A DNA stretch of 64,000 bases from Telmatospirillum siberiense (lineage in GTDB: Bacteria > Pseudomonadota > Alphaproteobacteria > Rhodospirillales > Magnetospirillaceae), in contig NZ_PIUM01000029.1 of NCBI RefSeq assembly GCF_002845745.1, forward strand, positions 1 to 64,000. Reading direction: 5' to 3'. Below, in pieces: positions 1 to 64,000 of this stretch. Positions within the stretch are counted from its first letter, which is position 1; each line of letters begins with the position of its first letter. A program made the position numbers and the translations under genes. The notes under the pieces are model-generated. The model was given only the letters and a program-made list of their open reading frames with translations. It did not search any database and was not told where the DNA came from.

Positions 1-201
1 CGTCTTGCCGGGGCCCAAAAACGGATAAACCGCCGCCTCGACCTCCTCAACGGGAAGCGTCCGTGCCCCCTCAACGCGATACTCGTAGATGTCAACCAGA
101 CGAGGCGATGGGCCCCCGTCTTCCGCGCCATGCGAAGCGGCGGCGGCCAGCGTCAGCACCGCGCAAACCGTGGGCATCCCCCAAAGCAAATTTCTCGTCA
201 T
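1..201 (-). CDS. Two-partner secretion transporter (ShlB/FhaC/HecB family), N-terminal part, cut by window edge
   Basis: Read on the minus strand from the ATG at 201, an open frame runs off the window start after 67 codons. It begins with a Sec-type signal peptide (MTRNLLWGMPTVCAVLTLAA, Ala-rich region to about residue 25). The start of a POTRA_2 domain follows, with VDIYEYRVEGARTLPVEEV and then AAVYPFLGPGKT, the typical opening of TpsB outer-membrane transporters that export large filamentous haemagglutinin-like exoproteins. The beta-barrel and any exoprotein partner would lie outside the window. Its proximity to the STN/sigma/FecR cassette near 8.3-10.7 kb may be functional. Family call is from motif recognition of the first 67 residues only. 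Confidence 0.72.
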   Translation of the reverse strand, partial: MTRNLLWGMPTVCAVLTLAAAASHGAEDGGPSPRLVDIYEYRVEGARTLPVEEVEAAVYPFLGPGKT

Positions 202-878
202 CGGACGCCCCCATCGATAAGGAACGATCCCTTGGCGCAAATGATCGAACACCAACACCCCCACTGCGTGCCGCCAAACGAAACACGGCATATAAAAATA
301 TTTACGGCGATATACACCGATATATGACCAACAAAAAAAGACTCTTGCGTGACATTTTAATAAAAAATAAATTCATAAAAGACAAAGCTAACCAAATGCG
401 CCAAACAATACATCGACACATTACACACAATATTCAAGTATATAAAATAAGCCCTCTCTAGAAGTCGCCTATCTTCATTTCGTCACCGCAACATCACGTC
501 CAGACGAACACTGCAATGACGAACTCCAGAAGGTGGCGCGACCAGGGGCATCGGAACCTCATGCAACAAAAAGTCGTATCCCATGCAAGGTAGACGGAGC
601 CCGCTCGATCAAACCCCTCTCCGGCGGAGAACTTTCATCAAACTGCAACAAGAACGACCTCTCGACGACGAAGAGAGGCAACGGCAAGTTTATGAAGGAA
701 ATGTTACATAAAATATCATCAATAGATGATATCATATCCATTATAAAATTATCTTTCCAAGACATACACAAATAGTCATATGACCATAAAGCAATTCACG
801 TCATTCAATTTTCACACAATCACCTTATGTTTATTTCATATAGTCGCGGGTAGAGAACGTAAATTATTGAGATGTTTC
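202..878. other. AT-rich intergenic region between divergent tpsB-like gene and gspG
   Basis: About 680 bases without a convincing gene. Positions 290-470 and 690-870 are far more AT-rich than the rest of the window and hold runs of A/T and TATA-like stretches, as expected for the divergent promoters of the tpsB-like gene (minus) and gspG (plus). An 80-codon open frame at 533-775 has no family resemblance, no clear ribosome binding site and atypical composition; I do not call it. Confidence 0.5.
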
Positions 879-1331
879 ATGACAATGTCCGAAATATCGT
901 CACGGCGGGGTACTGACAGCCGTGAAAGCGGCTTCACGTTGCTTGAACTGCTGGTCGTCCTTGCCGTCCTTGCCATGCTGATCGGACTGGTCGCCCCGGC
1001 GGCCCTGCGGCAACTCGGCAACGCCAAGGAGAAAATCGCCCAGCAATCGGTCGTCCGCCTGGCCGGCGTGCTCGACCTCTACAAACTCGACGTCGGCCGC
1101 TACCCCAGCACCGACGAAGGATTGCGGGCACTGATCACCGCCCCCCCCGGCGTCCGCGGATGGCACGGCCCCTACATCAAGGATGGCGCGTTGCCGGAAG
1201 ACCCTTGGGATCGCCCCTATCTCTACCGGGTCCCCTCTCAAAGAGGCGGGCGCGACTTCGATCTCTGTTCCCAGGGTCCCACCGACCAATCGGGCGGTTC
1301 CGACGCCAGCGCCCAGATCTGCAACCGATAG
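879..1331 (+). CDS. gspG: Type II secretion system major pseudopilin GspG
   Basis: Encodes about 150 residues with the class III prepilin signature ESGFTLLELLVVLAVLAML: prepilin peptidase would cut after the Gly and methylate the new N-terminal Phe, with Glu at mature position 5. The C-terminal half has the GspG calcium-loop region (DVGRYPSTDEGLRALI, then GPYIKDGALPEDPWDRPYLY). GspG is the main subunit of the periplasmic pseudopilus that pushes folded substrates through the secretin. The open frame extends upstream to 780, but the ATG at 879 (or 885) gives a normal short leader. The gene is separated from the other gsp genes, which is unusual because gspG is normally next to gspH. Confidence 0.93.
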   Translation: MTMSEISSRRGTDSRESGFTLLELLVVLAVLAMLIGLVAPAALRQLGNAKEKIAQQSVVRLAGVLDLYKLDVGRYPSTDEGLRALITAPPGVRGWHGPYIKDGALPEDPWDRPYLYRVPSQRGGRDFDLCSQGPTDQSGGSDASAQICNR

Positions 1332-1409
1332 CCCCTCCCCTCTCTACTCGAACACGCTCAAGCGCCGCTCGGGCTTGGTGGCACCTTTCATTGAAGATGA
1401 AACGCGCCA

Positions 1410-2276
1410 CTACTCCTCGTCCAGTTCTCCACCCCAGGCGAGGACGGCATAGCCGCGGGTAAAGACGGTTCCGATGCGGACGACGGCACGGCGGGTGAAA
1501 CGGGCTCCATCCACCGTGGCGACATCGGCCTCGATGGTCACCGTAGCCACCCCCGCCTGCGGGACGCGGGGAGAGGGATCGCTCGCCGGCGATGGCTGCG
1601 GCTGCGCCGTGGGCAGATGCCGCAGGGCCTGCGCCACCGCCGGATCGGCCGACAGGGGGTCGGGCGGCCCCATCTGATAAAGCGACAGATGCGGCTTCAG
1701 CGCCTGGAGCAAGGCGGGAGTCATGCCCAGCACGGACGCCAGCTCATCCAGGCTTTCGAGCGGCGATCCGGGCGGCCCGTCGTCGAGACCGGCGGTGCGA
1801 TAGGGACCCAGGCGCTGGGCCAGGGGCGAGTGCCAACTGTCGCGGCCGCGCCAATCGGCGATCGCCCCGGCCAGGGACGACGCCTTGTCCGGATCAGCCC
1901 CCACCACCGCCAGCAAGGCGGCCAGCAACGGCTCGGAGGCGAGATTGGGATTGACCTTGCCGGTCAGCGGCGTGACGCGAACGGTCGCCACGGCGTCCTT
2001 GAAGGCAAGCGTCCTGGGCGCCCCGTCGGCCCTCCAGCGGGCGTCGGAGCTATCGACCAGGCGGAAAAGCGCCTCGTAGACGGCCCCGTCGGCCCGCGCT
2101 TCCGCCGCGGCGTTGGCCCTGAGATTGGAAGCGATCCGCGCCTCGCCCCGCCCCGCAGTGATGATGTGGGTGACCACCAGCGACAGCAGCACCAGGGTCC
2201 ACAGCACCAGAAGCAGGGCGAACCCGGCGGAGGAGGCCGCCCGGCGGGGATCGTCGTCCGCCTTTCGGCCGGACAC
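1410..2276 (-). CDS. gspK: Type II secretion system minor pseudopilin GspK
   Basis: About 288 residues from a GTG at 2276. The N-terminus has a pseudopilin-like segment (SAGFALLLVLWTLVLLSLVV), followed by the GspK alpha-domain with PLTGKVNPNLASEPLLAALL and the helix-hairpin-like SLDELASVLGMTPALLQAL. GspK caps the pseudopilus tip with GspI and GspJ. The frame stays open to an ATG at 2576, but the extra 100 codons are translated dispersed repeat (2273-2532) and unlikely to be native. The GTG lies in the tip of that repeat, so insertion may have replaced the original start region; the true start is uncertain. Last gene of the minus-strand gsp block. Confidence 0.85.
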   Translation of the reverse strand: MSGRKADDDPRRAASSAGFALLLVLWTLVLLSLVVTHIITAGRGEARIASNLRANAAAEARADGAVYEALFRLVDSSDARWRADGAPRTLAFKDAVATVRVTPLTGKVNPNLASEPLLAALLAVVGADPDKASSLAGAIADWRGRDSWHSPLAQRLGPYRTAGLDDGPPGSPLESLDELASVLGMTPALLQALKPHLSLYQMGPPDPLSADPAVAQALRHLPTAQPQPSPASDPSPRVPQAGVATVTIEADVATVDGARFTRRAVVRIGTVFTRGYAVLAWGGELDEE

Positions 2277-2532
2277 CGGCAGGGACGCCCATCGGCGTCC
2301 GGATAGGGGAAATATCCCCTCGCCCCTTGCGGGAGAGGGGACGAGCGAAGCGAGTGGGGTGAGGGGACTTACGCGCGGACGCGCGGAAAAAGTGTGCGGA
2401 AACAAACAAGTCTTTGATGTCGCGCCGACGTGCGCCCCCCTCACCCGCTCGCTCACGCTCGCCGCCCTCTCCCACAAGGGGCGAGGGCTGGGGACGACGG
2501 AAAAGCCCGTCTCCACTCGCGGGAGGGCTGGG
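2273..2532. repeat. Dispersed composite palindromic repeat, copy 1 (gspK/gspD gap)
   Basis: Occupies nearly all of the gap between gspD and gspK. Its left tip (CACCGGCAGGGACG region) matches the tips of the element at 63175-63495 and of the hairpin at 16789-16818. The inner part contains CCCTCGCCCCTTGCGGGAGA and, from about 2390, a stretch of more than 100 bases that is nearly identical to 14998-15153. It carries the GCTCGCTCACGCTCGCCGCC core that also occurs, inverted, at 63211-63260. No protein-coding content of its own is evident. Confidence 0.85.
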
Positions 2533-2556
2533 AACCGTTCCGCGATTCGGACATGT

Positions 2557-4878
2557 CTATTCCAGAAGCGACGCATTGGGGTTGGACGAGCCGGAGGGGG
2601 CCTGGACGCCCAGTTGCTGTGGCGCCAGGGCGGCGTCGGGCAGGTTGCGGCGCATTTCCTCGGTCAGGGCGCGGGCCGCCCGCTGATCCTCGATGACATG
2701 GGGCGTGATCAGCACCAGAAGTTCGGTCCGGGTGCGGCTGTTGGTCTGGGTGGAAAACAGAAAGCCCAGACCGGGGATATCCTTGAGAAAGGGCAGTCCG
2801 GAATTTTCCTGGCTGTCGGTATCGCTGATCAGGCCGGCCAAGCCGACGGTCTGCCCGTCCTGCACGACGATGCGGGAACGCACCGCGCGATCGGTGAAGG
2901 TCGGCGATTCGATATTGCCGCTGCTGGTGGATTGTACCGCGCTGACCTCCTGCGACAGGTCCAGGGTCACCAGCCCCCCTTTGTTGACCCGCGGCACCAC
3001 GTCGAGAATGATGCCGGTCTCGCGATAGTCGATGCTGCTGACCACCGACGAGGTCGAGGTCAGGGTACTTTGCGAGGTCTCCTTCAAATAAGGCACCAGA
3101 TTGCCCACCAGCAGGCGGGCCGGCTGATTGTCCAGCACCATGATCTGCGGCGAGGACAGGATGCGGACATTGGTGACGCTGGACAAGGCCGACAGCACCA
3201 GTTCGGCGCTTCCCGACTTGGCGGTCAGGACGAATCCCGGATAGGTCCCGCTCAAGCTCGTGGAGGAGGTAGAGGCTGTGGTCAGAAGACCGTTGACGCC
3301 GCCATGCTTGAGGTAAAACTGCGTCCCATATTGCAGGTCGTCGGTCAGGGTGACCTCGGCGATCGCCGCGTCGATGCGCACCTGCAGGGGCAGGATGTCG
3401 ATCCTGCGCAACATCGCCTCGATGGTGCTCTGCTCCTCGGGGGTCGCATAGATCAGGATGGCATTGTTGACGTGGTTGGCGATGATGCGGATCCGGTCGG
3501 CGGAGGCGCTACCGTCACCGCCGCCCTCGGCATTCGACGACAGGGACTGGGTGGCGGCGGAAGCGGCACCCCCGCCGACGGACATGCCCGATCCGGTGGC
3601 GCCGGCCCCCGTCCCGCCGCCGCTCGCGCCGGAGGTGCCAGAGGTGCCGGACGAACCAAAACCGCTGGAACCGGAACTGGAGTTGGAGGAGGTGTTGGAA
3701 CCGCTCGAACCGGAGCCGCCGGAATTCAACTGGGCCAGGCCCTGACCCGGCGCGACCGCCTTCTGCCCCTTGCTGGCCGCGCTGCCTTGCTCGGTGACAT
3801 TGTTCGGCGTGAACGCCTGTTGCAACACATGGGCGAGGTCGGAACTCTCGCCGTTCTGCACGTAATAGACATGCCAGTTCCGCGCCGTGGTTTCGCGGGT
3901 CTGGTCGAGCAGACGAAACAATCGCCGGGCATCCTCGATGAACCGCGGTTCGGGGGCGACCACCAGAACGGCGTCGGCCGCATCCATGGGGATGATCCTG
4001 ACCACGCCGGCCAAACCGCCGTCCCCCTCGGTCTGGAAGACCTCACGCAATTGCGCGGCGACGCGCCGCGGCTCCTCCGGAGCGGGAACGGGGAAAAGGG
4101 CATAGGACCGTCCGGCGAGGGCGTCGATATCGAAACTGCGGATCAAACTGCGGATGGTCGTCCGCGCCGCCGAATCTCCCGTGATGAGAAGGGCGTTGTG
4201 GGTCGGATCGGCGATGATGCGCGAAGCCTGCTGCCCGGCGGCGCCCGGCGCGCCGTTGCCCTGGCCGGCATTGCCCTGGCCGACCACCGGCGCCAGAACC
4301 TTGGCCAGATCGGCGGCCGAGGTATAGCGCAACGAAACGATCTCGGTTCCGCTCGAAGCCTCGCCACCGATGGCCGGATAAGACTGACCGGCGGGAATCA
4401 CGCGGTAAAGATCGCCATTGCGCACCAACAGGGCTCCGCTTTGCCCGAGCAGCGCCTCCAGCGTAGGCAGGACCGCCTGACGCGCGATCGGCTTGGCCGA
4501 CTTGAAGCTTACCGTGCCATGCACCGCCGGATCGATGGCGTAATCGACTTTGAGAATCTGGCCCAGAACCTGCTGGACCACCGCCCGGACATCGGTGTCG
4601 GCGAAATCGAGAACGACATCGCCGTCGCCGCCGGCCGCTTCAAAAGAGGAAAAACCCGGCTGGCGGGGGGTGGAGCGTGTTCCCTCGCTCACCTCCATCA
4701 CCGTCGGAGAGGGCTTGCGGACGATGACGTCGCCGTTGATCCGAGGACTGGCCGTCCCGTCATCCCCGCTCGCCGGCCCGGCCGGCAAGGGAGCAAGCGG
4801 CGGAGGAGGAGGCGTTTGACATCCGCCCAGCACCAACGAAGAAGCGAGAAAAACCGTTAAAACCACTGTGCGGCGCAT
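2557..4878 (-). CDS. gspD: Type II secretion system secretin GspD (lipoprotein form)
   Basis: 773 residues. The signal peptide ends in a lipobox (LVLGGC, Cys20), so the protein is probably lipidated and may reach the outer membrane without a separate pilotin. N-terminal N0 region from about residue 88 (DVVLDFADTDVRAVVQQVLG) is followed by N1-N3 repeats. A low-complexity Ser/Gly-rich insert of roughly 60 residues precedes N3. The secretin C-domain shows ILSSPQIMVLDNQPARLLVG, GLAGLISD and SGLPFLKDIPGLGFLF, ending in TELLVLITPHVI. It forms the outer-membrane channel. The ATG overlaps the stop of the GspC-like gene by one base, so translation is probably coupled. Confidence 0.95.
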   Translation of the reverse strand: MRRTVVLTVFLASSLVLGGCQTPPPPPLAPLPAGPASGDDGTASPRINGDVIVRKPSPTVMEVSEGTRSTPRQPGFSSFEAAGGDGDVVLDFADTDVRAVVQQVLGQILKVDYAIDPAVHGTVSFKSAKPIARQAVLPTLEALLGQSGALLVRNGDLYRVIPAGQSYPAIGGEASSGTEIVSLRYTSAADLAKVLAPVVGQGNAGQGNGAPGAAGQQASRIIADPTHNALLITGDSAARTTIRSLIRSFDIDALAGRSYALFPVPAPEEPRRVAAQLREVFQTEGDGGLAGVVRIIPMDAADAVLVVAPEPRFIEDARRLFRLLDQTRETTARNWHVYYVQNGESSDLAHVLQQAFTPNNVTEQGSAASKGQKAVAPGQGLAQLNSGGSGSSGSNTSSNSSSGSSGFGSSGTSGTSGASGGGTGAGATGSGMSVGGGAASAATQSLSSNAEGGGDGSASADRIRIIANHVNNAILIYATPEEQSTIEAMLRRIDILPLQVRIDAAIAEVTLTDDLQYGTQFYLKHGGVNGLLTTASTSSTSLSGTYPGFVLTAKSGSAELVLSALSSVTNVRILSSPQIMVLDNQPARLLVGNLVPYLKETSQSTLTSTSSVVSSIDYRETGIILDVVPRVNKGGLVTLDLSQEVSAVQSTSSGNIESPTFTDRAVRSRIVVQDGQTVGLAGLISDTDSQENSGLPFLKDIPGLGFLFSTQTNSRTRTELLVLITPHVIEDQRAARALTEEMRRNLPDAALAPQQLGVQAPSGSSNPNASLLE

Positions 4879-5372
4879 TACCGCCCTCCTTGTCCTGACT
4901 GGGATGGCGTCGGCTTGGAAGAGAACTTCGGTCGCAGCGTCCTCGTCCCGCCGGCCCCGTCGATGGTGACCGCGCCATCGGCGATCCTGCGCACTTTCCA
5001 GCCGCCCAACAGGTCGCCTTCGCCGACGACGACGGGTTTACGCTCGCCCTCCGGCTGGAAAATCGCCCGCCGCTCGCCATCGGCCTGCATGACTCCGGCC
5101 AGCCGGGGCAAAGAATCGACCGGTTGGCCGGCCGGCGCCGAGGGATCGCCCTGGCGGGCAGGATCGAACAGCGGGCGGCGGAGAATCGTCTCGGTCCATC
5201 CGGGCAGATCCTTCGGCGCCGGCTGGGAAACCGGCGGTGGAGCGGACTCGCCCGTGGCGGCGTCGGCGAGCGGTGGCGGCTCGTCCCCTCCCCCCGTCAC
5301 TTCGAAGACGAACAGCAGCGACAGGACGCCCGCCGCGACGCCGAGACCTTTCCAAAGCGGGCGACGCGTCAT
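4878..5372 (-). CDS. GspC-like inner-membrane protein with HR domain
   Basis: 164 residues from the ATG at 5370-5372, overlapping the end of gspM by four bases (ATGA). One membrane helix near the N-terminus (GLGVAAGVLSLLFVFEVTGG), a Pro-rich linker, then a domain resembling the GspC homology region (LFDPARQ, LPRLAGVMQADGERRAIF, VVVGEGDLLGGWKVRRI). No PDZ domain follows, so this is a short form. In other systems this domain binds the secretin N0 domain and links inner and outer membrane parts. Position directly before gspD supports that role. It could be annotated as GspN/GspC; the distinction is not clear from sequence alone. Confidence 0.7.
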   Translation of the reverse strand: MTRRPLWKGLGVAAGVLSLLFVFEVTGGGDEPPPLADAATGESAPPPVSQPAPKDLPGWTETILRRPLFDPARQGDPSAPAGQPVDSLPRLAGVMQADGERRAIFQPEGERKPVVVGEGDLLGGWKVRRIADGAVTIDGAGGTRTLRPKFSSKPTPSQSGQGGR

Positions 5373-5986
5373 GGCGCCTTCCCCGGACCGTCGGCCGCGG
5401 CGGCGGCAGCCGAGCGAAAGGCGGAAACGGTGAAACCGGCATCGAAGGACCGCGCGCCATCCGAACCGGACCCGCCGCTGGAAGAGGCGGCCGAGCCGGC
5501 GCGAATCTGCAAGCCGTCGATCATCATCGGCAGGGACGATTGCTCGACGCCCCCCAGCAGCCCGACCAGAACCGGCCAGGGAGCGGAAAGCGCGACCTTC
5601 AGGCCGATACGGCGGTAATCCCCGGCAGCGGTGGTCTCCATGATCTCGACACTGGTCAGCCTGGCTCCCGCGGCGACGACCATCTCCTGCACGCGATTTT
5701 GCAACGACGCCGCCGCCAGCGCGTCGCTGGTCCCGTCGAGAAGCCGGACCACCGGTCCGTCGCTTTTTGCCATGGCCGCGGCCCGATCCTGCAGGGCAGG
5801 CAGATCGGCGGCCAAAAGCGACATGCGCTGAACCAAACGCCGGCGGGCGGTCAATTGCTCGGCCCTCTCGCCGTACAGATCGGTCAGCGGCACCACCGCG
5901 ACGGACCACAGGGCGAGCAGTGGAACGAACGTGATCAGAAGCGCCATCACCTGTCCCCGGCGGCCTGTCGGCAGGGTGGAGGGCAT
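5369..5986 (-). CDS. gspM: Type II secretion system protein GspM (GspMb type)
   Basis: 205 residues: short cytoplasmic start, one membrane helix (VMALLITFVPLLALWSVAVV), a coiled-coil-prone stretch (LYGERAEQLTARRRLVQRMS), then a periplasmic ferredoxin-like domain (IMETTAAGDYRRIGLKVAL, GVEQSSLPMMIDGLQI) and a Ser/Gly/Ala-rich tail. This matches the GspMb subtype. GspM pairs with GspL in the inner-membrane platform. It starts two bases after gspL ends and overlaps the next gene by four bases, so the five genes gspL to gspK form one transcription unit. Confidence 0.85.
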   Translation of the reverse strand: MPSTLPTGRRGQVMALLITFVPLLALWSVAVVPLTDLYGERAEQLTARRRLVQRMSLLAADLPALQDRAAAMAKSDGPVVRLLDGTSDALAAASLQNRVQEMVVAAGARLTSVEIMETTAAGDYRRIGLKVALSAPWPVLVGLLGGVEQSSLPMMIDGLQIRAGSAASSSGGSGSDGARSFDAGFTVSAFRSAAAAAADGPGKAP

Positions 5987-5988
5987 GA

Positions 5989-7041
5989 TCAGGGACGAGC
6001 CTCCACCTTGATCGAGAAAAGATCCCGATTGCCGTCCTTCATGCGGGTGACCGGCGCGGCGAAAGCCGGATCCCGGAATGACGGATCATGGGCCAGGGCC
6101 CCGATCAGTTGCGCCGCATCGGCCGATTGACCGATCAGGCCGACCTGTCGTTGACGCATGGAGAACTCGGTCAGATAGGTGTCGTCCGGCAAGGCCCGCG
6201 TGGCGGCGGCCAGAACCTTGAGCGGATCACCCAGGCGCTCCGCTTCCGCCGCCAGAAGATCCCCCCCCGATCCGCTACCGTCGATGCGACGGCGAAGCGC
6301 TTCGGCCATCTCGACCTGCGGCTTCAAGACGGCGATGTGGCGCTCGACCTCGGCCAAGGCCAAGGACTGCCGCACGAAGGGCGTTGCCAATACGCTCAGC
6401 AAAAGCATGCCGCACAGCCCGACGGCCAGCGGCAACGACAGCTTCCGCCAGGGCCCCGCCTTGCCGGCGGCCAGCGGCACTATCCTGCGGCCGCCGTCCC
6501 GGCCCGTTCCGACCAGCGCGGTCGGCCGCAGACCGGCCCTGTCGAGAAGGGCGAGGAGATCGGCCAAGGCCTCTCGGGGGACGACCGAAAGGCGCAGCGT
6601 CAGCTTCCCTTCGGTCCTGTCGCGCCCCTCCACCGCGAATGACCACCATACCTCGGCCACCGAAAATGGCGTTTCCCGGTCCATGGCGAAGGCGAGGACG
6701 TTGCCGATCTCCCGTTCGGCGGCCAAAGGCAGCGTCATGACCTTTTCCATCAGCAGACCGGGAGGCAAAATGAGATGCACCGCCTCGGGCCGGCCGGCCG
6801 CGGTCAGCTCGTTGCGCAAGGCCGCCCCCCCTTTGGCGTCGAGACGAAACCGGCCAAGGCGACGCGTCTGGCGACGGCGACACGCGCTTATGGCGACCGT
6901 CCAGGAGTTTTCCCCCGCATCCTCGGCCGGCTCGATCAGAAGGGCGTCCTCGTCCTCTCCGGCCCGCCGCAGACCGGGAGGAACAAGGGACGCCATCTGT
7001 TCCCCCCACCATCGCCAATAGTCTTGCACCATCGCGTTCAT
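5989..7041 (-). CDS. gspL: Type II secretion system protein GspL (PilN-like)
   Basis: 350 residues. An N-terminal cytoplasmic part resembles a shortened actin-like GspL fold (VHLILPPGLLMEKVMTLPLA, ENVLAFAMDRETPF-like region, then LRLSVVPREALADLLALLD). A membrane helix follows around residue 205 (LPLAVGLCGMLLLSVLATPF). The periplasmic PilN-like part has a coiled coil (LAEVERHIAVLKPQVEMAEA) and a ferredoxin-like fold (DTYLTEFSMRQRQVGLIGQS). GspL recruits the ATPase GspE to the membrane and binds GspM. First gene of the minus-strand gsp unit. Confidence 0.85.
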   Translation of the reverse strand: MNAMVQDYWRWWGEQMASLVPPGLRRAGEDEDALLIEPAEDAGENSWTVAISACRRRQTRRLGRFRLDAKGGAALRNELTAAGRPEAVHLILPPGLLMEKVMTLPLAAEREIGNVLAFAMDRETPFSVAEVWWSFAVEGRDRTEGKLTLRLSVVPREALADLLALLDRAGLRPTALVGTGRDGGRRIVPLAAGKAGPWRKLSLPLAVGLCGMLLLSVLATPFVRQSLALAEVERHIAVLKPQVEMAEALRRRIDGSGSGGDLLAAEAERLGDPLKVLAAATRALPDDTYLTEFSMRQRQVGLIGQSADAAQLIGALAHDPSFRDPAFAAPVTRMKDGNRDLFSIKVEARP

Positions 7042-7059
7042 TGCCAGGCAACACTTCCG

Positions 7060-7395
7060 TCACAGTTGCAGGACCGTCCGTACCCCGTCCTGAACGGCCT
7101 TCAAATCGCCGTTGGCCAAGCGGCCGATGACTTCCACCAGCAATCCCTTGTCGATCGCGCGGAGCTGATCGCAGACGGCGACCGTTCCTTGACCGACGGA
7201 CGGCGTGGCGACGACGATGGGGGGACGGACCTCCACCTCCACGGACAAGGGCACCACGACGATGCTTCCTCGGGCACGGTTCAGTCCGTCCGCCGTCAGA
7301 ACCACCGCCGCACGCATTTTCTGATGATCGTTGGCGGCACCGTCGAGACTGACCCACCAGACATCGCCTCGCCTTACAGCCGCCGCGTCGGTCAC
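7060..7395 (-). CDS. MazF/PemK-family endoribonuclease toxin
   Basis: 111 residues from the GTG at 7393-7395, which overlaps the antitoxin stop by four bases (GTGA). MazF/PemK fold motifs are visible: RRGDVWWVSLDG at the start, KMRAAVVLTADGLN, IVVVPLS and QLRAIDKGLL near the end. Members cut mRNA at short sequences and are held inactive by the cognate antitoxin. The Arg in the first strand region and the Ser/Thr after the PLS-type strand are the usual active-site area. The gene ends 18 bases before the gspL start, so it may be read through into the gsp unit. Confidence 0.87.
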   Translation of the reverse strand: MTDAAAVRRGDVWWVSLDGAANDHQKMRAAVVLTADGLNRARGSIVVVPLSVEVEVRPPIVVATPSVGQGTVAVCDQLRAIDKGLLVEVIGRLANGDLKAVQDGVRTVLQL

Positions 7396-7664
7396 GATCC
7401 GCTCGCCCTCCAGGCTGCATCCCCGATCTCGCCGTCGCCCATGGGCAGCGTCTTCCATTCGGCCATTTCCGAAGCCAGTCGTTGATCGCGCTCCACCGCC
7501 AAGGCGGCCTGATAAAGCGGATCGCTCTCGCTTCCATCGGCCGGCGGCAGGGCCTGCTCCAACAATTTCCGGATGAATTCGCTGCGCCGACGATCGGACA
7601 CGCACCGCTTGAACCGTCGCGCCAACTCTTCGGGAAGACGCACCAAAACTTGTTGCGTTGCCAT
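7392..7664 (-). CDS. Ribbon-helix-helix antitoxin of the MazF/PemK pair
   Basis: 90 residues from the ATG at 7662-7664, which has a good ribosome binding site (AGAGAGGATCGATC just upstream). The N-terminus MATQQVLVRLPEELARRFKR followed by RSEFIRKLLEQAL is typical of ribbon-helix-helix DNA-binding antitoxins. The acidic tail (ESDPLYQAALAVERDQRL, then a Trp-containing stretch) would wrap the toxin. Expected to repress its own promoter. The open frame extends upstream to 7916, but only the ATG at 7664 has a ribosome binding site and a family-like start. Confidence 0.85.
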   Translation of the reverse strand: MATQQVLVRLPEELARRFKRCVSDRRRSEFIRKLLEQALPPADGSESDPLYQAALAVERDQRLASEMAEWKTLPMGDGEIGDAAWRASGS

Positions 7665-8121
7665 GATCGATCCTCTCTGTTTTTCAAAAAGGAAGGCGGG
7701 ACGAAAGCCGCGGGAAGGGAATATGAAATGCAGGACAAGTCCACACGGACATCGTGACGCCTCCAGGCTGACCGTTCCGTTGGCGCTTAGCAAATGACAG
7801 TTTTGTTCTACTATCACGAGTACTTGCGCACAGGCTCGGACATAAGGATAGACGCTGCCCACCCGGACAAACCTCCTCCCCTCCAAATTCCATAGAGATC
7901 CAGGACGTTCGTCCATGTCTCGAAAAAATATATTATTTTACAGTAAGTTAGTTGATTTTATCGTGCCCCGTACCGGCTTCCGGACGGTCTTTCGGCCACA
8001 ATATTTCATCCCACTGCAACAATCGGGGAACAAGGAACGATGGAAGAGATTAGATTTTCGACAAAATAAATTAAAAGCTGTCTTATCCCAGGCCTCGATG
8101 CACCAGTGGCGATCACCATCC

Positions 8122-8279
8122 AAAACCGTCATTGCCGGGCTTGACCCGGCAATCCATGATTGCATGGATCGGCCGACGTCATTGGAAGCGGGCACGTGGA
8201 TGCCCGTGTCACGCACGGGCATGACGACCTTTGGTGGATAAGCCCGGCACAATTTTCCCTAAATATTGAGGGAAAATCC
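8122..8279. repeat. Dispersed ~158-bp repeat, copy 1
   Basis: Reverse complement of 50640-50796 over its whole length with scattered mismatches. It contains two nested palindromic blocks, CATTGCCGGGCTTGACCCGG and a GGATGCCCGTG...CACGGGCATGACG block, separated by an identical CGACGTCATTGGAAGCG. No open frame is conserved between copies, so it is an intergenic repeat. The rest of the 7665-8340 gap holds the antitoxin promoter area and an AT-rich stretch near 7915-8080 with no gene that I can support. Confidence 0.88.
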
Positions 8280-8339
8280 GTGTCCGACAGCCGTGTGTCA
8301 AGCATGGGCATGACGAGTAAGAGGGGCAAGAACGCCCGA

Positions 8340-9329
8340 TCACCCCAGCAGGACGAGCCCTCCGGGCAGAAAGCGGGCGGGAACGTTCATGACCTGCCGG
8401 ACGAAAGTCACCGCGTCATCGATGCGATCGAGACGAAACGTCGCGACGACGCGGCGCTGGGCCAGATGCGAATCAAGAAGAACGATCTTGCCGGACCGAT
8501 AGCGATTCACCTCCTCGATGAGACGCGACAATGGCGCATCGCGAAATATCAACAGCCCGTGCCGCCAAGCCCCGACGATTTCGGAATCGGCGGCGGCCGT
8601 CGGACGCAAACCACTGTCGTCATAAGAAACCTGCTGACCGCCCCGCAGCGAAACAACACCATCCCCGAACCGCACATTCACCTGGCCGTCGAGGCAGGTC
8701 ACGCAGACCGCCTCCCCGTCTTTGCGAATATTGAAGCTTCCCTGCCGGGCCTCGCTCCGGCCAGCTCCGGCACTGACGACGATCTCCGTCGGGGACGCTC
8801 CCGTACTGACGGCCGCTTCGCCGGAAATCAGCTCGATGGCCGCCCCGCCTTCCGTCGAATGGAAGTCGATGCTGGTCTGGGTGTTCAATTCCACCGAAGA
8901 CTGGCTCGCCATGTCGATGCGCCGCCGCTCGCCCAGGCGGGTTCTGTAGTCGGCCCGTAAATCGGCAAAGGACGGCCAAAGCCCGAGAGGGGGGTGAACC
9001 AACGCCACGCCGGCCAGAGACGCGGCGAGAGCCCCCCCGCCCAGAAAGAAGGCTCGCCGCCCCACCACCACACCGGATCGCTTCGAGGAGGCGGCGAAGG
9101 CAAGAGCGGGATCGCTTTGCAACGCCAGGGCGGCGGCGTCGCCCATAACCTCCCACAGCAATGCCGCTTCGGCGAAAGCACGGCCGTGATCCGGGCTGGC
9201 TTCCCGCCAACGCGTCAGGGAGGCGACGTCGGCGGCGGTCGCGCGGCCTCCCGTCAACAGTCTGAGCCAGGCCAGGGATTGCTGGCGCAATACGTCGTTT
9301 CCGGCGAAATCGCCGTCAGGGGTCATCAT
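8340..9329 (-). CDS. FecR-family anti-sigma / signal-transducing membrane protein
   Basis: 329 residues. An N-terminal DUF4880-type segment (LAWLRLLTGGRATAADVASL, SPDHGRAFAEAALLW) is followed by one membrane helix (about residues 92-115, AFFLGGGALAASLAGVALV). The periplasmic FecR domain has YRTRLGERRRIDMASQSSVE and LNTQTSIDF, and a C-terminal part resembles the STN-like domain of long FecR proteins (LSRLIEEVNRYRSGKIVLLD). FecR proteins hold and activate a partner ECF sigma factor when an outer-membrane receptor signals. Here the sigma gene lies 132 bases upstream. The start is one of two adjacent ATG codons. Confidence 0.9.
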   Translation of the reverse strand: MMTPDGDFAGNDVLRQQSLAWLRLLTGGRATAADVASLTRWREASPDHGRAFAEAALLWEVMGDAAALALQSDPALAFAASSKRSGVVVGRRAFFLGGGALAASLAGVALVHPPLGLWPSFADLRADYRTRLGERRRIDMASQSSVELNTQTSIDFHSTEGGAAIELISGEAAVSTGASPTEIVVSAGAGRSEARQGSFNIRKDGEAVCVTCLDGQVNVRFGDGVVSLRGGQQVSYDDSGLRPTAAADSEIVGAWRHGLLIFRDAPLSRLIEEVNRYRSGKIVLLDSHLAQRRVVATFRLDRIDDAVTFVRQVMNVPARFLPGGLVLLG

Positions 9330-9461
9330 AGCCGTGTGATCTCTTGAGCTGATTTTGGCGCCTCCGCAATACTCTGACGTCCGTTTTCGAAGTACCGAAA
9401 CCTTTGCGGCCAGTGACCGAAGCGCTGCGAACGTTGGAAACGAAACATGAGTTCTCTGTTG

Positions 9462-10016
9462 CTAAGACGTTTTCAAAGGGCGCGGTCCGCGTCTCGGCGC
9501 CAATTTTTTTTCGAGAACCTCGCTGAAGTAATCGAGCGCGGCCTTCAATTCGCGATCAACGATCCGCACGGTGACGCCGTAACGCTCGGCGATTTCCTTG
9601 TGGGACAGGTTTTCCAGGCGAGACGCCACGAAGATGGCGCGCCGGCGCGGAGGAATATTTTCGAGAGCCCGCGAAAGTGTCGACAGTTCCGACCGGGCCT
9701 CGGCGACCCTGCCGGGATCAAGCTCGTTGACCGCCAGGCTGCAATAGGATTCGATTTCAGCCTTGGCAAGCCAGCGGCTGTCGGCCCGCTTCTGATCCAC
9801 CGCGATATTGAGGGCCAGCCGGTAGAGATAGGCGGCCGGATTGCGGACCGAGGCCTCGGCCCCGCTCCCTTCGAGGTGATTGAGATGCAGCCAGGCCTCG
9901 TGCAGAACCTCCCCGGCGAAATCGGACGATCCGAAGCGCCTGGCCAACCGCTGCTTCAGGGAACCGTAATCAGCGACGAGAAGCCGCCGCAGCATGGCCA
10001 CGAAACTCTCAGTCAT
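9462..10016 (-). CDS. ECF RNA polymerase sigma factor (FecI-like)
   Basis: 184 residues from the ATG at 10014-10016, overlapping the end of the STN gene by eight bases. Region 2 is seen in DFAGEVLHEAWLHLNHLE and NPAAYLYRLALNIAVDQKRA. Region 4 has IPPRRRAIFVASRLENLSHK followed by EIAERYGVTVRIVDRELKAA, a helix-turn-helix. FecI-type sigma factors are switched on by FecR in response to a surface signal. The overlap with the STN gene and the downstream FecR make a three-gene signalling cassette. Target promoters cannot be read from this window; the tpsB-like gene is one candidate. Confidence 0.9.
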   Translation of the reverse strand: MTESFVAMLRRLLVADYGSLKQRLARRFGSSDFAGEVLHEAWLHLNHLEGSGAEASVRNPAAYLYRLALNIAVDQKRADSRWLAKAEIESYCSLAVNELDPGRVAEARSELSTLSRALENIPPRRRAIFVASRLENLSHKEIAERYGVTVRIVDRELKAALDYFSEVLEKKLAPRRGPRPLKTS

Positions 10017-10749
10017 CGCCGCCGTCCGCCTGCGCCAGCAGACAATAATCGGCGGCGCTCGCCGCGCTCGGCTGCAGCAGCAGGGTAACCGGTTGCCGCA
10101 GTCCCGGCGGCGGTGGCTCCCCGACGGCAAGGGCCTGCAATTCCCCGGCAAGCAAGACGTCGCGCCGGGAATCGCCGGTCGTCGTCAGCAGGTCGGACCG
10201 GGTAACCCTGCCCGTCTCGCCGATCCACAGCCGGATCAATGAACGATAGGTGCCGGGCCTCGTCTCCCGATGACGGCAGAGCGCTTCATGCAAGGCGACC
10301 TGGATCGCCGCGGAATAACGCTCGAACTCCCGGGCAATCGAACGCCTTGCCACCGTATCGGGGCCCGATGACGGCAAAAGGGACATGAGAGTGAAGCCTT
10401 TGCCGTCCACGCTGCGGGCGGTCAACCCGGTCCCGTCCAGCATTTCGCGCAAGGCATCGAGAGAGGAGAACGATCCGGCGACTTCGCTCGAACGGCGTCC
10501 CCGGATCAACTCGCTGTCGACGAACATGGGAATATGCGTGGTCTCGCCGAAAGCGTTGAGCGCATCGGCCAGGGGCTGTGCCGGAATTTGGAAAACCGCG
10601 CGGCGCCCCATCTCGTCTTCGGACGCTCCCGCCGGAAGAGACGCAAGCATCGCAAACGTTCCGCAACAGGCGAGAATCACCCCCATGCGACACGATGAAC
10701 CGGCAGACGAGACGCGTTTCAGGCCATTCATCATGTGTCCGCAAGCCAC
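10009..10749 (-). CDS. Secreted STN-domain protein with TonB-C-like end
   Basis: 246 residues with a signal peptide (about residues 20-42, GVILACCGTFAMLASLPAGA). The STN domain (secretin/TonB N-terminus short domain) spans roughly residues 50-120: VFQIPAQPLADALNAFGETT, then GSFSSLDALREMLDGTGL. The second half looks like a TonB C-terminal domain (YRSLIRLWIGETGRVTRSDL, AVGEPPPPGLRQPVTLLL). STN domains normally sit at the front of signalling TonB receptors and contact FecR. Here the domain is on a free periplasmic protein and may deliver the signal to FecR without a TonB receptor. First gene of the STN-sigma-FecR cassette. Confidence 0.82.
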   Translation of the reverse strand: MACGHMMNGLKRVSSAGSSCRMGVILACCGTFAMLASLPAGASEDEMGRRAVFQIPAQPLADALNAFGETTHIPMFVDSELIRGRRSSEVAGSFSSLDALREMLDGTGLTARSVDGKGFTLMSLLPSSGPDTVARRSIAREFERYSAAIQVALHEALCRHRETRPGTYRSLIRLWIGETGRVTRSDLLTTTGDSRRDVLLAGELQALAVGEPPPPGLRQPVTLLLQPSAASAADYCLLAQADGGDD

Positions 10750-10894
10750 ATCATCACCGCGTCCCGATGCCTCGCGGGCCGGAGATTTCGGCGTGACCCC
10801 ATTCGTATGATTGAACAGGGAGATAAGATATCAAGCCGGCCGGAAGCCAGCTAGAAACAAGATATGATATTTTTGCGTAATGGCCGGGGCGGGC

Positions 10895-11269
10895 TCAGGG
10901 TTTGACGCTCAGGGCACTGCCGTAGGTCGAGGTGGGCCGGAAGGGGTAGATCGACTTGCCGAAATTGGCCCCATATTGCTGCGCAAGGGCCGCCTGATTG
11001 TATCCACCCAGTTTCACCGACGACGACGACGCATCCAACGGTGGGATGTTCTGCGTCGGGTGGATCTGTTCGACCTGCTGGCGCAGACGCTGATTGAGAC
11101 ATGTGAGAGAAGGCGCCTTGTCTCCGCCGATCTCGACCTCGACGCAGGGGCCGTCCGCGACGCCGCCCTCCGCCGCCGCCGCCGCCACGGACAGGGCGGG
11201 CAGGCTCAGGATGGCCGTGACGAAGATCATCTTCAGCGTGGCGGACAAGCACCTTTTCGCACAGCACAC
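10895..11269 (-). CDS. Small secreted protein of unknown function
   Basis: 124 residues from a GTG at 11267-11269 that is preceded by a strong ribosome binding site (GAGGGAGGTCGATC). A signal peptide (about residues 10-33, ending AVAAAAAE) precedes a mature part of about 90 residues with two Cys (GPCVEVEIG and LTCLNQRLRQQV) that could form a disulfide. The rest is low-complexity and polar (SSSVKLGGYNQAALAQQYGA, FGKSIYPFRP). I do not recognise the family. It lies alone between the STN cassette and the second gsp block and could be a periplasmic or secreted partner of either. The longer frame from 11285 lacks a family-like composition. Confidence 0.6.
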   Translation of the reverse strand: MCCAKRCLSATLKMIFVTAILSLPALSVAAAAAEGGVADGPCVEVEIGGDKAPSLTCLNQRLRQQVEQIHPTQNIPPLDASSSSVKLGGYNQAALAQQYGANFGKSIYPFRPTSTYGSALSVKP

Positions 11270-11499
11270 GATCGACCTCCCTCAAACCGTCACCCGGACT
11301 TTGAGCCGCACAAAAATAACACTTCCGTATTGATGCAGCACTACAAAATCACTTGATATCATATCAATATCATAATCGTTTCAGAATTATTAACAATAAA
11401 TACACATACTGACACTCCACCATAACTTATGCTTATACTTCTGGTGCGCCGAACGGCCATCCCAACCACCCTTTTTCATGACTAAGCGGGGCCTGCCGA

Positions 11500-11985
11500 A
11501 TGAATGCCCTTCCGGTCATTCCCGATGTGAAATTCTGGCTCGCCTGCGGTTTCGGAACCAGCCTGCTGGCGCTTTCCTGGATCGATATCCGACATCTCAT
11601 TCTGCCCGATGCCCTGACCCTGCCGCTGGTCGCCGCCGGCCTGGCATGGTGCGCCTGGACCACGCCAGGCCTGCTGCCGGCCCACGCCGCCGGCGCGGCG
11701 GCGGGATATATCTCCTTCCGCCTGGTGGCGTCGGCCTACCGGCATTTCCGCCATCGCGACGGCCTGGGTGAAGGCGACGCCAAACTGGCCGCCGCCGCCG
11801 GGGCCTGGGTCGCCTGGGAAGGATTACCCAGCGTCATCCTGCTGGCCGCGATTGCCGGTCTTCTGGTCATCGCGGTCATCGCCCTGGTCCGCCGCCGGCT
11901 CGACCCCCGCATGCCCATCCCTTTCGGCCCATGTCTGGCGTTGGGGTTGTGGATGACGTGGCTGCACGGCCCCCTCAGCCTGTGA
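11500..11985 (+). CDS. gspO: Prepilin peptidase (A24 aspartic protease), short form
   Basis: 161 residues, all membrane-spanning. The two catalytic Asp motifs of the A24 family are present: SWIDIRHLILPDALTLPLVA and GLGEGDAKLAAAAGAW (the GxGD motif). It lacks the N-terminal zinc-binding methyltransferase domain of full-length PilD/GspO, so it may only cleave leaders, or methylation may be done elsewhere. It would process GspG, H, I, J and K. It is the first gene of the plus-strand gsp block, nine bases before gspE. An AT-rich region of about 230 bases upstream is the likely promoter. Confidence 0.9.
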   Translation: MNALPVIPDVKFWLACGFGTSLLALSWIDIRHLILPDALTLPLVAAGLAWCAWTTPGLLPAHAAGAAAGYISFRLVASAYRHFRHRDGLGEGDAKLAAAAGAWVAWEGLPSVILLAAIAGLLVIAVIALVRRRLDPRMPIPFGPCLALGLWMTWLHGPLSL

Positions 11986-11994
11986 CGGAACGCC

Positions 11995-13734
11995 ATGACC
12001 GTTGATATTCCCCCGTCTTTCCCCGCTCCTGCCGCCACCTCCCCCGAGGCGGCGATGGACGCCTTGGCCGAAGTCATCATGGAGCGCGGCCTGGTCGACG
12101 CCAGAACGCTGGAACGGGCCCGCCGCGTCGCGGAAGACACCGGGCGAAGGCTCGACGGAGTCCTCATCCAGTTGGGCCTGGCCAGTGAACGGGGGCTCGC
12201 CGAAGCTTATGCCGCCCTGTTGGGCCTGCCGCTGGCCACAGCCGACCGTTTTCCGGAAGACCCCGTGCTCTCCGAGCGGCTCAAACCAAAATTTCTCCGT
12301 CATGCCCATGTGGTTCCGCTGACCTGCGACGGCGATGGCGTCATCGTGGCGATGACCGACCCCTTCGACCAGTTCACCCGTCAGAGCATCGCCGCCGCCG
12401 TCGGCAAACCGGTCCGGATCGAAGTCGCCGTTCCCATCGACCTCGAAGCGGCCCTGGACCGCCTTTATCCGGATTGGTCGGAAGGCAAGCCGCAAGCGGA
12501 CGAGGATGACGCCGGCGAGACCACGCCGATCGAGGAGGACGCCGAACGCCTGAAGGATCTGGCCAGCGAGGCGCCGGTCATCCGTCTGGTCAACCAGATC
12601 ATCGCCAGGGCCGTCGAGACGCAGGCATCGGATATCCACATCGAACCGTTCGAAAACGCCCTTCGGGTGCGCTACCGCTACGACGGCGTCCTGCACGAGG
12701 CCGAGGCGCCGCCGGCCCATCTCACGGCGGCGATCATCTCGCGCATCAAAATCATGGCGCGGCTCGACATCGCCGAACGCCGCCTGCCCCAGGACGGCCG
12801 GATCAAACTCGCCGTGCGCGGCCAGGAGGTCGACTTCCGCGTCTCCACCATCCCGTCGCTGCATGGCGAGACGGTGGTTCTGCGCGTGCTCGATCGCAAC
12901 GCCGTCGAATTCGATTTCGGCAAGCTCGGCATGTCGCCCCAAGCGACGGATCGTTTCACCGCGGCGCTCGACCAGCCCAACGGCATCGTCCTGGTCACCG
13001 GCCCGACGGGGTCCGGCAAGACCACCACCCTCTATACCGGGCTGCTCCGCCTCAACACCGTGGTCCGCAAGATCGTGACGGTGGAGGATCCCATCGAATA
13101 TCAGCTCGCCGGCATCAACCAGATCCAGGTCAAACCGCAGATCGGCCTCACCTTCGCCACGCTACTGCGCTCGATCCTGCGCCAGGATCCGGACGTCATC
13201 ATGGTGGGCGAGATCCGCGACCTGGAGACCGCGCAGATCGCCGCCCAGGCCGCGTTGACCGGCCATCTCGTGCTCTCCACCCTGCACACCAATTCCGCCG
13301 CCTCGACCATCACCCGGCTACGCGACATGGGTCTTGAGGATTATCTGATCACCGCGGTGCTGCGCGGCATCCTGGCCCAGCGGCTGGTGCGCCGGCTTTG
13401 TCCGCAATGCCGCCGGGAAACGCCGGCCTCGGCGGAACTGGTCGAACGTTTCGGCCTCTCCCGCCTGGCCCCTGAGCCTTACACCCTTTTCCACCCGGTC
13501 GGCTGCCCGCATTGCCGGGGCACCGGGTTCAAGGGACGCATGGCCATCGCCGAATTCCTGCTCCTCGACGAACCCGTCGAACGCCTGATCTTCGAGCGCG
13601 CCGATCACACGGCCATCGAGCAGGCGGCCATCGCCCTCGGCATGCGCCCGATGTTCGACGCCGGGCTCGCTGCCGCCCTGGCCGGCGAAACCACCATCGA
13701 GGAAGTGACCCGCTCGATCCGGATGGATGGCTGA
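11995..13734 (+). CDS. gspE: Type II secretion system ATPase GspE
   Basis: 579 residues. An N-terminal MshEN/T2SSE_N domain (about residues 20-150, [20 protein letters not shown]) binds GspL. The ATPase core has Walker [17 protein letters not shown] starting at residue 336, the Asp box [16 protein letters not shown], Walker [21 protein letters not shown] and the His box [15 protein letters not shown] zinc-binding CxxC...CxxC module follows (CPQC near 468, CPHC near 503). It hydrolyses ATP at the inner membrane to drive pseudopilus assembly. gspF starts two bases after its stop. Confidence 0.96.
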
Positions 13735-13736
13735 TC

Positions 13737-14963
13737 ATGCCGGTCTTCCGCTATCTCGCCATCGATCCCGCCGGACTGGTGCAGCGGGGGACCATGGAGG
13801 CGGCGGACGGCGCGGCGGTGGCCGATAGCCTGCAGCGCCGCGGCCTCACCCCCATGCGGACCGATCCCGCCGGCGCCGGCGGCTTTTTCGGGGAATTGGT
13901 GGCGACGGAATTCTCATGGCGACGGGACGCCTTGAGCCATCAGGACGTCGCCATCATCACCCGCGAACTGTCCACCATGCTGGAAGCCGGCCAGGATCTC
14001 GACCGCGCGCTTCGCTTCATCGTCGAAACCGCCGCCAACGCGCGGATCCGGATCGTCATGGACCGGGTCCGCTCGAAAGTGCGCGGCGGCGGCGCCCTGG
14101 CCGCCGCCCTGGCCCTGGAGGGACGGAGCTTCTCGCGCCTTTATATCGGCATGGTGCGGGCCGGCGAGGCCGGCGGCACGCTTTCCGCCACCCTCGATCA
14201 CCTGGCGGCGCTTCTGGAACGCGAGCGCGCCCTGAGCGCCAGCATTCAGTCGGCCATGATCTACCCCGCCCTGCTCCTGGTGGCGGCCGCCGGCACCATT
14301 ACCCTGCTGCTGACCTCGGTCCTGCCCCAGTTCGCGCCGCTGTTCGCGCAGAATGGCGCGGAAATGCCCGCGGCGACCCGCACGATGATGGCAATGGGCG
14401 ATTTCCTGTCCGTCGCCGGCCCCTGGATGCTGATCGGTTTTCTGATCATCGGCCTGGCCGCCCGGCAAGCCCTGAAGGATCCGGCGATCCGCCTGCCGGT
14501 CGATCGCATCCTATTGCGCCTGCCGGTCGCCGGCCTGCTGTTCCGCCATACCCTGGCCGCCCGCTTCAGCCGCACCCTGGGGACCCTGCTCAAGAACGGC
14601 GTCCCCCTGGTCGCCACCTTGAGCATCGTCAAGGATGCGCTCGGCAACCTGGCCGCCGTAGCCGCCGTCGAACGCGCCGCCGCAGCCGCCAAGGGGGGAG
14701 GCGGCCTGACCCAGACACTCGCCGAATCGCATATTTTCCCGCCGCGCGCCATCCATCTGCTGCGCCTGGGCGAGGAAACCGCGCAACTGGCCAAGATGGC
14801 CCTGAAGGCCGCCGACATCCACCAGGAGGAAGCGCATCGGACGGTGGAACGGCTGGTCGCCCTGCTGGTCCCGGCGATCACCGTCGCCATGGGCGGCGCC
14901 GTCGCCGCCATCGTCGGCTCGCTGTTGCTGGCCATGCTGAGCCTCAATGACCTGGCGCATTGA
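13737..14963 (+). CDS. gspF: Type II secretion system platform protein GspF
   Basis: 408 residues from the ATG at 13737 (MPVFRYLAIDPAGLVQRG, the standard GspF opening). Two cytoplasmic T2SSF domains: ISHQ-type region LSHQDVAIITRELSTMLEAG near residue 60, and HTLAARFSRTLGTLLKNGVP near 270. Three membrane helices lie around residues 165-190, 220-240 and 380-405. GspF is the polytopic centre of the assembly platform and contacts GspE and GspL. A longer frame reaching back to 13512 is an artefact overlapping gspE. A dispersed repeat follows directly. Confidence 0.95.
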   Translation: MPVFRYLAIDPAGLVQRGTMEAADGAAVADSLQRRGLTPMRTDPAGAGGFFGELVATEFSWRRDALSHQDVAIITRELSTMLEAGQDLDRALRFIVETAANARIRIVMDRVRSKVRGGGALAAALALEGRSFSRLYIGMVRAGEAGGTLSATLDHLAALLERERALSASIQSAMIYPALLLVAAAGTITLLLTSVLPQFAPLFAQNGAEMPAATRTMMAMGDFLSVAGPWMLIGFLIIGLAARQALKDPAIRLPVDRILLRLPVAGLLFRHTLAARFSRTLGTLLKNGVPLVATLSIVKDALGNLAAVAAVERAAAAAKGGGGLTQTLAESHIFPPRAIHLLRLGEETAQLAKMALKAADIHQEEAHRTVERLVALLVPAITVAMGGAVAAIVGSLLLAMLSLNDLAH

Positions 14964-14997
14964 GATGAGCGCGGCCCCCGTCGCCGGCAAGGGGCGC

Positions 14998-15153
14998 GAA
15001 AGCGCGGAAAAAATGTGCGGAAACAAACAAGTCCTTGATGTCGCGCGGACGCGCGCACCCCTCACCCGCTCGCTCACGCTCGCCGCCCTCTCCCGCAAGG
15101 GGCGAGGGCTGGGGACGGAAAAGCCCTTCTCCCCCCGTGGGAGAAGGGTTGGG
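14998..15153. repeat. Dispersed composite palindromic repeat, copy 2 (gspF/gspH gap)
   Basis: Nearly identical to about 2390-2532, with shared blocks GTGCGGAAACAAACAAGT, CCCTCACCCGCTCGCTCACG and GGGGCGAGGGCTGGGGAC in the same order and strand. It fills the gap between gspF and gspH and ends just before the gspH start codon, so the gspH ribosome binding site (GAGAAGGG) lies in its end. The frame of gspH runs back through it, giving a false 70-codon extension. Confidence 0.88.
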
Positions 15154-15633
15154 ATGAGGGGGAGAATATCCCGTCACCTCGCCAGAAAGGCGCGGCGCGA
15201 CGGCTTCACCCTTATCGAAATGGTCGTCGTGCTGGCCATCCTGGGGGCGATGCTGGGCCTCGTCGTCGGGCGGGGATCGCCGTCGAGCCATGGGCTGGAA
15301 CTTCGGGGAGCCGCAGGAGAACTCGCGGCGGGGCTGCGCGAGGCGCGGTCGCGGGCGATCCTGACCAACCGCCCGGTCAGCCTGGTGATCGATTTGGCGG
15401 GGCGCCGCTTTCGCGTCGGCGACAAGGATTTCGTCGCCCTGCCTTCCGACCTGCCCATCGCCCTGCTCACCATCCGGGGGGAAGTCCGCGCCCTCCGTGA
15501 AGCCGGCATCCGCTTCGAACCCGACGGCAGCTCCTCGGGCGGGCGCATCGATCTGGGCGACGACGGCCGGCGTCTCAGGATCGCCGTCGACTGGCTGACC
15601 GGCGGGGTCAGCGTTGCCGAGGCGACGCCCTGA
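15154..15633 (+). CDS. gspH: Type II secretion system minor pseudopilin GspH
   Basis: 159 residues from the ATG at 15154. Prepilin signature RRDGFTLIEMVVVLAILGAM, with cleavage after Gly and Glu at mature position 5. The C-terminal globular part has RGAAGELAAGLREARSRAIL, VSLVIDLAGRRFRVGDKDF and a final FEPDGSSSGGRIDLGDDG, as in GspH/FimT. It is a minor pseudopilin below the GspIJK tip. The next gene begins two bases after its stop. The frame continues upstream to 14947 only because of the dispersed repeat. Confidence 0.9.
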   Translation: MRGRISRHLARKARRDGFTLIEMVVVLAILGAMLGLVVGRGSPSSHGLELRGAAGELAAGLREARSRAILTNRPVSLVIDLAGRRFRVGDKDFVALPSDLPIALLTIRGEVRALREAGIRFEPDGSSSGGRIDLGDDGRRLRIAVDWLTGGVSVAEATP

Positions 15634-15634
15634 A

Positions 15635-16045
15635 ATGCGCAACGACGACGGCTTCACCCTGCTGGAGGTGCTGGTCGCCTTCGTCATCGCGGCGGCGGCC
15701 TTGGGCCTGCTGTTCAACGCGGCGGGGGACGGCATCGCCGCCGTCGACAGGGCCGGCCGCACCGAGGAGGCCGTCTCCCGCGCCAAATCGCATCTTGCCG
15801 CCCTGGGCCGCGACGTCGCCCTGGCCGACGGCACCTTCGAAGGCGATGACGGCGGCGGCTATCGTTGGCGGATCCGCGTCACTCCGGTGGCGACGTCCAC
15901 GCCGCCGGATATGGCCCCCTCCGGCGGTGTCCGCCAGCGGTCCCTGTCGCTCTACGCCATCGAGATCACCCTGTCCTGGACCGACGGCGGCCAGGACCGC
16001 GAGGTGGTGCTGCGAAGCGAACGACTTTTACCGGCGAGGCACTGA
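15635..16045 (+). CDS. gspI: Type II secretion system minor pseudopilin GspI
   Basis: 136 residues from the ATG at 15635 (an in-frame start at 15614 would overlap gspH). Very short leader, then DDGFTLLEVLVAFVIAAAAL with the conserved Glu5. The C-terminal part (YRWRIRVTPVA, LYAIEITLSWTDGGQDREVV) fits the GspI fold. GspI nucleates the tip complex with GspJ and GspK. Its last five codons and stop lie in the first copy of a 47-bp direct repeat (16030-16076), so the gspI/gspJ junction has been duplicated. Confidence 0.9.
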   Translation: MRNDDGFTLLEVLVAFVIAAAALGLLFNAAGDGIAAVDRAGRTEEAVSRAKSHLAALGRDVALADGTFEGDDGGGYRWRIRVTPVATSTPPDMAPSGGVRQRSLSLYAIEITLSWTDGGQDREVVLRSERLLPARH

Positions 16046-16165
16046 CGTGACTCGCCTCATTGTCCCTCGCCGGGCGCCGATATCCATCGGCTTGGCCGCC
16101 GCCTCAATGGCGGCTGAGACCGGCGAGGCACTGACGTGACTCGCCTCATTGTCCCTCGCCGGGCG
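16030..16165 (+). repeat. 47-bp perfect direct repeat at the gspI/gspJ junction
   Basis: 16030-16076 and 16119-16165 are identical over 47 bases (beginning ACCGGCGAGGCACTGACGTG), offset by 89 bases. The 42-base spacer has no other copy. The repeated unit carries the gspI stop codon and the start of the gspJ frame, so the pattern looks like a partial tandem duplication of the ancestral junction that pushed the two genes apart. Confidence 0.95.
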
Positions 16166-16174
16166 AGGACAGGC

Positions 16175-16774
16175 ATGCGCTCCGACGCCGGCTTCACTCT
16201 GCTGGAGATCCTGATCGGGCTGGCGGTGCTAGGCCTGCTGATGGCGGGATTGGCGCAGGGAATGCAATACGGTTTCAAGGTCTGGGACGCCCAGGCGGCG
16301 ACCATCGCCCGGCGGGATCGGCTCGACGCGGTGGACCGCGCGCTCCGCCAACTGATCGCCCAAACCAACGCCCGCGAGGGAGAGGGCGCGACATCTTTCG
16401 AGGGTGAGACCGGGCGCGTCAGCTTCACCACCCAGCTTCCCGCCGCCCTGGCCTCCGTCTCGCGGCGGGCCGACGCCACCTTGCTGGTCGAGAACCACCG
16501 CCTGATCCTGCGCTGGACTCCGCATCTGCATGCGACGCGATTGGCCGGACCGAGAACGCCCGGCGAGACCGAACTCCTGTCCGGTGTCGAAAAAGTGGAG
16601 TTCAGCTATTGGAAACCCGCCGGCGCCGAGGGCGCGGCAGGCGGCTGGCAAACGTCCTGGTCCGACCGGCAGCCGCCGGAACTGGTCAGAATCCGGATCC
16701 TGTTTCCTCCGGGCGAGTCCCGCCGATGGCCGGACATCATCGCCGCCCGGCAGCGGGAACCGGACAGGCAGTGA
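16175..16774 (+). CDS. gspJ: Type II secretion system minor pseudopilin GspJ
   Basis: 199 residues from the ATG at 16175, preceded by GAGGA at suitable spacing; a GTG at 16136 in the repeat is the alternative. Prepilin signature SDAGFTLLEILIGLAVLGLL. The remainder shows the GspJ pattern (RRDRLDAVDRALRQLIAQTN, LRWTPH, LLSGVEKVEFSYWK, ELVRIRILFPPGESRRWPD). It forms the pseudopilus tip with GspI and GspK. Last gene of the plus-strand gsp block, followed by a strong hairpin. Confidence 0.92.
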   Translation: MRSDAGFTLLEILIGLAVLGLLMAGLAQGMQYGFKVWDAQAATIARRDRLDAVDRALRQLIAQTNAREGEGATSFEGETGRVSFTTQLPAALASVSRRADATLLVENHRLILRWTPHLHATRLAGPRTPGETELLSGVEKVEFSYWKPAGAEGAAGGWQTSWSDRQPPELVRIRILFPPGESRRWPDIIAARQREPDRQ

Positions 16775-16788
16775 CCCGAACCAGCCCT

Positions 16789-16818
16789 AGTGGCACCGGC
16801 GTCCCTGCCGGTGCCACT
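16789..16818. terminator. Hairpin between convergent gspJ and glgP; also tip of a repeat family
   Basis: Perfect 12-bp stem (AGTGGCACCGGC / GCCGGTGCCACT) with a six-base loop GTCCCT, followed on the plus strand by GTTTTAT. It sits between the convergent genes gspJ and glgP and may terminate both. The same arm sequences occur as the two ends of the element at 63175-63495, so this may be a collapsed copy of that element now acting as a terminator. Confidence 0.75.
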
Positions 16819-16842
16819 GTTTTATCCACGGCTGGCAATGTA

Positions 16843-19305
16843 CTAGCTTCCGACGTTCCAGATCTCCTCGCCATATTCCGCGACGGTCCGATCGGAAGAG
16901 AACTTGCCCATGCGCGCGACGTTCAGGATGGCCTTCCTTGTCCAGGCGTCGGCGTCAACATAAAGCTGGTCCACCCGCTCCTGCGTGGCGATGTAGGCGG
17001 GATAATCGGCGCTCAGCAGATAGTGATCGCCCCCCAGGGTCAGAGAATCGACGATCGGACGGAAACGGTCGGGCTGATCGGGGGAGAAATAACCCGAACC
17101 GATCATATCGAGGACCTGCGCCAGTTCCGGATTGGCCGCGATGGCGGCGGCGCTGTCCCAGCCGTCGCGGTGCACGCGGGCCACCTCCTGCGCGGTCAGG
17201 CCGAACAGGAACATGTTTTCCTCGCCCACCTCCTCGCAGATCTCTACATTGGCGCCGTCCCAGGTTCCGATGGTCAGGGCGCCGTTCAGCGCCAGCTTCA
17301 TGTTTCCCGTGCCCGAGGCTTCGGTACCGGCGGTGCTGATCTGCTGCGAAAGATTGGCCCCCGGAATGATCAGTTCTGCGGTCGAGACATTGTAGTTCGG
17401 AACGAACACCACCTTCAGCCGCGAGCTCGTCAAGGGGTCGTTGTTGACCACGTCGGCGACGTCGTTGATCAGTTTCAGGATCAGCTTGGCCATGAAATAG
17501 CCGGGCGCCGCCTTGCCGCCGACGATCACCGTGCGCGGCACGGCAAAAGCGGTGGGATTGGCGCGGATGCGATTGTAGCGGGTCACCACATGCAGCACAT
17601 TGAGAAGCTGCCGCTTATACTCGTGCATCCTTTTGACCATGACGTCGAACAGCGAGTCGGTATCGACCGGAACCCCCAGCCGTTGCTCGATGACTTGCGC
17701 CAGGCGTTGCTTGTTGGTCCGCTTGGCCTGGGCGAAGCGTTCCCGGAACTCGGCGTCCTCGGCCAGGGGCGCCAGGGCCTGAAGCTCCTCCAGCCGGGTC
17801 ACCCAGCCGTCACCGATTTCCTCGGTGATCAGCGCGGCGAGAGGACGGTTGGCCGACAAAAGCCAGCGGCGCGGCGTGATCCCGTTCGTCTTGCAACTGA
17901 TCTTGCCCGGCTGGAAGCGGTCGAAATCGGCGAAGATCGTGCTTTTCATCAAATCGGTGTGGATCTCGGCCACCCCGTTCACGCTGTGGGAACCGACCAC
18001 CGCCAGATGCGCCATGCGAATCCGCCGCGTCCCGTCCTCGTCGACGAGGGACATCCGCCTCAACAGATCCATCTCGCCCGGCCAGCGATGCCGCACGTCG
18101 TTGAGAAAGCGTTGATTGATTTCGTAGATGATGTCGAGATGACGCGGCAGCAGCCGCTCGAACAGGTCGACCGGCCAGGTTTCCAGGGCTTCCGGCAGCA
18201 AGGTGTGGTTGGTGTAGCCGCAGGTCTTGACGGTGATGGTCCAGGCGCGCTCCCAGTCATAGTGATGGTCGTCGAGCAGGACTCGCATCAGTTCCGCCAC
18301 CGCCATCGCCGGATGGGTATCGTTCATCTGGATCGCCACATGATCGGGCAGCAGATCGAAATTGCTGTGCGTCTTGCGGAAACGCGCGATGATGTCCTGC
18401 AACGAAGCGCATACGAAGAAATATTCCTGCCGGAAACGCAGTTCCTTGCCGCGCGCTGTCGAATCGCTGGGATAGAGAACCTTGGAAAGATTTTCCGATT
18501 CGTTCTTGTCGCGGACGGATTCGATATAATTGCCCTGATTGAAGTATTTGAGATTGAACTCGCGTGTGGACTTGGCCGCCCACAGACGCAGGTTGTTGAC
18601 CGTCTTGCCGCCGAATCCCGGCACCGGGACGTCATAGGCCATGGCCATCACTTCCTCGGAGTCGACCCATTGACTATTCCACCGGCCCTCGCCGTCGCGG
18701 TACCGCACGACGCGCCCGCCGAACCGAACCGGATAGATCACCCCCGGCCGCTGAAACTCCCAGGGATTGCCGTAGCGTAGCCAGTTTTCCGGCGATTCCA
18801 CCTGCCAGCCCCGCTCCACATGCTGCGTGAACATGCCGAATTCGTAGCGAATCCCGTAACCGAAGCCCGGAAGCCCCAAGGTCGCCATGCTGTCGATCAG
18901 GCAGGCCGCCAGACGTCCCAGGCCGCCATTGCCCAGGGCCGGCTCGACCTCCCAGCTCTGCAATTCGTCGAAATCATAGCCCAGGCTTTCGGTCGCCTCG
19001 CGGAAAGCGTCGTAAAGCCCAAGATTGATCATGGAGTTGGTCAAGGCGCGTCCGACCAGGAACTCCATGGAAAGGTAATAGACCCTTTTCACGTCGTTAT
19101 CGTAGTAGCTGCGCATGGTGCGCACCCAGGCCGAGATCAGACGGTCGCGCAGAGAAAAGGCCGCCGCCAGATACCAATCGCGCGAGGTGGCGAACAGCGG
19201 GTCCTTGCCCACCGAGTAGAGCAGATGATCCGTCAGGCTCTGCTTGATCGCGGCCACGTCAAAGGCTGCCTCCGCCGGCAGCGGCGAGTCCATCGTCCTC
19301 AACAT
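16843..19305 (-). CDS. glgP: Glycogen/alpha-glucan phosphorylase
   Basis: 820 residues, normal length for the family. It releases glucose 1-phosphate from alpha-1,4-glucan ends. Visible signatures: VYYLSMEFLVGRALTNSMIN, GNGGLGRLAACLIDSMATLG, and the pyridoxal-phosphate site EASGTGNMKLALNGALTIGT with Lys670 as cofactor lysine, followed by WDGANVEI. A ribosome binding site TGAGGAG precedes the ATG at 19303-19305. Last gene of the glgB-glgX-malQ-glgP run, 130 bases after malQ, so it may have its own promoter. Confidence 0.96.
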   Translation of the reverse strand: MLRTMDSPLPAEAAFDVAAIKQSLTDHLLYSVGKDPLFATSRDWYLAAAFSLRDRLISAWVRTMRSYYDNDVKRVYYLSMEFLVGRALTNSMINLGLYDAFREATESLGYDFDELQSWEVEPALGNGGLGRLAACLIDSMATLGLPGFGYGIRYEFGMFTQHVERGWQVESPENWLRYGNPWEFQRPGVIYPVRFGGRVVRYRDGEGRWNSQWVDSEEVMAMAYDVPVPGFGGKTVNNLRLWAAKSTREFNLKYFNQGNYIESVRDKNESENLSKVLYPSDSTARGKELRFRQEYFFVCASLQDIIARFRKTHSNFDLLPDHVAIQMNDTHPAMAVAELMRVLLDDHHYDWERAWTITVKTCGYTNHTLLPEALETWPVDLFERLLPRHLDIIYEINQRFLNDVRHRWPGEMDLLRRMSLVDEDGTRRIRMAHLAVVGSHSVNGVAEIHTDLMKSTIFADFDRFQPGKISCKTNGITPRRWLLSANRPLAALITEEIGDGWVTRLEELQALAPLAEDAEFRERFAQAKRTNKQRLAQVIEQRLGVPVDTDSLFDVMVKRMHEYKRQLLNVLHVVTRYNRIRANPTAFAVPRTVIVGGKAAPGYFMAKLILKLINDVADVVNNDPLTSSRLKVVFVPNYNVSTAELIIPGANLSQQISTAGTEASGTGNMKLALNGALTIGTWDGANVEICEEVGEENMFLFGLTAQEVARVHRDGWDSAAAIAANPELAQVLDMIGSGYFSPDQPDRFRPIVDSLTLGGDHYLLSADYPAYIATQERVDQLYVDADAWTRKAILNVARMGKFSSDRTVAEYGEEIWNVGS

Positions 19306-19435
19306 GCCATTTTCTCCTCATCAACACCGGATCGCGAGGCCCCCCGGCAGGCGGGAATATCTTTTGCACTGCACATATTTGACCGCAGCGAGTCAAGCCC
19401 CCTCCATCCGCCGGAGCGGCGTGGGGTCGGATTTT

Positions 19436-21634
19436 TCACGTCGGACGCTCCTGCGCCAGCCGTTCGGTAAGCGCAGTCAATCGCCGGTCGGCCAGCATGG
19501 CGCGGATCTCCCGGGGATAGCGGATCCGCCAATTGGGATGCTGGTCGGTGGTTCCCGGCAGGTTCATTTGCAGGCTGAGCCCCAGAAGATCCTCGAACTG
19601 CGCCATCAGCAACAGCGAGGGAGTCCGCGCCAGATAAAGATGGACGGCCTCGGCCAGCCGCTCCAGCCGATCGTCCGGAATATCGGGGCCGTCCGGGAAA
19701 TCGGCGTCGAGCAGATCCGCGCCGATCAGCGCCTCGCGCAGCAGCGACCGGTCGCCGCTGCGCTGCCGGACCTCCTCGTCCGCCAGGGCCGGATCGGGAT
19801 AAAGGGCCAGACGGCGCCGTGATTCGATGTCGATCCCCCGCCACCACCCGGCCAGGCTGGGCAGATCGTGCGTGCCGAAAGCGATCAGGGCGGACCGGGG
19901 GAACTCGTCCGGCGGACGCATCCGTCCTTTCCGCTTTTCGAAAACCAACAGGCGGTAGCCCAGGATGTCCCGCTCGGCCATGCGTTCGCGGAAGCCGCTG
20001 GGCACGGTGCCCAGATCCTCGCCGATCACCAGGCAGTTCTTCCGACGGCTGGCCAGGGCCACCAGACCGAACAGATCCTCCACCGGATAGCGCACATAGG
20101 CCCCCTGGTCGGCCTTCGCCCCCTGGGGCACCCAATAAAGGCGCTGCAGGCTCATCGCGTGGTCGAGACGCATGGCTCCGGCATGGCGCATGTTCGCCTC
20201 CAGCACCGCAAGGAACGGCAGATAGGCGCCGTCTTGCAAGGCGAAGGGATTGAAGGGAACCAATCCCCAGTCCTGTCCGGCGAGGTTGAGCGGATCGGGG
20301 GGAGCGCCGATCGACACCCCCAGGCAGAGGAGTTTCTGATTGGCCCAGGCCTCCGCCCCGTCGTCGGCGATGCCGACGCCGAGATCCCGGTAAAGCCCCA
20401 CCGGCATGCCGCCCCGGAGGCAGGCGCCCTGCGCCGCCGCCAACTGCTGGTCGGCCAGCCATTGGAGGTAGATGTGAAACCCGACCGCGTCGGCGTGCCG
20501 CCGGGCGAAATCGCCGACCGCCGGACCATCGGGATCGTGGTATTCGGCCGGCCATTGCCGCCAGAAGCCCAATCCCGGATCACTGGCCAGGAAATGAGCC
20601 TGCAGGGCCTCGAAAACGGCGAAATTCCGCAAATCGTCGCCGCCGTCCCGCATAAACCGGCGATAGGCTTTCCCCCGGTCGCTTTCGGCATCCTGCGCCG
20701 GGCCGGCCCGGAAGGCCTCCCAGCAGACCTCGAGGATCAGCCGCTTCAACCGGGCCTGGGCCGGGTAATCGATCAACTCGGCCTGTCGGACGGCGGCCAG
20801 GTCGGCCTGGAAGGCCGGCTCGGCGAACAAGCGGCGGGCCTCGGCGCTCGCCTGGAATTCGGGAACGGCCTCGACGTCGATATAGGCGATGTTGAGATAT
20901 TTCCGGCTCGACGGAGAATAGGGGCTGAAACGCTCCGGCCGTGCCGAGAACAGGGCATGCAGCGGATTGACGCCGATGGCGGCGGCCCCTTGCCGTCCGG
21001 CCAGATCGGCCAGATCGGCCAGCGCCGAAAAATCGCCGACTCCCCAGTCGTTCCCGCCCCTCAAGGCGTAAAGCTGGGTGGCGAATCCCCAGACGCCCTT
21101 GCCGTCCCGCAACGGCCGCGGCAGATGGGCATGTCCGGGAGTGATGATGAGGGTCGTCTCGGCGCCCAGACCGCCGCGAGCGATCCGCAGACGATGAATC
21201 CCGCACAGCGGCGTCCCGGGCAGGGTGAAGCGGAAGCGGCGAAGCTGTAGGCCGTCTTCGATCCGCTCGCCGATGACCGACGAGGCGTCGGGTATCCATT
21301 TCCCGGTATGCAACGCGCCATTTTCCTCGACCACCTCCCAGTCGACCGGCGCATCGCCGCCCGCGACCGGCAAGGTCAGGCGGATCGACGGCGGGCCGGC
21401 GGCCTCGGGACTGACCACCACCGGATCCAGGGTCCGACGCCAGGGTCTGGCCTCGAACGCCGCCAGACTGGCGGCGACGGCCTCCGGGGTCGTCACCTCG
21501 AAGCCCATGGCCGTCAGAAAGGCGCGCTTGGTCTCCGCCGGCACCGGTCGGTACTGTCCGAAGAAATCGACCCAGCCTTCCTCGATTCCGGCAAGAACGG
21601 ACAGACGATTCAAGGCGTCATGCTGTCCGTTCAT
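19436..21634 (-). CDS. malQ: 4-alpha-glucanotransferase (amylomaltase, GH77)
   Basis: 732 residues. It transfers alpha-1,4-glucan segments between short maltodextrins, keeping glucose units in a form usable by the phosphorylase. GH77 features: GVGDFSALADLADLAGRQGA, NPLHALFSARPERFSPYSPS, the nucleophile region GAMRLDHAMSLQRLYWVP (Asp) and the acid/base region NCLVIGEDLGTVP (Glu). The N-terminal approximately 170 residues form the extra beta-domain of the proteobacterial MalQ type. The start codon overlaps the glgX stop by four bases, so the two are translationally coupled. Confidence 0.94.
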   Translation of the reverse strand: MNGQHDALNRLSVLAGIEEGWVDFFGQYRPVPAETKRAFLTAMGFEVTTPEAVAASLAAFEARPWRRTLDPVVVSPEAAGPPSIRLTLPVAGGDAPVDWEVVEENGALHTGKWIPDASSVIGERIEDGLQLRRFRFTLPGTPLCGIHRLRIARGGLGAETTLIITPGHAHLPRPLRDGKGVWGFATQLYALRGGNDWGVGDFSALADLADLAGRQGAAAIGVNPLHALFSARPERFSPYSPSSRKYLNIAYIDVEAVPEFQASAEARRLFAEPAFQADLAAVRQAELIDYPAQARLKRLILEVCWEAFRAGPAQDAESDRGKAYRRFMRDGGDDLRNFAVFEALQAHFLASDPGLGFWRQWPAEYHDPDGPAVGDFARRHADAVGFHIYLQWLADQQLAAAQGACLRGGMPVGLYRDLGVGIADDGAEAWANQKLLCLGVSIGAPPDPLNLAGQDWGLVPFNPFALQDGAYLPFLAVLEANMRHAGAMRLDHAMSLQRLYWVPQGAKADQGAYVRYPVEDLFGLVALASRRKNCLVIGEDLGTVPSGFRERMAERDILGYRLLVFEKRKGRMRPPDEFPRSALIAFGTHDLPSLAGWWRGIDIESRRRLALYPDPALADEEVRQRSGDRSLLREALIGADLLDADFPDGPDIPDDRLERLAEAVHLYLARTPSLLLMAQFEDLLGLSLQMNLPGTTDQHPNWRIRYPREIRAMLADRRLTALTERLAQERPT

Positions 21635-23766
21635 TCACCAACCCCCTTCTCGCGCCCGTAGCCCCGCACGCCGGAAAGCGGTGTCAGCACCGCCAGGGAA
21701 TAAGGCTGCACGACGCATTGGGCCAAGGGCTCGACCCGGCCCGCGCGCCGGCCGTCGGCGGCGCTCGCCGTGTCGAGCAGAACGATCCATCCCCCGCCGC
21801 CGTCGTCCGGCAGCCGGTAGGTGATCGGCTCGACATAGGCGTTGAGCAGCACCAGCAACGGAGCTTCGCGCTCGTCCTCGTCGGACGGGTCGACCCCCAG
21901 AAGGAAGCCCAGCGAATGGGTGTATGGCGCGACCCAGTCGCCATGGCTCATTTCCCGCCCTTCGGGAGTGATCCAGAGAATGTCCTTCACCGAGGAGTCG
22001 GGAAACGCCTCGCCGCTGAAGAAGCGCTGCTTGCGCAGCACCGGGAAATCGCGCCGTAATTTGATCAGAAGCTGCACGAAGGCGTGCAGGTCCTCGTCCA
22101 CATGGCTCCAATCGGTCCAGCTGATGGCATTGTCCTGGCAATAGGCGTTGTTGTTGCCCTGCTGCGTGCGTCCCAGTTCATCCCCGGCGAGAATCATCGG
22201 CACGCCCTGGCTGAGCAGCAGGCTCGCCATCAGATTGCGAACCTGGCGTGCCCTGAGCGCCCGGACGTCGGCATCGGTCGTTTCGCCCTCCACGCCGCAG
22301 TTCCAGGCGTAATTGGCGTCCGTTCCGTCCCGGTTTTCCTCGAAATTGGCTTCGTTGCGCTTGATCTCGAACGTCACCAGGTCGCGCAGGGTGAAACCGT
22401 CATGCGCGGTGATGAAATTGATGCTGGCCCAGGGACGCCGGCCGCCCCAGCCGAACAGGTCCGAGGAGCCCGTCAGCCGGGAAGCCAGCTCGCCGATCAG
22501 CCCCCCCTCGCCGCACCAGAAGCGGCGCAGGGTATCGCGATAACGGCCGTTCCACTCCGACCAGCCCGGCGGAAAACCGCCCAGGCGATAGCCGTCGCCC
22601 CCCAGATCCCATGGCTCGGCGATCAATTTCACCCGGGACAGTACCGGATCCTGCCTTACGGCGTCGAGGAAGCCCGACCCTCCGTCGAAACCGGCCTTCT
22701 CACGCGCCAGACTGGCCGCCAGGTCGAAACGGAAGCCGTCGACATGCATGTCCTCGACCCAGTAGCGCAAGCTGTCCATGACCAGTTGCAGGACCCTGGG
22801 ATGCCGGAGATTGAGCGTATTGCCGCACCCCGAATAGTTTTCGTAGAAGCGCTCGTTGCCGGGGACCAGACGATAATAGGAAAGATTGTCGATTCCCTTC
22901 AGCGACAGGGTCGGCCCCAGATGGTTGCCCTCGGCGGTGTGGTTGTAGACGACGTCGAGAATGATCTCGATGCCGGCGTCATGCAGCCGGCCGACCATGG
23001 TTTTGAAATCGCCATGGGCCGAGGCGGAATAATAGCGGGGGTCGGGCGCGAAAAAGCCGACGGAATTATAGCCCCAGTAGTTGCGCAAACCCCGTTCGAT
23101 CAGAAGCCGTTCATCGATGATGGCATGGACGGGAAGCAGTTCCAGGGTGGTCACGCCCAGTTGCACCAGGTGATCGATCACCGCCGGTTGCGCCAAGCCC
23201 AGGAAGGTGCCGCGGAGATTCCTCGGCACCAGGGGATGACGCATGGTCAAGCCGCGCAGATGCGCTTCATAGATGATGGTTTGCGACCAGGGCACGGCCG
23301 GAGGATGGTCGTCGGTCCAACTGAATGCCGTGTCGATCACCCGGCATTTGGGCATCACGCGGGCGTTGTCCCGGCGATCGAAGGAAAGATCCGCCTTGGG
23401 ATGATCCGTCCGGAAGCCGAAATGGCTGTCCGACCACCGCAATTGCCCGACCAGTTCCCGGGCATAGGGGTCGACCAGCAGCTTGTGGGGATTGAAACGG
23501 TGCCCCGCCGCCGGTTCGTAGGGACCATGCACCCGATAACCGTAAAGCTGCCCCGGCCGGCAGTCCGGCAGATAGACATGCCAGACCTCGTCGGTATATT
23601 CCGGCAGGACAATGCGTTCGACTTCCCGTTGATTGCCGGAATCGAACAGGCACAGCTCGACCTTTTCGGCATGGGCGGAAAAAATGGCGAAGTTGACTCC
23701 GCGGCCATCCCATTGGGCGCCGAGCGGATAGGGCTTTCCGGGGCGGATGCGGCGGATCGGCGGCAT
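21631..23766 (-). CDS. glgX: Glycogen debranching enzyme GlgX (isoamylase type, GH13)
   Basis: 711 residues. It hydrolyses alpha-1,6 branches left after phosphorylase action. An N-terminal CBM48 domain (YPLGAQWDGRGVNFAIFSAH) precedes the GH13 barrel with IILDVVYNHTAEGN, DGFRFDLAASLA (nucleophile Asp), KLIAEPWD (acid/base Glu) and NFITAHDGFTLRDLV. The GlgX-typical GNNNAYCQDNAISW motif is present. It starts seven bases after glgB ends and overlaps malQ by four bases, which indicates one operon. Confidence 0.95.
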   Translation of the reverse strand: MPPIRRIRPGKPYPLGAQWDGRGVNFAIFSAHAEKVELCLFDSGNQREVERIVLPEYTDEVWHVYLPDCRPGQLYGYRVHGPYEPAAGHRFNPHKLLVDPYARELVGQLRWSDSHFGFRTDHPKADLSFDRRDNARVMPKCRVIDTAFSWTDDHPPAVPWSQTIIYEAHLRGLTMRHPLVPRNLRGTFLGLAQPAVIDHLVQLGVTTLELLPVHAIIDERLLIERGLRNYWGYNSVGFFAPDPRYYSASAHGDFKTMVGRLHDAGIEIILDVVYNHTAEGNHLGPTLSLKGIDNLSYYRLVPGNERFYENYSGCGNTLNLRHPRVLQLVMDSLRYWVEDMHVDGFRFDLAASLAREKAGFDGGSGFLDAVRQDPVLSRVKLIAEPWDLGGDGYRLGGFPPGWSEWNGRYRDTLRRFWCGEGGLIGELASRLTGSSDLFGWGGRRPWASINFITAHDGFTLRDLVTFEIKRNEANFEENRDGTDANYAWNCGVEGETTDADVRALRARQVRNLMASLLLSQGVPMILAGDELGRTQQGNNNAYCQDNAISWTDWSHVDEDLHAFVQLLIKLRRDFPVLRKQRFFSGEAFPDSSVKDILWITPEGREMSHGDWVAPYTHSLGFLLGVDPSDEDEREAPLLVLLNAYVEPITYRLPDDGGGGWIVLLDTASAADGRRAGRVEPLAQCVVQPYSLAVLTPLSGVRGYGREKGVGE

Positions 23767-23773
23767 GACCGTG

Positions 23774-25993
23774 CTACCGCCGTTCCGGTCGCAGAATCAG
23801 CGCCGCCAGGGGCGGCAGGCGAAGAGCCAGCGAATAAGGATGGCCGTGCCAGGGAATGTCGTCGGCGACCCGCCCGCCGGCCAGCCCGACGTCGCTGCCG
23901 CCGTAATAACCGGAATCGGTATTCAACATCTCCTGATACCAGCCGCCCCGCGGCACGCCCAGGCGGTAGAACTCGCGCACCACGGGGGTGAAATTGATCA
24001 CCACCACCACGAAGTCGTCGGGATCCACGGCCATGCGACGCCAGGAGATGACCGAATTGTCGCGGTCGTTGCAATCGATCCAGGCGAAGCCCTGGGCCTC
24101 GCAGTCCTGCTGGTGCAACGCCGGCAGATCGCGATAGAGGCGATTGAGATCGGCCACGCAGCGGCGGATGCCCTGATGCGCCGGCTCGGCGAGCAGATGC
24201 CAATCAAGGCTGGCATCGATGTTCCATTCGCTCTCCTGGCCGAACTCCTGGCCCATGAAAAGCAGCTTCTTGCCGGGATGGGCGAACATGAAGGCGTAAT
24301 AGGCGCGCAGATTGGCGAATTTCTGCCAGGTGTCCCCCGGCATCCGCCCGAAGATCGAGCCCTTGCCGTGCACGACCTCGTCATGACTGAGCGGCAGGAC
24401 GAAATTCTCATGAAAGGCGTAGAGCAGACCGAAGGTCAGATCGTCGTGGTGATAGCGCCGGTGGATGGGGTCCCTACTCATGTAATGGAGCGTGTCGTGC
24501 ATCCAGCCCATGTTCCATTTGTAGCCGAACCCCAGTCCGCCCAGATGCACGGGGCGCGAAACCATCGGCCAGGCGGTCGATTCCTCGGCGATGGTCACCG
24601 CCCCCTTCTGTTCCCCATAGACCACCTCGTTCATCCGCCGAAGGAATTCGATGGCTTCCAAATTCTCGTTGCCGCCATAGCGGTTGGGAATCCACTCGCC
24701 GGGCTGGCGGGAATAATCGAGGTAGAGCATCGAGGCCACCGCATCGACCCGAAGGCCGTCGATATGATATTCCTCCAGCCAGAACAAGGCGTTGGAATAG
24801 AGATAATTGGCGACCTCGTTGCGCCCGAAATTGAAGATCGCCGTGTTCCAGTCCTTGTGCATGCCCTGGCGCGGATCGGCATGCTCGTAGAGATGGGTGC
24901 CGTCGAAAAGGCGCAGACCGTGGGCATCGGTGGGGAAATGACCGGCCACCCAATCAATGATGACGCCGATGCCCAGATCGTGCATGTGATCGACGAAGGC
25001 GCGGAAATCGTCCGGTGAACCGAAGCGGCTGGTCGGAGCGTAAAGCCCGATCGGCTGATATCCCCAGGACCCGGTGAAGGGATGTTCGTGGATGGGCAGC
25101 AACTCGATATGCGTAAACCCCATCTCCTTGACATAGACGCCCAGTTCATCGGCCAATTCCCGATAGGTCAGCGACCGGTTGTCCTCGCCCGGCTTGCGCC
25201 GCCACGACCCCAGATGCACCTCGTAGATGCTGACCGGCGCCTGGCGGGCCGACGCCTCCTGGCGGCGGGCCATCCAGGACGAATCGGTCCAGCCGTAGCT
25301 TCCCAGATCGAAGACTTTCGATGCCGTCCTCGGCGGTTGTTCGGCGTAAAAACCATAAGGGTCGGCCTTGGCCGGCAGCAGCCGTCCCTTGGCATCGGTC
25401 AGCTCATATTTGTAAAGCGCTCCGGCCGCCAGATCGGGAATGAAGATTTCCCAGACCCCGGAGCCGCCACGGCGGCGCATCGGATGCACCCGCCCGTCCC
25501 AGCCGTTGAAGTCGCCGATGACGGAAACCCGGCGGGCATTGGGCGCCCAAACCGCGAAAGAGACGCCGGGGACGTCATCGAGACGCATGACATGGGCCCC
25601 CAGGCGCTGATAGAGATGCAGATGCGTCCCCTCGCCCAGAAGATGCAGATCCAGTTCACCCAGGATCGGCGGGAAGCGGTAGGGATCGTCGCGGACGAGG
25701 CTTTTCCCGTTTCCGTCCTCGATCCGCAGGCGGTAGTCGAAGCGTTGCCGCCGGCCCACCGGGCCGCCGAACAGGCCGTCGGGATGCAGGCGCGGCAGAT
25801 CCGCGATCACCTCGCCGCTGGCGGGATCGATCACCGCGACGGCGGCGGCCCCCGGCTGCATGCAGCGCAGGACGAGGCCGTCCTCCCCTTCCTGCAGCCC
25901 AAGAAAAGCGAAGGGATCGCCATGGTCGGCACGGATAATGGCATCAATGGCCATATCCAGGGGTGACTTGGACTTTTTACTGGGCTTGGCCAA
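23774..25993 (-). CDS. glgB: 1,4-alpha-glucan branching enzyme GlgB (GH13)
   Basis: About 739 residues; makes alpha-1,6 branches during glycogen synthesis. An N-terminal domain and CBM48 ([20 protein letters not shown]) are followed by the GH13 barrel with [35 protein letters not shown] (nucleophile Asp), [11 protein letters not shown] (acid/base Glu) and [14 protein letters not shown] chose the TTG at 25991-25993 because GAGGAG lies seven bases upstream; an in-frame ATG at 26041 adds 16 residues but has no such site. First gene of the glycogen run. glgC and glgA, which would make the linear polymer, are not in this window. Confidence 0.94.
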
Positions 25994-26235
25994 TCCGTGG
26001 CTCCTCGCTGGCTGGCAATCCTGTCTCGTCCATTCCACCATGATCAGCCAGGATGGGCGGTTGGTCTAGCCCGGATTTGTTCCCGCCTTCCGATCATTGA
26101 CCGAAGACGGCGTTTCGTCGCACTGTGATTGAAGTGCCGCCTGGACTTTCGGCACGGTGGACAAATTCATGACCATCGGCTAAAGCCCACCGTCATTCGT
26201 TTCGTCCGTCATTGGCCTTGAGAAGGAGAATGCAT

Positions 26236-26442
26236 ATGTCCGCGACCGCCAAGACCTTGGGCTCCCTGGGCATCGCCCTGGTCGGTCTGATCGTCTATCT
26301 GAGCATTTTCGTCGGCTACTCCGTCTTCAAGATCAATTTCTTCGGATTTGCGATCTATCTCGGCCTGGGCCTGACGGCTCTTCTGTTCGTCATCGTCCTG
26401 ATGCTCACCTCGGCCAAGGATATCGAAGACTTCCACGGCTGA
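26236..26442 (+). CDS. Small two-helix membrane protein, unknown function
   Basis: 68 residues from the ATG at 26236, seven bases after AAGGAG; the nearby ATG at 26230 is too close to that site. Two hydrophobic helices (SLGIALVGLIVYLSIFVGYS and FAIYLGLGLTALLFVIVLML) end in a short acidic tail (SAKDIEDFHG). I do not recognise the family. It stands alone between glgB and the convergent FYDLN gene. The good ribosome binding site and clean topology make it a credible real gene. Confidence 0.65.
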   Translation: MSATAKTLGSLGIALVGLIVYLSIFVGYSVFKINFFGFAIYLGLGLTALLFVIVLMLTSAKDIEDFHG

Positions 26443-26499
26443 GCCGTCGGCCGTCACGCCGCACGGGGCCTGTTTTGCAACAGGCCTCGTCGCCGGCGA

Positions 26500-26850
26500 T
26501 CACGCCACCTTGTCTTCCCCGACCGCATCGGATTCGTCGCCATCCGAAACGGGCTCGCCGTCCTCGCCGTTTTCTCCGGCGTCACCGTCGTCTTCCCGTT
26601 CCCCGTCCTCCGCCTCGTCGGCGCTCTCCTCCGCGACCGTCCTCGAATCGAAGAGGGCGTCCTCCTCCGGCTCCCGCTTCGCCACGAAGAACTTGCCTCT
26701 CGCCCCCGTGGACCCGCGCCTCGCCACCGGCTCGACGACGGTGAACGCCGCGCCGCATTCGGGGCAGGCGATCGGGAAACGCATCATGTCGTAGAAGTTC
26801 TTGCCGCAGCTTTGGCAAGTGCGCTTCTCGCCCCATTCCTGTTTTGCCAT
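26500..26850 (-). CDS. Cys-rich FYDLN-type protein (TIGR02300 family)
   Basis: 116 residues. The N-terminal motif MAKQEWGEKRTCQSCGKNFY, then MMRFPIACPECGAAF, gives two CxxC pairs that likely bind zinc, as in the alphaproteobacterial FYDLN family. The rest is an acidic, low-complexity tail rich in Glu, Asp and Gly, also typical. Function is unknown for the family. The start at 26850 is preferred over the adjacent ATG at 26853 because AAGGAG then has better spacing. The longer frame to 27042 is not supported. Confidence 0.85.
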   Translation of the reverse strand: MAKQEWGEKRTCQSCGKNFYDMMRFPIACPECGAAFTVVEPVARRGSTGARGKFFVAKREPEEDALFDSRTVAEESADEAEDGEREDDGDAGENGEDGEPVSDGDESDAVGEDKVA

Positions 26851-27072
26851 CATCGCTCCTTGGGGCATGTGTGATCGTCTCGCCATCTGCCGCCATCCCG
26901 GGACGGATTCATAGTTTTTTCGTCCGGGCGACGCCTCCGGGGTTAGCGAAGCGGAAGAGTGGAATGCGCGGTCCAGTCGGGAATCGGTTGCGACGACCAT
27001 TCGTTGTCTGGCAGGAGATAGCCCTAACCCGCCGTTCGGCATTACGCTCGGGTTCCTATCGCATGACGGCTG

Positions 27073-27414
27073 TTAGGGCGTGTGGACATTTGGCAATCGG
27101 CCAGATTCTCTTCTGTCCTCTTGATCGTTCCGGTGCGCTCCAGCTTTTGATTAACCACCAAGGCACCAAGACACCAAGGTGGCGGAGTGTACCGCCGGCA
27201 TTTTCCCGTCCCGGCATCGACTGTCGGCCGAATGCCTGCGGCGCGGATTGGCCGCCGCCGACTGATCCGAAAGACGCCTTGGTGACTTGGTGCCTTGGTG
27301 GTTCAAAATATCCGGGGGTTCCTTTCATGCCATCGGGGAACCAGAGGCAACGGGAGAAGTCTTAAGGCGCCCCATCAAGGGGGCATGGCCGTCATGAATG
27401 TCCACGCGCCCTAA
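27073..27414. repeat. MITE-like element with nested inverted repeats
   Basis: Ends are an 18-bp inverted repeat (TTAGGGCGTGTGGACATT at 27073-27090; its complement at 27397-27414, 17/18 matching). Inside is a second inverted repeat of 27 bases at 27153-27179 and 27277-27303 (26/27 matching, containing ACCAAGGCACCAAG). There is no transposase frame. The outer ends are flanked by TA on both sides if the tips are taken to begin at GGGCG. Likely a non-autonomous element or degenerate insertion sequence. It fills most of the gap between the FYDLN and DUF6130 genes. Confidence 0.78.
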
Positions 27415-27446
27415 TGCCGAGGCGCCAAAAAAATTGCCGATAAGTT

Positions 27447-27884
27447 TTAGCGAGGCGCCCAGATCTCGAAGCTGACGGTCTGGGCGTCGAGGATCTTGTG
27501 ATTTGCGTCAGCCAGTTCGAGCAGGATCCGATGTGGCCCGACCGGCAGGCCCTGGATGACGATCGGCTCCACGCTGGCATGGAGCCAGTGCCACGGGCCG
27601 TCATCGACCGTGACATGCAGATGTCCAATTCGCGGAGTGACCTGCAGCGCGGCCTCGCCATAGATCGGGACGATCTTCAGATTCTCGGTCCGGAAAGCGA
27701 CGATGACCAGTCCCCTGGACAGCGGACCGGCCAATGGCGGGTTGACCAGCAAATGCGCCGCGGCCTCCGCCCCCACGTCCGCCGGGACGGCATGAGCCTC
27801 ATGGTCTTCGGCACGGGCGGTGGACCAGCCCGGCGGGCATATCGTGACAAGAAAGAGGATGAGAGCGGCGGAGCGAGAAATCAT
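27447..27884 (-). CDS. Secreted DUF6130-family protein
   Basis: 145 residues from the ATG at 27882-27884, which has CAGGTGA just upstream. A signal peptide (SAALILFLVTICPPGWSTAR, cut near ARA-E) is followed by a short His-rich stretch (EDHEAHAVPAD). The mature part looks like a small beta-sandwich (GLVIVAFRTENLKIVPIYGE, IGHLHVTVDDGPWHWLHA, GPHRILLELADANHKIL). This pattern fits DUF6130. Function unknown. It is divergent from the TetR gene with two operator-like palindromes between them, so it is probably the regulated target. Confidence 0.75.
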   Translation of the reverse strand: MISRSAALILFLVTICPPGWSTARAEDHEAHAVPADVGAEAAAHLLVNPPLAGPLSRGLVIVAFRTENLKIVPIYGEAALQVTPRIGHLHVTVDDGPWHWLHASVEPIVIQGLPVGPHRILLELADANHKILDAQTVSFEIWAPR

Positions 27885-27925
27885 GCGGGTCACCTGCATA
27901 TTGAAGGCGAGACGGATTTTCCAAA

Positions 27926-27987
27926 TGTAAGCATTGATTACACGGAGTGGCTCGTCATTGTCCAATGAAATGTAATCAACGATTACA
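27926..27987. promoter_or_regulatory. Two TetR operator-like palindromes
   Basis: TGTAATCAACGATTACA at 27971-27987 is a palindrome with perfect 7-bp arms around AAC. TGTAAGCATTGATTACA at 27926-27942 is the same 17-base pattern with one arm mismatch. They are 45 bases apart in the space between the divergent DUF6130 and TetR genes, the usual place for autoregulatory TetR sites. Confidence 0.8.
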
Positions 27988-28016
27988 AAATGCGGTGGCG
28001 ATGCTAAGGTCGAGGG

Positions 28017-28670
28017 ATGTCCAGACCCAGTACTCCAGCAGCCAAGGCATCCGTCGGCGGACCGCCGGGACGGCGTTATCACCACGGCAATCTGCGCCAG
28101 GCGCTTCTCGAAGCGACGGTGCAACTGATCGAAACCCAAGGCCTCGACCAGGTAAGCGTGCGTGCGGTCGCCAAGATGGTGGGGGTATCGCCAGGCGCGC
28201 CTTTTCGGCATTTTCCAACCCGGACCGCCCTGCTTACGGCTGTGGCGGAGCAGGCCATGGATCGGCTGCGGGAAGAGATCGACAAGGCTCTTGCCGCTGC
28301 GGCGGGTGAGAATGCCCTGATGCGCTATCGCGCTCTCGGCATCGGGTTTTTCACCTGGGCTTTCGGCAATCCGGTGCATTTCCAGGTTATTTCCACGCGC
28401 GCAGTGATCGATTTCGAAGGATCGTCGTTGAGAGCGCGCAATGATGAGATTCGCGCCGTCATGGCCGACATGATGCGCGATGCGCAGGCCGCGGGGTTGC
28501 TGCGCCGGGGAGACCCGGTTCGTTACGCCGTCGCGGGGCGGGCGCTCGGCTACGGTCTTGCCCGCATGTATATCGATGGGCAATTCCCGAGCTGGGATGT
28601 CGAGGATTTGAACCCGCTTCAGGAGGTGATCGGGATTTTTGATCAGTTCATCGCTTCGATCGCCGCTTGA
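28017..28670 (+). CDS. TetR-family transcriptional regulator
   Basis: 217 residues. The N-terminal TetR helix-turn-helix domain begins at YHHGNLRQALLEATVQLIET and includes VSVRAVAKMVGVSPGAPFRH. The C-terminal ligand domain resembles the WHG/TetR_C_33 group (FFTWAFGNPVHFQVISTRAV). It probably represses itself and the divergent DUF6130 gene through the two palindromes at 27926-27987. The inducer is unknown. Base composition is like the neighbours. Confidence 0.9.
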   Translation: MSRPSTPAAKASVGGPPGRRYHHGNLRQALLEATVQLIETQGLDQVSVRAVAKMVGVSPGAPFRHFPTRTALLTAVAEQAMDRLREEIDKALAAAAGENALMRYRALGIGFFTWAFGNPVHFQVISTRAVIDFEGSSLRARNDEIRAVMADMMRDAQAAGLLRRGDPVRYAVAGRALGYGLARMYIDGQFPSWDVEDLNPLQEVIGIFDQFIASIAA

Positions 28671-28741
28671 AATGGGCGCCGTCACCGGCGGCTTCCGGCC
28701 CATCCCGGGGCGGCGCTATTACGCCCCCCCGTTGCGAGCCC

Positions 28742-30193
28742 TCAGGCCGGGAAAACCACCGTCACGCAAAGACCGCCTTCCGGTCTGTTGGCCAGCGTGA
28801 TGTCGCCGCCATGGGCGCGGATGACCGAACGGGCCACCGACAATCCCAGGCCGGTCCCGCCGGTATCGCGGTTGCGCGACGATTCCACCCGATAAAAGGG
28901 GGCGAATACCCGATCCATCTCGGCCTCGGGAATACCCGGCCCGGCATCCATGACACGGACAGTGACCATTCCGGCATCGGAGGCCAGGACCACCTGGACG
29001 TCGCAGCCGTATTTCCGCGCATTGTCCAACAGATTGGCGAACGTCCGCTTGAAACCGGAAAGGCCGGCGGTCACGGTCAGGCTTTCCGGCCCTTCGTAAC
29101 CGGCATCGAACTCGACGCACAACTCGGCAAGCGTCAGCGCGAAATCGAACGGGCGGCGCTTTTCGCGCGTCGCGTCGTCGCGGGCGAAGGCCAGCGTCGA
29201 GGAGATCATCGCCTCCATCTCGTCGAGATCGGAGAGCATCTTGACGCGCTGCTCGTCGTCATCGACGAATTCCGCCCTCAACTTGAGGCGGGTGATCGGT
29301 GTCCGGAGGTCATGGCTGATGGCGGCGACCATCTGCGTCCGGTCTTCGACGAAACGCCGCAATCTGGTCTGCATTTCGTTGAAGGCGAGCGCGGCGGCGC
29401 GCACTTCTCGCGGCCCCGAAAGCGGCATCTGCGGCGCGTTGACGTCGCGTCCCAGACGCTGCGCCGCGGCGGCAAGAAGCGCCAGGGGCTTGGCCGCCCG
29501 CCGCACGGCCAGAACCGACAGAACCATCACCACCAGAAGCCCGCCGGTCAACGGACCGAAGAAACGCGGCCGTAAAAGGGGTTCCTCGAAGGGAACGTCG
29601 GCTACGAAATTGAGCCAGCCGCCATCCGGCAAATGCACGGCCACCACGGGTGGATGGGGCCGCCGACCCGGACCGATGCCGGGAGCGGGCGGAGACTCGA
29701 ACCCCTCCCCCGGCGGAGAGGAGGGCTGATGATCGAAATGAAAATCGGGCAGGGGCTCCGGACCATGCGCCATACGGTGGTCCAGGCGGCCGTCCATGTC
29801 TGACGGCGGCATCGGCGGAAGCCTTCCCATCGAGACATGCATCTCATAGCCGGGAAGGCGTTTGTTCAATTCGTCTTGAATCACCGACAGGCCGGAATAC
29901 TCGCCGTCGCCCGTCGCAATCAACGGATTGCGATCCCAGCCGATGCGCAATCCCGGACGCTCCATCGCGCGAATGATCCGGTGGCGGTCGGCCTCCGGCG
30001 TCGCCTCGAACACTTTGACGACTCCGGCGATATGCTCGGCACCTTCGCTGGACAGTCGGTTGACCAGTTCCATGCGGCTCATCGAATAGAGGATGACGCC
30101 GGCCACCTGAGACAACAGCAGACCGACCAACAGGACGACAACCGTCCGTCCGACCAGCGTATCGGGCAAGAACCACCGCAGGAAAGCCTTCAT
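28742..30193 (-). CDS. Membrane sensor histidine kinase (OmpR-partner type)
   Basis: 483 residues. Two membrane helices (about residues 14-36 and 215-235) enclose a long periplasmic domain. A HAMP domain follows (AKPLALLAAAAQRLGRDVNA), then HisKA with phosphoacceptor His294 in AAISHDLRTPITRLKLR. The ATPase domain shows the N box FANLLDNARKYG, G1 VMDAGPGIPEAEMDRVFAPF and G2 GGTGLGLSVARSVIRAHGG. The periplasmic part has a His/Asp/Met/Pro-rich stretch (MPPSDMDGRLDHRMAHGPEP, DFHFDHQP) that could bind metal. It overlaps the response regulator by four bases. Confidence 0.93.
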   Translation of the reverse strand: MKAFLRWFLPDTLVGRTVVVLLVGLLLSQVAGVILYSMSRMELVNRLSSEGAEHIAGVVKVFEATPEADRHRIIRAMERPGLRIGWDRNPLIATGDGEYSGLSVIQDELNKRLPGYEMHVSMGRLPPMPPSDMDGRLDHRMAHGPEPLPDFHFDHQPSSPPGEGFESPPAPGIGPGRRPHPPVVAVHLPDGGWLNFVADVPFEEPLLRPRFFGPLTGGLLVVMVLSVLAVRRAAKPLALLAAAAQRLGRDVNAPQMPLSGPREVRAAALAFNEMQTRLRRFVEDRTQMVAAISHDLRTPITRLKLRAEFVDDDEQRVKMLSDLDEMEAMISSTLAFARDDATREKRRPFDFALTLAELCVEFDAGYEGPESLTVTAGLSGFKRTFANLLDNARKYGCDVQVVLASDAGMVTVRVMDAGPGIPEAEMDRVFAPFYRVESSRNRDTGGTGLGLSVARSVIRAHGGDITLANRPEGGLCVTVVFPA

Positions 30194-30909
30194 GCGGAGA
30201 TCTCGGCGGCGAAAACATACCCACCGCCGCGCACCGTCTTGATCAGGCGCGGCTCCTTGGGATCGGCTTCGATCTTGCGGCGCAGCCGCATGACCTGAAT
30301 ATCGATGCTGCGGTCGAAGGGCGCCGCCGACCGCCCGCGCGCCAGATCGAGCAACTGGTCGCGGCTCAACACGCGGCGGGGATGGGTGGCGAAAGCCAGC
30401 AGCAGTTCATATTCCCCGGTCGAAAGCTCGACCTCGTCACCATTCGGCGAAACCAGGCGGCGCGGTCCCAGCTCAAGCACCCAACCGTCGAAACGCAAGA
30501 TTTCCTCGTTGGATACCGGCGCGACGGGCAATGTATGGACACGACGCAACACCGCCTTGATCCGCGCCAGCAATTCACGGGGGCTGAACGGCTTGGGCAG
30601 ATAATCGTCGGCGCCCATTTCCAGTCCGACGATACGGTCGGTATCGTCGCCCATCGCGGTCAGCATGATCACCGGCAAGGTGGAGGTTGCGCGCAACCGC
30701 CGGCACAGGGAAAGACCATCCTCGCCGGGCAGCATGAGATCGAGCACCACCAGATCGACGGCGGCCCCATCGAGGATCTTCATCATCTCGGGACCGTCTT
30801 TGGCGGAACTGACCCGCAAGCCGTGCTTCACCAGGAAGCGAGCCAGAAGGTTACGGATTTCCCGGTCGTCATCGACCACCAGGATATGAGGGGCTACGGG
30901 TTCTGTCAT
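30190..30909 (-). CDS. OmpR-family response regulator
   Basis: 239 residues from the ATG at 30907-30909; an upstream frame to 31017 is not family-like. The receiver domain has acid pocket residues Asp13/Asp14, phosphoacceptor Asp57 (LVVLDLMLPGEDG) and the conserved Lys in DDYLPKPFSPREL. The winged-helix output domain has VELSTGEYELLLAFATHPRR and RSIDIQVMRLRRKIEADPKE, ending LIKTVRGGGYVF. It is translated just before its kinase. Genes under its control are not evident from sequence; the divergent ABC importer at 31.2 kb is one candidate. Confidence 0.95.
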   Translation of the reverse strand: MTEPVAPHILVVDDDREIRNLLARFLVKHGLRVSSAKDGPEMMKILDGAAVDLVVLDLMLPGEDGLSLCRRLRATSTLPVIMLTAMGDDTDRIVGLEMGADDYLPKPFSPRELLARIKAVLRRVHTLPVAPVSNEEILRFDGWVLELGPRRLVSPNGDEVELSTGEYELLLAFATHPRRVLSRDQLLDLARGRSAAPFDRSIDIQVMRLRRKIEADPKEPRLIKTVRGGGYVFAAEISA

Positions 30910-31112
30910 GATCGAACTATAGCGTGCGCCACTCCACTCGACAGCGAATTCCGGTAACGCGAGGTTTCGCCCCCGGCCGCTGTTACAAAACGATACCAAA
31001 CACGGCGCGTTCCGCAATCAAGCCGTTACCGAGCCATGGCTTAATGCCTCTCAACGAACACAGAAATTCCTGCCCCGCGGCGTTCAATGCCCCACCCTTT
31101 GGACGCCGCACC

Positions 31113-31152
31113 GCCCCTTCCCCAAGTCACCCTGCGATTTTGGGGAAGGGGC
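31113..31152. repeat. Hairpin upstream of the ABC importer operon
   Basis: Perfect 13-bp inverted repeat (GCCCCTTCCCCAA / TTGGGGAAGGGGC) with a 14-base loop in the 330-base gap between the response regulator and the importer operon. No U-tract follows, so it is not a clear terminator; it could be a small dispersed hairpin or an RNA element in the leader. The rest of the gap holds no supportable gene. Confidence 0.55.
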
Positions 31153-31237
31153 ACCCCTCCGCCGAATTAAGGAGGGACATCTTCCCGCCAAGCTGTATTA
31201 CCATCGGGTCACATCCTTGCTCTTGGAGACCCACCCG

Positions 31238-32905
31238 ATGTGGTTACGCCGGCAGTTCGCAGCCAGTCTTCTTATCTCCCTGCTCGCCTGGTTACCGGGC
31301 CCGGCCTTCGCCGAGACCAATCAACTGGTCATCGGACTTTCGCAATTTCCGACAAATTTCAATCCGCTGATCGATACCACGGTGGCCAAGAGCTACGTCC
31401 TGGGATTGGCCCGCCGGCCGCTGACCCTCTACGACAAGGACTGGCGCCTCGTCTGCATGCTCTGCACGGAACTGCCGACCATCGAAAACGGCCAGGCGGT
31501 CATCGAGCCCCTTCCCGACGGAGGCAAGGGCATCGCGGTCACCTATCGCATCCAGCCGGAGGCGCGCTGGGGCGACGGCGTGCCGGTGAGCTCCGAGGAC
31601 ATCGTGTTTTCCTGGACCGTCGGACGGCATCCCGAAAGCGGCGTCTCGCACGGCGAGATGTTCCGCCGCATCCGCGCCATCGACGTGACGGACGCCAAGA
31701 CCTTCACCGTGCATCTGAACAAGGTCACCTTCGACTACAACGCCATCAACGATTTCGAAGTGCTGCCGGCCCATCTGGAAAAAGAGGCCTTCCGGACGCC
31801 GGCCGGCTATAAGACCAACAGCCGCTACGAAACGGATGTGACCAATCCCGGGCTTTATTTCGGCCCCTATCGACCGACCAATGTGGTGCGCGGCCAATTC
31901 ATCGTTTTCGAGCCCAACCCCACCTGGTACGGGAACAAGCCGGCTTTCGCCAAGATCATCGTCAAGGTCATCGAATCGACCCCTTCGCTGGAAGCCAACC
32001 TGCTCTCCGGCGACATCGACATGGTGGCCGGCGAACTGGGAATGACGGTCGACGGCGCGGTTTCCTTCGAACGGCGCAAACGGCCGGAATGGGTGGTCGT
32101 CTACAAGCCGACGCTGTTCTATGAACAAATCACCGTCAATGTCGAAAACCCCATCCTCGCCGACCGCAGGGTCCGTCAGGCCCTGCTCTACGGCCTCGAC
32201 CGCGCGGGCATCGTCCGGCAGATCTTCCAAGGCAAGCAGCCGGTGGCCGACAGCGACGTCAGCCCCATGGACTGGAGCGCAGACCCCGGCATCAAGACCT
32301 ATCCCTTCGATCCGAAAAAAGCCGCCGACCTGCTCGATGCCGCCGGGTGGACTCCGGGAACGGATGGAACGCGTCGCAACGCCAAGGGAGACAAGCTCGC
32401 CGTCGAACTGATGACCACGGCCGGCAACCGCAATCGCGAAGCCGTCGAACTGGTCGCCCAACAGGCCTGGAAGCGCCTGGGCATAGACGTCACCTTGCGC
32501 AATCAGCCGGCGCGCACCTTCTTCGGCGAAACCGTTCTGCGCCACGCCTTCCCGTCACTCGCCCTGTTCGCCTGGAGTTCCTATCCGGAAAGCCTGCCGC
32601 GCACCACCCTGGCCTCCGACATGGCGCCCGTGCAGGCCAACAATTTCGCCGGACAAAACACCGGCGGCTACAAGAACCCCGAGATGGACCATCTGCTCGA
32701 TGCCATCGAGGGCGAACTCGACAAGGAAAGGCGCCGCGTTCTATGGCATCAGCTGCAGGCCCTCTATGCCGAGGACCTGCCGGCCCTGCCGCTGACTTTT
32801 CACGCCGTGCCCTTCGTCCTGCCGAAATGGCTGAAGGGCGTCGAGCCGACGGGCACGCAATATCCGACCACGCTATGGGCGGAAAACTGGCGCGCCGAGA
32901 AATAG
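31238..32905 (+). CDS. Peptide-type ABC transporter substrate-binding protein
   Basis: 555 residues from the ATG at 31238, with GGAGA upstream. The signal peptide (FAASLLISLLAWLPGPAFAE) is cut near AFA-E. The mature protein is a class C (SBP_bac_5) binding protein: LVIGLSQFPTNFNPLID, YRIQPEARWGDGVPVSSEDI, VRQALLYGLDRAGIVRQIFQ, and a final LPALPLTFHAVPFVLPKW. Such proteins bind oligopeptides, dipeptides, opines, nickel or similar ligands; the ligand here is not predictable. The permease genes follow at 11 bases. It shows no lipobox. Confidence 0.92.
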   Translation: MWLRRQFAASLLISLLAWLPGPAFAETNQLVIGLSQFPTNFNPLIDTTVAKSYVLGLARRPLTLYDKDWRLVCMLCTELPTIENGQAVIEPLPDGGKGIAVTYRIQPEARWGDGVPVSSEDIVFSWTVGRHPESGVSHGEMFRRIRAIDVTDAKTFTVHLNKVTFDYNAINDFEVLPAHLEKEAFRTPAGYKTNSRYETDVTNPGLYFGPYRPTNVVRGQFIVFEPNPTWYGNKPAFAKIIVKVIESTPSLEANLLSGDIDMVAGELGMTVDGAVSFERRKRPEWVVVYKPTLFYEQITVNVENPILADRRVRQALLYGLDRAGIVRQIFQGKQPVADSDVSPMDWSADPGIKTYPFDPKKAADLLDAAGWTPGTDGTRRNAKGDKLAVELMTTAGNRNREAVELVAQQAWKRLGIDVTLRNQPARTFFGETVLRHAFPSLALFAWSSYPESLPRTTLASDMAPVQANNFAGQNTGGYKNPEMDHLLDAIEGELDKERRRVLWHQLQALYAEDLPALPLTFHAVPFVLPKWLKGVEPTGTQYPTTLWAENWRAEK

Positions 32906-32916
32906 CGGGCGCCTCG

Positions 32917-33870
32917 ATGCTTCGCCATATCCTCGTCCGCCTGCTGCAGTCGGTTCTGATCCTTTTGATCATGTCCTTCCTGATCTTCGGACTGATCTCC
33001 CTGATGCCGGGGGATCCGGTGAGCCTGATGGCCGCCGCCTCTCCCGGCATGACGCCCGAGGACGTGGCCCGGCTGCGGGCCCTGTACGGCTTTGACCAGT
33101 CCTGGACCATCCGCTACGGTCATTGGCTGGCCGCGGTGCTGTCCGGCGATCTCGGCTATTCCCGCCTCTCGGCGCAATCGGTCGCCGCCACCCTGCCCCG
33201 TCCCCTGGCCAACAGCCTGGCGCTGATGACCGTCAGCCTGGCATTGGCCTTGCTGGCCGCCGTGCCGGCCGGGGTGATCGCGGCGCTGCGCCGCGGCCGG
33301 GCCCTCGATCATCTGCTCAACCTGGCCGCCTTCGCCGCCGTCTCGCTGCCGGTATTCTGGCTCGGACTGGTCGCCATCATCGTCTTCGCGGTCGGCCTGG
33401 GGTGGCTTCCCGCCTCGGGCGTCGAAACGGTCGGCGGCGGCGGCGCGGTGGACCGCCTGCGCCATCTGGCGCTGCCCGTGCTGGCCTTGGCGGTGGCCGG
33501 CTTCGGCCACTACATGCGCTACACCAGGTCGGCGATGATCGGCGTGCTGCGCCAGGACTGGATCCGCACGGCGCGCGCCAAGGGCTTGTCCTGGACGCAA
33601 GTGGTCCTGCGCCACGCACTGAGAAGCGCGATGATCCCGGTGGTCACCATTCTGGCGCTCGATCTCGGCACCTTGTTCTCGGGCATCGTGGTCACCGAGA
33701 CGGTATTCGCCTATCCCGGCATGGGAAAGCTGATCTACGACGCCGTCATGGGCGCCGACTTCAATCTGGCGCTGGCGGCGCTCATGCTGGCCACCGGCCT
33801 GACCCTGGCCGGAAATTTGCTGGCCGACTGCGCCTATGGCCTGCTCGACCCCAGGATCGGCGAGAGATGA
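32917..33870 (+). CDS. Peptide-type ABC transporter permease (DppB/OppB-like)
   Basis: 317 residues from the ATG at 32917. N-terminal MLRHILVRLLQSVLILLIMS and SLMPGDPVSLM are standard for DppB-type permeases. Six membrane helices, with the coupling EAA-type loop in RTARAKGLSWTQVVLRHALR followed by SAMIPVVTILALDLGTLFSG. It pairs with the following permease; the two overlap by four bases. No ATPase gene follows. Confidence 0.93.
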   Translation: MLRHILVRLLQSVLILLIMSFLIFGLISLMPGDPVSLMAAASPGMTPEDVARLRALYGFDQSWTIRYGHWLAAVLSGDLGYSRLSAQSVAATLPRPLANSLALMTVSLALALLAAVPAGVIAALRRGRALDHLLNLAAFAAVSLPVFWLGLVAIIVFAVGLGWLPASGVETVGGGGAVDRLRHLALPVLALAVAGFGHYMRYTRSAMIGVLRQDWIRTARAKGLSWTQVVLRHALRSAMIPVVTILALDLGTLFSGIVVTETVFAYPGMGKLIYDAVMGADFNLALAALMLATGLTLAGNLLADCAYGLLDPRIGER

Positions 33871-34739
33871 TGCGCGGTCTTTTATCCCATCCGTCGGCGC
33901 GTTTCGGCCTGGCCGTCCTTTTGCTGCTGGCGCTGGCCACCGGCGCCGCCTCCTGGATCGAGCGGGAATTGGGCGTTGACGCCCAATCGATCGATATCCT
34001 GGCGCAACTGGCCCCCCCGTCCTGGTCCCATCCCTTGGGAACCGACGACGTGGGCAGGGACCTGCTGGTCCGCCTGCTCCGCGGCGGCCAGATCTCGCTG
34101 GTGGTCGGTCTGGCCACCGCATTGGTGGCCGCCCTGCTGGGTACGCTGATCGGACTGACGGCGGGCTATCTGGGAGGACCGGCCGACGCCTTGCTGATGC
34201 GCCTGACCGACGGCGTGATCGCGCTTCCCCTGCTGCCCGTGCTGATCGTCCTCGGCGCCGTCGATCCGACCAAGCTGGGATTGCCGGCCGACGCATTCCG
34301 GTCCGAGTGGGCCGGACTGGGCCGGATCGTGGTGATCATCGGCCTGGTCGGCTGGACCACCTCCGCCCGTCTGGTCCGGGCCGCCGCCCTGTCGGTGAAG
34401 GTGCAGGATTTCGTCCGGGCGGCCGAGGCCCTGGGAGCGGGGCCGCTGCACATCATGGCTCGCCACATCCTGCCCAACGTCGTCCAACCGATGATCGTCG
34501 CCACCACCTTGTCGATCGGCAATATCATCCTTCTGGAAAGCGCCTTGTCCTTCCTGGGCCTGGGCGTCCAGCCGCCCTTGCCCAGCTGGGGCAATATGCT
34601 GTCCAACGCGCTGGACCAGCTCTATAACGCCCCGGCCCTGGCCCTTTGGCCCGGCGCGTCGATTTTCCTCACCGTTCTCGCCTTCAACCTGCTGGGCGAC
34701 GGACTGCAGGACACGCTCGATCCCCGGGGCGGCCGGTGA
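33867..34739 (+). CDS. Peptide-type ABC transporter permease (DppC/OppC-like)
   Basis: 290 residues starting at the ATG at 33867, overlapping the previous gene by four bases. HPLGTDDVGRDLLVRLLRGG is the hallmark of DppC-type permeases. Membrane helices follow, with the EAA loop VRAAEALGAGPLHIMARHIL and PNVVQPMIVATTLSIGNIIL, ending FNLLGDGLQDTLDPR. It forms the second half of the membrane pore. The operon stops here: the usual OppD/OppF-type ATPases are absent, so they must be shared from elsewhere in the genome. Confidence 0.93.
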   Translation: MMRGLLSHPSARFGLAVLLLLALATGAASWIERELGVDAQSIDILAQLAPPSWSHPLGTDDVGRDLLVRLLRGGQISLVVGLATALVAALLGTLIGLTAGYLGGPADALLMRLTDGVIALPLLPVLIVLGAVDPTKLGLPADAFRSEWAGLGRIVVIIGLVGWTTSARLVRAAALSVKVQDFVRAAEALGAGPLHIMARHILPNVVQPMIVATTLSIGNIILLESALSFLGLGVQPPLPSWGNMLSNALDQLYNAPALALWPGASIFLTVLAFNLLGDGLQDTLDPRGGR

Positions 34740-34902
34740 AGGCGTCGCGGAGACCTGAAAAGACTCCGGGATCGAAACTTCGCCGAGCCCGATATCTTCA
34801 TCTCTTCGAAACCAGAGCGCGCTATATCCATAATTAATTTTCTCGATGGAAGATGTTTCGTAACATACCCTGGGACACAGGACGGAAGATGTGGGGATCA
34901 AA

Positions 34903-35208
34903 ATGAACGGAAAGCCACGGGCTCAGATCATCGCGGAGATCGAAGCGCACATGGCCAATGTTGGCGGGGCATACAACGAATGGTTTCTCAGCGTTACCGA
35001 CAAACCTAAGAACGCGTTGTTCAACGTACATAAACTGCGCCAGACCGGCGACGCCTGGATTGCCCGGCGCGCGAAAGACGACTTGCAAGCATGGGAGGTC
35101 GAGGAGTATTTCCGGACGGTCTGCAAGACGCGCGGTCAAAAAGGCGCCAGCTCTCTCGACCATGTGTATGTTTACGCCTATCGGATGAAGTCTCACACCA
35201 AACCATGA
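34903..35208 (+). CDS. Hypothetical protein, ~101 residues
   Basis: Starts at the ATG at 34903, six bases after GGGGA; a GTG at 34891 is a weaker in-frame alternative. Soluble, mixed charge, no signal peptide or membrane helix. Notable stretches are AYNEWFLSVTDKPKNALFNV, WIARRAKDDLQAWEVEEYF and TVCKTRGQKGAS. I do not recognise a named family, although the regular pattern and conserved-looking aromatic and charged residues suggest a real conserved protein. Base composition is less GC-rich than its neighbours, which may mean transfer. It sits alone between the ABC operon and hemA. Confidence 0.62.
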   Translation: MNGKPRAQIIAEIEAHMANVGGAYNEWFLSVTDKPKNALFNVHKLRQTGDAWIARRAKDDLQAWEVEEYFRTVCKTRGQKGASSLDHVYVYAYRMKSHTKP

Positions 35209-35409
35209 CCCGAAACGCCAGCGAGCCGGTGATAGTTGCGCTGTCGTTTTCAGACCGCTAAGATCCTGAAGGGAAATGGGAGGGAGCGTCGGAACGGCGT
35301 CTGAAGCCGGGCCGCATCAATACCATCGTCGGGATGGCTATCGCCGTCGGCGGCGTTTAAAAATAAATCCTGAAGACGTGCCGCATGCCGGCGCGAAGCG
35401 AGGCCAGTT

Positions 35410-36621
35410 ATGAATTACCAACAGTTCTTCGCCGATCGCATCGCCGATCTTCGGCGGGAAGGCCGCTACCGCGTTTTTGCCGACCTCGAGCGGCAGGCGG
35501 GATCTTTCCCGACGGCCAAGAACTATCGTGACGACAACGTTCATGACGTGACCGTCTGGTGCAGCAACGATTATCTCGGCATGGGCCAGCACCCCAAGGT
35601 GCTCGAAGCGATGTGCGAGGCCGTCCAGCGGTGCGGCGCCGGTGCCGGTGGCACGCGCAATATCTCGGGAACCAATCACTATCATGTGCTGCTGGAAGAA
35701 GAGCTGTCCGGCTGGAATCGCAAGGAGGCAGCCCTCCTGTTCAATTCGGGCTATGTCGCCAACCAGACGACCCTGAGCACGCTCGGCAATCAGATTCCCA
35801 ACCTGCACATCTTCTCCGACGCCCTCAATCACAATTCGATGATCGAAGGCATCCGTCAGTGCAAGGCCCAGCGCCATATTTTCAAGCATAACGACGTCGA
35901 AGACCTTGAGCGCCTGCTGGCCTCGGTCGATGCGGACGCGCCCAAGCTGGTGGCTTTCGAATCCGTCTATTCGATGGATGGCGACATCGCCCCCCTGGCC
36001 CGGATCTGTGACGTGGCCGAAAAGTTCAACGCCATGACCTATTGCGACGAAGTGCATGCGGTCGGCATGTATGGCGATTCCGGTTCTGGCGTCTGCGAAC
36101 GGGACGGCGTGCTCGATCGCATCACCATCGTCCAGGGCACCCTGGCCAAGGCGATCGGTGTCGTCGGCGGCTACATTGCCGCGTCGAAGACCCTGACCGA
36201 CTTCGTCCGCAGCTTCGGCCCCGGTTTCATTTTCTCCTCGGCCCTGCCGCCGGCGATCGCCGCCGGTGCCCTGGCCAGCATCCGCTATCTCAAGAATCAC
36301 AACGATATCCGCGAACGCCATCAGGAGCGCGCGGCAACCCTGAAACAGCGGCTGACGGCGGCGGGCATTCCGCTGCTTCCCTCGGTCTGCCACATCGTTC
36401 CCGTCATGGTCGGCGATGCCGTGCTGTGCAAGCAGGCTTCGGACGACCTGCTGCGCCGCCACAACATCTATGTGCAGCCGATCAACTATCCGACGGTTCC
36501 CAAGGGCACAGAGCGGCTGCGCCTCACCCCGACGCCGTTGCATGACGACGCCATGATGGACCGGCTGATGGCGGCCATCGTCGATGTCTGGGGCCAGTTG
36601 GGCATCCGGAAAGCCGCCTGA
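35410..36621 (+). CDS. hemA: 5-aminolevulinate synthase
   Basis: 403 residues. It condenses glycine with succinyl-CoA to 5-aminolevulinate, the first haem/bacteriochlorophyll precursor in alphaproteobacteria (C4 pathway). Typical start [20 protein letters not shown], the glycine-rich [18 protein letters not shown], and the pyridoxal-phosphate site [16 protein letters not shown] with Lys247. C-terminal [19 protein letters not shown] matches the family. GAGG precedes the ATG and a strong terminator follows, so it is probably monocistronic. The gene supports assignment to Alphaproteobacteria. Confidence 0.98.
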
Positions 36622-36644
36622 CGCCTATTTTCACGGTAAACCTT

Positions 36645-36684
36645 AAGGGCGGACCCTCCTTGCGGGGGCCCGCCCTTTGTTTTT
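36645..36684 (+). terminator. Rho-independent terminator after hemA
   Basis: AAGGGCGGACCCTCC and GGGGGCCCGCCCTT form an imperfect GC-rich stem with a short TTGC-type loop, followed by TGTTTTT. It begins about 24 bases after the hemA stop codon, the expected position. Confidence 0.9.
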
Positions 36685-36762
36685 GCCCCCCCATGGACGA
36701 AGCCCTAGAACCGGTCTATATTCTATTGGTGTGTCTCTCGCTTTTAAGGAAATTGATCCGGC

Positions 36763-37299
36763 ATGTTCGCTGACCAGACCCTAACCCCGAAGGAAGCCGT
36801 CCGCGTCTGCGCGCTGGGCACCGTCGCGGCCGGGCCCATGCGTTACAGCGAACTGGCTGGTTCCGTCCGGCATTTTTGCGGTCGGGTCATGGGGCCGTCG
36901 CTCGATCTGATGGGCATTTCCATCGAACTGCTCCGCTATGAGGGTCTGGTCGAGGCCATCGACGGCCAGGGCATGGAAGACGACGCCCTTCTGACCATCA
37001 CCGACGCCGGTCGCCGGGAATTATACAAGCTGCTGACCACAAGATTGCGCCCGTCGTCGGATTTGACGAAGCTCGTCATCACCCTCAAATTCCGCTTTCT
37101 GCATCTTCTCGACCCCAAGGATCAGGGCAAGCAGATCGATATGCTGCTTGACGTCTGCGAATCCGAACTGGTGCGCTTCGAGGATTTGCGGGCTGCCAGC
37201 GAAAAGGAGGGGGCGCCCCTTCTGGCTTGGCTCGACCACGACATCCTCCAGCTTCGCGAACGCCTCACCTGGCTGGAGCGGATGCGCCAAAGCCTGTAA
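36763..37299 (+). CDS. Winged-helix (PadR-like) putative regulator
   Basis: 178 residues. The N-terminal half reads as a winged helix: KEAVRVCALGTVAAGPMRYS, ELAGSVRHF, IELLRYEGLVEAIDG and LLTITDAGRRELYKLL. The C-terminal half is helical (FRFLHLLDPKDQGKQIDMLL, then WLDHDILQLRERLTWLERMR), as in PadR-type proteins where it makes a dimer. Target genes are unknown. It follows the hemA terminator with a separate leader and faces the degenerate EAL gene, with only 11 bases between the stops. Confidence 0.7.
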   Translation: MFADQTLTPKEAVRVCALGTVAAGPMRYSELAGSVRHFCGRVMGPSLDLMGISIELLRYEGLVEAIDGQGMEDDALLTITDAGRRELYKLLTTRLRPSSDLTKLVITLKFRFLHLLDPKDQGKQIDMLLDVCESELVRFEDLRAASEKEGAPLLAWLDHDILQLRERLTWLERMRQSL

Positions 37300-37310
37300 C
37301 AAAACCCGCC

Positions 37311-38510
37311 CTATTGCAGGATTTCGCCCGAGCGGAAGAACTCATCGGCCAGATGTCCTTGAATAAAGCCGATCGAAGCCGAGCGGGCGAAGGACAATGA
37401 GTTGGCCGTATCACATCGGGTGAGCACGATCTTGGCTGACGAAGCCTTGAGATCGCCGATGAGGATCTCCAACTGCCGCTCAGGCAATTTGAGAATTTCC
37501 GGCGACCATTTCAGCTTGACGAAATCGCAATTCATCCGCGACAGGCGGACCAGCTCCACATCGTGGTACGAGATACCGTCGATGCAGAGCGGCACATTCA
37601 TCGCCCTGGCCCGTTCATAGATATCGGCCAGGAAATCGGAATGCTGAACGAGATCGGTCTTCTCGATCTCGACAAAGATCCGCCCGCCCAATTTGGCCGG
37701 CAGGGAACCGATGAACTCGCGAAATCCATCGGACATGAAGCTGTCGACCAGCAGATTGAGACTGAACGCCTTATGCCGATAGCTGGGGATTTCGCTGCTG
37801 ATGGCGCGCATGACGGCGGCGTCGAGTTCGCGCTTGATCAGATTGAACAACCAGGGATTGCCGGCGATCGAACGGTCCGGCACGTATAGTTGCTCAAGCT
37901 TTTGGATCGACGTGTAGAATTCAAGGAACTCGATCGACGGCTTCTGATGGGAAATGTTGTAGATGGGCTGATTGAAGACGATCGACCTGATATTCGCGCC
38001 GCGGATCTGGTTGTTCACATACTCCATCTGCTTGACGCTGATCGGCTGCTTGGCGCTGACGACCTTCCTTTCCGCGGAAAGCGTGAGGCGGATGCCCTCG
38101 ATGACATTGTTGATGTCGCGGGAGAGGTCGAAAATCTTGTAATTGCCGAAATCGCCATAGACGTTCTTGTGCGGCTCGACGCCGACGAACAGGCTGGTCT
38201 CCAGGGCCGTGCACAAAGTGACGATGGCCGAGGTGGTGACCTGGGAATAGAGGAAGACGATATCGCCGTTGCTGAGGTTGAAAATCTTGTGATAGGAGCC
38301 GGTGACCAGCACCGCCAGGATCGCCTGATTGGCGGCCTCCGCCTCCTTTTCGAATTTCCGCCGCGAGGCGACCACCGAGGACAGAATATGCACGGCCCGG
38401 ACACCCTGTGGAGCCTTGCGCAAGCGCCCCAGCTCCACCAGCAGGGCACGATCCATGCCGGTCAGCGTGCTGACCATATTGCCGTCGTCGGCCGAAGACT
38501 GGCTATTCAT
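37311..38510 (-). CDS. Degenerate EAL-domain protein, probably non-catalytic
   Basis: 399 residues. The C-terminal about 230 residues follow the EAL fold: a strand after IQKLEQLYVPDRSIAG, AFSLNLLVDSFMSDGFREFI (in place of the usual SVNLS), GRIFVEIEKTD, CIDGISYHDVELVRLSRMNC and a final GFIQGHLADEF. The EAL signature itself and the DDFG-type motif are missing (DGIS instead), so c-di-GMP hydrolysis is unlikely; a binding or scaffold role is more plausible. The N-terminal about 160 residues resemble a decayed GGDEF-like region (KIFNLSNGDIVFLYSQV). No membrane helix. Expressed alone. Confidence 0.75.
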   Translation of the reverse strand: MNSQSSADDGNMVSTLTGMDRALLVELGRLRKAPQGVRAVHILSSVVASRRKFEKEAEAANQAILAVLVTGSYHKIFNLSNGDIVFLYSQVTTSAIVTLCTALETSLFVGVEPHKNVYGDFGNYKIFDLSRDINNVIEGIRLTLSAERKVVSAKQPISVKQMEYVNNQIRGANIRSIVFNQPIYNISHQKPSIEFLEFYTSIQKLEQLYVPDRSIAGNPWLFNLIKRELDAAVMRAISSEIPSYRHKAFSLNLLVDSFMSDGFREFIGSLPAKLGGRIFVEIEKTDLVQHSDFLADIYERARAMNVPLCIDGISYHDVELVRLSRMNCDFVKLKWSPEILKLPERQLEILIGDLKASSAKIVLTRCDTANSLSFARSASIGFIQGHLADEFFRSGEILQ

Positions 38511-38722
38511 CCCTCGAAGTCCGCAAAATAAATCGAAGTAACGGGATTTTCTGCGAACGGCCGCGTCGGACAGACCAAGCTGACACGATCGACGTCATCG
38601 GCGATTCAGATCCCCCACGAGCTCAACACGCCGTCCCCTGATTTAAGCGAAAAACGCCATGGACTGCTCAAAAAAAATGTAAATGGAAACTCAACGCATC
38701 GCAACAATTGTCGCGACAACCA

Positions 38723-41700
38723 TCAGCGGCTGTTGATCTTCGTAACAGTCAGGCGGGCGTTCGGAGCAGGGGGCGCCGCACGCAGCCGGGCGAGCGTTTC
38801 TTCGATTCCGGTCCAGGCCGGCTTGCTTGGGGCGAAACGGGCCCTGAGATAGCCGACCAGATCGGCGATCTGGGCGTCGGTCAGGCTTCCCTCATAACCC
38901 GGCATATACCCCAGTTCGCCCCGCGCCGGACTTTGAATGCCGCGCAAAATGACCTGGATCAGGTTATCGGGCCGCGTGGAATGCAGATTGCTGTTGTTGG
39001 CCAGCGACGGCATCACGCCGAACAGCCGGGAGCCTCCCCCATCGTGATGGCAGGCGGCGCAGGCTCCCTCGAAAAGCCGTGAGGCGGGGCCGGCCAAGAG
39101 CGCCGTGGCGACGAGAGACGCCGCCGGCGGGCCATTCGCCGGAGTAATGCCCGACGGCGTGGTAAGGGAGGCCAGATAAATGGCCATCGCGCGGATGTCG
39201 GCATCGGGCAGATGGGAGAGTTCCGCCACCACTGGGGCCATCGGACCGGCCGCCACGCCATGGCGGGGCGAGAAGCCCGAACGCAGATAGTCGTAGAGAT
39301 CCTCGGCCGTCCAGGATTGCGGCGCATGGGTCGCGGCGAGGAGCGGCGGCGCCTCCCAGCCATCCACCATGGCGCCGGCGAATTTCGACGCCCCCTCTTT
39401 TTCCGCCCCCAGCAGGTTGCGCGGCGTGTGGCAGGCGCCGCAGTGTCCCAATCCCTCGACCAGATAAGCGCCACGGTTCCATTCGGCGGAGCGGACCGGA
39501 TCGGGCCGGAATTGCGCCGGCCGGTGAAACAGGGCGTTCCAGCCGGCCAGCAGTGGACGCAGGTTGAAGGGAAAGGCCAGACTGTTCCCGGGCACCGGGG
39601 CATGAACCGGAGCCAGCGACATCAGATAGGCGTAGAGCGCCTGCATGTCGGCGTCATTGATGCGGGCATAGGCCGTGTAGGGGAAGGCCGGGTAGAGATG
39701 CCGGCCGTCCCGGCCGATGCCCTGGCGCATGGCCCGCTCGAAGGCGGTGAAGGACCAGCCGCCGATCCCGGTTTCGACGTCGGGGGTGATATTGCCGCTG
39801 TGGATCACCCCGAAGGGGGTTTCCAACGGCCGGCCGCCGGCATAGGGGGGGCCGTCGGCGCCGGTATGGCAAACAACGCAATCGCCGGCCGCCGCCAAAA
39901 TCCGCCCCCGCTCGATAGTGGCCGGCGACCACAGGGAAGGATCGGGCCGCTCGACGAGATCGATAGCGCCCCGCAACGGCATGGCCAGCGTCACCACGCC
40001 CAGCGCTCCGCTCACCGCCGCCGTCAGCGCCCTCCACCAGCCCAGCCTCCGTCGCGCGGGTGCCGGCAGGGAGGGCGGCTCGGCGGCCCCCAACCCATGA
40101 CGGGCCAATTCGGCGCGCACCCGTTCCGGCGTGAAGGGCGGCTCGCGGAAGCGCACTCCCGTGGCGTCGTAAATGGCATTGGCGATGGCGGCGGCGCTGG
40201 GCACCGAAGCCGACTCGCCGGCTCCCCGCGACGGCTCCTCGCGGCGCGGCGGCGTCACCACCTGGATGGCGGGCACCTCGGGGAACGTCAGGATGGGATA
40301 GCCGCCCCATTCGCGGTCGACCACCCGTCCCTCGTCGAAGGTCACCTGCTCCTTGAGCACCCGGCTGGTCGACTGGATCACATTGCCCTCGATCTGGTGG
40401 CGCACCCCGTCGGGATTGATCATCAGTCCGCTGTCCTGGCCAACGGTCACCTTGGTCACCGCCACCTCGCCGGTGGACAGGTTCACGTCCACGTCGGCGA
40501 CCCAGGCCGACCAAGCCGCCGGGAACCCCGGAAATCGGCTATGCACATAGACGGCATAGGCGAAGCCCCGGCCATGCCGGACATCCCCCTCGCCGCCATG
40601 GGTCCCAAAAGTGACGTGCGGCTGCCACCCGGCCCGTTCGGCCACCTGATGGATCAGATCGACGGCCCGCGCGTCGTCGAGATGGCGCAGGCGGAATGCG
40701 ACGGGATCGACCCCCGCTTCGGCGGCCATTTCGTCGATGAAGGAGTCGTGGGCGAAACTGTTGGGAAGGGCCGAAACGCCGCGGATCCAGGAAGCGCGGA
40801 CGATGGGCGGCATGTCATGGACCACCACCCGCATATTGGCGTAGTCATAAGGGGCGATCGAGGTGCGGTCGCCCATCTGAAGCACCTCGGGGACCGGCGC
40901 CACCACACCGGTCAGCAGCAACGCCAGCATGGGCGCGCCATTGGACGGATAGCGCGTCTCGAAGTCGTAGGCGGCCACCCGCCCCTCCCCGTCAAGCCCA
41001 CCCCGCACATCCATCACCTGGGCGCTGCCCTTCGGTTCCCACTCATGCTCCTGCTCACGCGAGAGTTGCACCCGCACCGGCCGACCCACCGCCCGCGACA
41101 GCAGCGCGGCGTAGCCCCCCACGTCGTCGGCGCAGTTGCGGCCATAGCAGCCGGCCGCCTCCAGCCGTTCGACGACCACCGCCTCCTCGGGAAGATCCAT
41201 CAGCAAAGCCAGGTCGCGGCGCAGCCACAACGGATTCTGGGTCCCCGACCACACCGTCAGCCTGCCGTCCCGGAGATCGGCCACCGAACAGGAGGGGCCG
41301 ATGGAGGCATGCATCTGATAGGGCCAGACATAGCTGCGGCTGACGCTGACGGCGGCTTCGGCCAATGCCCGGTCGACGTTTCCCTTGTCCAGCAGGCGGC
41401 GGGACGTCGCCGGATTGGCGCGGATGGCGCCGGCCAGATCGTCGAGACCGGTCAGCCGGGGGACCGGCTTCCACTCGACCCGCAATTCGGCCGCCCCGCG
41501 CACGGCGTTCTCCTCGCGCTCGGCCACCACGCCGACGAAATCGCCCTGCACGACGACCCCCAGGATTCCCGGAATATGGGCAATGGACGACGGGTCGGCG
41601 CCGATCAGGCTGGTCCCGACGAAGGGGCCGCTGTCGATACCGGCGTAAGGGGGCAGCACCACCCGCCCATGGGCCATGCCGGCGATCCGCAGGTCATGAA

Positions 41701-42310
41701 CGAAGGTCAAGCCGCCGGTGACCTTGGCCGGAATGTCGATTCGCGGCACCGAGGTTCCCACCACCTTGTAATCATCGACGGCCTTGACCGGCACCCGGTC
41801 GGCCAGCCGCAGATAAAGACGCCGGCCGACCAGCAGATCGGCGTAGGAGACCCGCTGGTTGGCGCCGTCCCCGCCCCGCACCACCCCGTCCTCGACCATC
41901 AGCGCCTCGACCGGCAACCCCAGCCATTCGCCGGCCAGCGCGACCAGGGCCTGACGAGCCTGGGCGGAGGCCCGGCGCAAGGGATCGGCGGTCACCTGAA
42001 TGGTGGCGCTGGCGATGGTCGGCCCCTGATCGGGAGTGCGGTCGCTATGGCCCAGCACCATGCGCAACCGCCCGAAGGCGACGTCCAGTTCCTCGGCGGC
42101 GATCTGCGCCAGGGCGGTACGAATGCCGGTGCCCAGGTCGACATGGCCGTGAAAGGCCACCACCTCGCCACCGGCCGACAGGGCGAGAAATATCTCGGGA
42201 GCGCCCTCGCCGCCATCGGGCAGGGGGCGGGGCCGCCAGATCACCAGCACGTCCTCGGCCTCCAGAAGGTCGGCCGGCGTCATCCCGGCCAGCGAGGGAA
42301 TCGGGCTCAT
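38723..42310 (-). CDS. Molybdenum hydroxylase large subunit fused to triheme cytochrome c (nicotinate dehydrogenase-type)
   Basis: 1195 residues from the ATG at 42308-42310, overlapping the [2Fe-2S] gene by four bases. Residues 1 to about 730 form an aldehyde oxidase/xanthine dehydrogenase-type molybdopterin subunit of the isoquinoline/nicotinate group (GGEVVAFHGHVDLGTGIRTA, YVWPYQMHASIGPSCSVADL, GCYGRNCADDVGGYAALLSR, VTVGQDSGLMINPDGVRHQI). After a membrane-like segment near residue 760 come three c-type haem sites, CVVCH at 811, CGACH at 957 and CAACH at 1084. The architecture matches nicotinate dehydrogenase NicB-type subunits, which hydroxylate the ring at C6 and pass electrons to the respiratory chain. 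Substrate is inferred from the locus. Confidence 0.88.
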   Translation of the reverse strand: MSPIPSLAGMTPADLLEAEDVLVIWRPRPLPDGGEGAPEIFLALSAGGEVVAFHGHVDLGTGIRTALAQIAAEELDVAFGRLRMVLGHSDRTPDQGPTIASATIQVTADPLRRASAQARQALVALAGEWLGLPVEALMVEDGVVRGGDGANQRVSYADLLVGRRLYLRLADRVPVKAVDDYKVVGTSVPRIDIPAKVTGGLTFVHDLRIAGMAHGRVVLPPYAGIDSGPFVGTSLIGADPSSIAHIPGILGVVVQGDFVGVVAEREENAVRGAAELRVEWKPVPRLTGLDDLAGAIRANPATSRRLLDKGNVDRALAEAAVSVSRSYVWPYQMHASIGPSCSVADLRDGRLTVWSGTQNPLWLRRDLALLMDLPEEAVVVERLEAAGCYGRNCADDVGGYAALLSRAVGRPVRVQLSREQEHEWEPKGSAQVMDVRGGLDGEGRVAAYDFETRYPSNGAPMLALLLTGVVAPVPEVLQMGDRTSIAPYDYANMRVVVHDMPPIVRASWIRGVSALPNSFAHDSFIDEMAAEAGVDPVAFRLRHLDDARAVDLIHQVAERAGWQPHVTFGTHGGEGDVRHGRGFAYAVYVHSRFPGFPAAWSAWVADVDVNLSTGEVAVTKVTVGQDSGLMINPDGVRHQIEGNVIQSTSRVLKEQVTFDEGRVVDREWGGYPILTFPEVPAIQVVTPPRREEPSRGAGESASVPSAAAIANAIYDATGVRFREPPFTPERVRAELARHGLGAAEPPSLPAPARRRLGWWRALTAAVSGALGVVTLAMPLRGAIDLVERPDPSLWSPATIERGRILAAAGDCVVCHTGADGPPYAGGRPLETPFGVIHSGNITPDVETGIGGWSFTAFERAMRQGIGRDGRHLYPAFPYTAYARINDADMQALYAYLMSLAPVHAPVPGNSLAFPFNLRPLLAGWNALFHRPAQFRPDPVRSAEWNRGAYLVEGLGHCGACHTPRNLLGAEKEGASKFAGAMVDGWEAPPLLAATHAPQSWTAEDLYDYLRSGFSPRHGVAAGPMAPVVAELSHLPDADIRAMAIYLASLTTPSGITPANGPPAASLVATALLAGPASRLFEGACAACHHDGGGSRLFGVMPSLANNSNLHSTRPDNLIQVILRGIQSPARGELGYMPGYEGSLTDAQIADLVGYLRARFAPSKPAWTGIEETLARLRAAPPAPNARLTVTKINSR

Positions 42311-42813
42311 CGTTCGGCCTCCGTTGGCTCGGCGCCGGCATCCGCCATGTCCAGCAGCCGGGCCGCCCGCTGAACGGCGCGCAGGATCTCGACATGGGTG
42401 CCGCAGCGGCAAAGATTGTATCTGAGGGCGTCGCGGATCTGCGCCTCGCTGGGATGGGCGATCCGGTCCAGGAAGGCCTTGGCGGTCATGATCATGCCGT
42501 TCACGCAATAGCCGCACTGGGCGGCCTGCTCGTCGATGAAAGCCTGCTGGACCGGATGGAGGGACCGGGCGCCGCCCAGACCTTCGAGGGTGGTCACCTC
42601 CCGCCCCGCCGCGCCGGAGACGGGAATGACGCAGGCCCGCGCCGCCATCCCCTCGATCAGCACCGTACAGGCGCCGCACTCGCCAAGGCCGCAGCCGAAT
42701 TTCGGTCCGTTGAGGGCCAGATCATTGCGCAAAATGTAAAGCAGCGGCGTCGCCGGATCGGCCGTTATCGCATGGATACGGCCGTTCACCCGAAGCTCGA
42801 AGGTTCTTTCCAT
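42307..42813 (-). CDS. [2Fe-2S] subunit of molybdenum hydroxylase (nicotinate dehydrogenase-type)
   Basis: 168 residues from the ATG at 42811-42813. Plant-type ferredoxin cluster ligands Cys41, Cys46, Cys49 and Cys61 (FGCGLGECGACTVLIEG) and second-cluster ligands Cys100, Cys103, Cys135 and Cys137 (CGYCVNGMIMTAKAFLDRI, LCRCGTH) are all present. It carries electrons from the molybdenum cofactor in the large subunit to the fused cytochrome c. No FAD subunit is encoded, which fits the NicAB/isoquinoline oxidoreductase layout. A palindrome like those before the other catabolic genes lies about 60 bases upstream. Confidence 0.92.
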   Translation of the reverse strand: MERTFELRVNGRIHAITADPATPLLYILRNDLALNGPKFGCGLGECGACTVLIEGMAARACVIPVSGAAGREVTTLEGLGGARSLHPVQQAFIDEQAAQCGYCVNGMIMTAKAFLDRIAHPSEAQIRDALRYNLCRCGTHVEILRAVQRAARLLDMADAGAEPTEAER

Positions 42814-42870
42814 AAGGCGCCGCCTCACCCCCCACGCTGTCCGCCGACGACCGAGCGGCGGTCGCGAAAT

Positions 42871-42885
42871 AATGCGTATACAAAC
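42871..42885. promoter_or_regulatory. Predicted MarR operator upstream of dehydrogenase genes
   Basis: AATGCGTATACAAAC, centred on the palindrome GTATAC, lies about 60 bases before the dehydrogenase start. It matches the pattern of sites before marR, the enamidase, the 6-hydroxynicotinate reductase operon and fpr. The remaining sequence to 43034 has no gene. Confidence 0.55.
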
Positions 42886-43033
42886 AATGTGGGAAACCGT
42901 GGAGGGCCTCGCAAGCCCCAAATGCACAAAATTTGGACCTGTTGAGGTAATGCCTGTTTTTTAAGCTTACGACTGAAGAGCAAGAGGCTCCGAGGTTTGA
43001 TATGACGCCTCCGCCCCACTGTCGGCGGGCGAG

Positions 43034-43211
43034 AGGCGCCGCTCGGGCTAGTACCGCGTCACTGAGATTTTGACTGGTTGGCGCCCTTCATGGACTTTCT
43101 TTGGGTTAGCATCAGTTCCGGAGAGCGGACATTACACTAAATTGGTCGGTCTCCTGCTTAAGGGCTTGGGGCGAAATTATCGCTCCAAGCCCTTAAGCCC
43201 GAGCGGCGCCT
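43034..43211. repeat. 178-bp segment bounded by a perfect 16-bp inverted repeat
   Basis: AGGCGCCGCTCGGGCT at 43034-43049 and its exact reverse complement at 43196-43211. The segment includes the left imperfect inverted repeat of the 5.6-kb element and the hairpin at 43159-43194. It could be a small palindromic element or a rearranged junction. The following bases 43212-43235 form another GC-rich hairpin (AGCCGGC / GCCGG). Confidence 0.8.
43159..43194. repeat. Hairpin family member 1 (3' side of helicase gene)
   Basis: GGGCTTGGGGCGAAATTATC followed by GCTCCAAGCCC forms a long stem with an AATTA centre. It is the same family as 43250-43290 and, on the opposite strand, 48667-48700. It could end transcripts, but no U-tract directly follows. 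Confidence 0.7.
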
Positions 43212-43249
43212 GAGCCGGCCGAAGCCGGAGGCGCAGGCATCATATAAAC

Positions 43250-43290
43250 CCTTAGGCTCTGGAGCGATTGTTTCGGCCCAGAGCCTAAGG
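43250..43290 (-). terminator. Hairpin family member 2 at the helicase gene stop
   Basis: CCTTAGGCTCTGG and CCAGAGCCTAAGG form a 13-bp stem around a 14-base loop and overlap the stop region of the helicase gene, so this probably serves as its terminator. The loop-side bases (CGAAA..ATCGCTCCA on the minus strand) match the hairpin at 43159-43194. Confidence 0.65.
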
Positions 43291-46200
43291 CCCCACTGGA
43301 GCGAAGGTCAGTTCCGGAAGAATGACTTCCCACTGTTCACACTGCAACCTATCAAGATATTTCTCATCAGTGTCGCTTCGCCGCCGCTCGACGATCGCCA
43401 CCACACGAGCCTCGATACAGGCCATACCCGAAGGCGGGCTGAATGAGCGTGCCAATCGCCCGACGATAAGGCCTTTGGGGTCCGCCAGCATCCAGCGGCC
43501 ATTGGTTTCGTAGGCACGCAACGGCGCCCCCGGCTGCAATCGGCAGATCGTGGCGTGGATATTCGCTCCCTCGGGTTGCCGGCCGGAAAAGCCGATGTCC
43601 ACATCCTCTAGGGTTAGCCGTTGGTAGCGCCTTGCCATTTCGGGCGCCGGTTCCGCCAAGTGCGCTCGTTCCCGGCGTAATAGGCATGGCTTCTTGGGCA
43701 GCGTATCGATCAGGACGTGCCCCGCATCGAACCGGGCGAGCATCAGTGTTTTTCGCGCCCGCGTCATGGCGACGTAAAAAAGCCGGCGCGCCGAGTCCCT
43801 GTCTTCGTTCTTACCGGTTTTTTCCCACCCGCCGTCGAGCACCGCCACGTGATCGAATTCAAGCCCCTTGGACCGATGGGCGGTGAGGAGAAGCAGGCCC
43901 GTCTGCCGGCGGCGCACGTCCCGGCCCCATTCGGCTAACCACTCGATAAAATGGCCTGAGGGCAGCTCCGCGCCGCCGGTTTCCAGGGAATAGGCGTCGA
44001 CGGCGTCATGCAAGAGCGTCCACCAAGGCCCTTCCGGCCGTGCCCGAATCCATTCGGTCATGGCAGTCGGCGTCACCAGCTTGGTTTTGCGCAACCAAAA
44101 AACCAGGGCGCGGGTTTCGCGCAGCTGCCAAACTGGTGCTGTATCCTCGTCCGCCAGCTGTACCGGGATCGCGTTGAGTTCACAGTAGGTGCGCAATGGG
44201 TCTAGGAACTTCCATTCGCGCGCAATGACCGCACATTTGCTCCAGTCCCATTGATCATCGAGCGCAGCCAGGCGGCGAAACTCGCTCATAACCACGATAG
44301 CCTGCACGGCCATGTCATTGCTCGCTGGAATGACTTGCACGCGGCCCTGGCTCACTTGGTCCTTGGCTTGCCAATCGCCACCAAGGGGCAGCTTCCGTCG
44401 CGCCCGGTCAACGGTGATCGGGTACTTGGCCTTCATGCGGCTGGCGGCCGGTTCAATCACCAGATTGGCCGCATCGATGATATGGCTTGTCGAGCGATAA
44501 TTCTCCGTTAGGAACGCCGGTTTGGCACGGTAGTCAGCCTCGAAACAGCGAATGAATTCCACCGACGCCCCGTTGAACGCGTACACGTTCTGATCGTCAT
44601 CGCCGACGGCAAAGAGACTGAGGCGGCTATCGTCATCGCGGAGTGTTCGACCGCTTAAGGCAGAAATCAGCCGATACTGTTCGGGACCAATATCCTGGTA
44701 CTCGTCGACCAGCACCCAACGAAACCCCGCCAACAGGCGGTCTCGTTGCTCATCGGCCTCTTCGGGCGGGAGCCCCTCTCCCTTAAGGAGAGCCACCGCA
44801 TCTTCGATGATCTTCCTGAACTCTTCGCTGCCGACCCTGTCCCCGCGTTGAGCGAAACTCGCCCCTGCCAGCCGCATGGCAAGCCCGTGACAGGTCAGCA
44901 CGGTGACTCCTTTCGCGTCATCGCCGATGAGCTGGGCTAGACGCTTGCGTATTTCCACCGCCGCGTGACGGTTGTAGGCGAGCGCGATGATTCCGTACGG
45001 GTTCTCCCGCTTCACACGGACCAGATAGGCGATGCGGTGGACCAAGACCCGAGTCTTGCCGGCCCCCGGCCCTGCCAGAACCAGGACGTTGGTCATTTCG
45101 CGGTCATCAGCCACGATGCGCTGCTGAATCGGGTTGTCCAACCGCTCCACGATGGTGCGCCAAGAATCTGGTGTGGTTTGTCGGGCCAACTCTTTGTCGG
45201 AGGATGGAAGCCATCGGTGCAGAAAGGTATCCCGACCCAGGCTAAAATAGTCCATCGTCAGTTGCAGCGCCTCGACCATCGCCTTCAGGCCACGCTGCGC
45301 GTACTCCGCCATGACGTGAATTTGCACGACCTGTTCGTCGTAGTGTAGCTTCAACGGCGTGAAATCGGCCTTTACGAAGCTGCGGCGGTCCGCATCCAGG
45401 CGAATCGTCATCGCCGGACGAAAGACCGCCAAGCCCTTATTAAGGCGGATCACCTCCTGCTCGTGCAACCAAAGCAGCGCACGGTCACACAGCTTCTGCG
45501 GATCTTTCGTTTCGGCCTTCAGCAAGAGATCGCCTTGCATCGCCGCCAAGAGTTTGCCCAAAGTGGTTTCTGCCAGCAGGTCGGTGCCACGCGCGCCAGT
45601 CGGCAGGCAGCCGGACAGATGACCCAATAGGAGCTGGGCCGCAGTACGGCGCATCTGGGCCGTCTTGACGATCGCGTCCCACCCTCGCCCGAGGCGGATT
45701 TCGACTGACTCGGCGTCAAGGCGCCGAAGGCGGAGGCTGCCCGCGCCGCTGCCCTCGGTCCGCCCGTCGGAGGCCAGACTTCGGATGATCCGCCATAGCT
45801 TCTCAGGCAGCACATTCGTACAGCCGTCGTCCTTCAGCCGCTGGGCAGCGTGGCGCAGATGGAGCACTGACGACTCACCTTTGTCCATTTCCGGAGCGGC
45901 GAAGCGAAGTTCTTGGATCAGCGCCGTTTCCAGTGCATCCGCCTCTTCCAGCCTTTGCATCGACGAGCGCTCGACGGCAACATGGACGAAGGCCGTCAAC
46001 GCTGTGTCATTGCTGGCGATTCCCAGCCGTTCGAGGTCGTACAATGCCGTCCGCACTTTTTCGGCACTCAGCCGCGACACCCCCATCAACTCGTCAGTGG
46101 AAATGCCGTCATCAGGGTCAGCCACGACGAGCGCACGCACCAGCGACAGTAGCTGACGTCGATAGTCCGGAGCCATCGACATGGCCGCCAGCTTGGTCTC

Positions 46201-48477
46201 GGCCTCTTCTACAGAGGCCACACGCAACGAGGACGGGAAGACTTGGACACTGTTCTCTTCGCGGCTCAGCAGCTTCGCCTCCTCAAGCCAAGAAAGCGCT
46301 GTGCGGACCCGCGTATCGTCCGTGGCCGAATCCCTTTCGAAAACTCCTTCCGTGTCTTCTGCAAGAATCTCAGCAGGCGTGGCGATCAATTCGCCCCCCA
46401 ACTTCTTCTTGCGGTCTAGGTTCCGCAGCGACTTCAGAATCACTTGAATTTCCGACTGGCTCAGCCGGGACCGCGCGGACATGCCGAACTGCCATTCGAC
46501 ATCCTCTTGCGTATAGAGGAGCACGCATCGGGCCGCCTCCCGGTCCCGGCCGGCACGCCCTGCCTCTTGAAGGTAGTTTTCGAGGGAGCCGGGAATATCG
46601 GCATGAATGACGAGTCGCACATCGGGCTTATCGATACCCATGCCAAAGGCATTGGTCGCGGCGATCACTCGCAGTTCGCCGCCGACAAAGCGCTGTTGAA
46701 CGCTTTTCTTTGATTCAGGGGCCATGCCGGCGTGGAAAAAGCCTGCCGCCAAGCCCTTGGCCGTTAGGAATTCGGCCATCTCCTCGGTCTTGGCTCTGGT
46801 CGAGCAGTAGACAATCGCCCCGCCTGGCATGTCCGGAGGAAGTGTGCTCATCAGCACCTGATGAGCATGCGCAAATTTTTCGGCGGTGGTGGTCGGGATG
46901 ACGTCGAAGTCAAGATTGTTCCGCTTGGCGCCGCCGTCGAAGACTTTCAGCTCAATGCCGACCTTGGCCCGGAAATGGCCGACAATGTCTTCGATGACAT
47001 CCGGCTTTGCCGTGGCGGTGAGGCAGAGAACCGGCGGTACAGGGTCGTCGCCAGCCTTCTCTTTGATGAAGCGCCCGACATAACGATAATCGGGCCTGAA
47101 ATCCTGGCCCCACTTGGAAATGCAATGGGCCTCATCGAGCACCCAGGCGCCGATTTCCCGCTGCCCAATGACTCGGCGAACGGTGCGATTGCGCAGCTGC
47201 TCAGGAGAAACGATCAAAATTCCGATATCCCCAAGCCGCACCCGATCCAGGATGTCGGAACGCTCGGGCATCGACAGCAGGCCATTGATGGCGGCGCAGC
47301 AGGTAATATTGCGCGCCTCGAGACCGGCGACCTGGTCAGCCATCAGAGCGACCAAGGGAGAAATCACGATGGTCAGGGCGCCGATTTTATCGTAACGCGA
47401 CAAGGCCGGAATCTGGTAACAGAGGGACTTGCCAGTTCCGGTTGGCAGGATTCCGAGGACATGGCCCCCGCTCATGGCCGCATGGACGATGTTTTCCTGC
47501 AAGGACCGGCCGTCTTTGTCCCGTGGCTCAGGCCGGAAGGCATCGAAGCCGAACCAGCGGTGGAGTTCCCTTCGCGGGTTATGCCGTTCTGTACACCATT
47601 GGCAGTCGGGGGCGTCGCAGGCGACATCGCGAAGCCGTCGGACGATATGCCCGGCCTCGGGAAACTGGTGGCGGACCCAAGGGGGCATTACCGAGTTGCC
47701 GCCGGCAACGGAAAGCCAAGCCAGCGCGTAAGCGAGGGGCCACCCTCCCCGACTAAGATCGGCAAGGATCGCTTGCGTGTGGGTCTGGCAGGCCTGTCCC
47801 TGCAGCAACCGGACTATGGCTTGCTTCGCTTCCGCGTCCGTCGGACGACCCTGCCGGCGGATGGTGGAGAACAGCAAGTCGAGCGCCGAGGGCTTGGGCT
47901 CCAGCGTCACCAACCAATGCCATGCCAGCGCCAAATCGGGCGAGCGCTCGGCCAGATTGACGAAGGCCTTCCTCTGATCGCGGAAGACCTCGAGCGTCAG
48001 CCGCGCATCGAGTTCCGGGTCATTGATCCGGCCACGTTTCAATTGACCATCTTGGTAGTGTTTTACCAGGTGGTGATAAGGATTGCGGGGAAAGGCCAGT
48101 GGATTGAGACGTAGCGTATCGACCAGCGGCTTGCCAAGAAGCTGCATCCGGGGCATGGCCGCGGCAAGGTGCGGCACATCGAAAGCGACAATATTGTGAC
48201 CGAGAAGAAACTGAGCGGTTTCCGCAAAGTCATCCAGCCTCGTCAGGGCCTCCGGCAAAGGGCATTTCTTCGCGAATGGAAACACCAGCGACTGGGCAGT
48301 ATCGCCCCATACGGCGGCGAACCGGTGAATCCGGGCGTCGCGAACGCTCACTTCCAGGTCAATTGAGAGACAATGGAGTAAAGCGTCCTTTGTCTCCGTT
48401 TGTTTCTCGAGGACACTCCCCACTGCCGCAGTAATCTCCGCTCGTGGAAATCCTTCTTCGAGGCGCCTGGGCTGCAC
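43285..48477 (-). CDS. DEDD exonuclease-RecQ helicase-UvrD helicase triple fusion
   Basis: 1730 residues. Residues about 35-170 look like a DnaQ/DEDD 3'-5' exonuclease (SIDLEVSVRDARIHRF, LLGHNIVAFDVPHLAA, NDPELDARLTLEVF). Residues about 310-720 form a RecQ helicase: Walker A LPTGTGKSLCYQIPAL (Lys350), DEAH at 448-451 (VLDEAHCISKWGQDFRPDYR), and QEAGRAGRDREAARCVLLY. Residues about 1110-1600 form a UvrD/Rep SF1 helicase: Walker A AGPGAGKTRVLVHRIAYL (Lys1141), DEYQD at 1258 and LLLTAHRSKGLEFDHVAVLD. The middle about 390 residues include RecQ-C winged-helix-like parts. Both ATPase sites look intact. It probably unwinds and trims DNA in repair or defence. Composition is less GC-rich than the flanks, which suggests transfer. 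Confidence 0.88.
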   Translation of the reverse strand: MQPRRLEEGFPRAEITAAVGSVLEKQTETKDALLHCLSIDLEVSVRDARIHRFAAVWGDTAQSLVFPFAKKCPLPEALTRLDDFAETAQFLLGHNIVAFDVPHLAAAMPRMQLLGKPLVDTLRLNPLAFPRNPYHHLVKHYQDGQLKRGRINDPELDARLTLEVFRDQRKAFVNLAERSPDLALAWHWLVTLEPKPSALDLLFSTIRRQGRPTDAEAKQAIVRLLQGQACQTHTQAILADLSRGGWPLAYALAWLSVAGGNSVMPPWVRHQFPEAGHIVRRLRDVACDAPDCQWCTERHNPRRELHRWFGFDAFRPEPRDKDGRSLQENIVHAAMSGGHVLGILPTGTGKSLCYQIPALSRYDKIGALTIVISPLVALMADQVAGLEARNITCCAAINGLLSMPERSDILDRVRLGDIGILIVSPEQLRNRTVRRVIGQREIGAWVLDEAHCISKWGQDFRPDYRYVGRFIKEKAGDDPVPPVLCLTATAKPDVIEDIVGHFRAKVGIELKVFDGGAKRNNLDFDVIPTTTAEKFAHAHQVLMSTLPPDMPGGAIVYCSTRAKTEEMAEFLTAKGLAAGFFHAGMAPESKKSVQQRFVGGELRVIAATNAFGMGIDKPDVRLVIHADIPGSLENYLQEAGRAGRDREAARCVLLYTQEDVEWQFGMSARSRLSQSEIQVILKSLRNLDRKKKLGGELIATPAEILAEDTEGVFERDSATDDTRVRTALSWLEEAKLLSREENSVQVFPSSLRVASVEEAETKLAAMSMAPDYRRQLLSLVRALVVADPDDGISTDELMGVSRLSAEKVRTALYDLERLGIASNDTALTAFVHVAVERSSMQRLEEADALETALIQELRFAAPEMDKGESSVLHLRHAAQRLKDDGCTNVLPEKLWRIIRSLASDGRTEGSGAGSLRLRRLDAESVEIRLGRGWDAIVKTAQMRRTAAQLLLGHLSGCLPTGARGTDLLAETTLGKLLAAMQGDLLLKAETKDPQKLCDRALLWLHEQEVIRLNKGLAVFRPAMTIRLDADRRSFVKADFTPLKLHYDEQVVQIHVMAEYAQRGLKAMVEALQLTMDYFSLGRDTFLHRWLPSSDKELARQTTPDSWRTIVERLDNPIQQRIVADDREMTNVLVLAGPGAGKTRVLVHRIAYLVRVKRENPYGIIALAYNRHAAVEIRKRLAQLIGDDAKGVTVLTCHGLAMRLAGASFAQRGDRVGSEEFRKIIEDAVALLKGEGLPPEEADEQRDRLLAGFRWVLVDEYQDIGPEQYRLISALSGRTLRDDDSRLSLFAVGDDDQNVYAFNGASVEFIRCFEADYRAKPAFLTENYRSTSHIIDAANLVIEPAASRMKAKYPITVDRARRKLPLGGDWQAKDQVSQGRVQVIPASNDMAVQAIVVMSEFRRLAALDDQWDWSKCAVIAREWKFLDPLRTYCELNAIPVQLADEDTAPVWQLRETRALVFWLRKTKLVTPTAMTEWIRARPEGPWWTLLHDAVDAYSLETGGAELPSGHFIEWLAEWGRDVRRRQTGLLLLTAHRSKGLEFDHVAVLDGGWEKTGKNEDRDSARRLFYVAMTRARKTLMLARFDAGHVLIDTLPKKPCLLRRERAHLAEPAPEMARRYQRLTLEDVDIGFSGRQPEGANIHATICRLQPGAPLRAYETNGRWMLADPKGLIVGRLARSFSPPSGMACIEARVVAIVERRRSDTDEKYLDRLQCEQWEVILPELTFAPVGP

Positions 48478-48666
48478 GCCAGCAGCCGGGGATCCTCATA
48501 GCTCTTATCTTTGCCGATAGAGGACCTGTTGTCATTGCTTTAAAAAATGTTGACACGACCGAGTCTTGTCATAAGGCTCAACGGAGGAAGTTCCGCGCCC
48601 TACGGCGCGGACGCGGGCATTTAGAGGTGTCCAACCCGTCAAACCTTCTGTGACGCAGTAAGACTA

Positions 48667-48700
48667 GAGGGCCTGGTTCGGTAATTCCGCCCCAGGCCCT
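48667..48700 (-). terminator. Hairpin family member 3, terminator of marR
   Basis: AGGGCCTGG and CCAGGCCCT form a stem that overlaps the marR stop codon by two bases. On the minus strand the sequence GGGCCTGGGGCGGAATTACC matches the hairpin at 43159-43194 in about 25 of 31 positions. It lies just outside the right inverted repeat of the 5.6-kb segment. Confidence 0.6.
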
Positions 48701-49148
48701 AAATCAGTTTGGCCAAGCAGTCCAACAGGGTCTGCCGCTCCTCCAGGTTCAGGGGCGCCAGCGTCTGTTCGGTGACCAACTGGGCCAGCGGCAGGGTCCG
48801 CGACACCACCTCGCGACCGGCTTCGGTAAGCTGGACCAGCAGGCGCCGGCCGTCCTCGGGATCGGCCAGACGCTCGACCAGCCCCCGCGCCTGCAAGCGG
48901 TCGATCACCCCCTTGATGGTCGAGGCGTCCATGGCGGTATGACGTCCCAGCAGATTCTGCGAGCAGGGCCCGTTCTGATGCAGGCGCGACAACGCCGCCC
49001 ATTGGGTGGTGGTCAGGTCTTCGCCCACCACCGACATGAACAGGGCGGCATGGCGTTGATAGACCTGGCGCAGAATGAAGCCGACCTGTTCGTCCAGGAC
49101 GTAGGGCCGCCGGGCGCCCAAACGCTGCCGCAAAGACTGGTTCGCCAT
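48699..49148 (-). CDS. MarR-family regulator of the catabolic locus
   Basis: 149 residues from the ATG at 49146-49148, with GGGAGGG seven bases upstream; an in-frame ATG at 49166 is less likely. MarR fold: LDEQVGFILRQVYQRHAALF, DLTTTQWAALSRLHQNGPCS, recognition-helix region TAMDASTIKGVIDRLQARGL, and wing RLADPEDGRRLLVQLTEAG. MarR proteins (NicR, BpsR) regulate nicotinate degradation in other proteobacteria. It is divergent from the enamidase gene and palindromes of the predicted operator type lie in the gap, so it likely represses both and responds to a pathway intermediate. Confidence 0.88.
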   Translation of the reverse strand: MANQSLRQRLGARRPYVLDEQVGFILRQVYQRHAALFMSVVGEDLTTTQWAALSRLHQNGPCSQNLLGRHTAMDASTIKGVIDRLQARGLVERLADPEDGRRLLVQLTEAGREVVSRTLPLAQLVTEQTLAPLNLEERQTLLDCLAKLI

Positions 49149-49176
49149 TTCCGCGCCCTCCCGCATTCCATCATTT

Positions 49177-49195
49177 AATTTGTGTGTATGCGCTT
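49177..49195. promoter_or_regulatory. Predicted MarR operator at the marR promoter
   Basis: On the minus strand the sequence reads AAGCGCATACACACAAATT, close to the AATGCGTATACAAAC site at 42871 and the ATGCGTGTACGCAT site at 60098. It begins 29 bases before the marR start, where it could block transcription. Confidence 0.55.
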
Positions 49196-49283
49196 GACCG
49201 GTCGTCCGTCAACAATTCTCCGGTTGCTGGGAGTTTACCACGCCCGGCCAACCACCGGAATCCTCGAAGAGGTCCGCCATTTC

Positions 49284-49388
49284 CATATGCTTACATATGA
49301 AAAAAGTGACAAACACATTTGTTCATGCCGCGAATCATCTGGAAATCATCCTTGGATTTCCCTAAAGTTTTTCATATGTAGACAAACA
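49284..49388. promoter_or_regulatory. Predicted regulatory sites before the enamidase gene
   Basis: CATATGCTTACATATG at 49284-49299 and CATATGTAGACAAACA at 49373-49388 flank the likely promoter of the enamidase gene. The second is very near the GGAGG ribosome binding site. Both resemble the shorter-arm variant of the shared motif (compare ATATGTATACATAT at 60186). The region is AT-rich compared with its surroundings. Confidence 0.5.
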
Positions 49389-49402
49389 TTTCTGGAGGTC
49401 TC

Positions 49403-50599
49403 ATGGGCGATGCGTCTCCAAGCGCGCCATCGGGCGGCAAGCAGAAACTGGTGATCCGCGGCATCGGCCTGCTCCTCAGCGGCGATCTGGCCGATCCGAT
49501 CCTCGACGCAGACACCATCGTCGCCGAGAACGGCGTGATCACCGCCGTCGGCAAGGCCGGAGACGTCGACCAGGAAGGCGCCACCACCATCGTGGATGCC
49601 CACGGCACCACCGTGGCCCCCGGATTGATCGACAGCCATGTCCATCCGGTGTTCGGGGACTGGACACCCCGGCAAAACCAGACGGGATGGATCGACAGCT
49701 CGCTGCACGGCGGCGTCACCTCGATGATCTCGGCCGGCGAAGTCCATCTGCCCGGCCGCCCCAAGGATCTGGTGGGCCTGAAGGCCCTGGCCGTCACGGC
49801 CCAGCGTTGCTTCGACAATTTCCGGCCGAGCGGCGTCAAGGTCCATGCCGGCGCCCCGGTCATCGAGCGGGGCATGGAGGAAAGCGACTTCGCGGAACTG
49901 TCCAAGGCCGGGGTCAGGCTGCTGGGCGAGGTCGGGCTGGGCAGTGTCAAGGCCGGCGACGAGGCCAAGACCATGGTGGCCTGGGCCCGCAAATACGGCA
50001 TCATCAGCACCATCCATACCGGCGGCCCGTCCATTCCGGGCTCAGGCCTGATCGACAAGGATGTCATTCTCGAGGCCGACGCCGACGTCATCGGCCATAT
50101 CAACGGCGGGCACACCGCCCTGCCGGACGGACAAATCCGCTGCCTGTGCGAAAGCTGCAAGCGCGCCATCGAGATCGTGCACAACGGCAATCAGCGCGCC
50201 GCCCTGGTGGCGCTGCACGCCGCCCGCGAACTCGACCAGATGGACAGGGTCATCCTGGGCACCGACGGCCCCGCCGGATCGGGCGTGCAGCCGCTCGGCA
50301 TTCTGCGCACCATCGCCATGCTGTCGAGCCTGGGCGAGATTCCGGCCGAAATCGCCTTCTGCCTCGCCACCGGCAACACCGCCCGCATCCACAAACTGGA
50401 TTGCGGGCTGATCGCTCCCGGACGCTCGGCCGATTTCGTCCTGATGGACAGGGCCCAGCACAGTGCCGGCAAAACCATTCTGGAAAGCGTCCATCTGGGC
50501 GACATTCCGGGCGTCGGCATGACCATCATCGACGGCCTGGTGCGCAGCGGACGCAGCCGCAACACGCCGCCGGCGGAAACCATTCCCACCCTGGTGTGA
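49403..50599 (+). CDS. Enamidase-like amidohydrolase (6-oxo-tetrahydronicotinate ring opening)
   Basis: 398 residues, GGAGG five bases before the ATG. It belongs to the amidohydrolase superfamily with metal ligands His79 and His81 (APGLIDSHVHPVFGDW), later His residues in GIISTIHTGGPSIPGSG and VIGHINGGHTALPDG, and the catalytic Asp in ILGTDGPAGSGVQPLGILR. The overall sequence resembles enamidase of Eubacterium barkeri nicotinate fermentation, which opens 1,4,5,6-tetrahydro-6-oxonicotinate to 2-formylglutarate and ammonia. Its divergence from marR and the 6-hydroxynicotinate reductase nearby support that role. Other cyclic amide hydrolases are possible. Confidence 0.82.
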   Translation: MGDASPSAPSGGKQKLVIRGIGLLLSGDLADPILDADTIVAENGVITAVGKAGDVDQEGATTIVDAHGTTVAPGLIDSHVHPVFGDWTPRQNQTGWIDSSLHGGVTSMISAGEVHLPGRPKDLVGLKALAVTAQRCFDNFRPSGVKVHAGAPVIERGMEESDFAELSKAGVRLLGEVGLGSVKAGDEAKTMVAWARKYGIISTIHTGGPSIPGSGLIDKDVILEADADVIGHINGGHTALPDGQIRCLCESCKRAIEIVHNGNQRAALVALHAARELDQMDRVILGTDGPAGSGVQPLGILRTIAMLSSLGEIPAEIAFCLATGNTARIHKLDCGLIAPGRSADFVLMDRAQHSAGKTILESVHLGDIPGVGMTIIDGLVRSGRSRNTPPAETIPTLV

Positions 50600-50639
50600 A
50601 CAGGCCGGATCAGGGGATCGCCCCGCGACTGTCCGGCAC

Positions 50640-50796
50640 GATTTTACCCTCGACATTCAGGAAAAATTACGCCCGGTTTATCTACCAAAGGTCGTCATGC
50701 CCGGACTTGATCCGGGCATCCACGTGCCGCTTCCAATGACGTCGGTCGGTCCGCACAACCATGGATTGCCGGATCACGTCCGGCAATGACGGTTTT
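50640..50796. repeat. Dispersed ~158-bp repeat, copy 2 (inverted)
   Basis: Reverse complement of 8122-8279 with scattered mismatches and the same two palindromic blocks (CATGCCCGGACTTGATCCGG and GATTGCCGGATCACGTCCGG). It occupies most of the gap between the convergent enamidase and livF-like genes. It may end transcription from both sides. Confidence 0.88.
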
Positions 50797-50867
50797 GGGT
50801 TGTGCTCACCACTCAAATAGAGGCGACGCACAAACTGTGCCGGACAACCGTGGTATTGCCCTGGGCA

Positions 50868-51572
50868 TCACACCGCCAGATAGGTGTTGCGCACCTCGTC
50901 GTCGGCGGCCAGTTCGGCCATGGTGCCGCCATAACGGATCTCGCCCTTCTCGATGATATAGGCGCGATCGCTGATCAATTTGGCGAAATGCAGGTTCTGC
51001 TCGCAGACCACGATGCCCAGACCCTCCGCCTTCATCCGCAGAATGGCCGACGCCATCTGCTCGACGATCTTGGGCGACAGGCCTTCGGAGGGCTCGTCCA
51101 GCATCAGCATCATCGGATTGCCCATCAGGCTGCGGGCGATGGTCAGCATCTGCTGCTCGCCCCCGCTCATCCGCCCTCCCGGCCGCTTGCGCGCCTCGGC
51201 CAGGTTGGGAAACAGGGCGTAAAGCGTCTCCGGAGTCCATTGCGGCGTATAGGGACGGGGCGGGCGGCGCCCGACCGCCAAATTCTCCTCCACCGTCAGA
51301 TCCGAAAAGATCCGCCGTTCCTCGGGCACATAGCCCAGCCCCATGCGGACGATCTCATGGGTCGGCTTACCGATCACCTCGCAGCCGTCGAAGATCACCG
51401 AGCCCTTTCGCCGCGCCTCCAGGCCGATGACGGCCTTCAGCGTGGTGGATTTTCCGGCGCCGTTGCGCCCGATCAGCGCCACCACCTCGCCCTGCATCGC
51501 ATCCAGCGAGACATCGTTCAGGATCTGCGCCTGGCCGTAGTAGCCGCAGAGGGATTTCACCGCCAGCATCAC
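50868..51572 (-). CDS. Branched-chain-type ABC transporter ATPase (LivF-like)
   Basis: 234 residues. Walker A ALIGRNGAGKSTTLKAVIG, signature RMSGGEQQMLTIARSL, Walker B MMLMLDEPSEGLSP and the switch His region are intact. YGQAQILNDVSL and the ending EIRYGGTMAELAADDEVRNT are typical LivF. It pairs with the LivG-like ATPase, whose stop it overlaps by four bases. Last gene of the long minus-strand operon from 59.0 kb. The substrate is inferred to be nicotinate or a related heterocycle because of operon context, not sequence. Confidence 0.93.
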   Translation of the reverse strand: MMLAVKSLCGYYGQAQILNDVSLDAMQGEVVALIGRNGAGKSTTLKAVIGLEARRKGSVIFDGCEVIGKPTHEIVRMGLGYVPEERRIFSDLTVEENLAVGRRPPRPYTPQWTPETLYALFPNLAEARKRPGGRMSGGEQQMLTIARSLMGNPMMLMLDEPSEGLSPKIVEQMASAILRMKAEGLGIVVCEQNLHFAKLISDRAYIIEKGEIRYGGTMAELAADDEVRNTYLAV

Positions 51573-52345
51573 GCCACCCCTTTCACGGCGTCGGCGTCAT
51601 AGACGGCGCCGCTGCCCAGATAGATGGCCTGAACCTCGGCATTGTCGCGGACCTCCCCCGGACTGCCCCGGGTCACCAGCCGCCCCCTGTTCAGAACCAT
51701 GATGGATGTGGCGTGGGCGAACACCACATCCATGTCATGCTCGGTGAACAGCATGCAGATGTTCCGCTCGCCGACGATGCGGGCCACCAGGCGCATCAGC
51801 TCGATCCGCTCGCGCGGGGCCATGCCGGCCGTCGGCTCATCCATCAGCAGCAGTTTCGGATCGTTGGTCAGGGCCAGCGCCAGTTCCACCCTTTTGAGAT
51901 CGCCATAGGCCAGGATGCTGCAGGGCCGGTCGGCCTGCGGCTCCATGCCGACCAGCCGCAGCAGGGCCAGCGCCTCGTCGCGATAGAGGGAGCCGGCGCG
52001 GGCCAGCAGGGCGCGGATGCGGTGATGGTGCGAAATCAGCGCGAGCTGGAGATTTTCCAGGACGGTCAGCGAGGCGAAGGTGGCGGTGATCTGGAAGGTG
52101 CGCCCGACTCCCAGGCGCCAGATCTGGCGAGGCTTCAGCCCGATCAGTTCGCGCCCGAACAGCCGGATGCTGCCGGCGTCGGGAACGACCTGCCCGGTCA
52201 TCATGTTGAAACAGGTGCTCTTGCCGGCGCCATTGGGGCCGATCAGGGCGAGGATCTCGCCCGGCCGCAGATCCAGGTCCATCTCCCGGACCGCCGGAAC
52301 GCCACCGTAGGATTTGCGCAGACCCCGGACGGAAAAGGTGATCAT
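51569..52345 (-). CDS. Branched-chain-type ABC transporter ATPase (LivG-like)
   Basis: 258 residues from the ATG at 52343-52345, overlapping the permease stop by four bases. Walker A ALIGPNGAGKSTCFNMMTGQ, LivG-typical VGRTFQITATFASLTVLENL, signature replaced by LAYGDLKRVELALALTNDP, and Walker B LLLMDEPTAGMAPRER. The signature motif begins AYGD instead of the usual SYGEQR, a modest variant. It couples ATP hydrolysis to the fused permease. Confidence 0.93.
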   Translation of the reverse strand: MITFSVRGLRKSYGGVPAVREMDLDLRPGEILALIGPNGAGKSTCFNMMTGQVVPDAGSIRLFGRELIGLKPRQIWRLGVGRTFQITATFASLTVLENLQLALISHHHRIRALLARAGSLYRDEALALLRLVGMEPQADRPCSILAYGDLKRVELALALTNDPKLLLMDEPTAGMAPRERIELMRLVARIVGERNICMLFTEHDMDVVFAHATSIMVLNRGRLVTRGSPGEVRDNAEVQAIYLGSGAVYDADAVKGVA

Positions 52346-54219
52346 GCGGCTTTCTCCTTGGTCTTGACGGCCGGCCGGATCGCCCGCCACGCCTGGAAGC
52401 GGTCCGCCGTCCAGGCGACGATGCCCTGCGGGAAGGCCACCACCAGCAGAATGATCACCACGCCGATGACCGCCCGCCAGTAGTCGGTGTAGGTGCTGAC
52501 GAAGATGCGCAGCGCCGTGTAGATCACCGCCCCCACCACCGGGCCGGTCAGGGTCTGGATGCCGCCCAGCAGGACCATCACCAGGCCGTCCACCGAGGTG
52601 CCGATGGAGGCGCTGTCCGGAAAGACGCTGCCCTTGAAGAACGCGAACAGCCCGCCGGCCAATCCGGCGAAGAAACCGCACAGGATGAAGGCCAGCCAGC
52701 GGTGATGGCGCGCATCGATGCCGATGGCGTCGGCGCGGATCTCCGAATCGCGGCAGGCCCGCAGGGTATAGCCGAAGGGCGAGAAGACGATATGGCGCAA
52801 AATCAGGATCGAGCCGCCGCAGACGACCAGGGTCAGGTAGTAGAAGGCGACCGGACCCGACGCCCAATGGGACGGCCACACCCCGAGGATGCCGTTGTCC
52901 CCGCCGGTCAGGCTCGACCATTGGAAGGCCACGGCGTAGGTGATCTGGGCGAAGGCCAGGGTCAGCATGGACAGATAGACCCCGGAAAGCCGCACGCAGA
53001 ACCATCCATAGACCAGGGCGCCCAGGGCGCCGGTCAGCGGTCCGGCCAGCAGCGCCAGTTCCATCGGCAGGCCCAGGCTCTTGGCCGCCAGGGCCGCGCC
53101 GTAGGACCCCAGGCCGAAATAGGCGGCATGCCCGAAGGAGACCATGCCGCCGATGCCGCTCAGCAGATGCAGGCTGGCGGCGAACAGGGCATAGATGGCC
53201 ATTTCGGTGGCGACGTTGAGCGCATAGCCGCTCCCCAGCCAGGGCAACGCCAGCAGCAGGACGGCCACCAGCAGGAAAGCCTTGCCGGCGGCCGGCGGCA
53301 ACCGGCGCAGGACCCGGCCGCCGGCCACGGCGGCGCCGTGCGCCAGACTTTGCGGCTTACCGCGCAGTCCCCATGGACGCACCACCAGGATGACCGCCAT
53401 GGCGAGGAAGGTCAGCACCAGGGTCATCTGCGGAAACACCAGGATGCCGAAGGCGTTCAGTTCCCCGATGATGATGGCCGCCAGGAAGGCGCCGAAGACG
53501 TTGCCCAGCCCGCCGATGACGACCACGACGAAGACCTCGACGATGATCTGCAGATCCATCGCGTGGCTGACCGCGCCGCGCGGCAATTGCAGGGCGCCGC
53601 CCAGGCCGGCCAGCAGGGCGCCCAGGGTGAAGACGCCGGTGAACAGCGAGGCCTGATTGACCCCCAGCGCCGCCACCATGTCGCGGTCATGGGTGGCGGC
53701 GCGCACCAGCGTGCCCCAATGGGTCCGATGGAACAGCAGCCACAGCAGGGCCAGCACCACGGGCCCGAGGGAAATAAGGAACAGATCATATTGGGGAATG
53801 GCCTGATGGAAGAGGCGCACCGCCCCTGCGAGGCCGGGCGCACGCGGCCCCAGCAGATCCTCAGGCCCCCAGATCATCAGAACCGCGTCCTGCACCACCA
53901 GCACCACGCCGAAGGTGGCCAGAAGCTGCAGCAGCTCGGGTGCATGGTAGATCTTGCGCAGCAGGGTCACTTCCAGCAGCAGCCCGAGCAGCGCCACGCC
54001 CAATGCCGCGACCGGCAGGGCGATCCAGAAATTGCCGCCGCCCAGGCCCGAATGTTCCACCAGGCTGTAGGCGATATAGGCCCCCAGCATATAGAGCGAG
54101 CCATGGGCGAAGTTCACGATGCGGCTGACGCCGAAGATGATGGACAGCCCCGAGGCGACGAGGAAAAGAGACGAGGCGCTCGCCAAACCGGTCAAGAACT
54201 GGGAGAACAGGAATTCCAT
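52342..54219 (-). CDS. Fused LivH-LivM permease of a branched-chain-type ABC importer
   Basis: 625 residues in one frame. Residues 1 to about 290 are LivH-like (SIIFGVSRIVNFAHGSLYML, VRAATHDRDMVAALGVNQAS, FVVVVIGGLGNVFGAFLAAI). Residues about 320-600 are LivM-like (MVSFGHAAYFGLGSYGAALA, FGYTLRACRDSEIRADAIGI, GLVMVLLGGIQTLTGPVVGA). These two permeases are normally separate polypeptides, so this is a gene fusion with about 30 linking residues. The ATPase genes follow and the binding protein lies upstream. Confidence 0.93.
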   Translation of the reverse strand: MEFLFSQFLTGLASASSLFLVASGLSIIFGVSRIVNFAHGSLYMLGAYIAYSLVEHSGLGGGNFWIALPVAALGVALLGLLLEVTLLRKIYHAPELLQLLATFGVVLVVQDAVLMIWGPEDLLGPRAPGLAGAVRLFHQAIPQYDLFLISLGPVVLALLWLLFHRTHWGTLVRAATHDRDMVAALGVNQASLFTGVFTLGALLAGLGGALQLPRGAVSHAMDLQIIVEVFVVVVIGGLGNVFGAFLAAIIIGELNAFGILVFPQMTLVLTFLAMAVILVVRPWGLRGKPQSLAHGAAVAGGRVLRRLPPAAGKAFLLVAVLLLALPWLGSGYALNVATEMAIYALFAASLHLLSGIGGMVSFGHAAYFGLGSYGAALAAKSLGLPMELALLAGPLTGALGALVYGWFCVRLSGVYLSMLTLAFAQITYAVAFQWSSLTGGDNGILGVWPSHWASGPVAFYYLTLVVCGGSILILRHIVFSPFGYTLRACRDSEIRADAIGIDARHHRWLAFILCGFFAGLAGGLFAFFKGSVFPDSASIGTSVDGLVMVLLGGIQTLTGPVVGAVIYTALRIFVSTYTDYWRAVIGVVIILLVVAFPQGIVAWTADRFQAWRAIRPAVKTKEKAA

Positions 54220-54281
54220 GGAGAGCGCCTCTGCTCGGTAAAGGATTGGAGGATGGGTCCGCCTCGTCCACCAAAACAGTT

Positions 54282-55493
54282 TCAGTCGGCCGGACGACGG
54301 GCCTTGACCTCGGCGAGGCCCGGCAGGTAGTCCTCGCCCCTCTTATAAGTCCAATCCACCATCACGCCCTTGCCGTCCTTGACGGCGGTCTTGCCGACGA
54401 ACAGGCCCAGTGTCGACTGGTGATCCTCGGGCCGGTAGGTGATTTCGCCGAACGGCGTCGCCACCTTCACCCCGGCGGCGGCGGCCACCAGCTTTTCCGT
54501 ATCGGTGCTGCCGGCCTTGGCCAGGATGGCCGCCACCGATTTCATGGTGGAATAGCCGACGATCGAGCCCAGCTTGGGCAATTCGCCATACTTGGCCTGA
54601 TAGGCCTTGAGGAACGCCTTATGCTCGGGCGTATCGATCTGCGCCGCCGGATAGCCGGTGATGATCCAGCCCGGCACCGTTTCGGCTCCCAGCGGATCGA
54701 GATATTCCGGCTCGCCGGTCAGCATGCTGACCACCGCCTTGCCCTCGAACAGACCGCGGGTGTTGCCCTCGCGGATCAGCTTGATGAGATCGGGACCGAA
54801 GGTCACGTTGAAGATGGCCTCGGGCTGGGCGCGGGCCAGGGCCTGGACGGTGGCCCCCGCGTCGATCTTGCCCTGGGCGGGCCATTGCTCGTCGACCCAT
54901 TGGATATCGGGCCGCCTGGCCGACAGCATGGCCTTGAAGACGGCCACCGAGCTTTGACCGTATTCATAGTTGGGGGCGACGGTGGCCCAGCGCTTGGCCG
55001 GAAGCTTGGCGGCCTCCTCCACCAGCACGGCGACCTGCGGACGGGTCGGCGGCCGCAGACGGAAGGTGTAGCGATGCCCCTGCTCCATGGTCATGGCGTC
55101 GGTCAGGGGCTCGGCGGCGACGAACAGCACCTTGCGCTGCTTGGCGACGTCCGACACGGCGAGACCGATGTGGGAGAAGAAGGTTCCCATCAGCAGGCTG
55201 ACGTTTTCACGCGACAGCAGTTCGTTGGCCACCGTCACCGCGTCGCCCGGCTTGCCGTTGTCGTCGCGCGAGATCACCTCGACGGGGCGGCCGTTGATGC
55301 CGCCCGCCGCGTTGATTTCCTCAAGCGCCATCTGCCAGCCGTTGCGATAAGGCAAGGTGAAGGCCGGCAGGGTTGAATAGCTGTTGATCTCGCCGACCTT
55401 GATCGGCTCGGCCGCCCGGCCGGGACCTGAAAACAGGCAGGAGGCCACGACGCCCATCGCGCCCAATGCTGCGGATACGGATCTGATTGCCAT
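54282..55493 (-). CDS. ABC transporter substrate-binding protein (LivK/Peripla_BP_6 type)
   Basis: 403 residues from the ATG at 55491-55493, with AAGGA upstream; an upstream frame start at 55532 is weaker. The signal peptide is cut near GRAA-EPIKVGEINSYST. The mature part is a type I periplasmic binding fold (GWQMALEEINAAGGINGRPV, GTFFSHIGLAVSDVAKQRKV, WATVAPNYEYGQSSVAVFKA). The family binds branched-chain amino acids, amides, urea and aromatic acids. Genes on both sides suggest it binds nicotinate or another N-heterocyclic carboxylate. Confidence 0.9.
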   Translation of the reverse strand: MAIRSVSAALGAMGVVASCLFSGPGRAAEPIKVGEINSYSTLPAFTLPYRNGWQMALEEINAAGGINGRPVEVISRDDNGKPGDAVTVANELLSRENVSLLMGTFFSHIGLAVSDVAKQRKVLFVAAEPLTDAMTMEQGHRYTFRLRPPTRPQVAVLVEEAAKLPAKRWATVAPNYEYGQSSVAVFKAMLSARRPDIQWVDEQWPAQGKIDAGATVQALARAQPEAIFNVTFGPDLIKLIREGNTRGLFEGKAVVSMLTGEPEYLDPLGAETVPGWIITGYPAAQIDTPEHKAFLKAYQAKYGELPKLGSIVGYSTMKSVAAILAKAGSTDTEKLVAAAAGVKVATPFGEITYRPEDHQSTLGLFVGKTAVKDGKGVMVDWTYKRGEDYLPGLAEVKARRPAD

Positions 55494-55541
55494 GCGCGCT
55501 GTTCCTTCACGCTTTTTTAAGTCGTTGGTCACAAGGCTTGT

Positions 55542-56129
55542 TTAACGCAAACCGTCCTCACCCTTGATATCCTCGGCCGCCAGCCCCCCGATGCGGGGCA
55601 GCGGACGGCCGCTGTCGGTCACCGCCACGGCGATGACGATCTCGTTGGCCCGGGGGGCGTCGGAGATGCGGATCTCGGCGCCGTCGAAATGGCTGCGCAC
55701 GAAAGCCGCATCCTTGTGGCCCAGGGGAATGTCGAGCGCCACGCCCGGCCCGCCGCGCTTTTTCGACGACGGTACCAGGGCCGCGCCCTTTTCCACCGCC
55801 TTGCGCAAGGGAGCGCCCAGCTTGGGATGCAGCAGGGCGGCGGCGTGCTCAAGCTCGCCATTTTCACCAACGGCGGCCGCCTTGCCATAACTTTGCGCCT
55901 GGGCGGGGGTAATGCCCAGGGCCGCCACCGCCCGCTGGCCCAGAAGACCGCCCAATTCCTCGCCTATTTCGATCAGCAGGTCGAGATTTTCGTGATAGGC
56001 CCCGGCGAAAGGGTTCTCGATTACCGCGGCGGCCACCGCCTTGCGGGTGGCAGGAACCACCGGACGATCCATCTCGCGATGGGTTTCCTCGACGGTGACC
56101 ACGATCTTGCGGATCTTCGCCTTGCTCAT
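55542..56129 (-). CDS. AA_synth (DUF1185, PF06684) family protein, copy A
   Basis: 195 residues, starting MSKAKIRKIVVTVEETHREM. Family features: AVIENPFAGAYHENLDLLIE, GKAAAVGENGELEHAAALLH, LVPSSKKRGGPGVALDIPL, and SHFDGAEIRISDAPRANEIV. Structures of this family show a variant chorismate-mutase-like fold; no reaction is established. It overlaps copy B by four bases, and the paralogues clearly differ, so they may form a heteromer. Conserved placement between a 6-hydroxynicotinate reductase and an importer suggests a role in the downstream ring-opened intermediates. Confidence 0.88.
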   Translation of the reverse strand: MSKAKIRKIVVTVEETHREMDRPVVPATRKAVAAAVIENPFAGAYHENLDLLIEIGEELGGLLGQRAVAALGITPAQAQSYGKAAAVGENGELEHAAALLHPKLGAPLRKAVEKGAALVPSSKKRGGPGVALDIPLGHKDAAFVRSHFDGAEIRISDAPRANEIVIAVAVTDSGRPLPRIGGLAAEDIKGEDGLR

Positions 56130-56710
56130 CGCAACCCGTCCTTTCCCTGAATTTCCGAAGCGGCCAGGCCGCCCAGCCTGTGATGGATCCTGGCGCCGGT
56201 GGACATGACCAGCACCAAAACGATCTCATCGGCCCGCGGTCCGTCGGCAACCCCCACCTCCATGGCGTCGAAATGACTGCGCACGTAGGAAGCGTTGACA
56301 TGGGTCAGCGGCACGTCGAGTCTGGCCCCCACCCCGCCCACCTTCTTGGTGGAGGGCACGATGGCCTTGGCCTCGCCCAGGGCGTCGCGCATGGCGTAGC
56401 CCCCCGGTACATGCCAAAGGGCGCCATGCTCCAGTTCGCCGGCCGAACCGACGATGGCGCCCTTGCCATAGCCCTGGATGGTGGCGGGCCCGCCCCCCAA
56501 CATCAGCACCAGCCGGCGCGCCATGTCGGCGCCCAGGGGTTCCAGATCCTTCATGAACCAGGCGATATCCTCGACGAAGCGCCCGGCGAAGGGATTGCGG
56601 ATCACCGTCAGGATGGCCGCCCGCCGCAGCGGTTCGTCCGGCGGCGGACCGCCCTCGTGATAGATCTCCTCGGCGAGTGTCACCACCTTGCGGATCTCGA
56701 TATTGTTCAT
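56126..56710 (-). CDS. AA_synth (DUF1185, PF06684) family protein, copy B
   Basis: 194 residues, starting MNNIEIRKVVTLAEEIYHEG. The same motifs as copy A are present: TVIRNPFAGRFVEDIAWFMK, GKGAIVGSAGELEHGALWHV, IVPSTKKVGGVGARLDVPL and SHFDAMEVGVADGPRADEIV. The overall similarity to copy A is clear but partial, indicating an old duplication. Its stop overlaps copy A by four bases and its start overlaps the UPF0280 stop by one base (TGATG). Unknown activity. Confidence 0.88.
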   Translation of the reverse strand: MNNIEIRKVVTLAEEIYHEGGPPPDEPLRRAAILTVIRNPFAGRFVEDIAWFMKDLEPLGADMARRLVLMLGGGPATIQGYGKGAIVGSAGELEHGALWHVPGGYAMRDALGEAKAIVPSTKKVGGVGARLDVPLTHVNASYVRSHFDAMEVGVADGPRADEIVLVLVMSTGARIHHRLGGLAASEIQGKDGLR

Positions 56711-57579
56711 CACGCGCACTCCGCTCTTTCGTCCGACGGCAGAAAGACACCGCCGCCGACGACCTCGACCACGCCCCGCAAGGACAGCTTCGCGCCACCG
56801 ATCAGCCCCCGCCGAAGCAATATCCTTGCCTTTTCCACACCGGCGGCGATTGCCCGGCGGCAATCCGCCTCGTCCAGCGGACCGACCGCCACGGTGACCG
56901 AACGGTCGCCCAGGTCGCTGTCGGGATCGAGATCCCTGGCCGGCCGGCGGCTGACCGCCGGATGTCCGGGAAGATCGACGGCATTGGCGATGACGGTGGC
57001 CGCGGCGTCGGCCTCCGCGGCGTTGCGCCCCAGCACCGTCACCGAATCGGCGATACCAAGGGAAAAACTGCGCCCGCCGGCACCACTGGTGGCGATGCCG
57101 CGAACCGGCTGGGCGGCCCCAATCACCGCATGGGCATCCACCGCCCCGCCATCGATCCGGCTGACCACGCCGATGCGGAAGGACCGGCCGGACGCCAGGT
57201 GAAAGGCGATGTCGCCGCCGTTGTTGACATAGGCGCGCGACAGCCGGCGTCCGTCCAGCATGGCCGCCAGCACATGGTCGGCGACCGCGCCGGCCACCGC
57301 CGCCATCGGAGTGATGAAGTGGTCGGCCAGGGGCAGCACGGCCCCCAGCATGGCCCGGGCGACGGCGCCGTCCACCGGCAGGCCGGGACGGGCGAACGAC
57401 CGCAGAATAGGCAGCTGTGCCGCCAAAACCGGCAGAATGGGATGAAAACGGGCTTCCGCCTGGACATAGGCGCGCGCCACCTCGGCCGGTTCGCCGAAGG
57501 CCTCGACCACCAGATCGATGGGGCCGTGCTGCAGATGCAGCCGCCGGCGGTCGGCGAGAAGCGTGGCCCGCGCCGTCAT
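56710..57579 (-). CDS. UPF0280 family protein (ApbE-like fold)
   Basis: 289 residues from the ATG at 57577-57579, overlapping the reductase stop by four bases. Features: PMAAVAGAVADHVLAAML, AYVNNGGDIAFHLASG, GIATSGAGGRSFSLGIADSV and VTVLGRNAAEADAAATVIAN. These fit UPF0280, whose members resemble ApbE flavin transferases. A flavin-attachment or assembly role for the adjacent reductase is attractive but unproven. The tight coupling argues for an obligate role in the pathway. Confidence 0.85.
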   Translation of the reverse strand: MTARATLLADRRRLHLQHGPIDLVVEAFGEPAEVARAYVQAEARFHPILPVLAAQLPILRSFARPGLPVDGAVARAMLGAVLPLADHFITPMAAVAGAVADHVLAAMLDGRRLSRAYVNNGGDIAFHLASGRSFRIGVVSRIDGGAVDAHAVIGAAQPVRGIATSGAGGRSFSLGIADSVTVLGRNAAEADAAATVIANAVDLPGHPAVSRRPARDLDPDSDLGDRSVTVAVGPLDEADCRRAIAAGVEKARILLRRGLIGGAKLSLRGVVEVVGGGVFLPSDERAECA

Positions 57580-59039
57580 CCGGGCCGCCCTCCCCAGGCG
57601 TAGTGGTGGGACGCCATCGGCCACGGATTGCCGGAGGGCCAGGCGAGCACCTTCCGGCGGTCCAGCAGCTCCAGTTGCCCGGCCCTGACGACGTTGCCGG
57701 CATGGCCGCCCATGGCGACATAGTCGTCGAGGCGCATGGTGAATTCGACGGGCGCCACCAGGGCCGGCGTCGGCACCGAGCCGAAAGCGTTCTTCGGCAG
57801 CAAGGTGACGTCCACCATGAAGGTGATGCCGCCGCCCGGCCAGACATAGGTGGGCGCGCCCCCGCAGGTCACATGGGTCAGCCCCTTCTTGACGGACTGG
57901 GTGAGCAGCACCGGATTTTCCGTCACCCCGGCGCGCAGCGAGCCTCCGGCGCCGGCGATGAACAGAACGGTGCACAACGCCGGCTCGCAGTTTTCCCGGA
58001 TCCTTTCGACCGTGGCCGCCACCGCGTCGGGCATCGGCGCGGGAACCGGGATCAGGGCGTCATCCAGCAGGTAATAGCCGGAATGCTCGCCGGTGGTGCT
58101 GACCATCAGGAGACGCAGGCCCGGGCGGGCATATCTGGCGTCGAAGCGCTCGATGATCGACAGGGGCTCGGTGATGTCGGTGCCGCCCCAGCCGGTGCCG
58201 GGATCGGCCACCTGGAAGTAGCGCCCCGGGGTGGACCGCCGGCCGCGGAGGACCACGCCGCTTTCCGGCAGGCCCAGATAGCGGCCGGCCTTATGTTCGG
58301 TCAGCACGCCGGTGATATGGTCGTCCACCACCACCACCTCGTCGACCAGCCCGGCCCACTGCTTGGCGAAGATGCCGATGGTGGCCGAACCGCAGCCGAC
58401 CCGCATGCGGTCCTCGGGCACGTCATTGACCACCGGCGGACGGCCGGCCTGCACCAGCACGCGGGCCCCGCCGTCGATGACCAGCTCCACCGCCTGACGG
58501 TTGGACAGCTCCAGCAGGGTCCGGCAGGTCTGCCTCCCCTCGGCCTTGCTGCCGCCGGTCAGATGATGGACGCCGCCCAGGGACAGCATCTGCGAGCCGT
58601 ATTCCCCGGTGGTGACGTGACCGACCGCCTCGCCGTCGCGGCGCACCACGGCGCCTTCCGGCCCGAGGAAACGGTCGGTGTCGACCTTCACCTTGACGCC
58701 GCAATAGCTGAAGATGCCTTCGGTGACCACGGTCACCATGTCGACGCCCTCATGGGTGCTGGCAACGATGAAAGGGGCCGGTTTGTAATCGGGATAGGTG
58801 GTGGCGGCGCCGATGCCGGTGACGAACTGCCGGCCGTCCTCGGCCGCCTGGGCGTCCCATTCCCGTTCGAGGAAAGGAACAGCGTCGCCGTCGGCCTCCA
58901 TGGTTCGTTGGAGTACAATCAAAGGATCGACACGAACCAGCTCCCCGCCGACATTGGCATAGCGATCGCAAGCGCCGCCGCGGCCCTCGCGGATCCGGCA
59001 CAATACCGGGCAAGCGTCGCAGTTGATGATGTCACTCAC
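57576..59039 (-). CDS. 6-hydroxynicotinate reductase-like iron-sulfur protein
   Basis: 487 residues from a GTG at 59037-59039, seven bases after AGGGAG; the adjacent GTG at 59042 is too close to it. An N-terminal Cys cluster Cys7-x2-Cys10-x3-Cys14-x9-Cys24 (NCDACPVLCRIREGRGGACD) likely binds Fe-S. Other family blocks are GIFSYCGVKVKVDTDRFLG, GGARVLVQAGRPPVVND, VVVDDHITGVLTEHKAGRYL and GGAPTYVWPGGGITFMVD. The homologue in Eubacterium barkeri reduces 6-hydroxynicotinate to tetrahydro-6-oxonicotinate with reduced ferredoxin. First gene of the operon down to livF, with two motif copies upstream. Confidence 0.85.
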   Translation of the reverse strand: MSDIINCDACPVLCRIREGRGGACDRYANVGGELVRVDPLIVLQRTMEADGDAVPFLEREWDAQAAEDGRQFVTGIGAATTYPDYKPAPFIVASTHEGVDMVTVVTEGIFSYCGVKVKVDTDRFLGPEGAVVRRDGEAVGHVTTGEYGSQMLSLGGVHHLTGGSKAEGRQTCRTLLELSNRQAVELVIDGGARVLVQAGRPPVVNDVPEDRMRVGCGSATIGIFAKQWAGLVDEVVVVDDHITGVLTEHKAGRYLGLPESGVVLRGRRSTPGRYFQVADPGTGWGGTDITEPLSIIERFDARYARPGLRLLMVSTTGEHSGYYLLDDALIPVPAPMPDAVAATVERIRENCEPALCTVLFIAGAGGSLRAGVTENPVLLTQSVKKGLTHVTCGGAPTYVWPGGGITFMVDVTLLPKNAFGSVPTPALVAPVEFTMRLDDYVAMGGHAGNVVRAGQLELLDRRKVLAWPSGNPWPMASHHYAWGGRPG

Positions 59040-59098
59040 CACAGATCTCCCTGATCCCTGAAGCCCGGCCCGGAGAAACGGCCCGACGACAGGAATAT

Positions 59099-59139
59099 CA
59101 TATGTGTACGCACAAAAACAAGATGCATGCACAAAAATA
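59099..59139. promoter_or_regulatory. Predicted tandem MarR operators before the reductase operon
   Basis: CATATGTGTACGCACAAAA at 59099-59117 and GATGCATGCACAAAAATA at 59122-59139 lie about 60 and 85 bases before the reductase start. The first is very near the palindromic consensus; the second is a half-matching copy. They are followed by a CTCTTTTAAAAGAG palindrome at 59143-59156. Confidence 0.6.
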
Positions 59140-59200
59140 AGACTCTTTTAAAAGAGACTATTTTTTATGCAGAATATCCGGACATCACGGCCCGAAAGCA

Positions 59201-59237
59201 AACAACCTGCGATGAGCCGCGCTCATCGCAGGTTGTT
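59201..59237 (-). terminator. Terminator after fpr-like gene
   Basis: A perfect 17-bp stem (AACAACCTGCGATGAGC / GCTCATCGCAGGTTGTT) with a CGC loop. On the minus strand it lies 37 bases after the ferredoxin-NADP reductase stop and is followed by TGCTTTC, so it most likely ends that transcript and insulates the reductase operon promoter. Confidence 0.88.
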
Positions 59238-59273
59238 CGGCGCGGCGCCAAGGGCGCATGAGGGGCGCCGCTA

Positions 59274-60047
59274 TTACTGTTCGACGAAGGCCTTCTCGAT
59301 CACATATTCGGCGGGATCCGAGCTGCTGCCTTCGCTCAGACCGGCCTCCTCCAGCAGGCGCTGGGTGTCGCGCAACATGGCCGGACTGCCGCACAGCATG
59401 AAGCGATCGTCGGCGGCGTTGAGCGGCGGCAGACCGACATCGGCGAAAAGCTTGCCGCTGGCCATCAGATCGGTGATGCGCCCCTGGTTGCGGAAGGTCT
59501 CGCGGGTGACCGTCGGGTAATAAATCAGCTTTTCCCGCACCGTCTCGCCGAAAAATTCATTTTCCGGCAGTTCGCGCGTGAGCAGATCATGGTAGGCCAG
59601 TTCGGCCACCTGACGGCAACCATGCACCAGGACCACTTTCTCGAACCGCTCATAGGTTTCCGGATCCTTGAGCACGCTGAGAAAGGGGGCGAGGCCCGTG
59701 CCGGTGCCCAGCAGATAGAGGTTGCGGCCGGCGGTCAAATTGTCGAGCAGCAGGGTCCCGGTCGCCTTGGCGCCGACCAGGATCTCATCGCCTTCGCGCA
59801 GATGCTGGAGGCGCGAGGTCAGCGGCCCGTCCGGCACCTTGATGCTGAAAAATTCGAGGGTTTCCTCGTAATTGGCGCTGGCCATGCTGTAGGCCCTGAG
59901 CAGGGGACGGCCGTCGACCGGAAGCCCGATCATCACAAACTGCCCGCTCCGGAAACGGAAGGAGCGGTCGCGGGTGGTGGTGAAACTGAAAAGATCGTCC
60001 GTCCAGTGATGGACCGACAGGACCGTTTCATGGCGGATACTGCTCAT
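59274..60047 (-). CDS. fpr: Ferredoxin-NADP reductase (Fpr type)
   Basis: 257 residues from the ATG at 60045-60047, preceded by AGAGGAAG. FAD-binding RPLLRAYSMASANYEETLEF, NADP-binding GTGTGLAPFLSVLKDPETYE, and the C-terminal DDRFMLCGSPAMLRDTQRLL are typical of bacterial FNR class I. It would exchange electrons between NADPH and ferredoxin or flavodoxin. Within this locus it could supply reduced ferredoxin to the 6-hydroxynicotinate reductase. It has its own promoter with two motif-like sites upstream and its own terminator. No ferredoxin gene is in the window. Confidence 0.9.
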   Translation of the reverse strand: MSSIRHETVLSVHHWTDDLFSFTTTRDRSFRFRSGQFVMIGLPVDGRPLLRAYSMASANYEETLEFFSIKVPDGPLTSRLQHLREGDEILVGAKATGTLLLDNLTAGRNLYLLGTGTGLAPFLSVLKDPETYERFEKVVLVHGCRQVAELAYHDLLTRELPENEFFGETVREKLIYYPTVTRETFRNQGRITDLMASGKLFADVGLPPLNAADDRFMLCGSPAMLRDTQRLLEEAGLSEGSSSDPAEYVIEKAFVEQ

Positions 60048-60096
60048 CTTCTTCCTCTGGCAAGATCGTTGCGCCGCACCCCAGTCGCGGCATCTA

Positions 60097-60199
60097 AATG
60101 CGTGTACGCATAAATACAATCTATGTCAATAGATGTAGTTACCCAAGAAAACCGCCAAAATTATTGGAGGTATCCCGCTCATATCATATGTATACATAT
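60097..60199. promoter_or_regulatory. Predicted MarR operators upstream of fpr
   Basis: AATGCGTGTACGCATAAA at 60097-60114 (near-perfect 14-bp palindrome ATGCGTGTACGCAT) and ATATGTATACATAT at 60186-60199 (perfect palindrome). They begin about 50 and 140 bases upstream of the fpr start. These are the cleanest copies of the shared motif. The rest of the gap to 60320 holds no gene. Confidence 0.62.
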
Positions 60200-60319
60200 T
60201 AATTGGGCGGTCGCCATGACGCGGCGGAACGAATGGAGACGCTCGTTGAAGGAGGAACGTGTCTCCCACCCCCGGCAGGGGCGGAAGCCCCCCGGCTTCA
60301 CACCGGGGCTCCGCGGTCG

Positions 60320-61195
60320 TCACGATCGCAGATGGCGTCTGACCAGCAGGGGAAGCAGGATGCCGTCCCGAGGACCGATCGCCAGGGACAACAGATAGAG
60401 AGCCCCCGCCACCAATACAATGGCCGGACCCGACGGCCAATTGAACTGATAGGACAGCACCAGGCCGATATAGCCGGAAACGAACGCCACGAGGGTCGCC
60501 AGACAGATCAGCGACCAGACCTCGCGCACCCAGAAGCGGGCCGCCGTCGCCGGAAGCATCATCAGCCCGACCGCCATCAGGGTGCCCAAGGCCTGGAAGC
60601 CGCTCACCATGTTGAGCACGACCAGGGTCAGGAACAACACATGGTAAAGGCCGCCCCTGCCGTTTAGCGCCCGCAGATACAGGGGATCGAAACATTCCGC
60701 CACCAGACCCCGGAAAATCACCGCCAGCACCATCAGCGTCGTGCTGGCCACCGAGGCCATCAGGATCAGCGACCCATCGTCGACGGCGAGAATGCTGCCG
60801 AACAGGACATGCATCAGATCGACGGCGCTGCCGTGGGTGGAAACGAGAAGCACCCCGATCGCCAGGGAAATCATGAAAAAGGAGGCGAAGCTCGCGTCCT
60901 CCTTCTGAGGCGTGAAACGGCTGACCAAGCCGGACGCCAGCGCCACCAGCAGACCGGCCAGGAAACCGCCCAGGCTCATGGCCGGCAGCGACATGCCAGC
61001 CAGCATGAAACCGATCGCCGCGCCGGGCAGCACCGAATGGGCCATGGTGTCGCCGATCAGGCTCATCCGGCGCAGCACCAGGAACACCCCCATCGCGCCC
61101 GAGCCGAGGGAAAGGGCGAGACAGGCGGCCAGGGCGCGCCGCATGAATCCGAAATCGGCGAAGGGGCCGATCAGCCAATCATAGAGAAGGCTCAT
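60320..61195 (-). CDS. Zinc-type ABC transporter permease (ZnuB/AztB-like)
   Basis: 291 residues from the ATG at 61193-61195, overlapping the ATPase stop by four bases. An ABC-3 family permease with about eight membrane helices: GVFLVLRRMSLIGDTMAHSV, LPGAAIGFMLAG, SGFQALGTLMAVGLMMLPAT and WPSGPAIVLVAGALYLLSLA. Such permeases import Zn, Mn or Fe. Zur boxes at the divergent promoter point to zinc. Last gene of the minus-strand unit. Confidence 0.92.
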   Translation of the reverse strand: MSLLYDWLIGPFADFGFMRRALAACLALSLGSGAMGVFLVLRRMSLIGDTMAHSVLPGAAIGFMLAGMSLPAMSLGGFLAGLLVALASGLVSRFTPQKEDASFASFFMISLAIGVLLVSTHGSAVDLMHVLFGSILAVDDGSLILMASVASTTLMVLAVIFRGLVAECFDPLYLRALNGRGGLYHVLFLTLVVLNMVSGFQALGTLMAVGLMMLPATAARFWVREVWSLICLATLVAFVSGYIGLVLSYQFNWPSGPAIVLVAGALYLLSLAIGPRDGILLPLLVRRHLRS

Positions 61196-61938
61196 GCCGC
61201 GCCCCGACAAACTTCCGCGTCGCCGTCCCACGCCTCGCTCATCGCCCGCGCCCGCAGCAGATTGGCCGGGGTCAGCACCTCTTCCGTCGGCCCGCCGGCC
61301 ACCACTTCGCGGGCCATCAGCAGGCTTTGCGGAAAATGGCGGCGCACCTGATCGTGATCGTGCAATACGGCGAGAACCGTCCGCCCCTCCCGGTGCCAGC
61401 GGTCGATCAGTCGGATCAGATCGGCCGTCGTCCGGCTATCGACGGCGCTGAACGGCTCATCGAGCAGGATCAGGGGGCTGTCGGCGACCAGGACCCGGGC
61501 GAACAGCACCCTTTGGCGCTGGCCGGCGCTGACCGATCCGAAAGCCCGTCCCTCGAACCCGTCGAGCCCCACCGTCGACAAGGCCTTCGATGCCTCGACG
61601 CGCATGTCCAGGGTGATCCGCCCGAACGCCCCGGTCCGCCGCCACAGGCCCAACAGCACGACGTCCTGCACCGAAATCGGAAAACTGTCGTCGATGCCGG
61701 CCAGTTGCGGCAGATAGGCGATGTCCTTGGGAGAAACCCCATGCAGGCGCATGGCGCCCTCGGCCGGCTTCAGCAGTCCGGCGATGGTCTTGACCAGCGT
61801 GCTCTTGCCGGCGCCGTTGGGACCTATGATGGCGGTCAGGCTGCCCCTGGCGAAACCGCAGCTCACGTGATGGATGGCGGGGTGACGGTCGTAGGCGACG
61901 GTGACGTCGCGCAGGGACACCAGATCCGGTTCGGTCAT
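61192..61938 (-). CDS. Zinc-type ABC transporter ATPase (ZnuC/AztA-like)
   Basis: 248 residues from the ATG at 61936-61938. Walker A AIIGPNGAGKSTLVKTIAGL, Q-loop AYLPQLAGIDDSFPISVQD, signature SVSAGQRQRVLFARVLV, Walker B LILLDEPFSAVDSRT and switch His in VLAVLHDHDQVRRHF are intact. It powers the ABC-3 permease. Four-base overlaps with the genes on both sides show tight coupling. Confidence 0.94.
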   Translation of the reverse strand: MTEPDLVSLRDVTVAYDRHPAIHHVSCGFARGSLTAIIGPNGAGKSTLVKTIAGLLKPAEGAMRLHGVSPKDIAYLPQLAGIDDSFPISVQDVVLLGLWRRTGAFGRITLDMRVEASKALSTVGLDGFEGRAFGSVSAGQRQRVLFARVLVADSPLILLDEPFSAVDSRTTADLIRLIDRWHREGRTVLAVLHDHDQVRRHFPQSLLMAREVVAGGPTEEVLTPANLLRARAMSEAWDGDAEVCRGAA

Positions 61939-62078
61939 TTCCACCAGTCCAGCGCCCAGCCGACCACCAGCCACAGCCCGGCCGCCGTCGAAGCAGCGAT
62001 AGCCAGACGGCTGCCGGCGCCCCACAGCATGGGCGAAACAATCGGCACGGCACGGTTCATCCGCCGCTCCATATGCAT
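61935..62078 (-). CDS. Small single-helix membrane protein, first gene of the zinc importer unit
   Basis: 47 residues from the ATG at 62076-62078, five bases after GGAGGT. Polar, positively charged start (MHMERRMNRA) and one hydrophobic segment (LAIAASTAAGLWLVVGWALD) ending WWK. The stop overlaps the ATPase start by four bases (ATGA). It is too short for a known family that I recognise. Position directly after the Zur boxes and before the ATPase suggests a small importer accessory protein or a translation-coupling leader peptide. Confidence 0.6.
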   Translation of the reverse strand: MHMERRMNRAVPIVSPMLWGAGSRLAIAASTAAGLWLVVGWALDWWK

Positions 62079-62091
62079 GACACCTCCAGAC

Positions 62092-62189
62092 GTTATGTTA
62101 TAACAAATCAGTTTGTCGCCTGCCTGTCTACGGGTTCTTGGTACAAGGCAGGCGGGTGAATGCGCCCTTGCCAATTGTTATATTATAAC
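62092..62189. promoter_or_regulatory. Two Zur-type boxes in the divergent zinc importer promoter
   Basis: GTTATGTTATAAC at 62092-62104 and GTTATATTATAAC at 62177-62189 are perfect palindromes of the GTTAT-N3-ATAAC type found at Zur-regulated zinc uptake genes in alphaproteobacteria. The first is 14 bases before the small membrane protein; the second is 43 bases before the binding protein. They indicate repression by Zur when zinc is sufficient. Confidence 0.88.
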
Positions 62190-62231
62190 ATAACAATTCA
62201 TTCCCCATCAGCCGCAAGGAAAGAGATACCG

Positions 62232-63149
62232 ATGAATGGCCGCCTGTTGAGACGATCCGCCGCCGCCGCCGCGATGATCCTGCTGGCGTTGACCTCCGCC
62301 GCCTCGGCCGCGCCGCTGAAAGTCGTCGCCACCTTCAGCATCATCGGCGATCTGGTGAAAACCGTCGGCGGCGACGGGGTTTCCCTCACCACCCTGGTCG
62401 CCCCCGGCGGCGACGCCCATGTCTACGAACCGACGCCGCAAGACGCCAAGACCATCGCCGGAGCCGATCTGGTGGTGGTCAACGGTCTCGGCATGGAAGG
62501 CTGGATCGATCGCCTGATCGCGGCGTCGGGATATCACGGCAAGATCCTCGTCGCCTCCGACGGCATCGCGCCGCAGACCATGGTCGAGGAGGAGGACGGC
62601 GCCAAGGACGGCAAGCGCGTCACCGACCCCCACGCCTGGCAAAATCTGGCCAACGGGCGGATTTACGTCCGCAACATCGCCAAGGCCCTCGCCGAGGCCG
62701 ATCCCGCCGGCGCGACGGGCTATGCCGAACGGGCCGGAAAACTGGACGGGGAGATCGCCGCCCTCGACGCCTGGGTCCGCCGGCAGATGGCCGAAATTCC
62801 GTCGGCCAAGCGCAAGATCATCACCTCGCACGACGCCTTCGGCTATTTCGGCGCCGCCTATGGGGTCACCTTCCTGGCGCCGGTCGGCCTCAGCACCGAA
62901 AGCGAGCCGACGGCGGCCGGCCTGGGCCAGCTCACCCGCCAGATCAAGAAGGAGGGCATCAAGGCCCTGTTCATCGAATCGATGAGCGACCCCCGGCTGA
63001 TCCGGCAACTGGCCCGGGAAAGCGGCGCGGTGGTCGGCGGCACCCTCTATTCCGACACCCTTTCCAAGGAGGGCGGTCCGGCCGACACCTATTTGAAGAT
63101 GTTCCGCAACAATGTCCCGGCCATGGTCGAGGCCATGCGCAGGAACTGA
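62232..63149 (+). CDS. Zinc-type ABC transporter substrate-binding protein (AztC/ZnuA-like)
   Basis: 305 residues from the ATG at 62232, with AAGGAAAGAG upstream; the upstream frame to 62160 contains the Zur box. The signal peptide is cut near ASA-APLKVVATFSIIGD. Cluster A-I ligands: His in GGDAHVYEPTP, His in VTDPHAWQNLANG, His in IITSHDAFGYFGAAYG and Asp in IESMSDPRLIRQ. It lacks the long His-rich loop of ZnuA, as in AztC or MntC; a short acidic stretch (VEEEDGAKDG) is at that position. Divergent from its ATPase and permease genes. Confidence 0.92.
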   Translation: MNGRLLRRSAAAAAMILLALTSAASAAPLKVVATFSIIGDLVKTVGGDGVSLTTLVAPGGDAHVYEPTPQDAKTIAGADLVVVNGLGMEGWIDRLIAASGYHGKILVASDGIAPQTMVEEEDGAKDGKRVTDPHAWQNLANGRIYVRNIAKALAEADPAGATGYAERAGKLDGEIAALDAWVRRQMAEIPSAKRKIITSHDAFGYFGAAYGVTFLAPVGLSTESEPTAAGLGQLTRQIKKEGIKALFIESMSDPRLIRQLARESGAVVGGTLYSDTLSKEGGPADTYLKMFRNNVPAMVEAMRRN

Positions 63150-63174
63150 ACGGGAAAAGAGGAAGTAATCCCTC

Positions 63175-63495
63175 AGTGGCACCGGCGTCCCTGCCCATAG
63201 ACGCTAACATAAGCCCTCGCCCCTTGTGGGAGAGGGCGGCGAGCGTAAGCGAGCGGGTGAGGGGTACGCGCGTCGGCGCGGCAAACGACTCACACGGATT
63301 CCTACACACCACAGAGGGATCGGCCTCAGGGCAATCACTTGTCCCGAGATTGATCGCATAAATCACCGGTTCGCGCAGCTAGACCGGGGGAAACCCTCAC
63401 CCTCCCGCTTCGCGGGCCCCTCCCTCTCCCACTTCGTGGGCGAGGGGAGATTTTTCTTAATCCGAGCGCCTAGGGACGTCCCTGCCGGTGCCACT
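63175..63495. repeat. Composite palindromic element, copy 3, with matching inverted ends
   Basis: The ends AGTGGCACCGGC (63175-63186) and GCCGGTGCCACT (63484-63495) are the same arms as the hairpin at 16789-16818. The 9-base GTCCCTGCC follows the left arm (63187-63195) and precedes the right (63478-63486) as a direct repeat. The inner part contains inverted CCCTCGCCC...GGGAGAGGG blocks on both sides, including GGCGGCGAGCGTAAGCGAGC, the complement of the core in the copies at 2273 and 14998. No transposase. Confidence 0.82.
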
Positions 63496-63564
63496 CGTGC
63501 TTATCCAAGGCGGGGGCTGCACTGATAAAACCAGGCCCGGCTGAGGGACAAAAATTTATATTAA

Positions 63565-63586
63565 GGCAATCGGTTCACCGATTGCC
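63565..63586. promoter_or_regulatory. Short palindrome before the NfnA-like gene
   Basis: GGCAATCGGT / ACCGATTGCC, a perfect 10-bp inverted repeat with a two-base centre, lies about 90 bases before the NfnA-like start. The small spacer and lack of a T-tract favour a protein-binding site over a terminator; no regulator can be named. Confidence 0.4.
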
Positions 63587-63676
63587 CCGGACACACCGAC
63601 AGGCTCCTTGAAGGCAAGGCGGCGGAAGGCTAACGTACCGGCCAAACAATTCCGCCCCCAAGCCTCCGAGAAAGCC

Positions 63677-64000
63677 ATGTATCCGATCGTTCGCCGCGAA
63701 GTTTTTTCCGAGACGTCCTTCCTCTGGGAGGTTCTCGCCCCCGATGTCGCCAAATCGGCCGAACCCGGCCATTTCGTCATGGCCCGCCTCTATGAGGGCG
63801 GCGAACGCATCCCGCTGACCGTCGCCGACTACGACCGCGACAAGGGAACGGTCACCATCGTCGTGCAGGCGTTGGGCAAGACCACCCGCGAGATGCGCGA
63901 CAATTACCAGGAAGGCGAGAGCTTCGACGATTTCGTGGGCCCCCTCGGCCTGCCCCAGCATATCGGGAAGGCCGGCCATGTCGTCCTGGTCGGCGGCGGG
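63677..64000 (+). CDS. Ferredoxin-NADP reductase alpha subunit-like flavoprotein (NfnA/SudB type), cut by window end
   Basis: The ATG at 63677 opens a frame of 108 codons that runs off the window. It starts MYPIVRREVFSETSFLWEVL and continues with KSAEPGHFVMARLYEGGERI, PLTVADYDRDKGTVTIVVQA, LGKTTREMRDNY and, at the edge, AGHVVLVGGG. This is the FAD-domain opening of the sulfide/dihydroorotate dehydrogenase-like family (SudB, NfnA), usually followed by a glutamate-synthase-like NADPH subunit. The NAD(P)-binding domain and C-terminal cysteines are outside the window. Confidence 0.85.
   Translation, partial: MYPIVRREVFSETSFLWEVLAPDVAKSAEPGHFVMARLYEGGERIPLTVADYDRDKGTVTIVVQALGKTTREMRDNYQEGESFDDFVGPLGLPQHIGKAGHVVLVGGG

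Follow-up and report, generated by a model that had tools for sequence, protein, structure and literature searches.

A predicted reductive nicotinate catabolic locus in Telmatospirillum siberiense and a possible flavin-related role for its UPF0280 protein

A 64,000-nucleotide stretch of Telmatospirillum siberiense DNA (assembly GCF_002845745.1, contig NZ_PIUM01000029.1, positions 1–64,000; hereafter the window) very likely carries a locus for reductive nicotinate breakdown of the Azorhizobium/Bradyrhizobium type, spanning 38723–60047. This judgement was reached by sequence comparison and covers the pathway as a whole. The pathway and the cluster type are already known, and the new part is a proposed role for the UPF0280 protein encoded beside the 6-hydroxynicotinate reductase (Hnr). 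Genomic context suggests that a branched-chain-type ABC importer would bring in nicotinate. By homology, a membrane-tethered molybdenum hydroxylase made of an FeS subunit and a molybdenum subunit with three haems c is predicted to convert nicotinate to 6-hydroxynicotinate and pass the electrons to the cytochrome chain. Hnr would reduce 6-hydroxynicotinate to 1,4,5,6-tetrahydro-6-oxonicotinate, again by homology, and an enamidase, for which homology is strong, would open the ring with release of ammonia. The carbon is then probably channelled into glutarate, which is the reported fate in Azorhizobium. The first-pass annotation had proposed the same series of import, hydroxylation, ring reduction and ring opening, and all tests run (families, covariation and regulator) are consistent with it. 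Chance assembly is excluded because the same gene combination was seen again in relative loci of Pseudomonadota and Bacillota.

Each gene named in the first-pass annotation was found in the window, but a UPF0280/COG2122 gene and two DUF1185 genes had been overlooked. The parts of the single locus it described are all present; however, a 5.2-kb DEAD/UvrD helicase gene (43285–48477) splits off the hydroxylase pair, which lies about 6 kb away from the marR and enamidase genes. The predicted large subunit of nicotinate dehydrogenase (38723–42310, − strand) joins a NicB-like molybdenum hydroxylase to a three-haem cytochrome c in one protein, with Pfam domains MoCoBD_1, MoCoBD_2 and Cytochrom_C, CxxCH haem motifs at 811, 957 and 1084, and its most hydrophobic 19-residue stretch at residues 761–779. 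It shares 54–62% identity with molybdenum subunits from reductase clusters that have a separate FeS subunit, and its closest paralogue within its own genome reaches only 33%. The [2Fe-2S] subunit (42307–42813, −; Fer2_2 and Fer2) shares 58–71% identity with its counterparts in proteobacterial clusters of that type. Both the fusion and the partner claimed for it are present.

The importer that had been claimed is of the branched-chain type and occupies 50868–55532 (−). It consists of a LivF-like ATPase kept in relatives' clusters (50868–51572, −; NCBIfam UrtE/LivF-type matches under cut-off), a LivG-like ATPase (51569–52345, −; ABC_tran, with UrtD/LivG-type matches under cut-off), a fused LivH-LivM permease (52342–54219, −; BPD_transp_2 in two stretches, UrtB- and UrtC-type matches) and the periplasmic substrate-binding protein (54282–55532, −; Peripla_BP_6, 238 bits). 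The expected ferredoxin-NADP reductase (FNR) is represented by an FNR-like gene (59274–60047, −; FAD_binding_6 and NAD_binding_1) that scores 171 bits with NF008178, under the NCBIfam cut-off of 390. The importer, FNR and NicB assignments are family-level matches, below curated equivalog cut-offs.

The Hnr homologue (57576–59042, −; alternative GTG start at 59039) was assigned by homology and is encoded by a single-copy gene. As the first-pass annotation held, it belongs with known reductases, being 42–44% identical to seven Hnr proteins including that of E. barkeri (six from Bacillota, one from a deltaproteobacterial MAG). Conserved positions were counted after Hnr sequences of <471 residues (3/55) were left out; 119 positions are near-invariant across 52 sequences, and an invariant four-cysteine motif is accompanied by two more invariant cysteines. 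Motifs of an N-terminal two-cluster ferredoxin domain number 0 in the window Hnr and in 44 proteobacterial loci (L039–L042, L097–L136), and 2 or 3 in 9/10 loci L043–L052, the tenth of which, L045, ends at a contig end. Since the window Hnr does not have this domain of the Bacillota enzymes, the product of the neighbouring FNR-like gene is likely its electron supplier, probably feeding in electrons from NADPH. A genome survey found full-length Hnr in 2/341 class-level genomes, both known beforehand, with nine further matches to the ferredoxin domain only; the viral contigs searched held no Hnr relatives. The predicted Hnr model (pLDDT 57) gave no PDB match at E up to 0.001.

The enamidase gene (49403–50599, +) encodes a protein predicted to open tetrahydro-6-oxonicotinate. 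Its match to the E. barkeri enamidase (2vun_A) extends over residues 15–393 of 398 at 378 bits, and the HxH, GEVGLG, HTGG, HINGG and GxDxPxG stretches align gap-free, so that the enamidase homologue claimed earlier is borne out at near full length. The possibility had been raised that the reductase and enamidase belong to different families. Both share the families of the E. barkeri pair, and their identities covary over 27 loci (Mantel r 0.979; 0/500 permutations reach r). In a sample of 40 reductase-positive genomes, 27 have only the enamidase, 10 only a hydantoinase, one has both and two have neither; the identity cuts behind these counts (HyuB 65%, enamidase 60%) were chosen after a gap in the results was seen, and the 41% enamidase-like match of G026 was left out of the enamidase count. 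Such an exchange would make enamidase-based gene finders miss about one quarter of the sampled clusters (10/40 genomes).

The aerobic reductive nicotinate route in Azorhizobium is said to have been described by Kitts in 1989 and 1992, and the nicotinate fermentation cluster of Eubacterium barkeri reportedly by Alhapel et al. in 2006. The E. barkeri cluster (L043) resembles the window in the order Hnr then UPF0280 and in having an enamidase and DUF1185. It differs in its four-gene dehydrogenase without cytochrome c, in the N-terminal two-cluster ferredoxin domain of its Hnr, in a single DUF1185 gene, and in adjoining downstream genes that we take to be Hgd- and Mgm-like. Among the scanned frames of the span 38723–60047, neither 2-formylglutarate reductase nor 2-methyleneglutarate mutase genes were found, in agreement with the earlier remark that downstream 2-formylglutarate genes are not visible. 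This absence is expected because the alphaproteobacterial route reportedly passes via glutarate, according to the accessible text of PMC3511419. That text treats the aerobic reductive route as known for Azorhizobium and describes clusters in Azorhizobium caulinodans, Bradyrhizobium japonicum USDA110, Rhodopseudomonas palustris HaA2 and strain SG-6C. Judged by description, the window cluster is very probably the published alphaproteobacterial nicotinate cluster. The gene mix that had been singled out as notable is not new, as this text already gives the combination for several Alphaproteobacteria. Compared with the clusters as described there, the window has a hydroxylase pair cut off by the helicase gene and two DUF1185 copies, and the two unknown proteins counted in that publication would be matched more closely by a sampled relative family with UPF0280 and one DUF1185 (L119–L125).

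The expected MarR gene lies at 48699–49166 (−; Pfam MarR) and encodes a BpsR-type regulator that matches BpsR (6pcp/6pco) with 95 bits. In Bordetella, BpsR is a MarR family sensor of 6-hydroxynicotinate (PMC6837509, accessible part). Arg and His residues of BpsR contact the carboxylate and the pyridine N of the ligand. The window regulator keeps equivalents of the BpsR contacts Tyr15, Arg26 and His32 (3/4) but has Phe in place of His23, and it matches 2nnn, annotated as a 'probable transcriptional regulator', more closely (163 bits). Across 35 cluster regulators, the window's included, the Tyr and Arg contacts are present in 35/35, His32 in 27/35 and Phe for His23 in 31/35. The likeness to BpsR and the three kept contacts speak for a response of the genes to a pyridine carboxylate; the regulator would repress them, and 6-hydroxynicotinate would relieve the repression.

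Operator-like sites lie upstream of the hydroxylase pair (42872–42887, +; one mismatch to ATGYGTATACRYAHAA), of marR (49180–49195, −; two mismatches), of hnr (59100–59115, +; two mismatches, leave-one-out rank 27 of 127966) and twice upstream of the FNR gene (60098–60113, +; one mismatch, poor leave-one-out rank of 2278; and 60186–60201, +; two mismatches, rank 5). The site upstream of the enamidase gene (49374–49391, +) came from the weight matrix (leave-one-out rank 36 of 127966) and is absent from the pattern matches. Because the loose pattern gave 32 matches vs 16.0 expected, only the strict form, chosen after the loose result was seen, was used. Across 44 relative loci the exact TTYGTATACRAA motif was found at 13 sites, every one of which (13/13) has a detected cluster gene ≤300 bases downstream; the exact motif occurs in only 11/44 of these loci, 6/13 sites come from one family, and the window holds no copy.

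The UPF0280/COG2122 gene (56710–57579, −) overlaps the reductase gene by 4 bases and DUF1185 copy 1 by 1 base. Its product matches PF02424 (ApbE) at E 9.6e-4, under the cut-off, and 2o34 at E 5.4e-6. Alignments of 8 Hnr and 8 UPF0280 sequences, from which near-identical, truncated and frame-broken copies were excluded, were used for structure work. The UPF0280 model (pLDDT 81, pTM 0.85) has an ApbE-like fold; its 41 PDB matches at E up to 0.007 are all 2o34 (DVU1097) or ApbE/Ftp/FmnB, and the next match has E 0.42. The NGGD, TSG, GGRS and ADxxAT stretches are invariant or near-invariant when sequences outside 251–339 residues (4/52) are left out. UPF0280 lies inside the fetched stretch in 51/54 reductase loci, in 50 as the next detected gene to the reductase. 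In two of the three remaining loci the gene is elsewhere on the same contig of the genome, and hence it accompanies the reductase in 53/54. It was present in 5/5 reductase-positive and 0/38 reductase-negative genomes tested.

Hnr is an FeS enzyme with a covalently bound flavin. Co-occurrence, predicted fold and this cofactor suggest that the most likely role of UPF0280, whose reading frame overlaps that of Hnr, is to install or mature the Hnr flavin, a proposal to which we give about an even chance. The predicted fold and the NGGD-, TSG- and ADxxAT-like invariant stretches are shared with ApbE/Ftp/FmnB and DVU1097, but the candidate maturation transferase and its presumed substrate depart from ApbE in two respects. 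The general base of Vibrio cholerae ApbE is His257 (PMC12052999, accessible part), whereas no His is among the near-invariant positions of 48 UPF0280 sequences, the best His column reaching 38/48. Likewise the ApbE target motif D-x-x-[ST]-G-A-[ST] occurs in 0/52 Hnr sequences, the nearest stretch being GCGSA[T]. GCGSAT was rejected as the flavin site; it is not universal because Ala occurs in 3/52 and Ser in 2/52. Candidate attachment residues are the invariant Thr, Ser, Cys, His or Tyr positions of Hnr, among them T104, S112, T122, T145, S150, T162, C217, S219, H242, H250, S270, T288, T316, T317, C352, S368 and T425. A literature search that left out most subscription papers returned no function assigned to UPF0280 in the pathway and no firm one for DUF1185. 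The joint reading has slightly less than an even chance: UPF0280 would be a dedicated cytosolic flavin transferase for Hnr from a branch of the ApbE fold, with an attachment site unlike the ApbE motif; the homocysteine role of COG2122 with DUF39 could then be re-read as flavin-related and not persulfide-related; and a HyuAB-type, possibly ATP-dependent, lactamase would replace the enamidase in some clusters. If true, the UPF0280 role would mean that a second ApbE-fold branch also flavinylates proteins, and it would bear on COG2122 in homocysteine synthesis.

DUF1185/AA_synth copy 1 (56126–56710, −; PF06684 240 bits) and copy 2 (55542–56129, −; PF06684 239 bits, the cut-off for both copies being 27; 2qtp SPO0826, E 1.4e-87) overlap by 4 bases and are 45% identical. 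Both of the genome's DUF1185 genes are at this locus, and at least one DUF1185 gene occurs in 48/54 reductase loci. In the E. barkeri locus the DUF1185 gene (11188–11769 of L043) is directly behind the enamidase gene. The remaining Bacillota loci examined also have one, except L047, where the contig ends behind the reductase. With low confidence, the DUF1185 pair is proposed to aid a step common to the fermentative and aerobic routes, perhaps the handling of a tautomer or enamine near the enamidase product.

Rather than a flavin transferase, UPF0280 could be a protein that serves Hnr in its FeS or persulfide chemistry, a role of the sort put forward for COG2122 and DUF39; we regard this explanation as unlikely. 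COG2122 and DUF39 are required for homocysteine synthesis in Desulfovibrio, where a persulfide role was suggested (PMC5764234, accessible part). The invariant cysteines of Hnr would suit such chemistry, and the missing target motif and general-base His point the same way. Against it, the confident PDB matches of the UPF0280 model are flavin transferases apart from DVU1097, Hnr carries its covalent flavin, and Hnr as a DUF39 homologue was rejected, with an hhalign probability of 0.24 on a 0–100 scale (13 DUF39 vs 52 Hnr sequences, a negative limited by low alignment diversity). Because Hnr and DUF39 have no detectable homology, COG2122 partners need not share one modification.

The same chemistry might also act on a different substrate, such as a substituted nicotinate or some other pyridine or related N-heterocycle. 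The family-level assignment of the hydroxylase, importer and FNR leaves room for this, the Hnr clusters of relatives differ in their accessory genes and include an alternative pair for ring opening, and the strain SG-6C cluster serves 6-chloronicotinate after dechlorination (PMC3511419, accessible text). Yet the enamidase and Hnr match enzymes characterised on nicotinate, and the regulator retains the Arg and His with which BpsR contacts carboxylate and pyridine N, so another substrate is improbable and nicotinate is preferred. For DUF1185, we considered a role as 2-formylglutarate decarboxylases that lead carbon to glutarate. The alphaproteobacterial route does need a decarboxylation, but E. 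barkeri reduces 2-formylglutarate with its carboxyl group retained, and still has its DUF1185 gene; this, together with the other Bacillota loci, weakens the decarboxylase candidate, which we hold to be very improbable. The glutarate route reported in the accessible text of PMC3511419 speaks for it, as does the homologue TgnF of the trigonelline pathway, for which a stimulating effect on succinic semialdehyde oxidation is reported (PMC7913881, accessible part).

All genes named in the first-pass annotation are present in the window, and its interpretation as a reductive nicotinate catabolic locus is supported. The best PDB match of the enamidase homologue (49403-50599, +) is E. barkeri enamidase 2vun, the 378-bit alignment spanning residues 15-393 of its 398; the runner-up scored 29 bits. 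The 6-hydroxynicotinate reductase homologue, Hnr (57576-59042, -), is single-copy in this genome. No function-supporting match to it was found in Pfam, NCBIfam or PDB, one sub-threshold Pfam glycine-cleavage domain match being returned; seven Hnr proteins, including that of Eubacterium barkeri, share 42-44% identity with it. The mix of a respiratory-type dehydrogenase and an anaerobe-type ring reductase had been called notable. The first three enzymes of the route are reportedly present in nine Proteobacteria, and the Azorhizobium hydroxylase is said to be membrane-bound and coupled to a c-type cytochrome oxidase. Published reports describe a nicotinate cluster in A. caulinodans, B. japonicum and an R. 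palustris strain (PMC3511419) and a route common to E. barkeri and Azorhizobium (PMC9304392). On these grounds the gene mix is already established. The locus is a further member of a known pathway type, with a testable proposal for UPF0280. A 1730-residue open frame (43285-48477, -) with DEAD/helicase-C and UvrD domains separates the hydroxylase pair (38723-42310 and 42307-42813, both -) from the other nicotinate genes.

Hnr homologues occur in 30 of 297 genomes sampled within the order and 32 of 398 within the phylum, both samples including the window's own genome, and in 26 plasmid records, whose genera, among the matches listed, we take to be mostly Alphaproteobacteria. Some reductase matches are interrupted by a stop codon in frame or fall into two fragments (loci L012, L018, L026, L047, L050, L061, L062; genome G312). 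Fifty-four reductase loci (L039-L052 and L097-L136) were compared, comprising 4 plasmid stretches of the 26 records, 10 named loci and 40 further genome stretches. A ferredoxin domain is absent from the reductases of 44 proteobacterial loci and the window; it is present in those of Bacillota and a deltaproteobacterial MAG (L045 is truncated). A ferredoxin-NADP reductase homologue was detected in 9/14 proteobacterial loci whose FeS subunit is encoded separately versus 2/30 others, some stretches possibly being too short. In the window this gene (59274-60047, -) precedes hnr in the same orientation, with a gap of 231 bases. In place of the separate-FeS type, many proteobacterial clusters (L097-L117 and others) carry a FAD-subunit dehydrogenase gene together with a Mo gene immediately preceding hnr; L097 and L098, the closest sampled relatives of the window, are among them.

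UPF0280/COG2122 (56710-57579), overlooked in the first-pass annotation, lies directly behind hnr with a 4-base overlap. It is inside the fetched stretch in 51/54 reductase loci; in 50 of them it directly follows hnr among the detected genes, and in L126 a MarR match intervenes. The loci lacking it are L047, whose reductase is split over contigs, and L113 and L114, whose genomes have it elsewhere on the same contig. Among 43 genomes, UPF0280 was detected (E 1e-8) in 5/5 reductase-positive and 0/38 reductase-negative ones, the latter being a non-random draw from the order and phylum listings with many of the same family. Hnr identities correlate with those of UPF0280 (r 0.932, 46 loci) and of the enamidase (r 0.979, 27 loci), 0/500 permutations being as high in each case; common host descent contributes to both correlations.

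E. barkeri Hnr is reported to carry FeS clusters and to have a flavin attached covalently. UPF0280 matches DVU1097 (2o34) in sequence with E 5.4e-6 (3e-9 for the E. barkeri homologue), and its match to the FMN transferase 6nxj was non-significant (E 0.22). A structure predicted from 8 sequences (pLDDT 81, pTM 0.85) matched 2o34 with E 1.2e-10, and every other PDB match at E 0.007 or lower is to ApbE, Ftp or FmnB. Among the best 50 of 267 matches the 42nd is already at E 0.42, and TM-scores normalised to the query length span a modest 0.34-0.56. Flavin maturation of Hnr by UPF0280 is the best single reading, with about an even chance of being right, since the reported cofactor, the ApbE-like fold of the model and the co-occurrence concur. 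Unlike classic ApbE, UPF0280 has in its alignment no conserved His matching the reported general base, and its presumed target lacks the ApbE motif (D-x-x-[ST]-G-A-[ST] in 0/52 Hnr).

Candidate ring-opening genes vary among relatives. The enamidase was found in 31 of the 54 loci, HyuA and/or HyuB of the Neorhizobium plasmid type (hydantoinase/oxoprolinase-type proteins) in 10, both in none and neither in 13. HyuA/HyuB genes lie within reductase clusters without detected enamidase in L040 (15698-19491), L041 (17017-20852), L102, L110, L116, L126, L128, L129, L130 and L134. Genome-wide, 28 of 40 reductase-positive genomes have the enamidase (at least 60% identity) and 11 have HyuB (at least 65%); G488 has both, and G006 and G191 (76% and 89% complete) have neither. 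The exclusion gives a Fisher p of 8e-7, computed ignoring relatedness. Both states occur, in different genomes, within families f27 and f32. HyuB homologues in the window's genome are only 31-35% identical. HyuA/HyuB is likely a non-homologous substitute for the enamidase in those clusters.

Two DUF1185/AA_synth genes, also missed previously, follow hnr and UPF0280 with overlaps of 1 and 4 bases and are the only ones in this genome. Copy 2 has a PDB match to SPO0826 (2qtp; E 1.4e-87), whose structure paper (PMC2954203) suggested amino-acid metabolism and noted adjoining branched-chain amino acid transporter genes; the nicotinate context offers another reading. By profiles built from the same 54 loci, two copies occur in 20, one in 28 and none in 6 (L047, L113, L114 and the hydantoinase loci L102, L110 and L130). 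Since E. barkeri also has a copy, directly behind its enamidase gene, the role should lie in steps common to fermenters and aerobes. According to PMC7913881, the oxidation of succinic semialdehyde during trigonelline breakdown is stimulated by TgnF, a DUF1185 homologue, whereas HcdD showed no such effect. Handling of a tautomer or enamine of the ring-opening product is our tentative guess.

The window MarR gene product (48699-49166, -) matches BpsR, the Bordetella 6-hydroxynicotinate sensor, with 95 bits and 2nnn, annotated as a probable transcriptional regulator, better (163 bits). PMC6837509 gives four BpsR residues contacting 6-hydroxynicotinate and states that P. putida NicR does not have them. 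Among 35 cluster regulators the Tyr and Arg are each conserved in 35/35, His32 in 27/35 and His23 in 1/35, with Phe at the His23 position in 31/35. An operator-like motif, derived from its own sites, occurs at five cluster places and one elsewhere (35164), with 11 overlapping matches versus 0.89 expected. Evidence for these putative operators from the window alone is moderate, because leave-one-out ranks spread from 5 to 2278 of 127966. The palindrome TTYGTATACRAA has no exact copy in the window; 13 exact copies occur in 11/44 relative loci (0.0 in shuffles), all 13 at most 300 bases upstream of a detected cluster gene, and one family supplies 6 of them.

AztA-, AztB- and AztC-like metal (zinc/manganese) ABC transporter genes, all under NCBIfam equivalog cut-offs, adjoin the cluster (60320-63149). 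Elsewhere the window contains a glycogen metabolism block (16843-26041, -) with phosphorylase, 4-alpha-glucanotransferase, CBM48/alpha-amylase protein and branching-enzyme-like genes, and secretin (GspD-like) and type II secretion/pilus-type ATPase genes (2557-4878, -, and 11995-13734, +).
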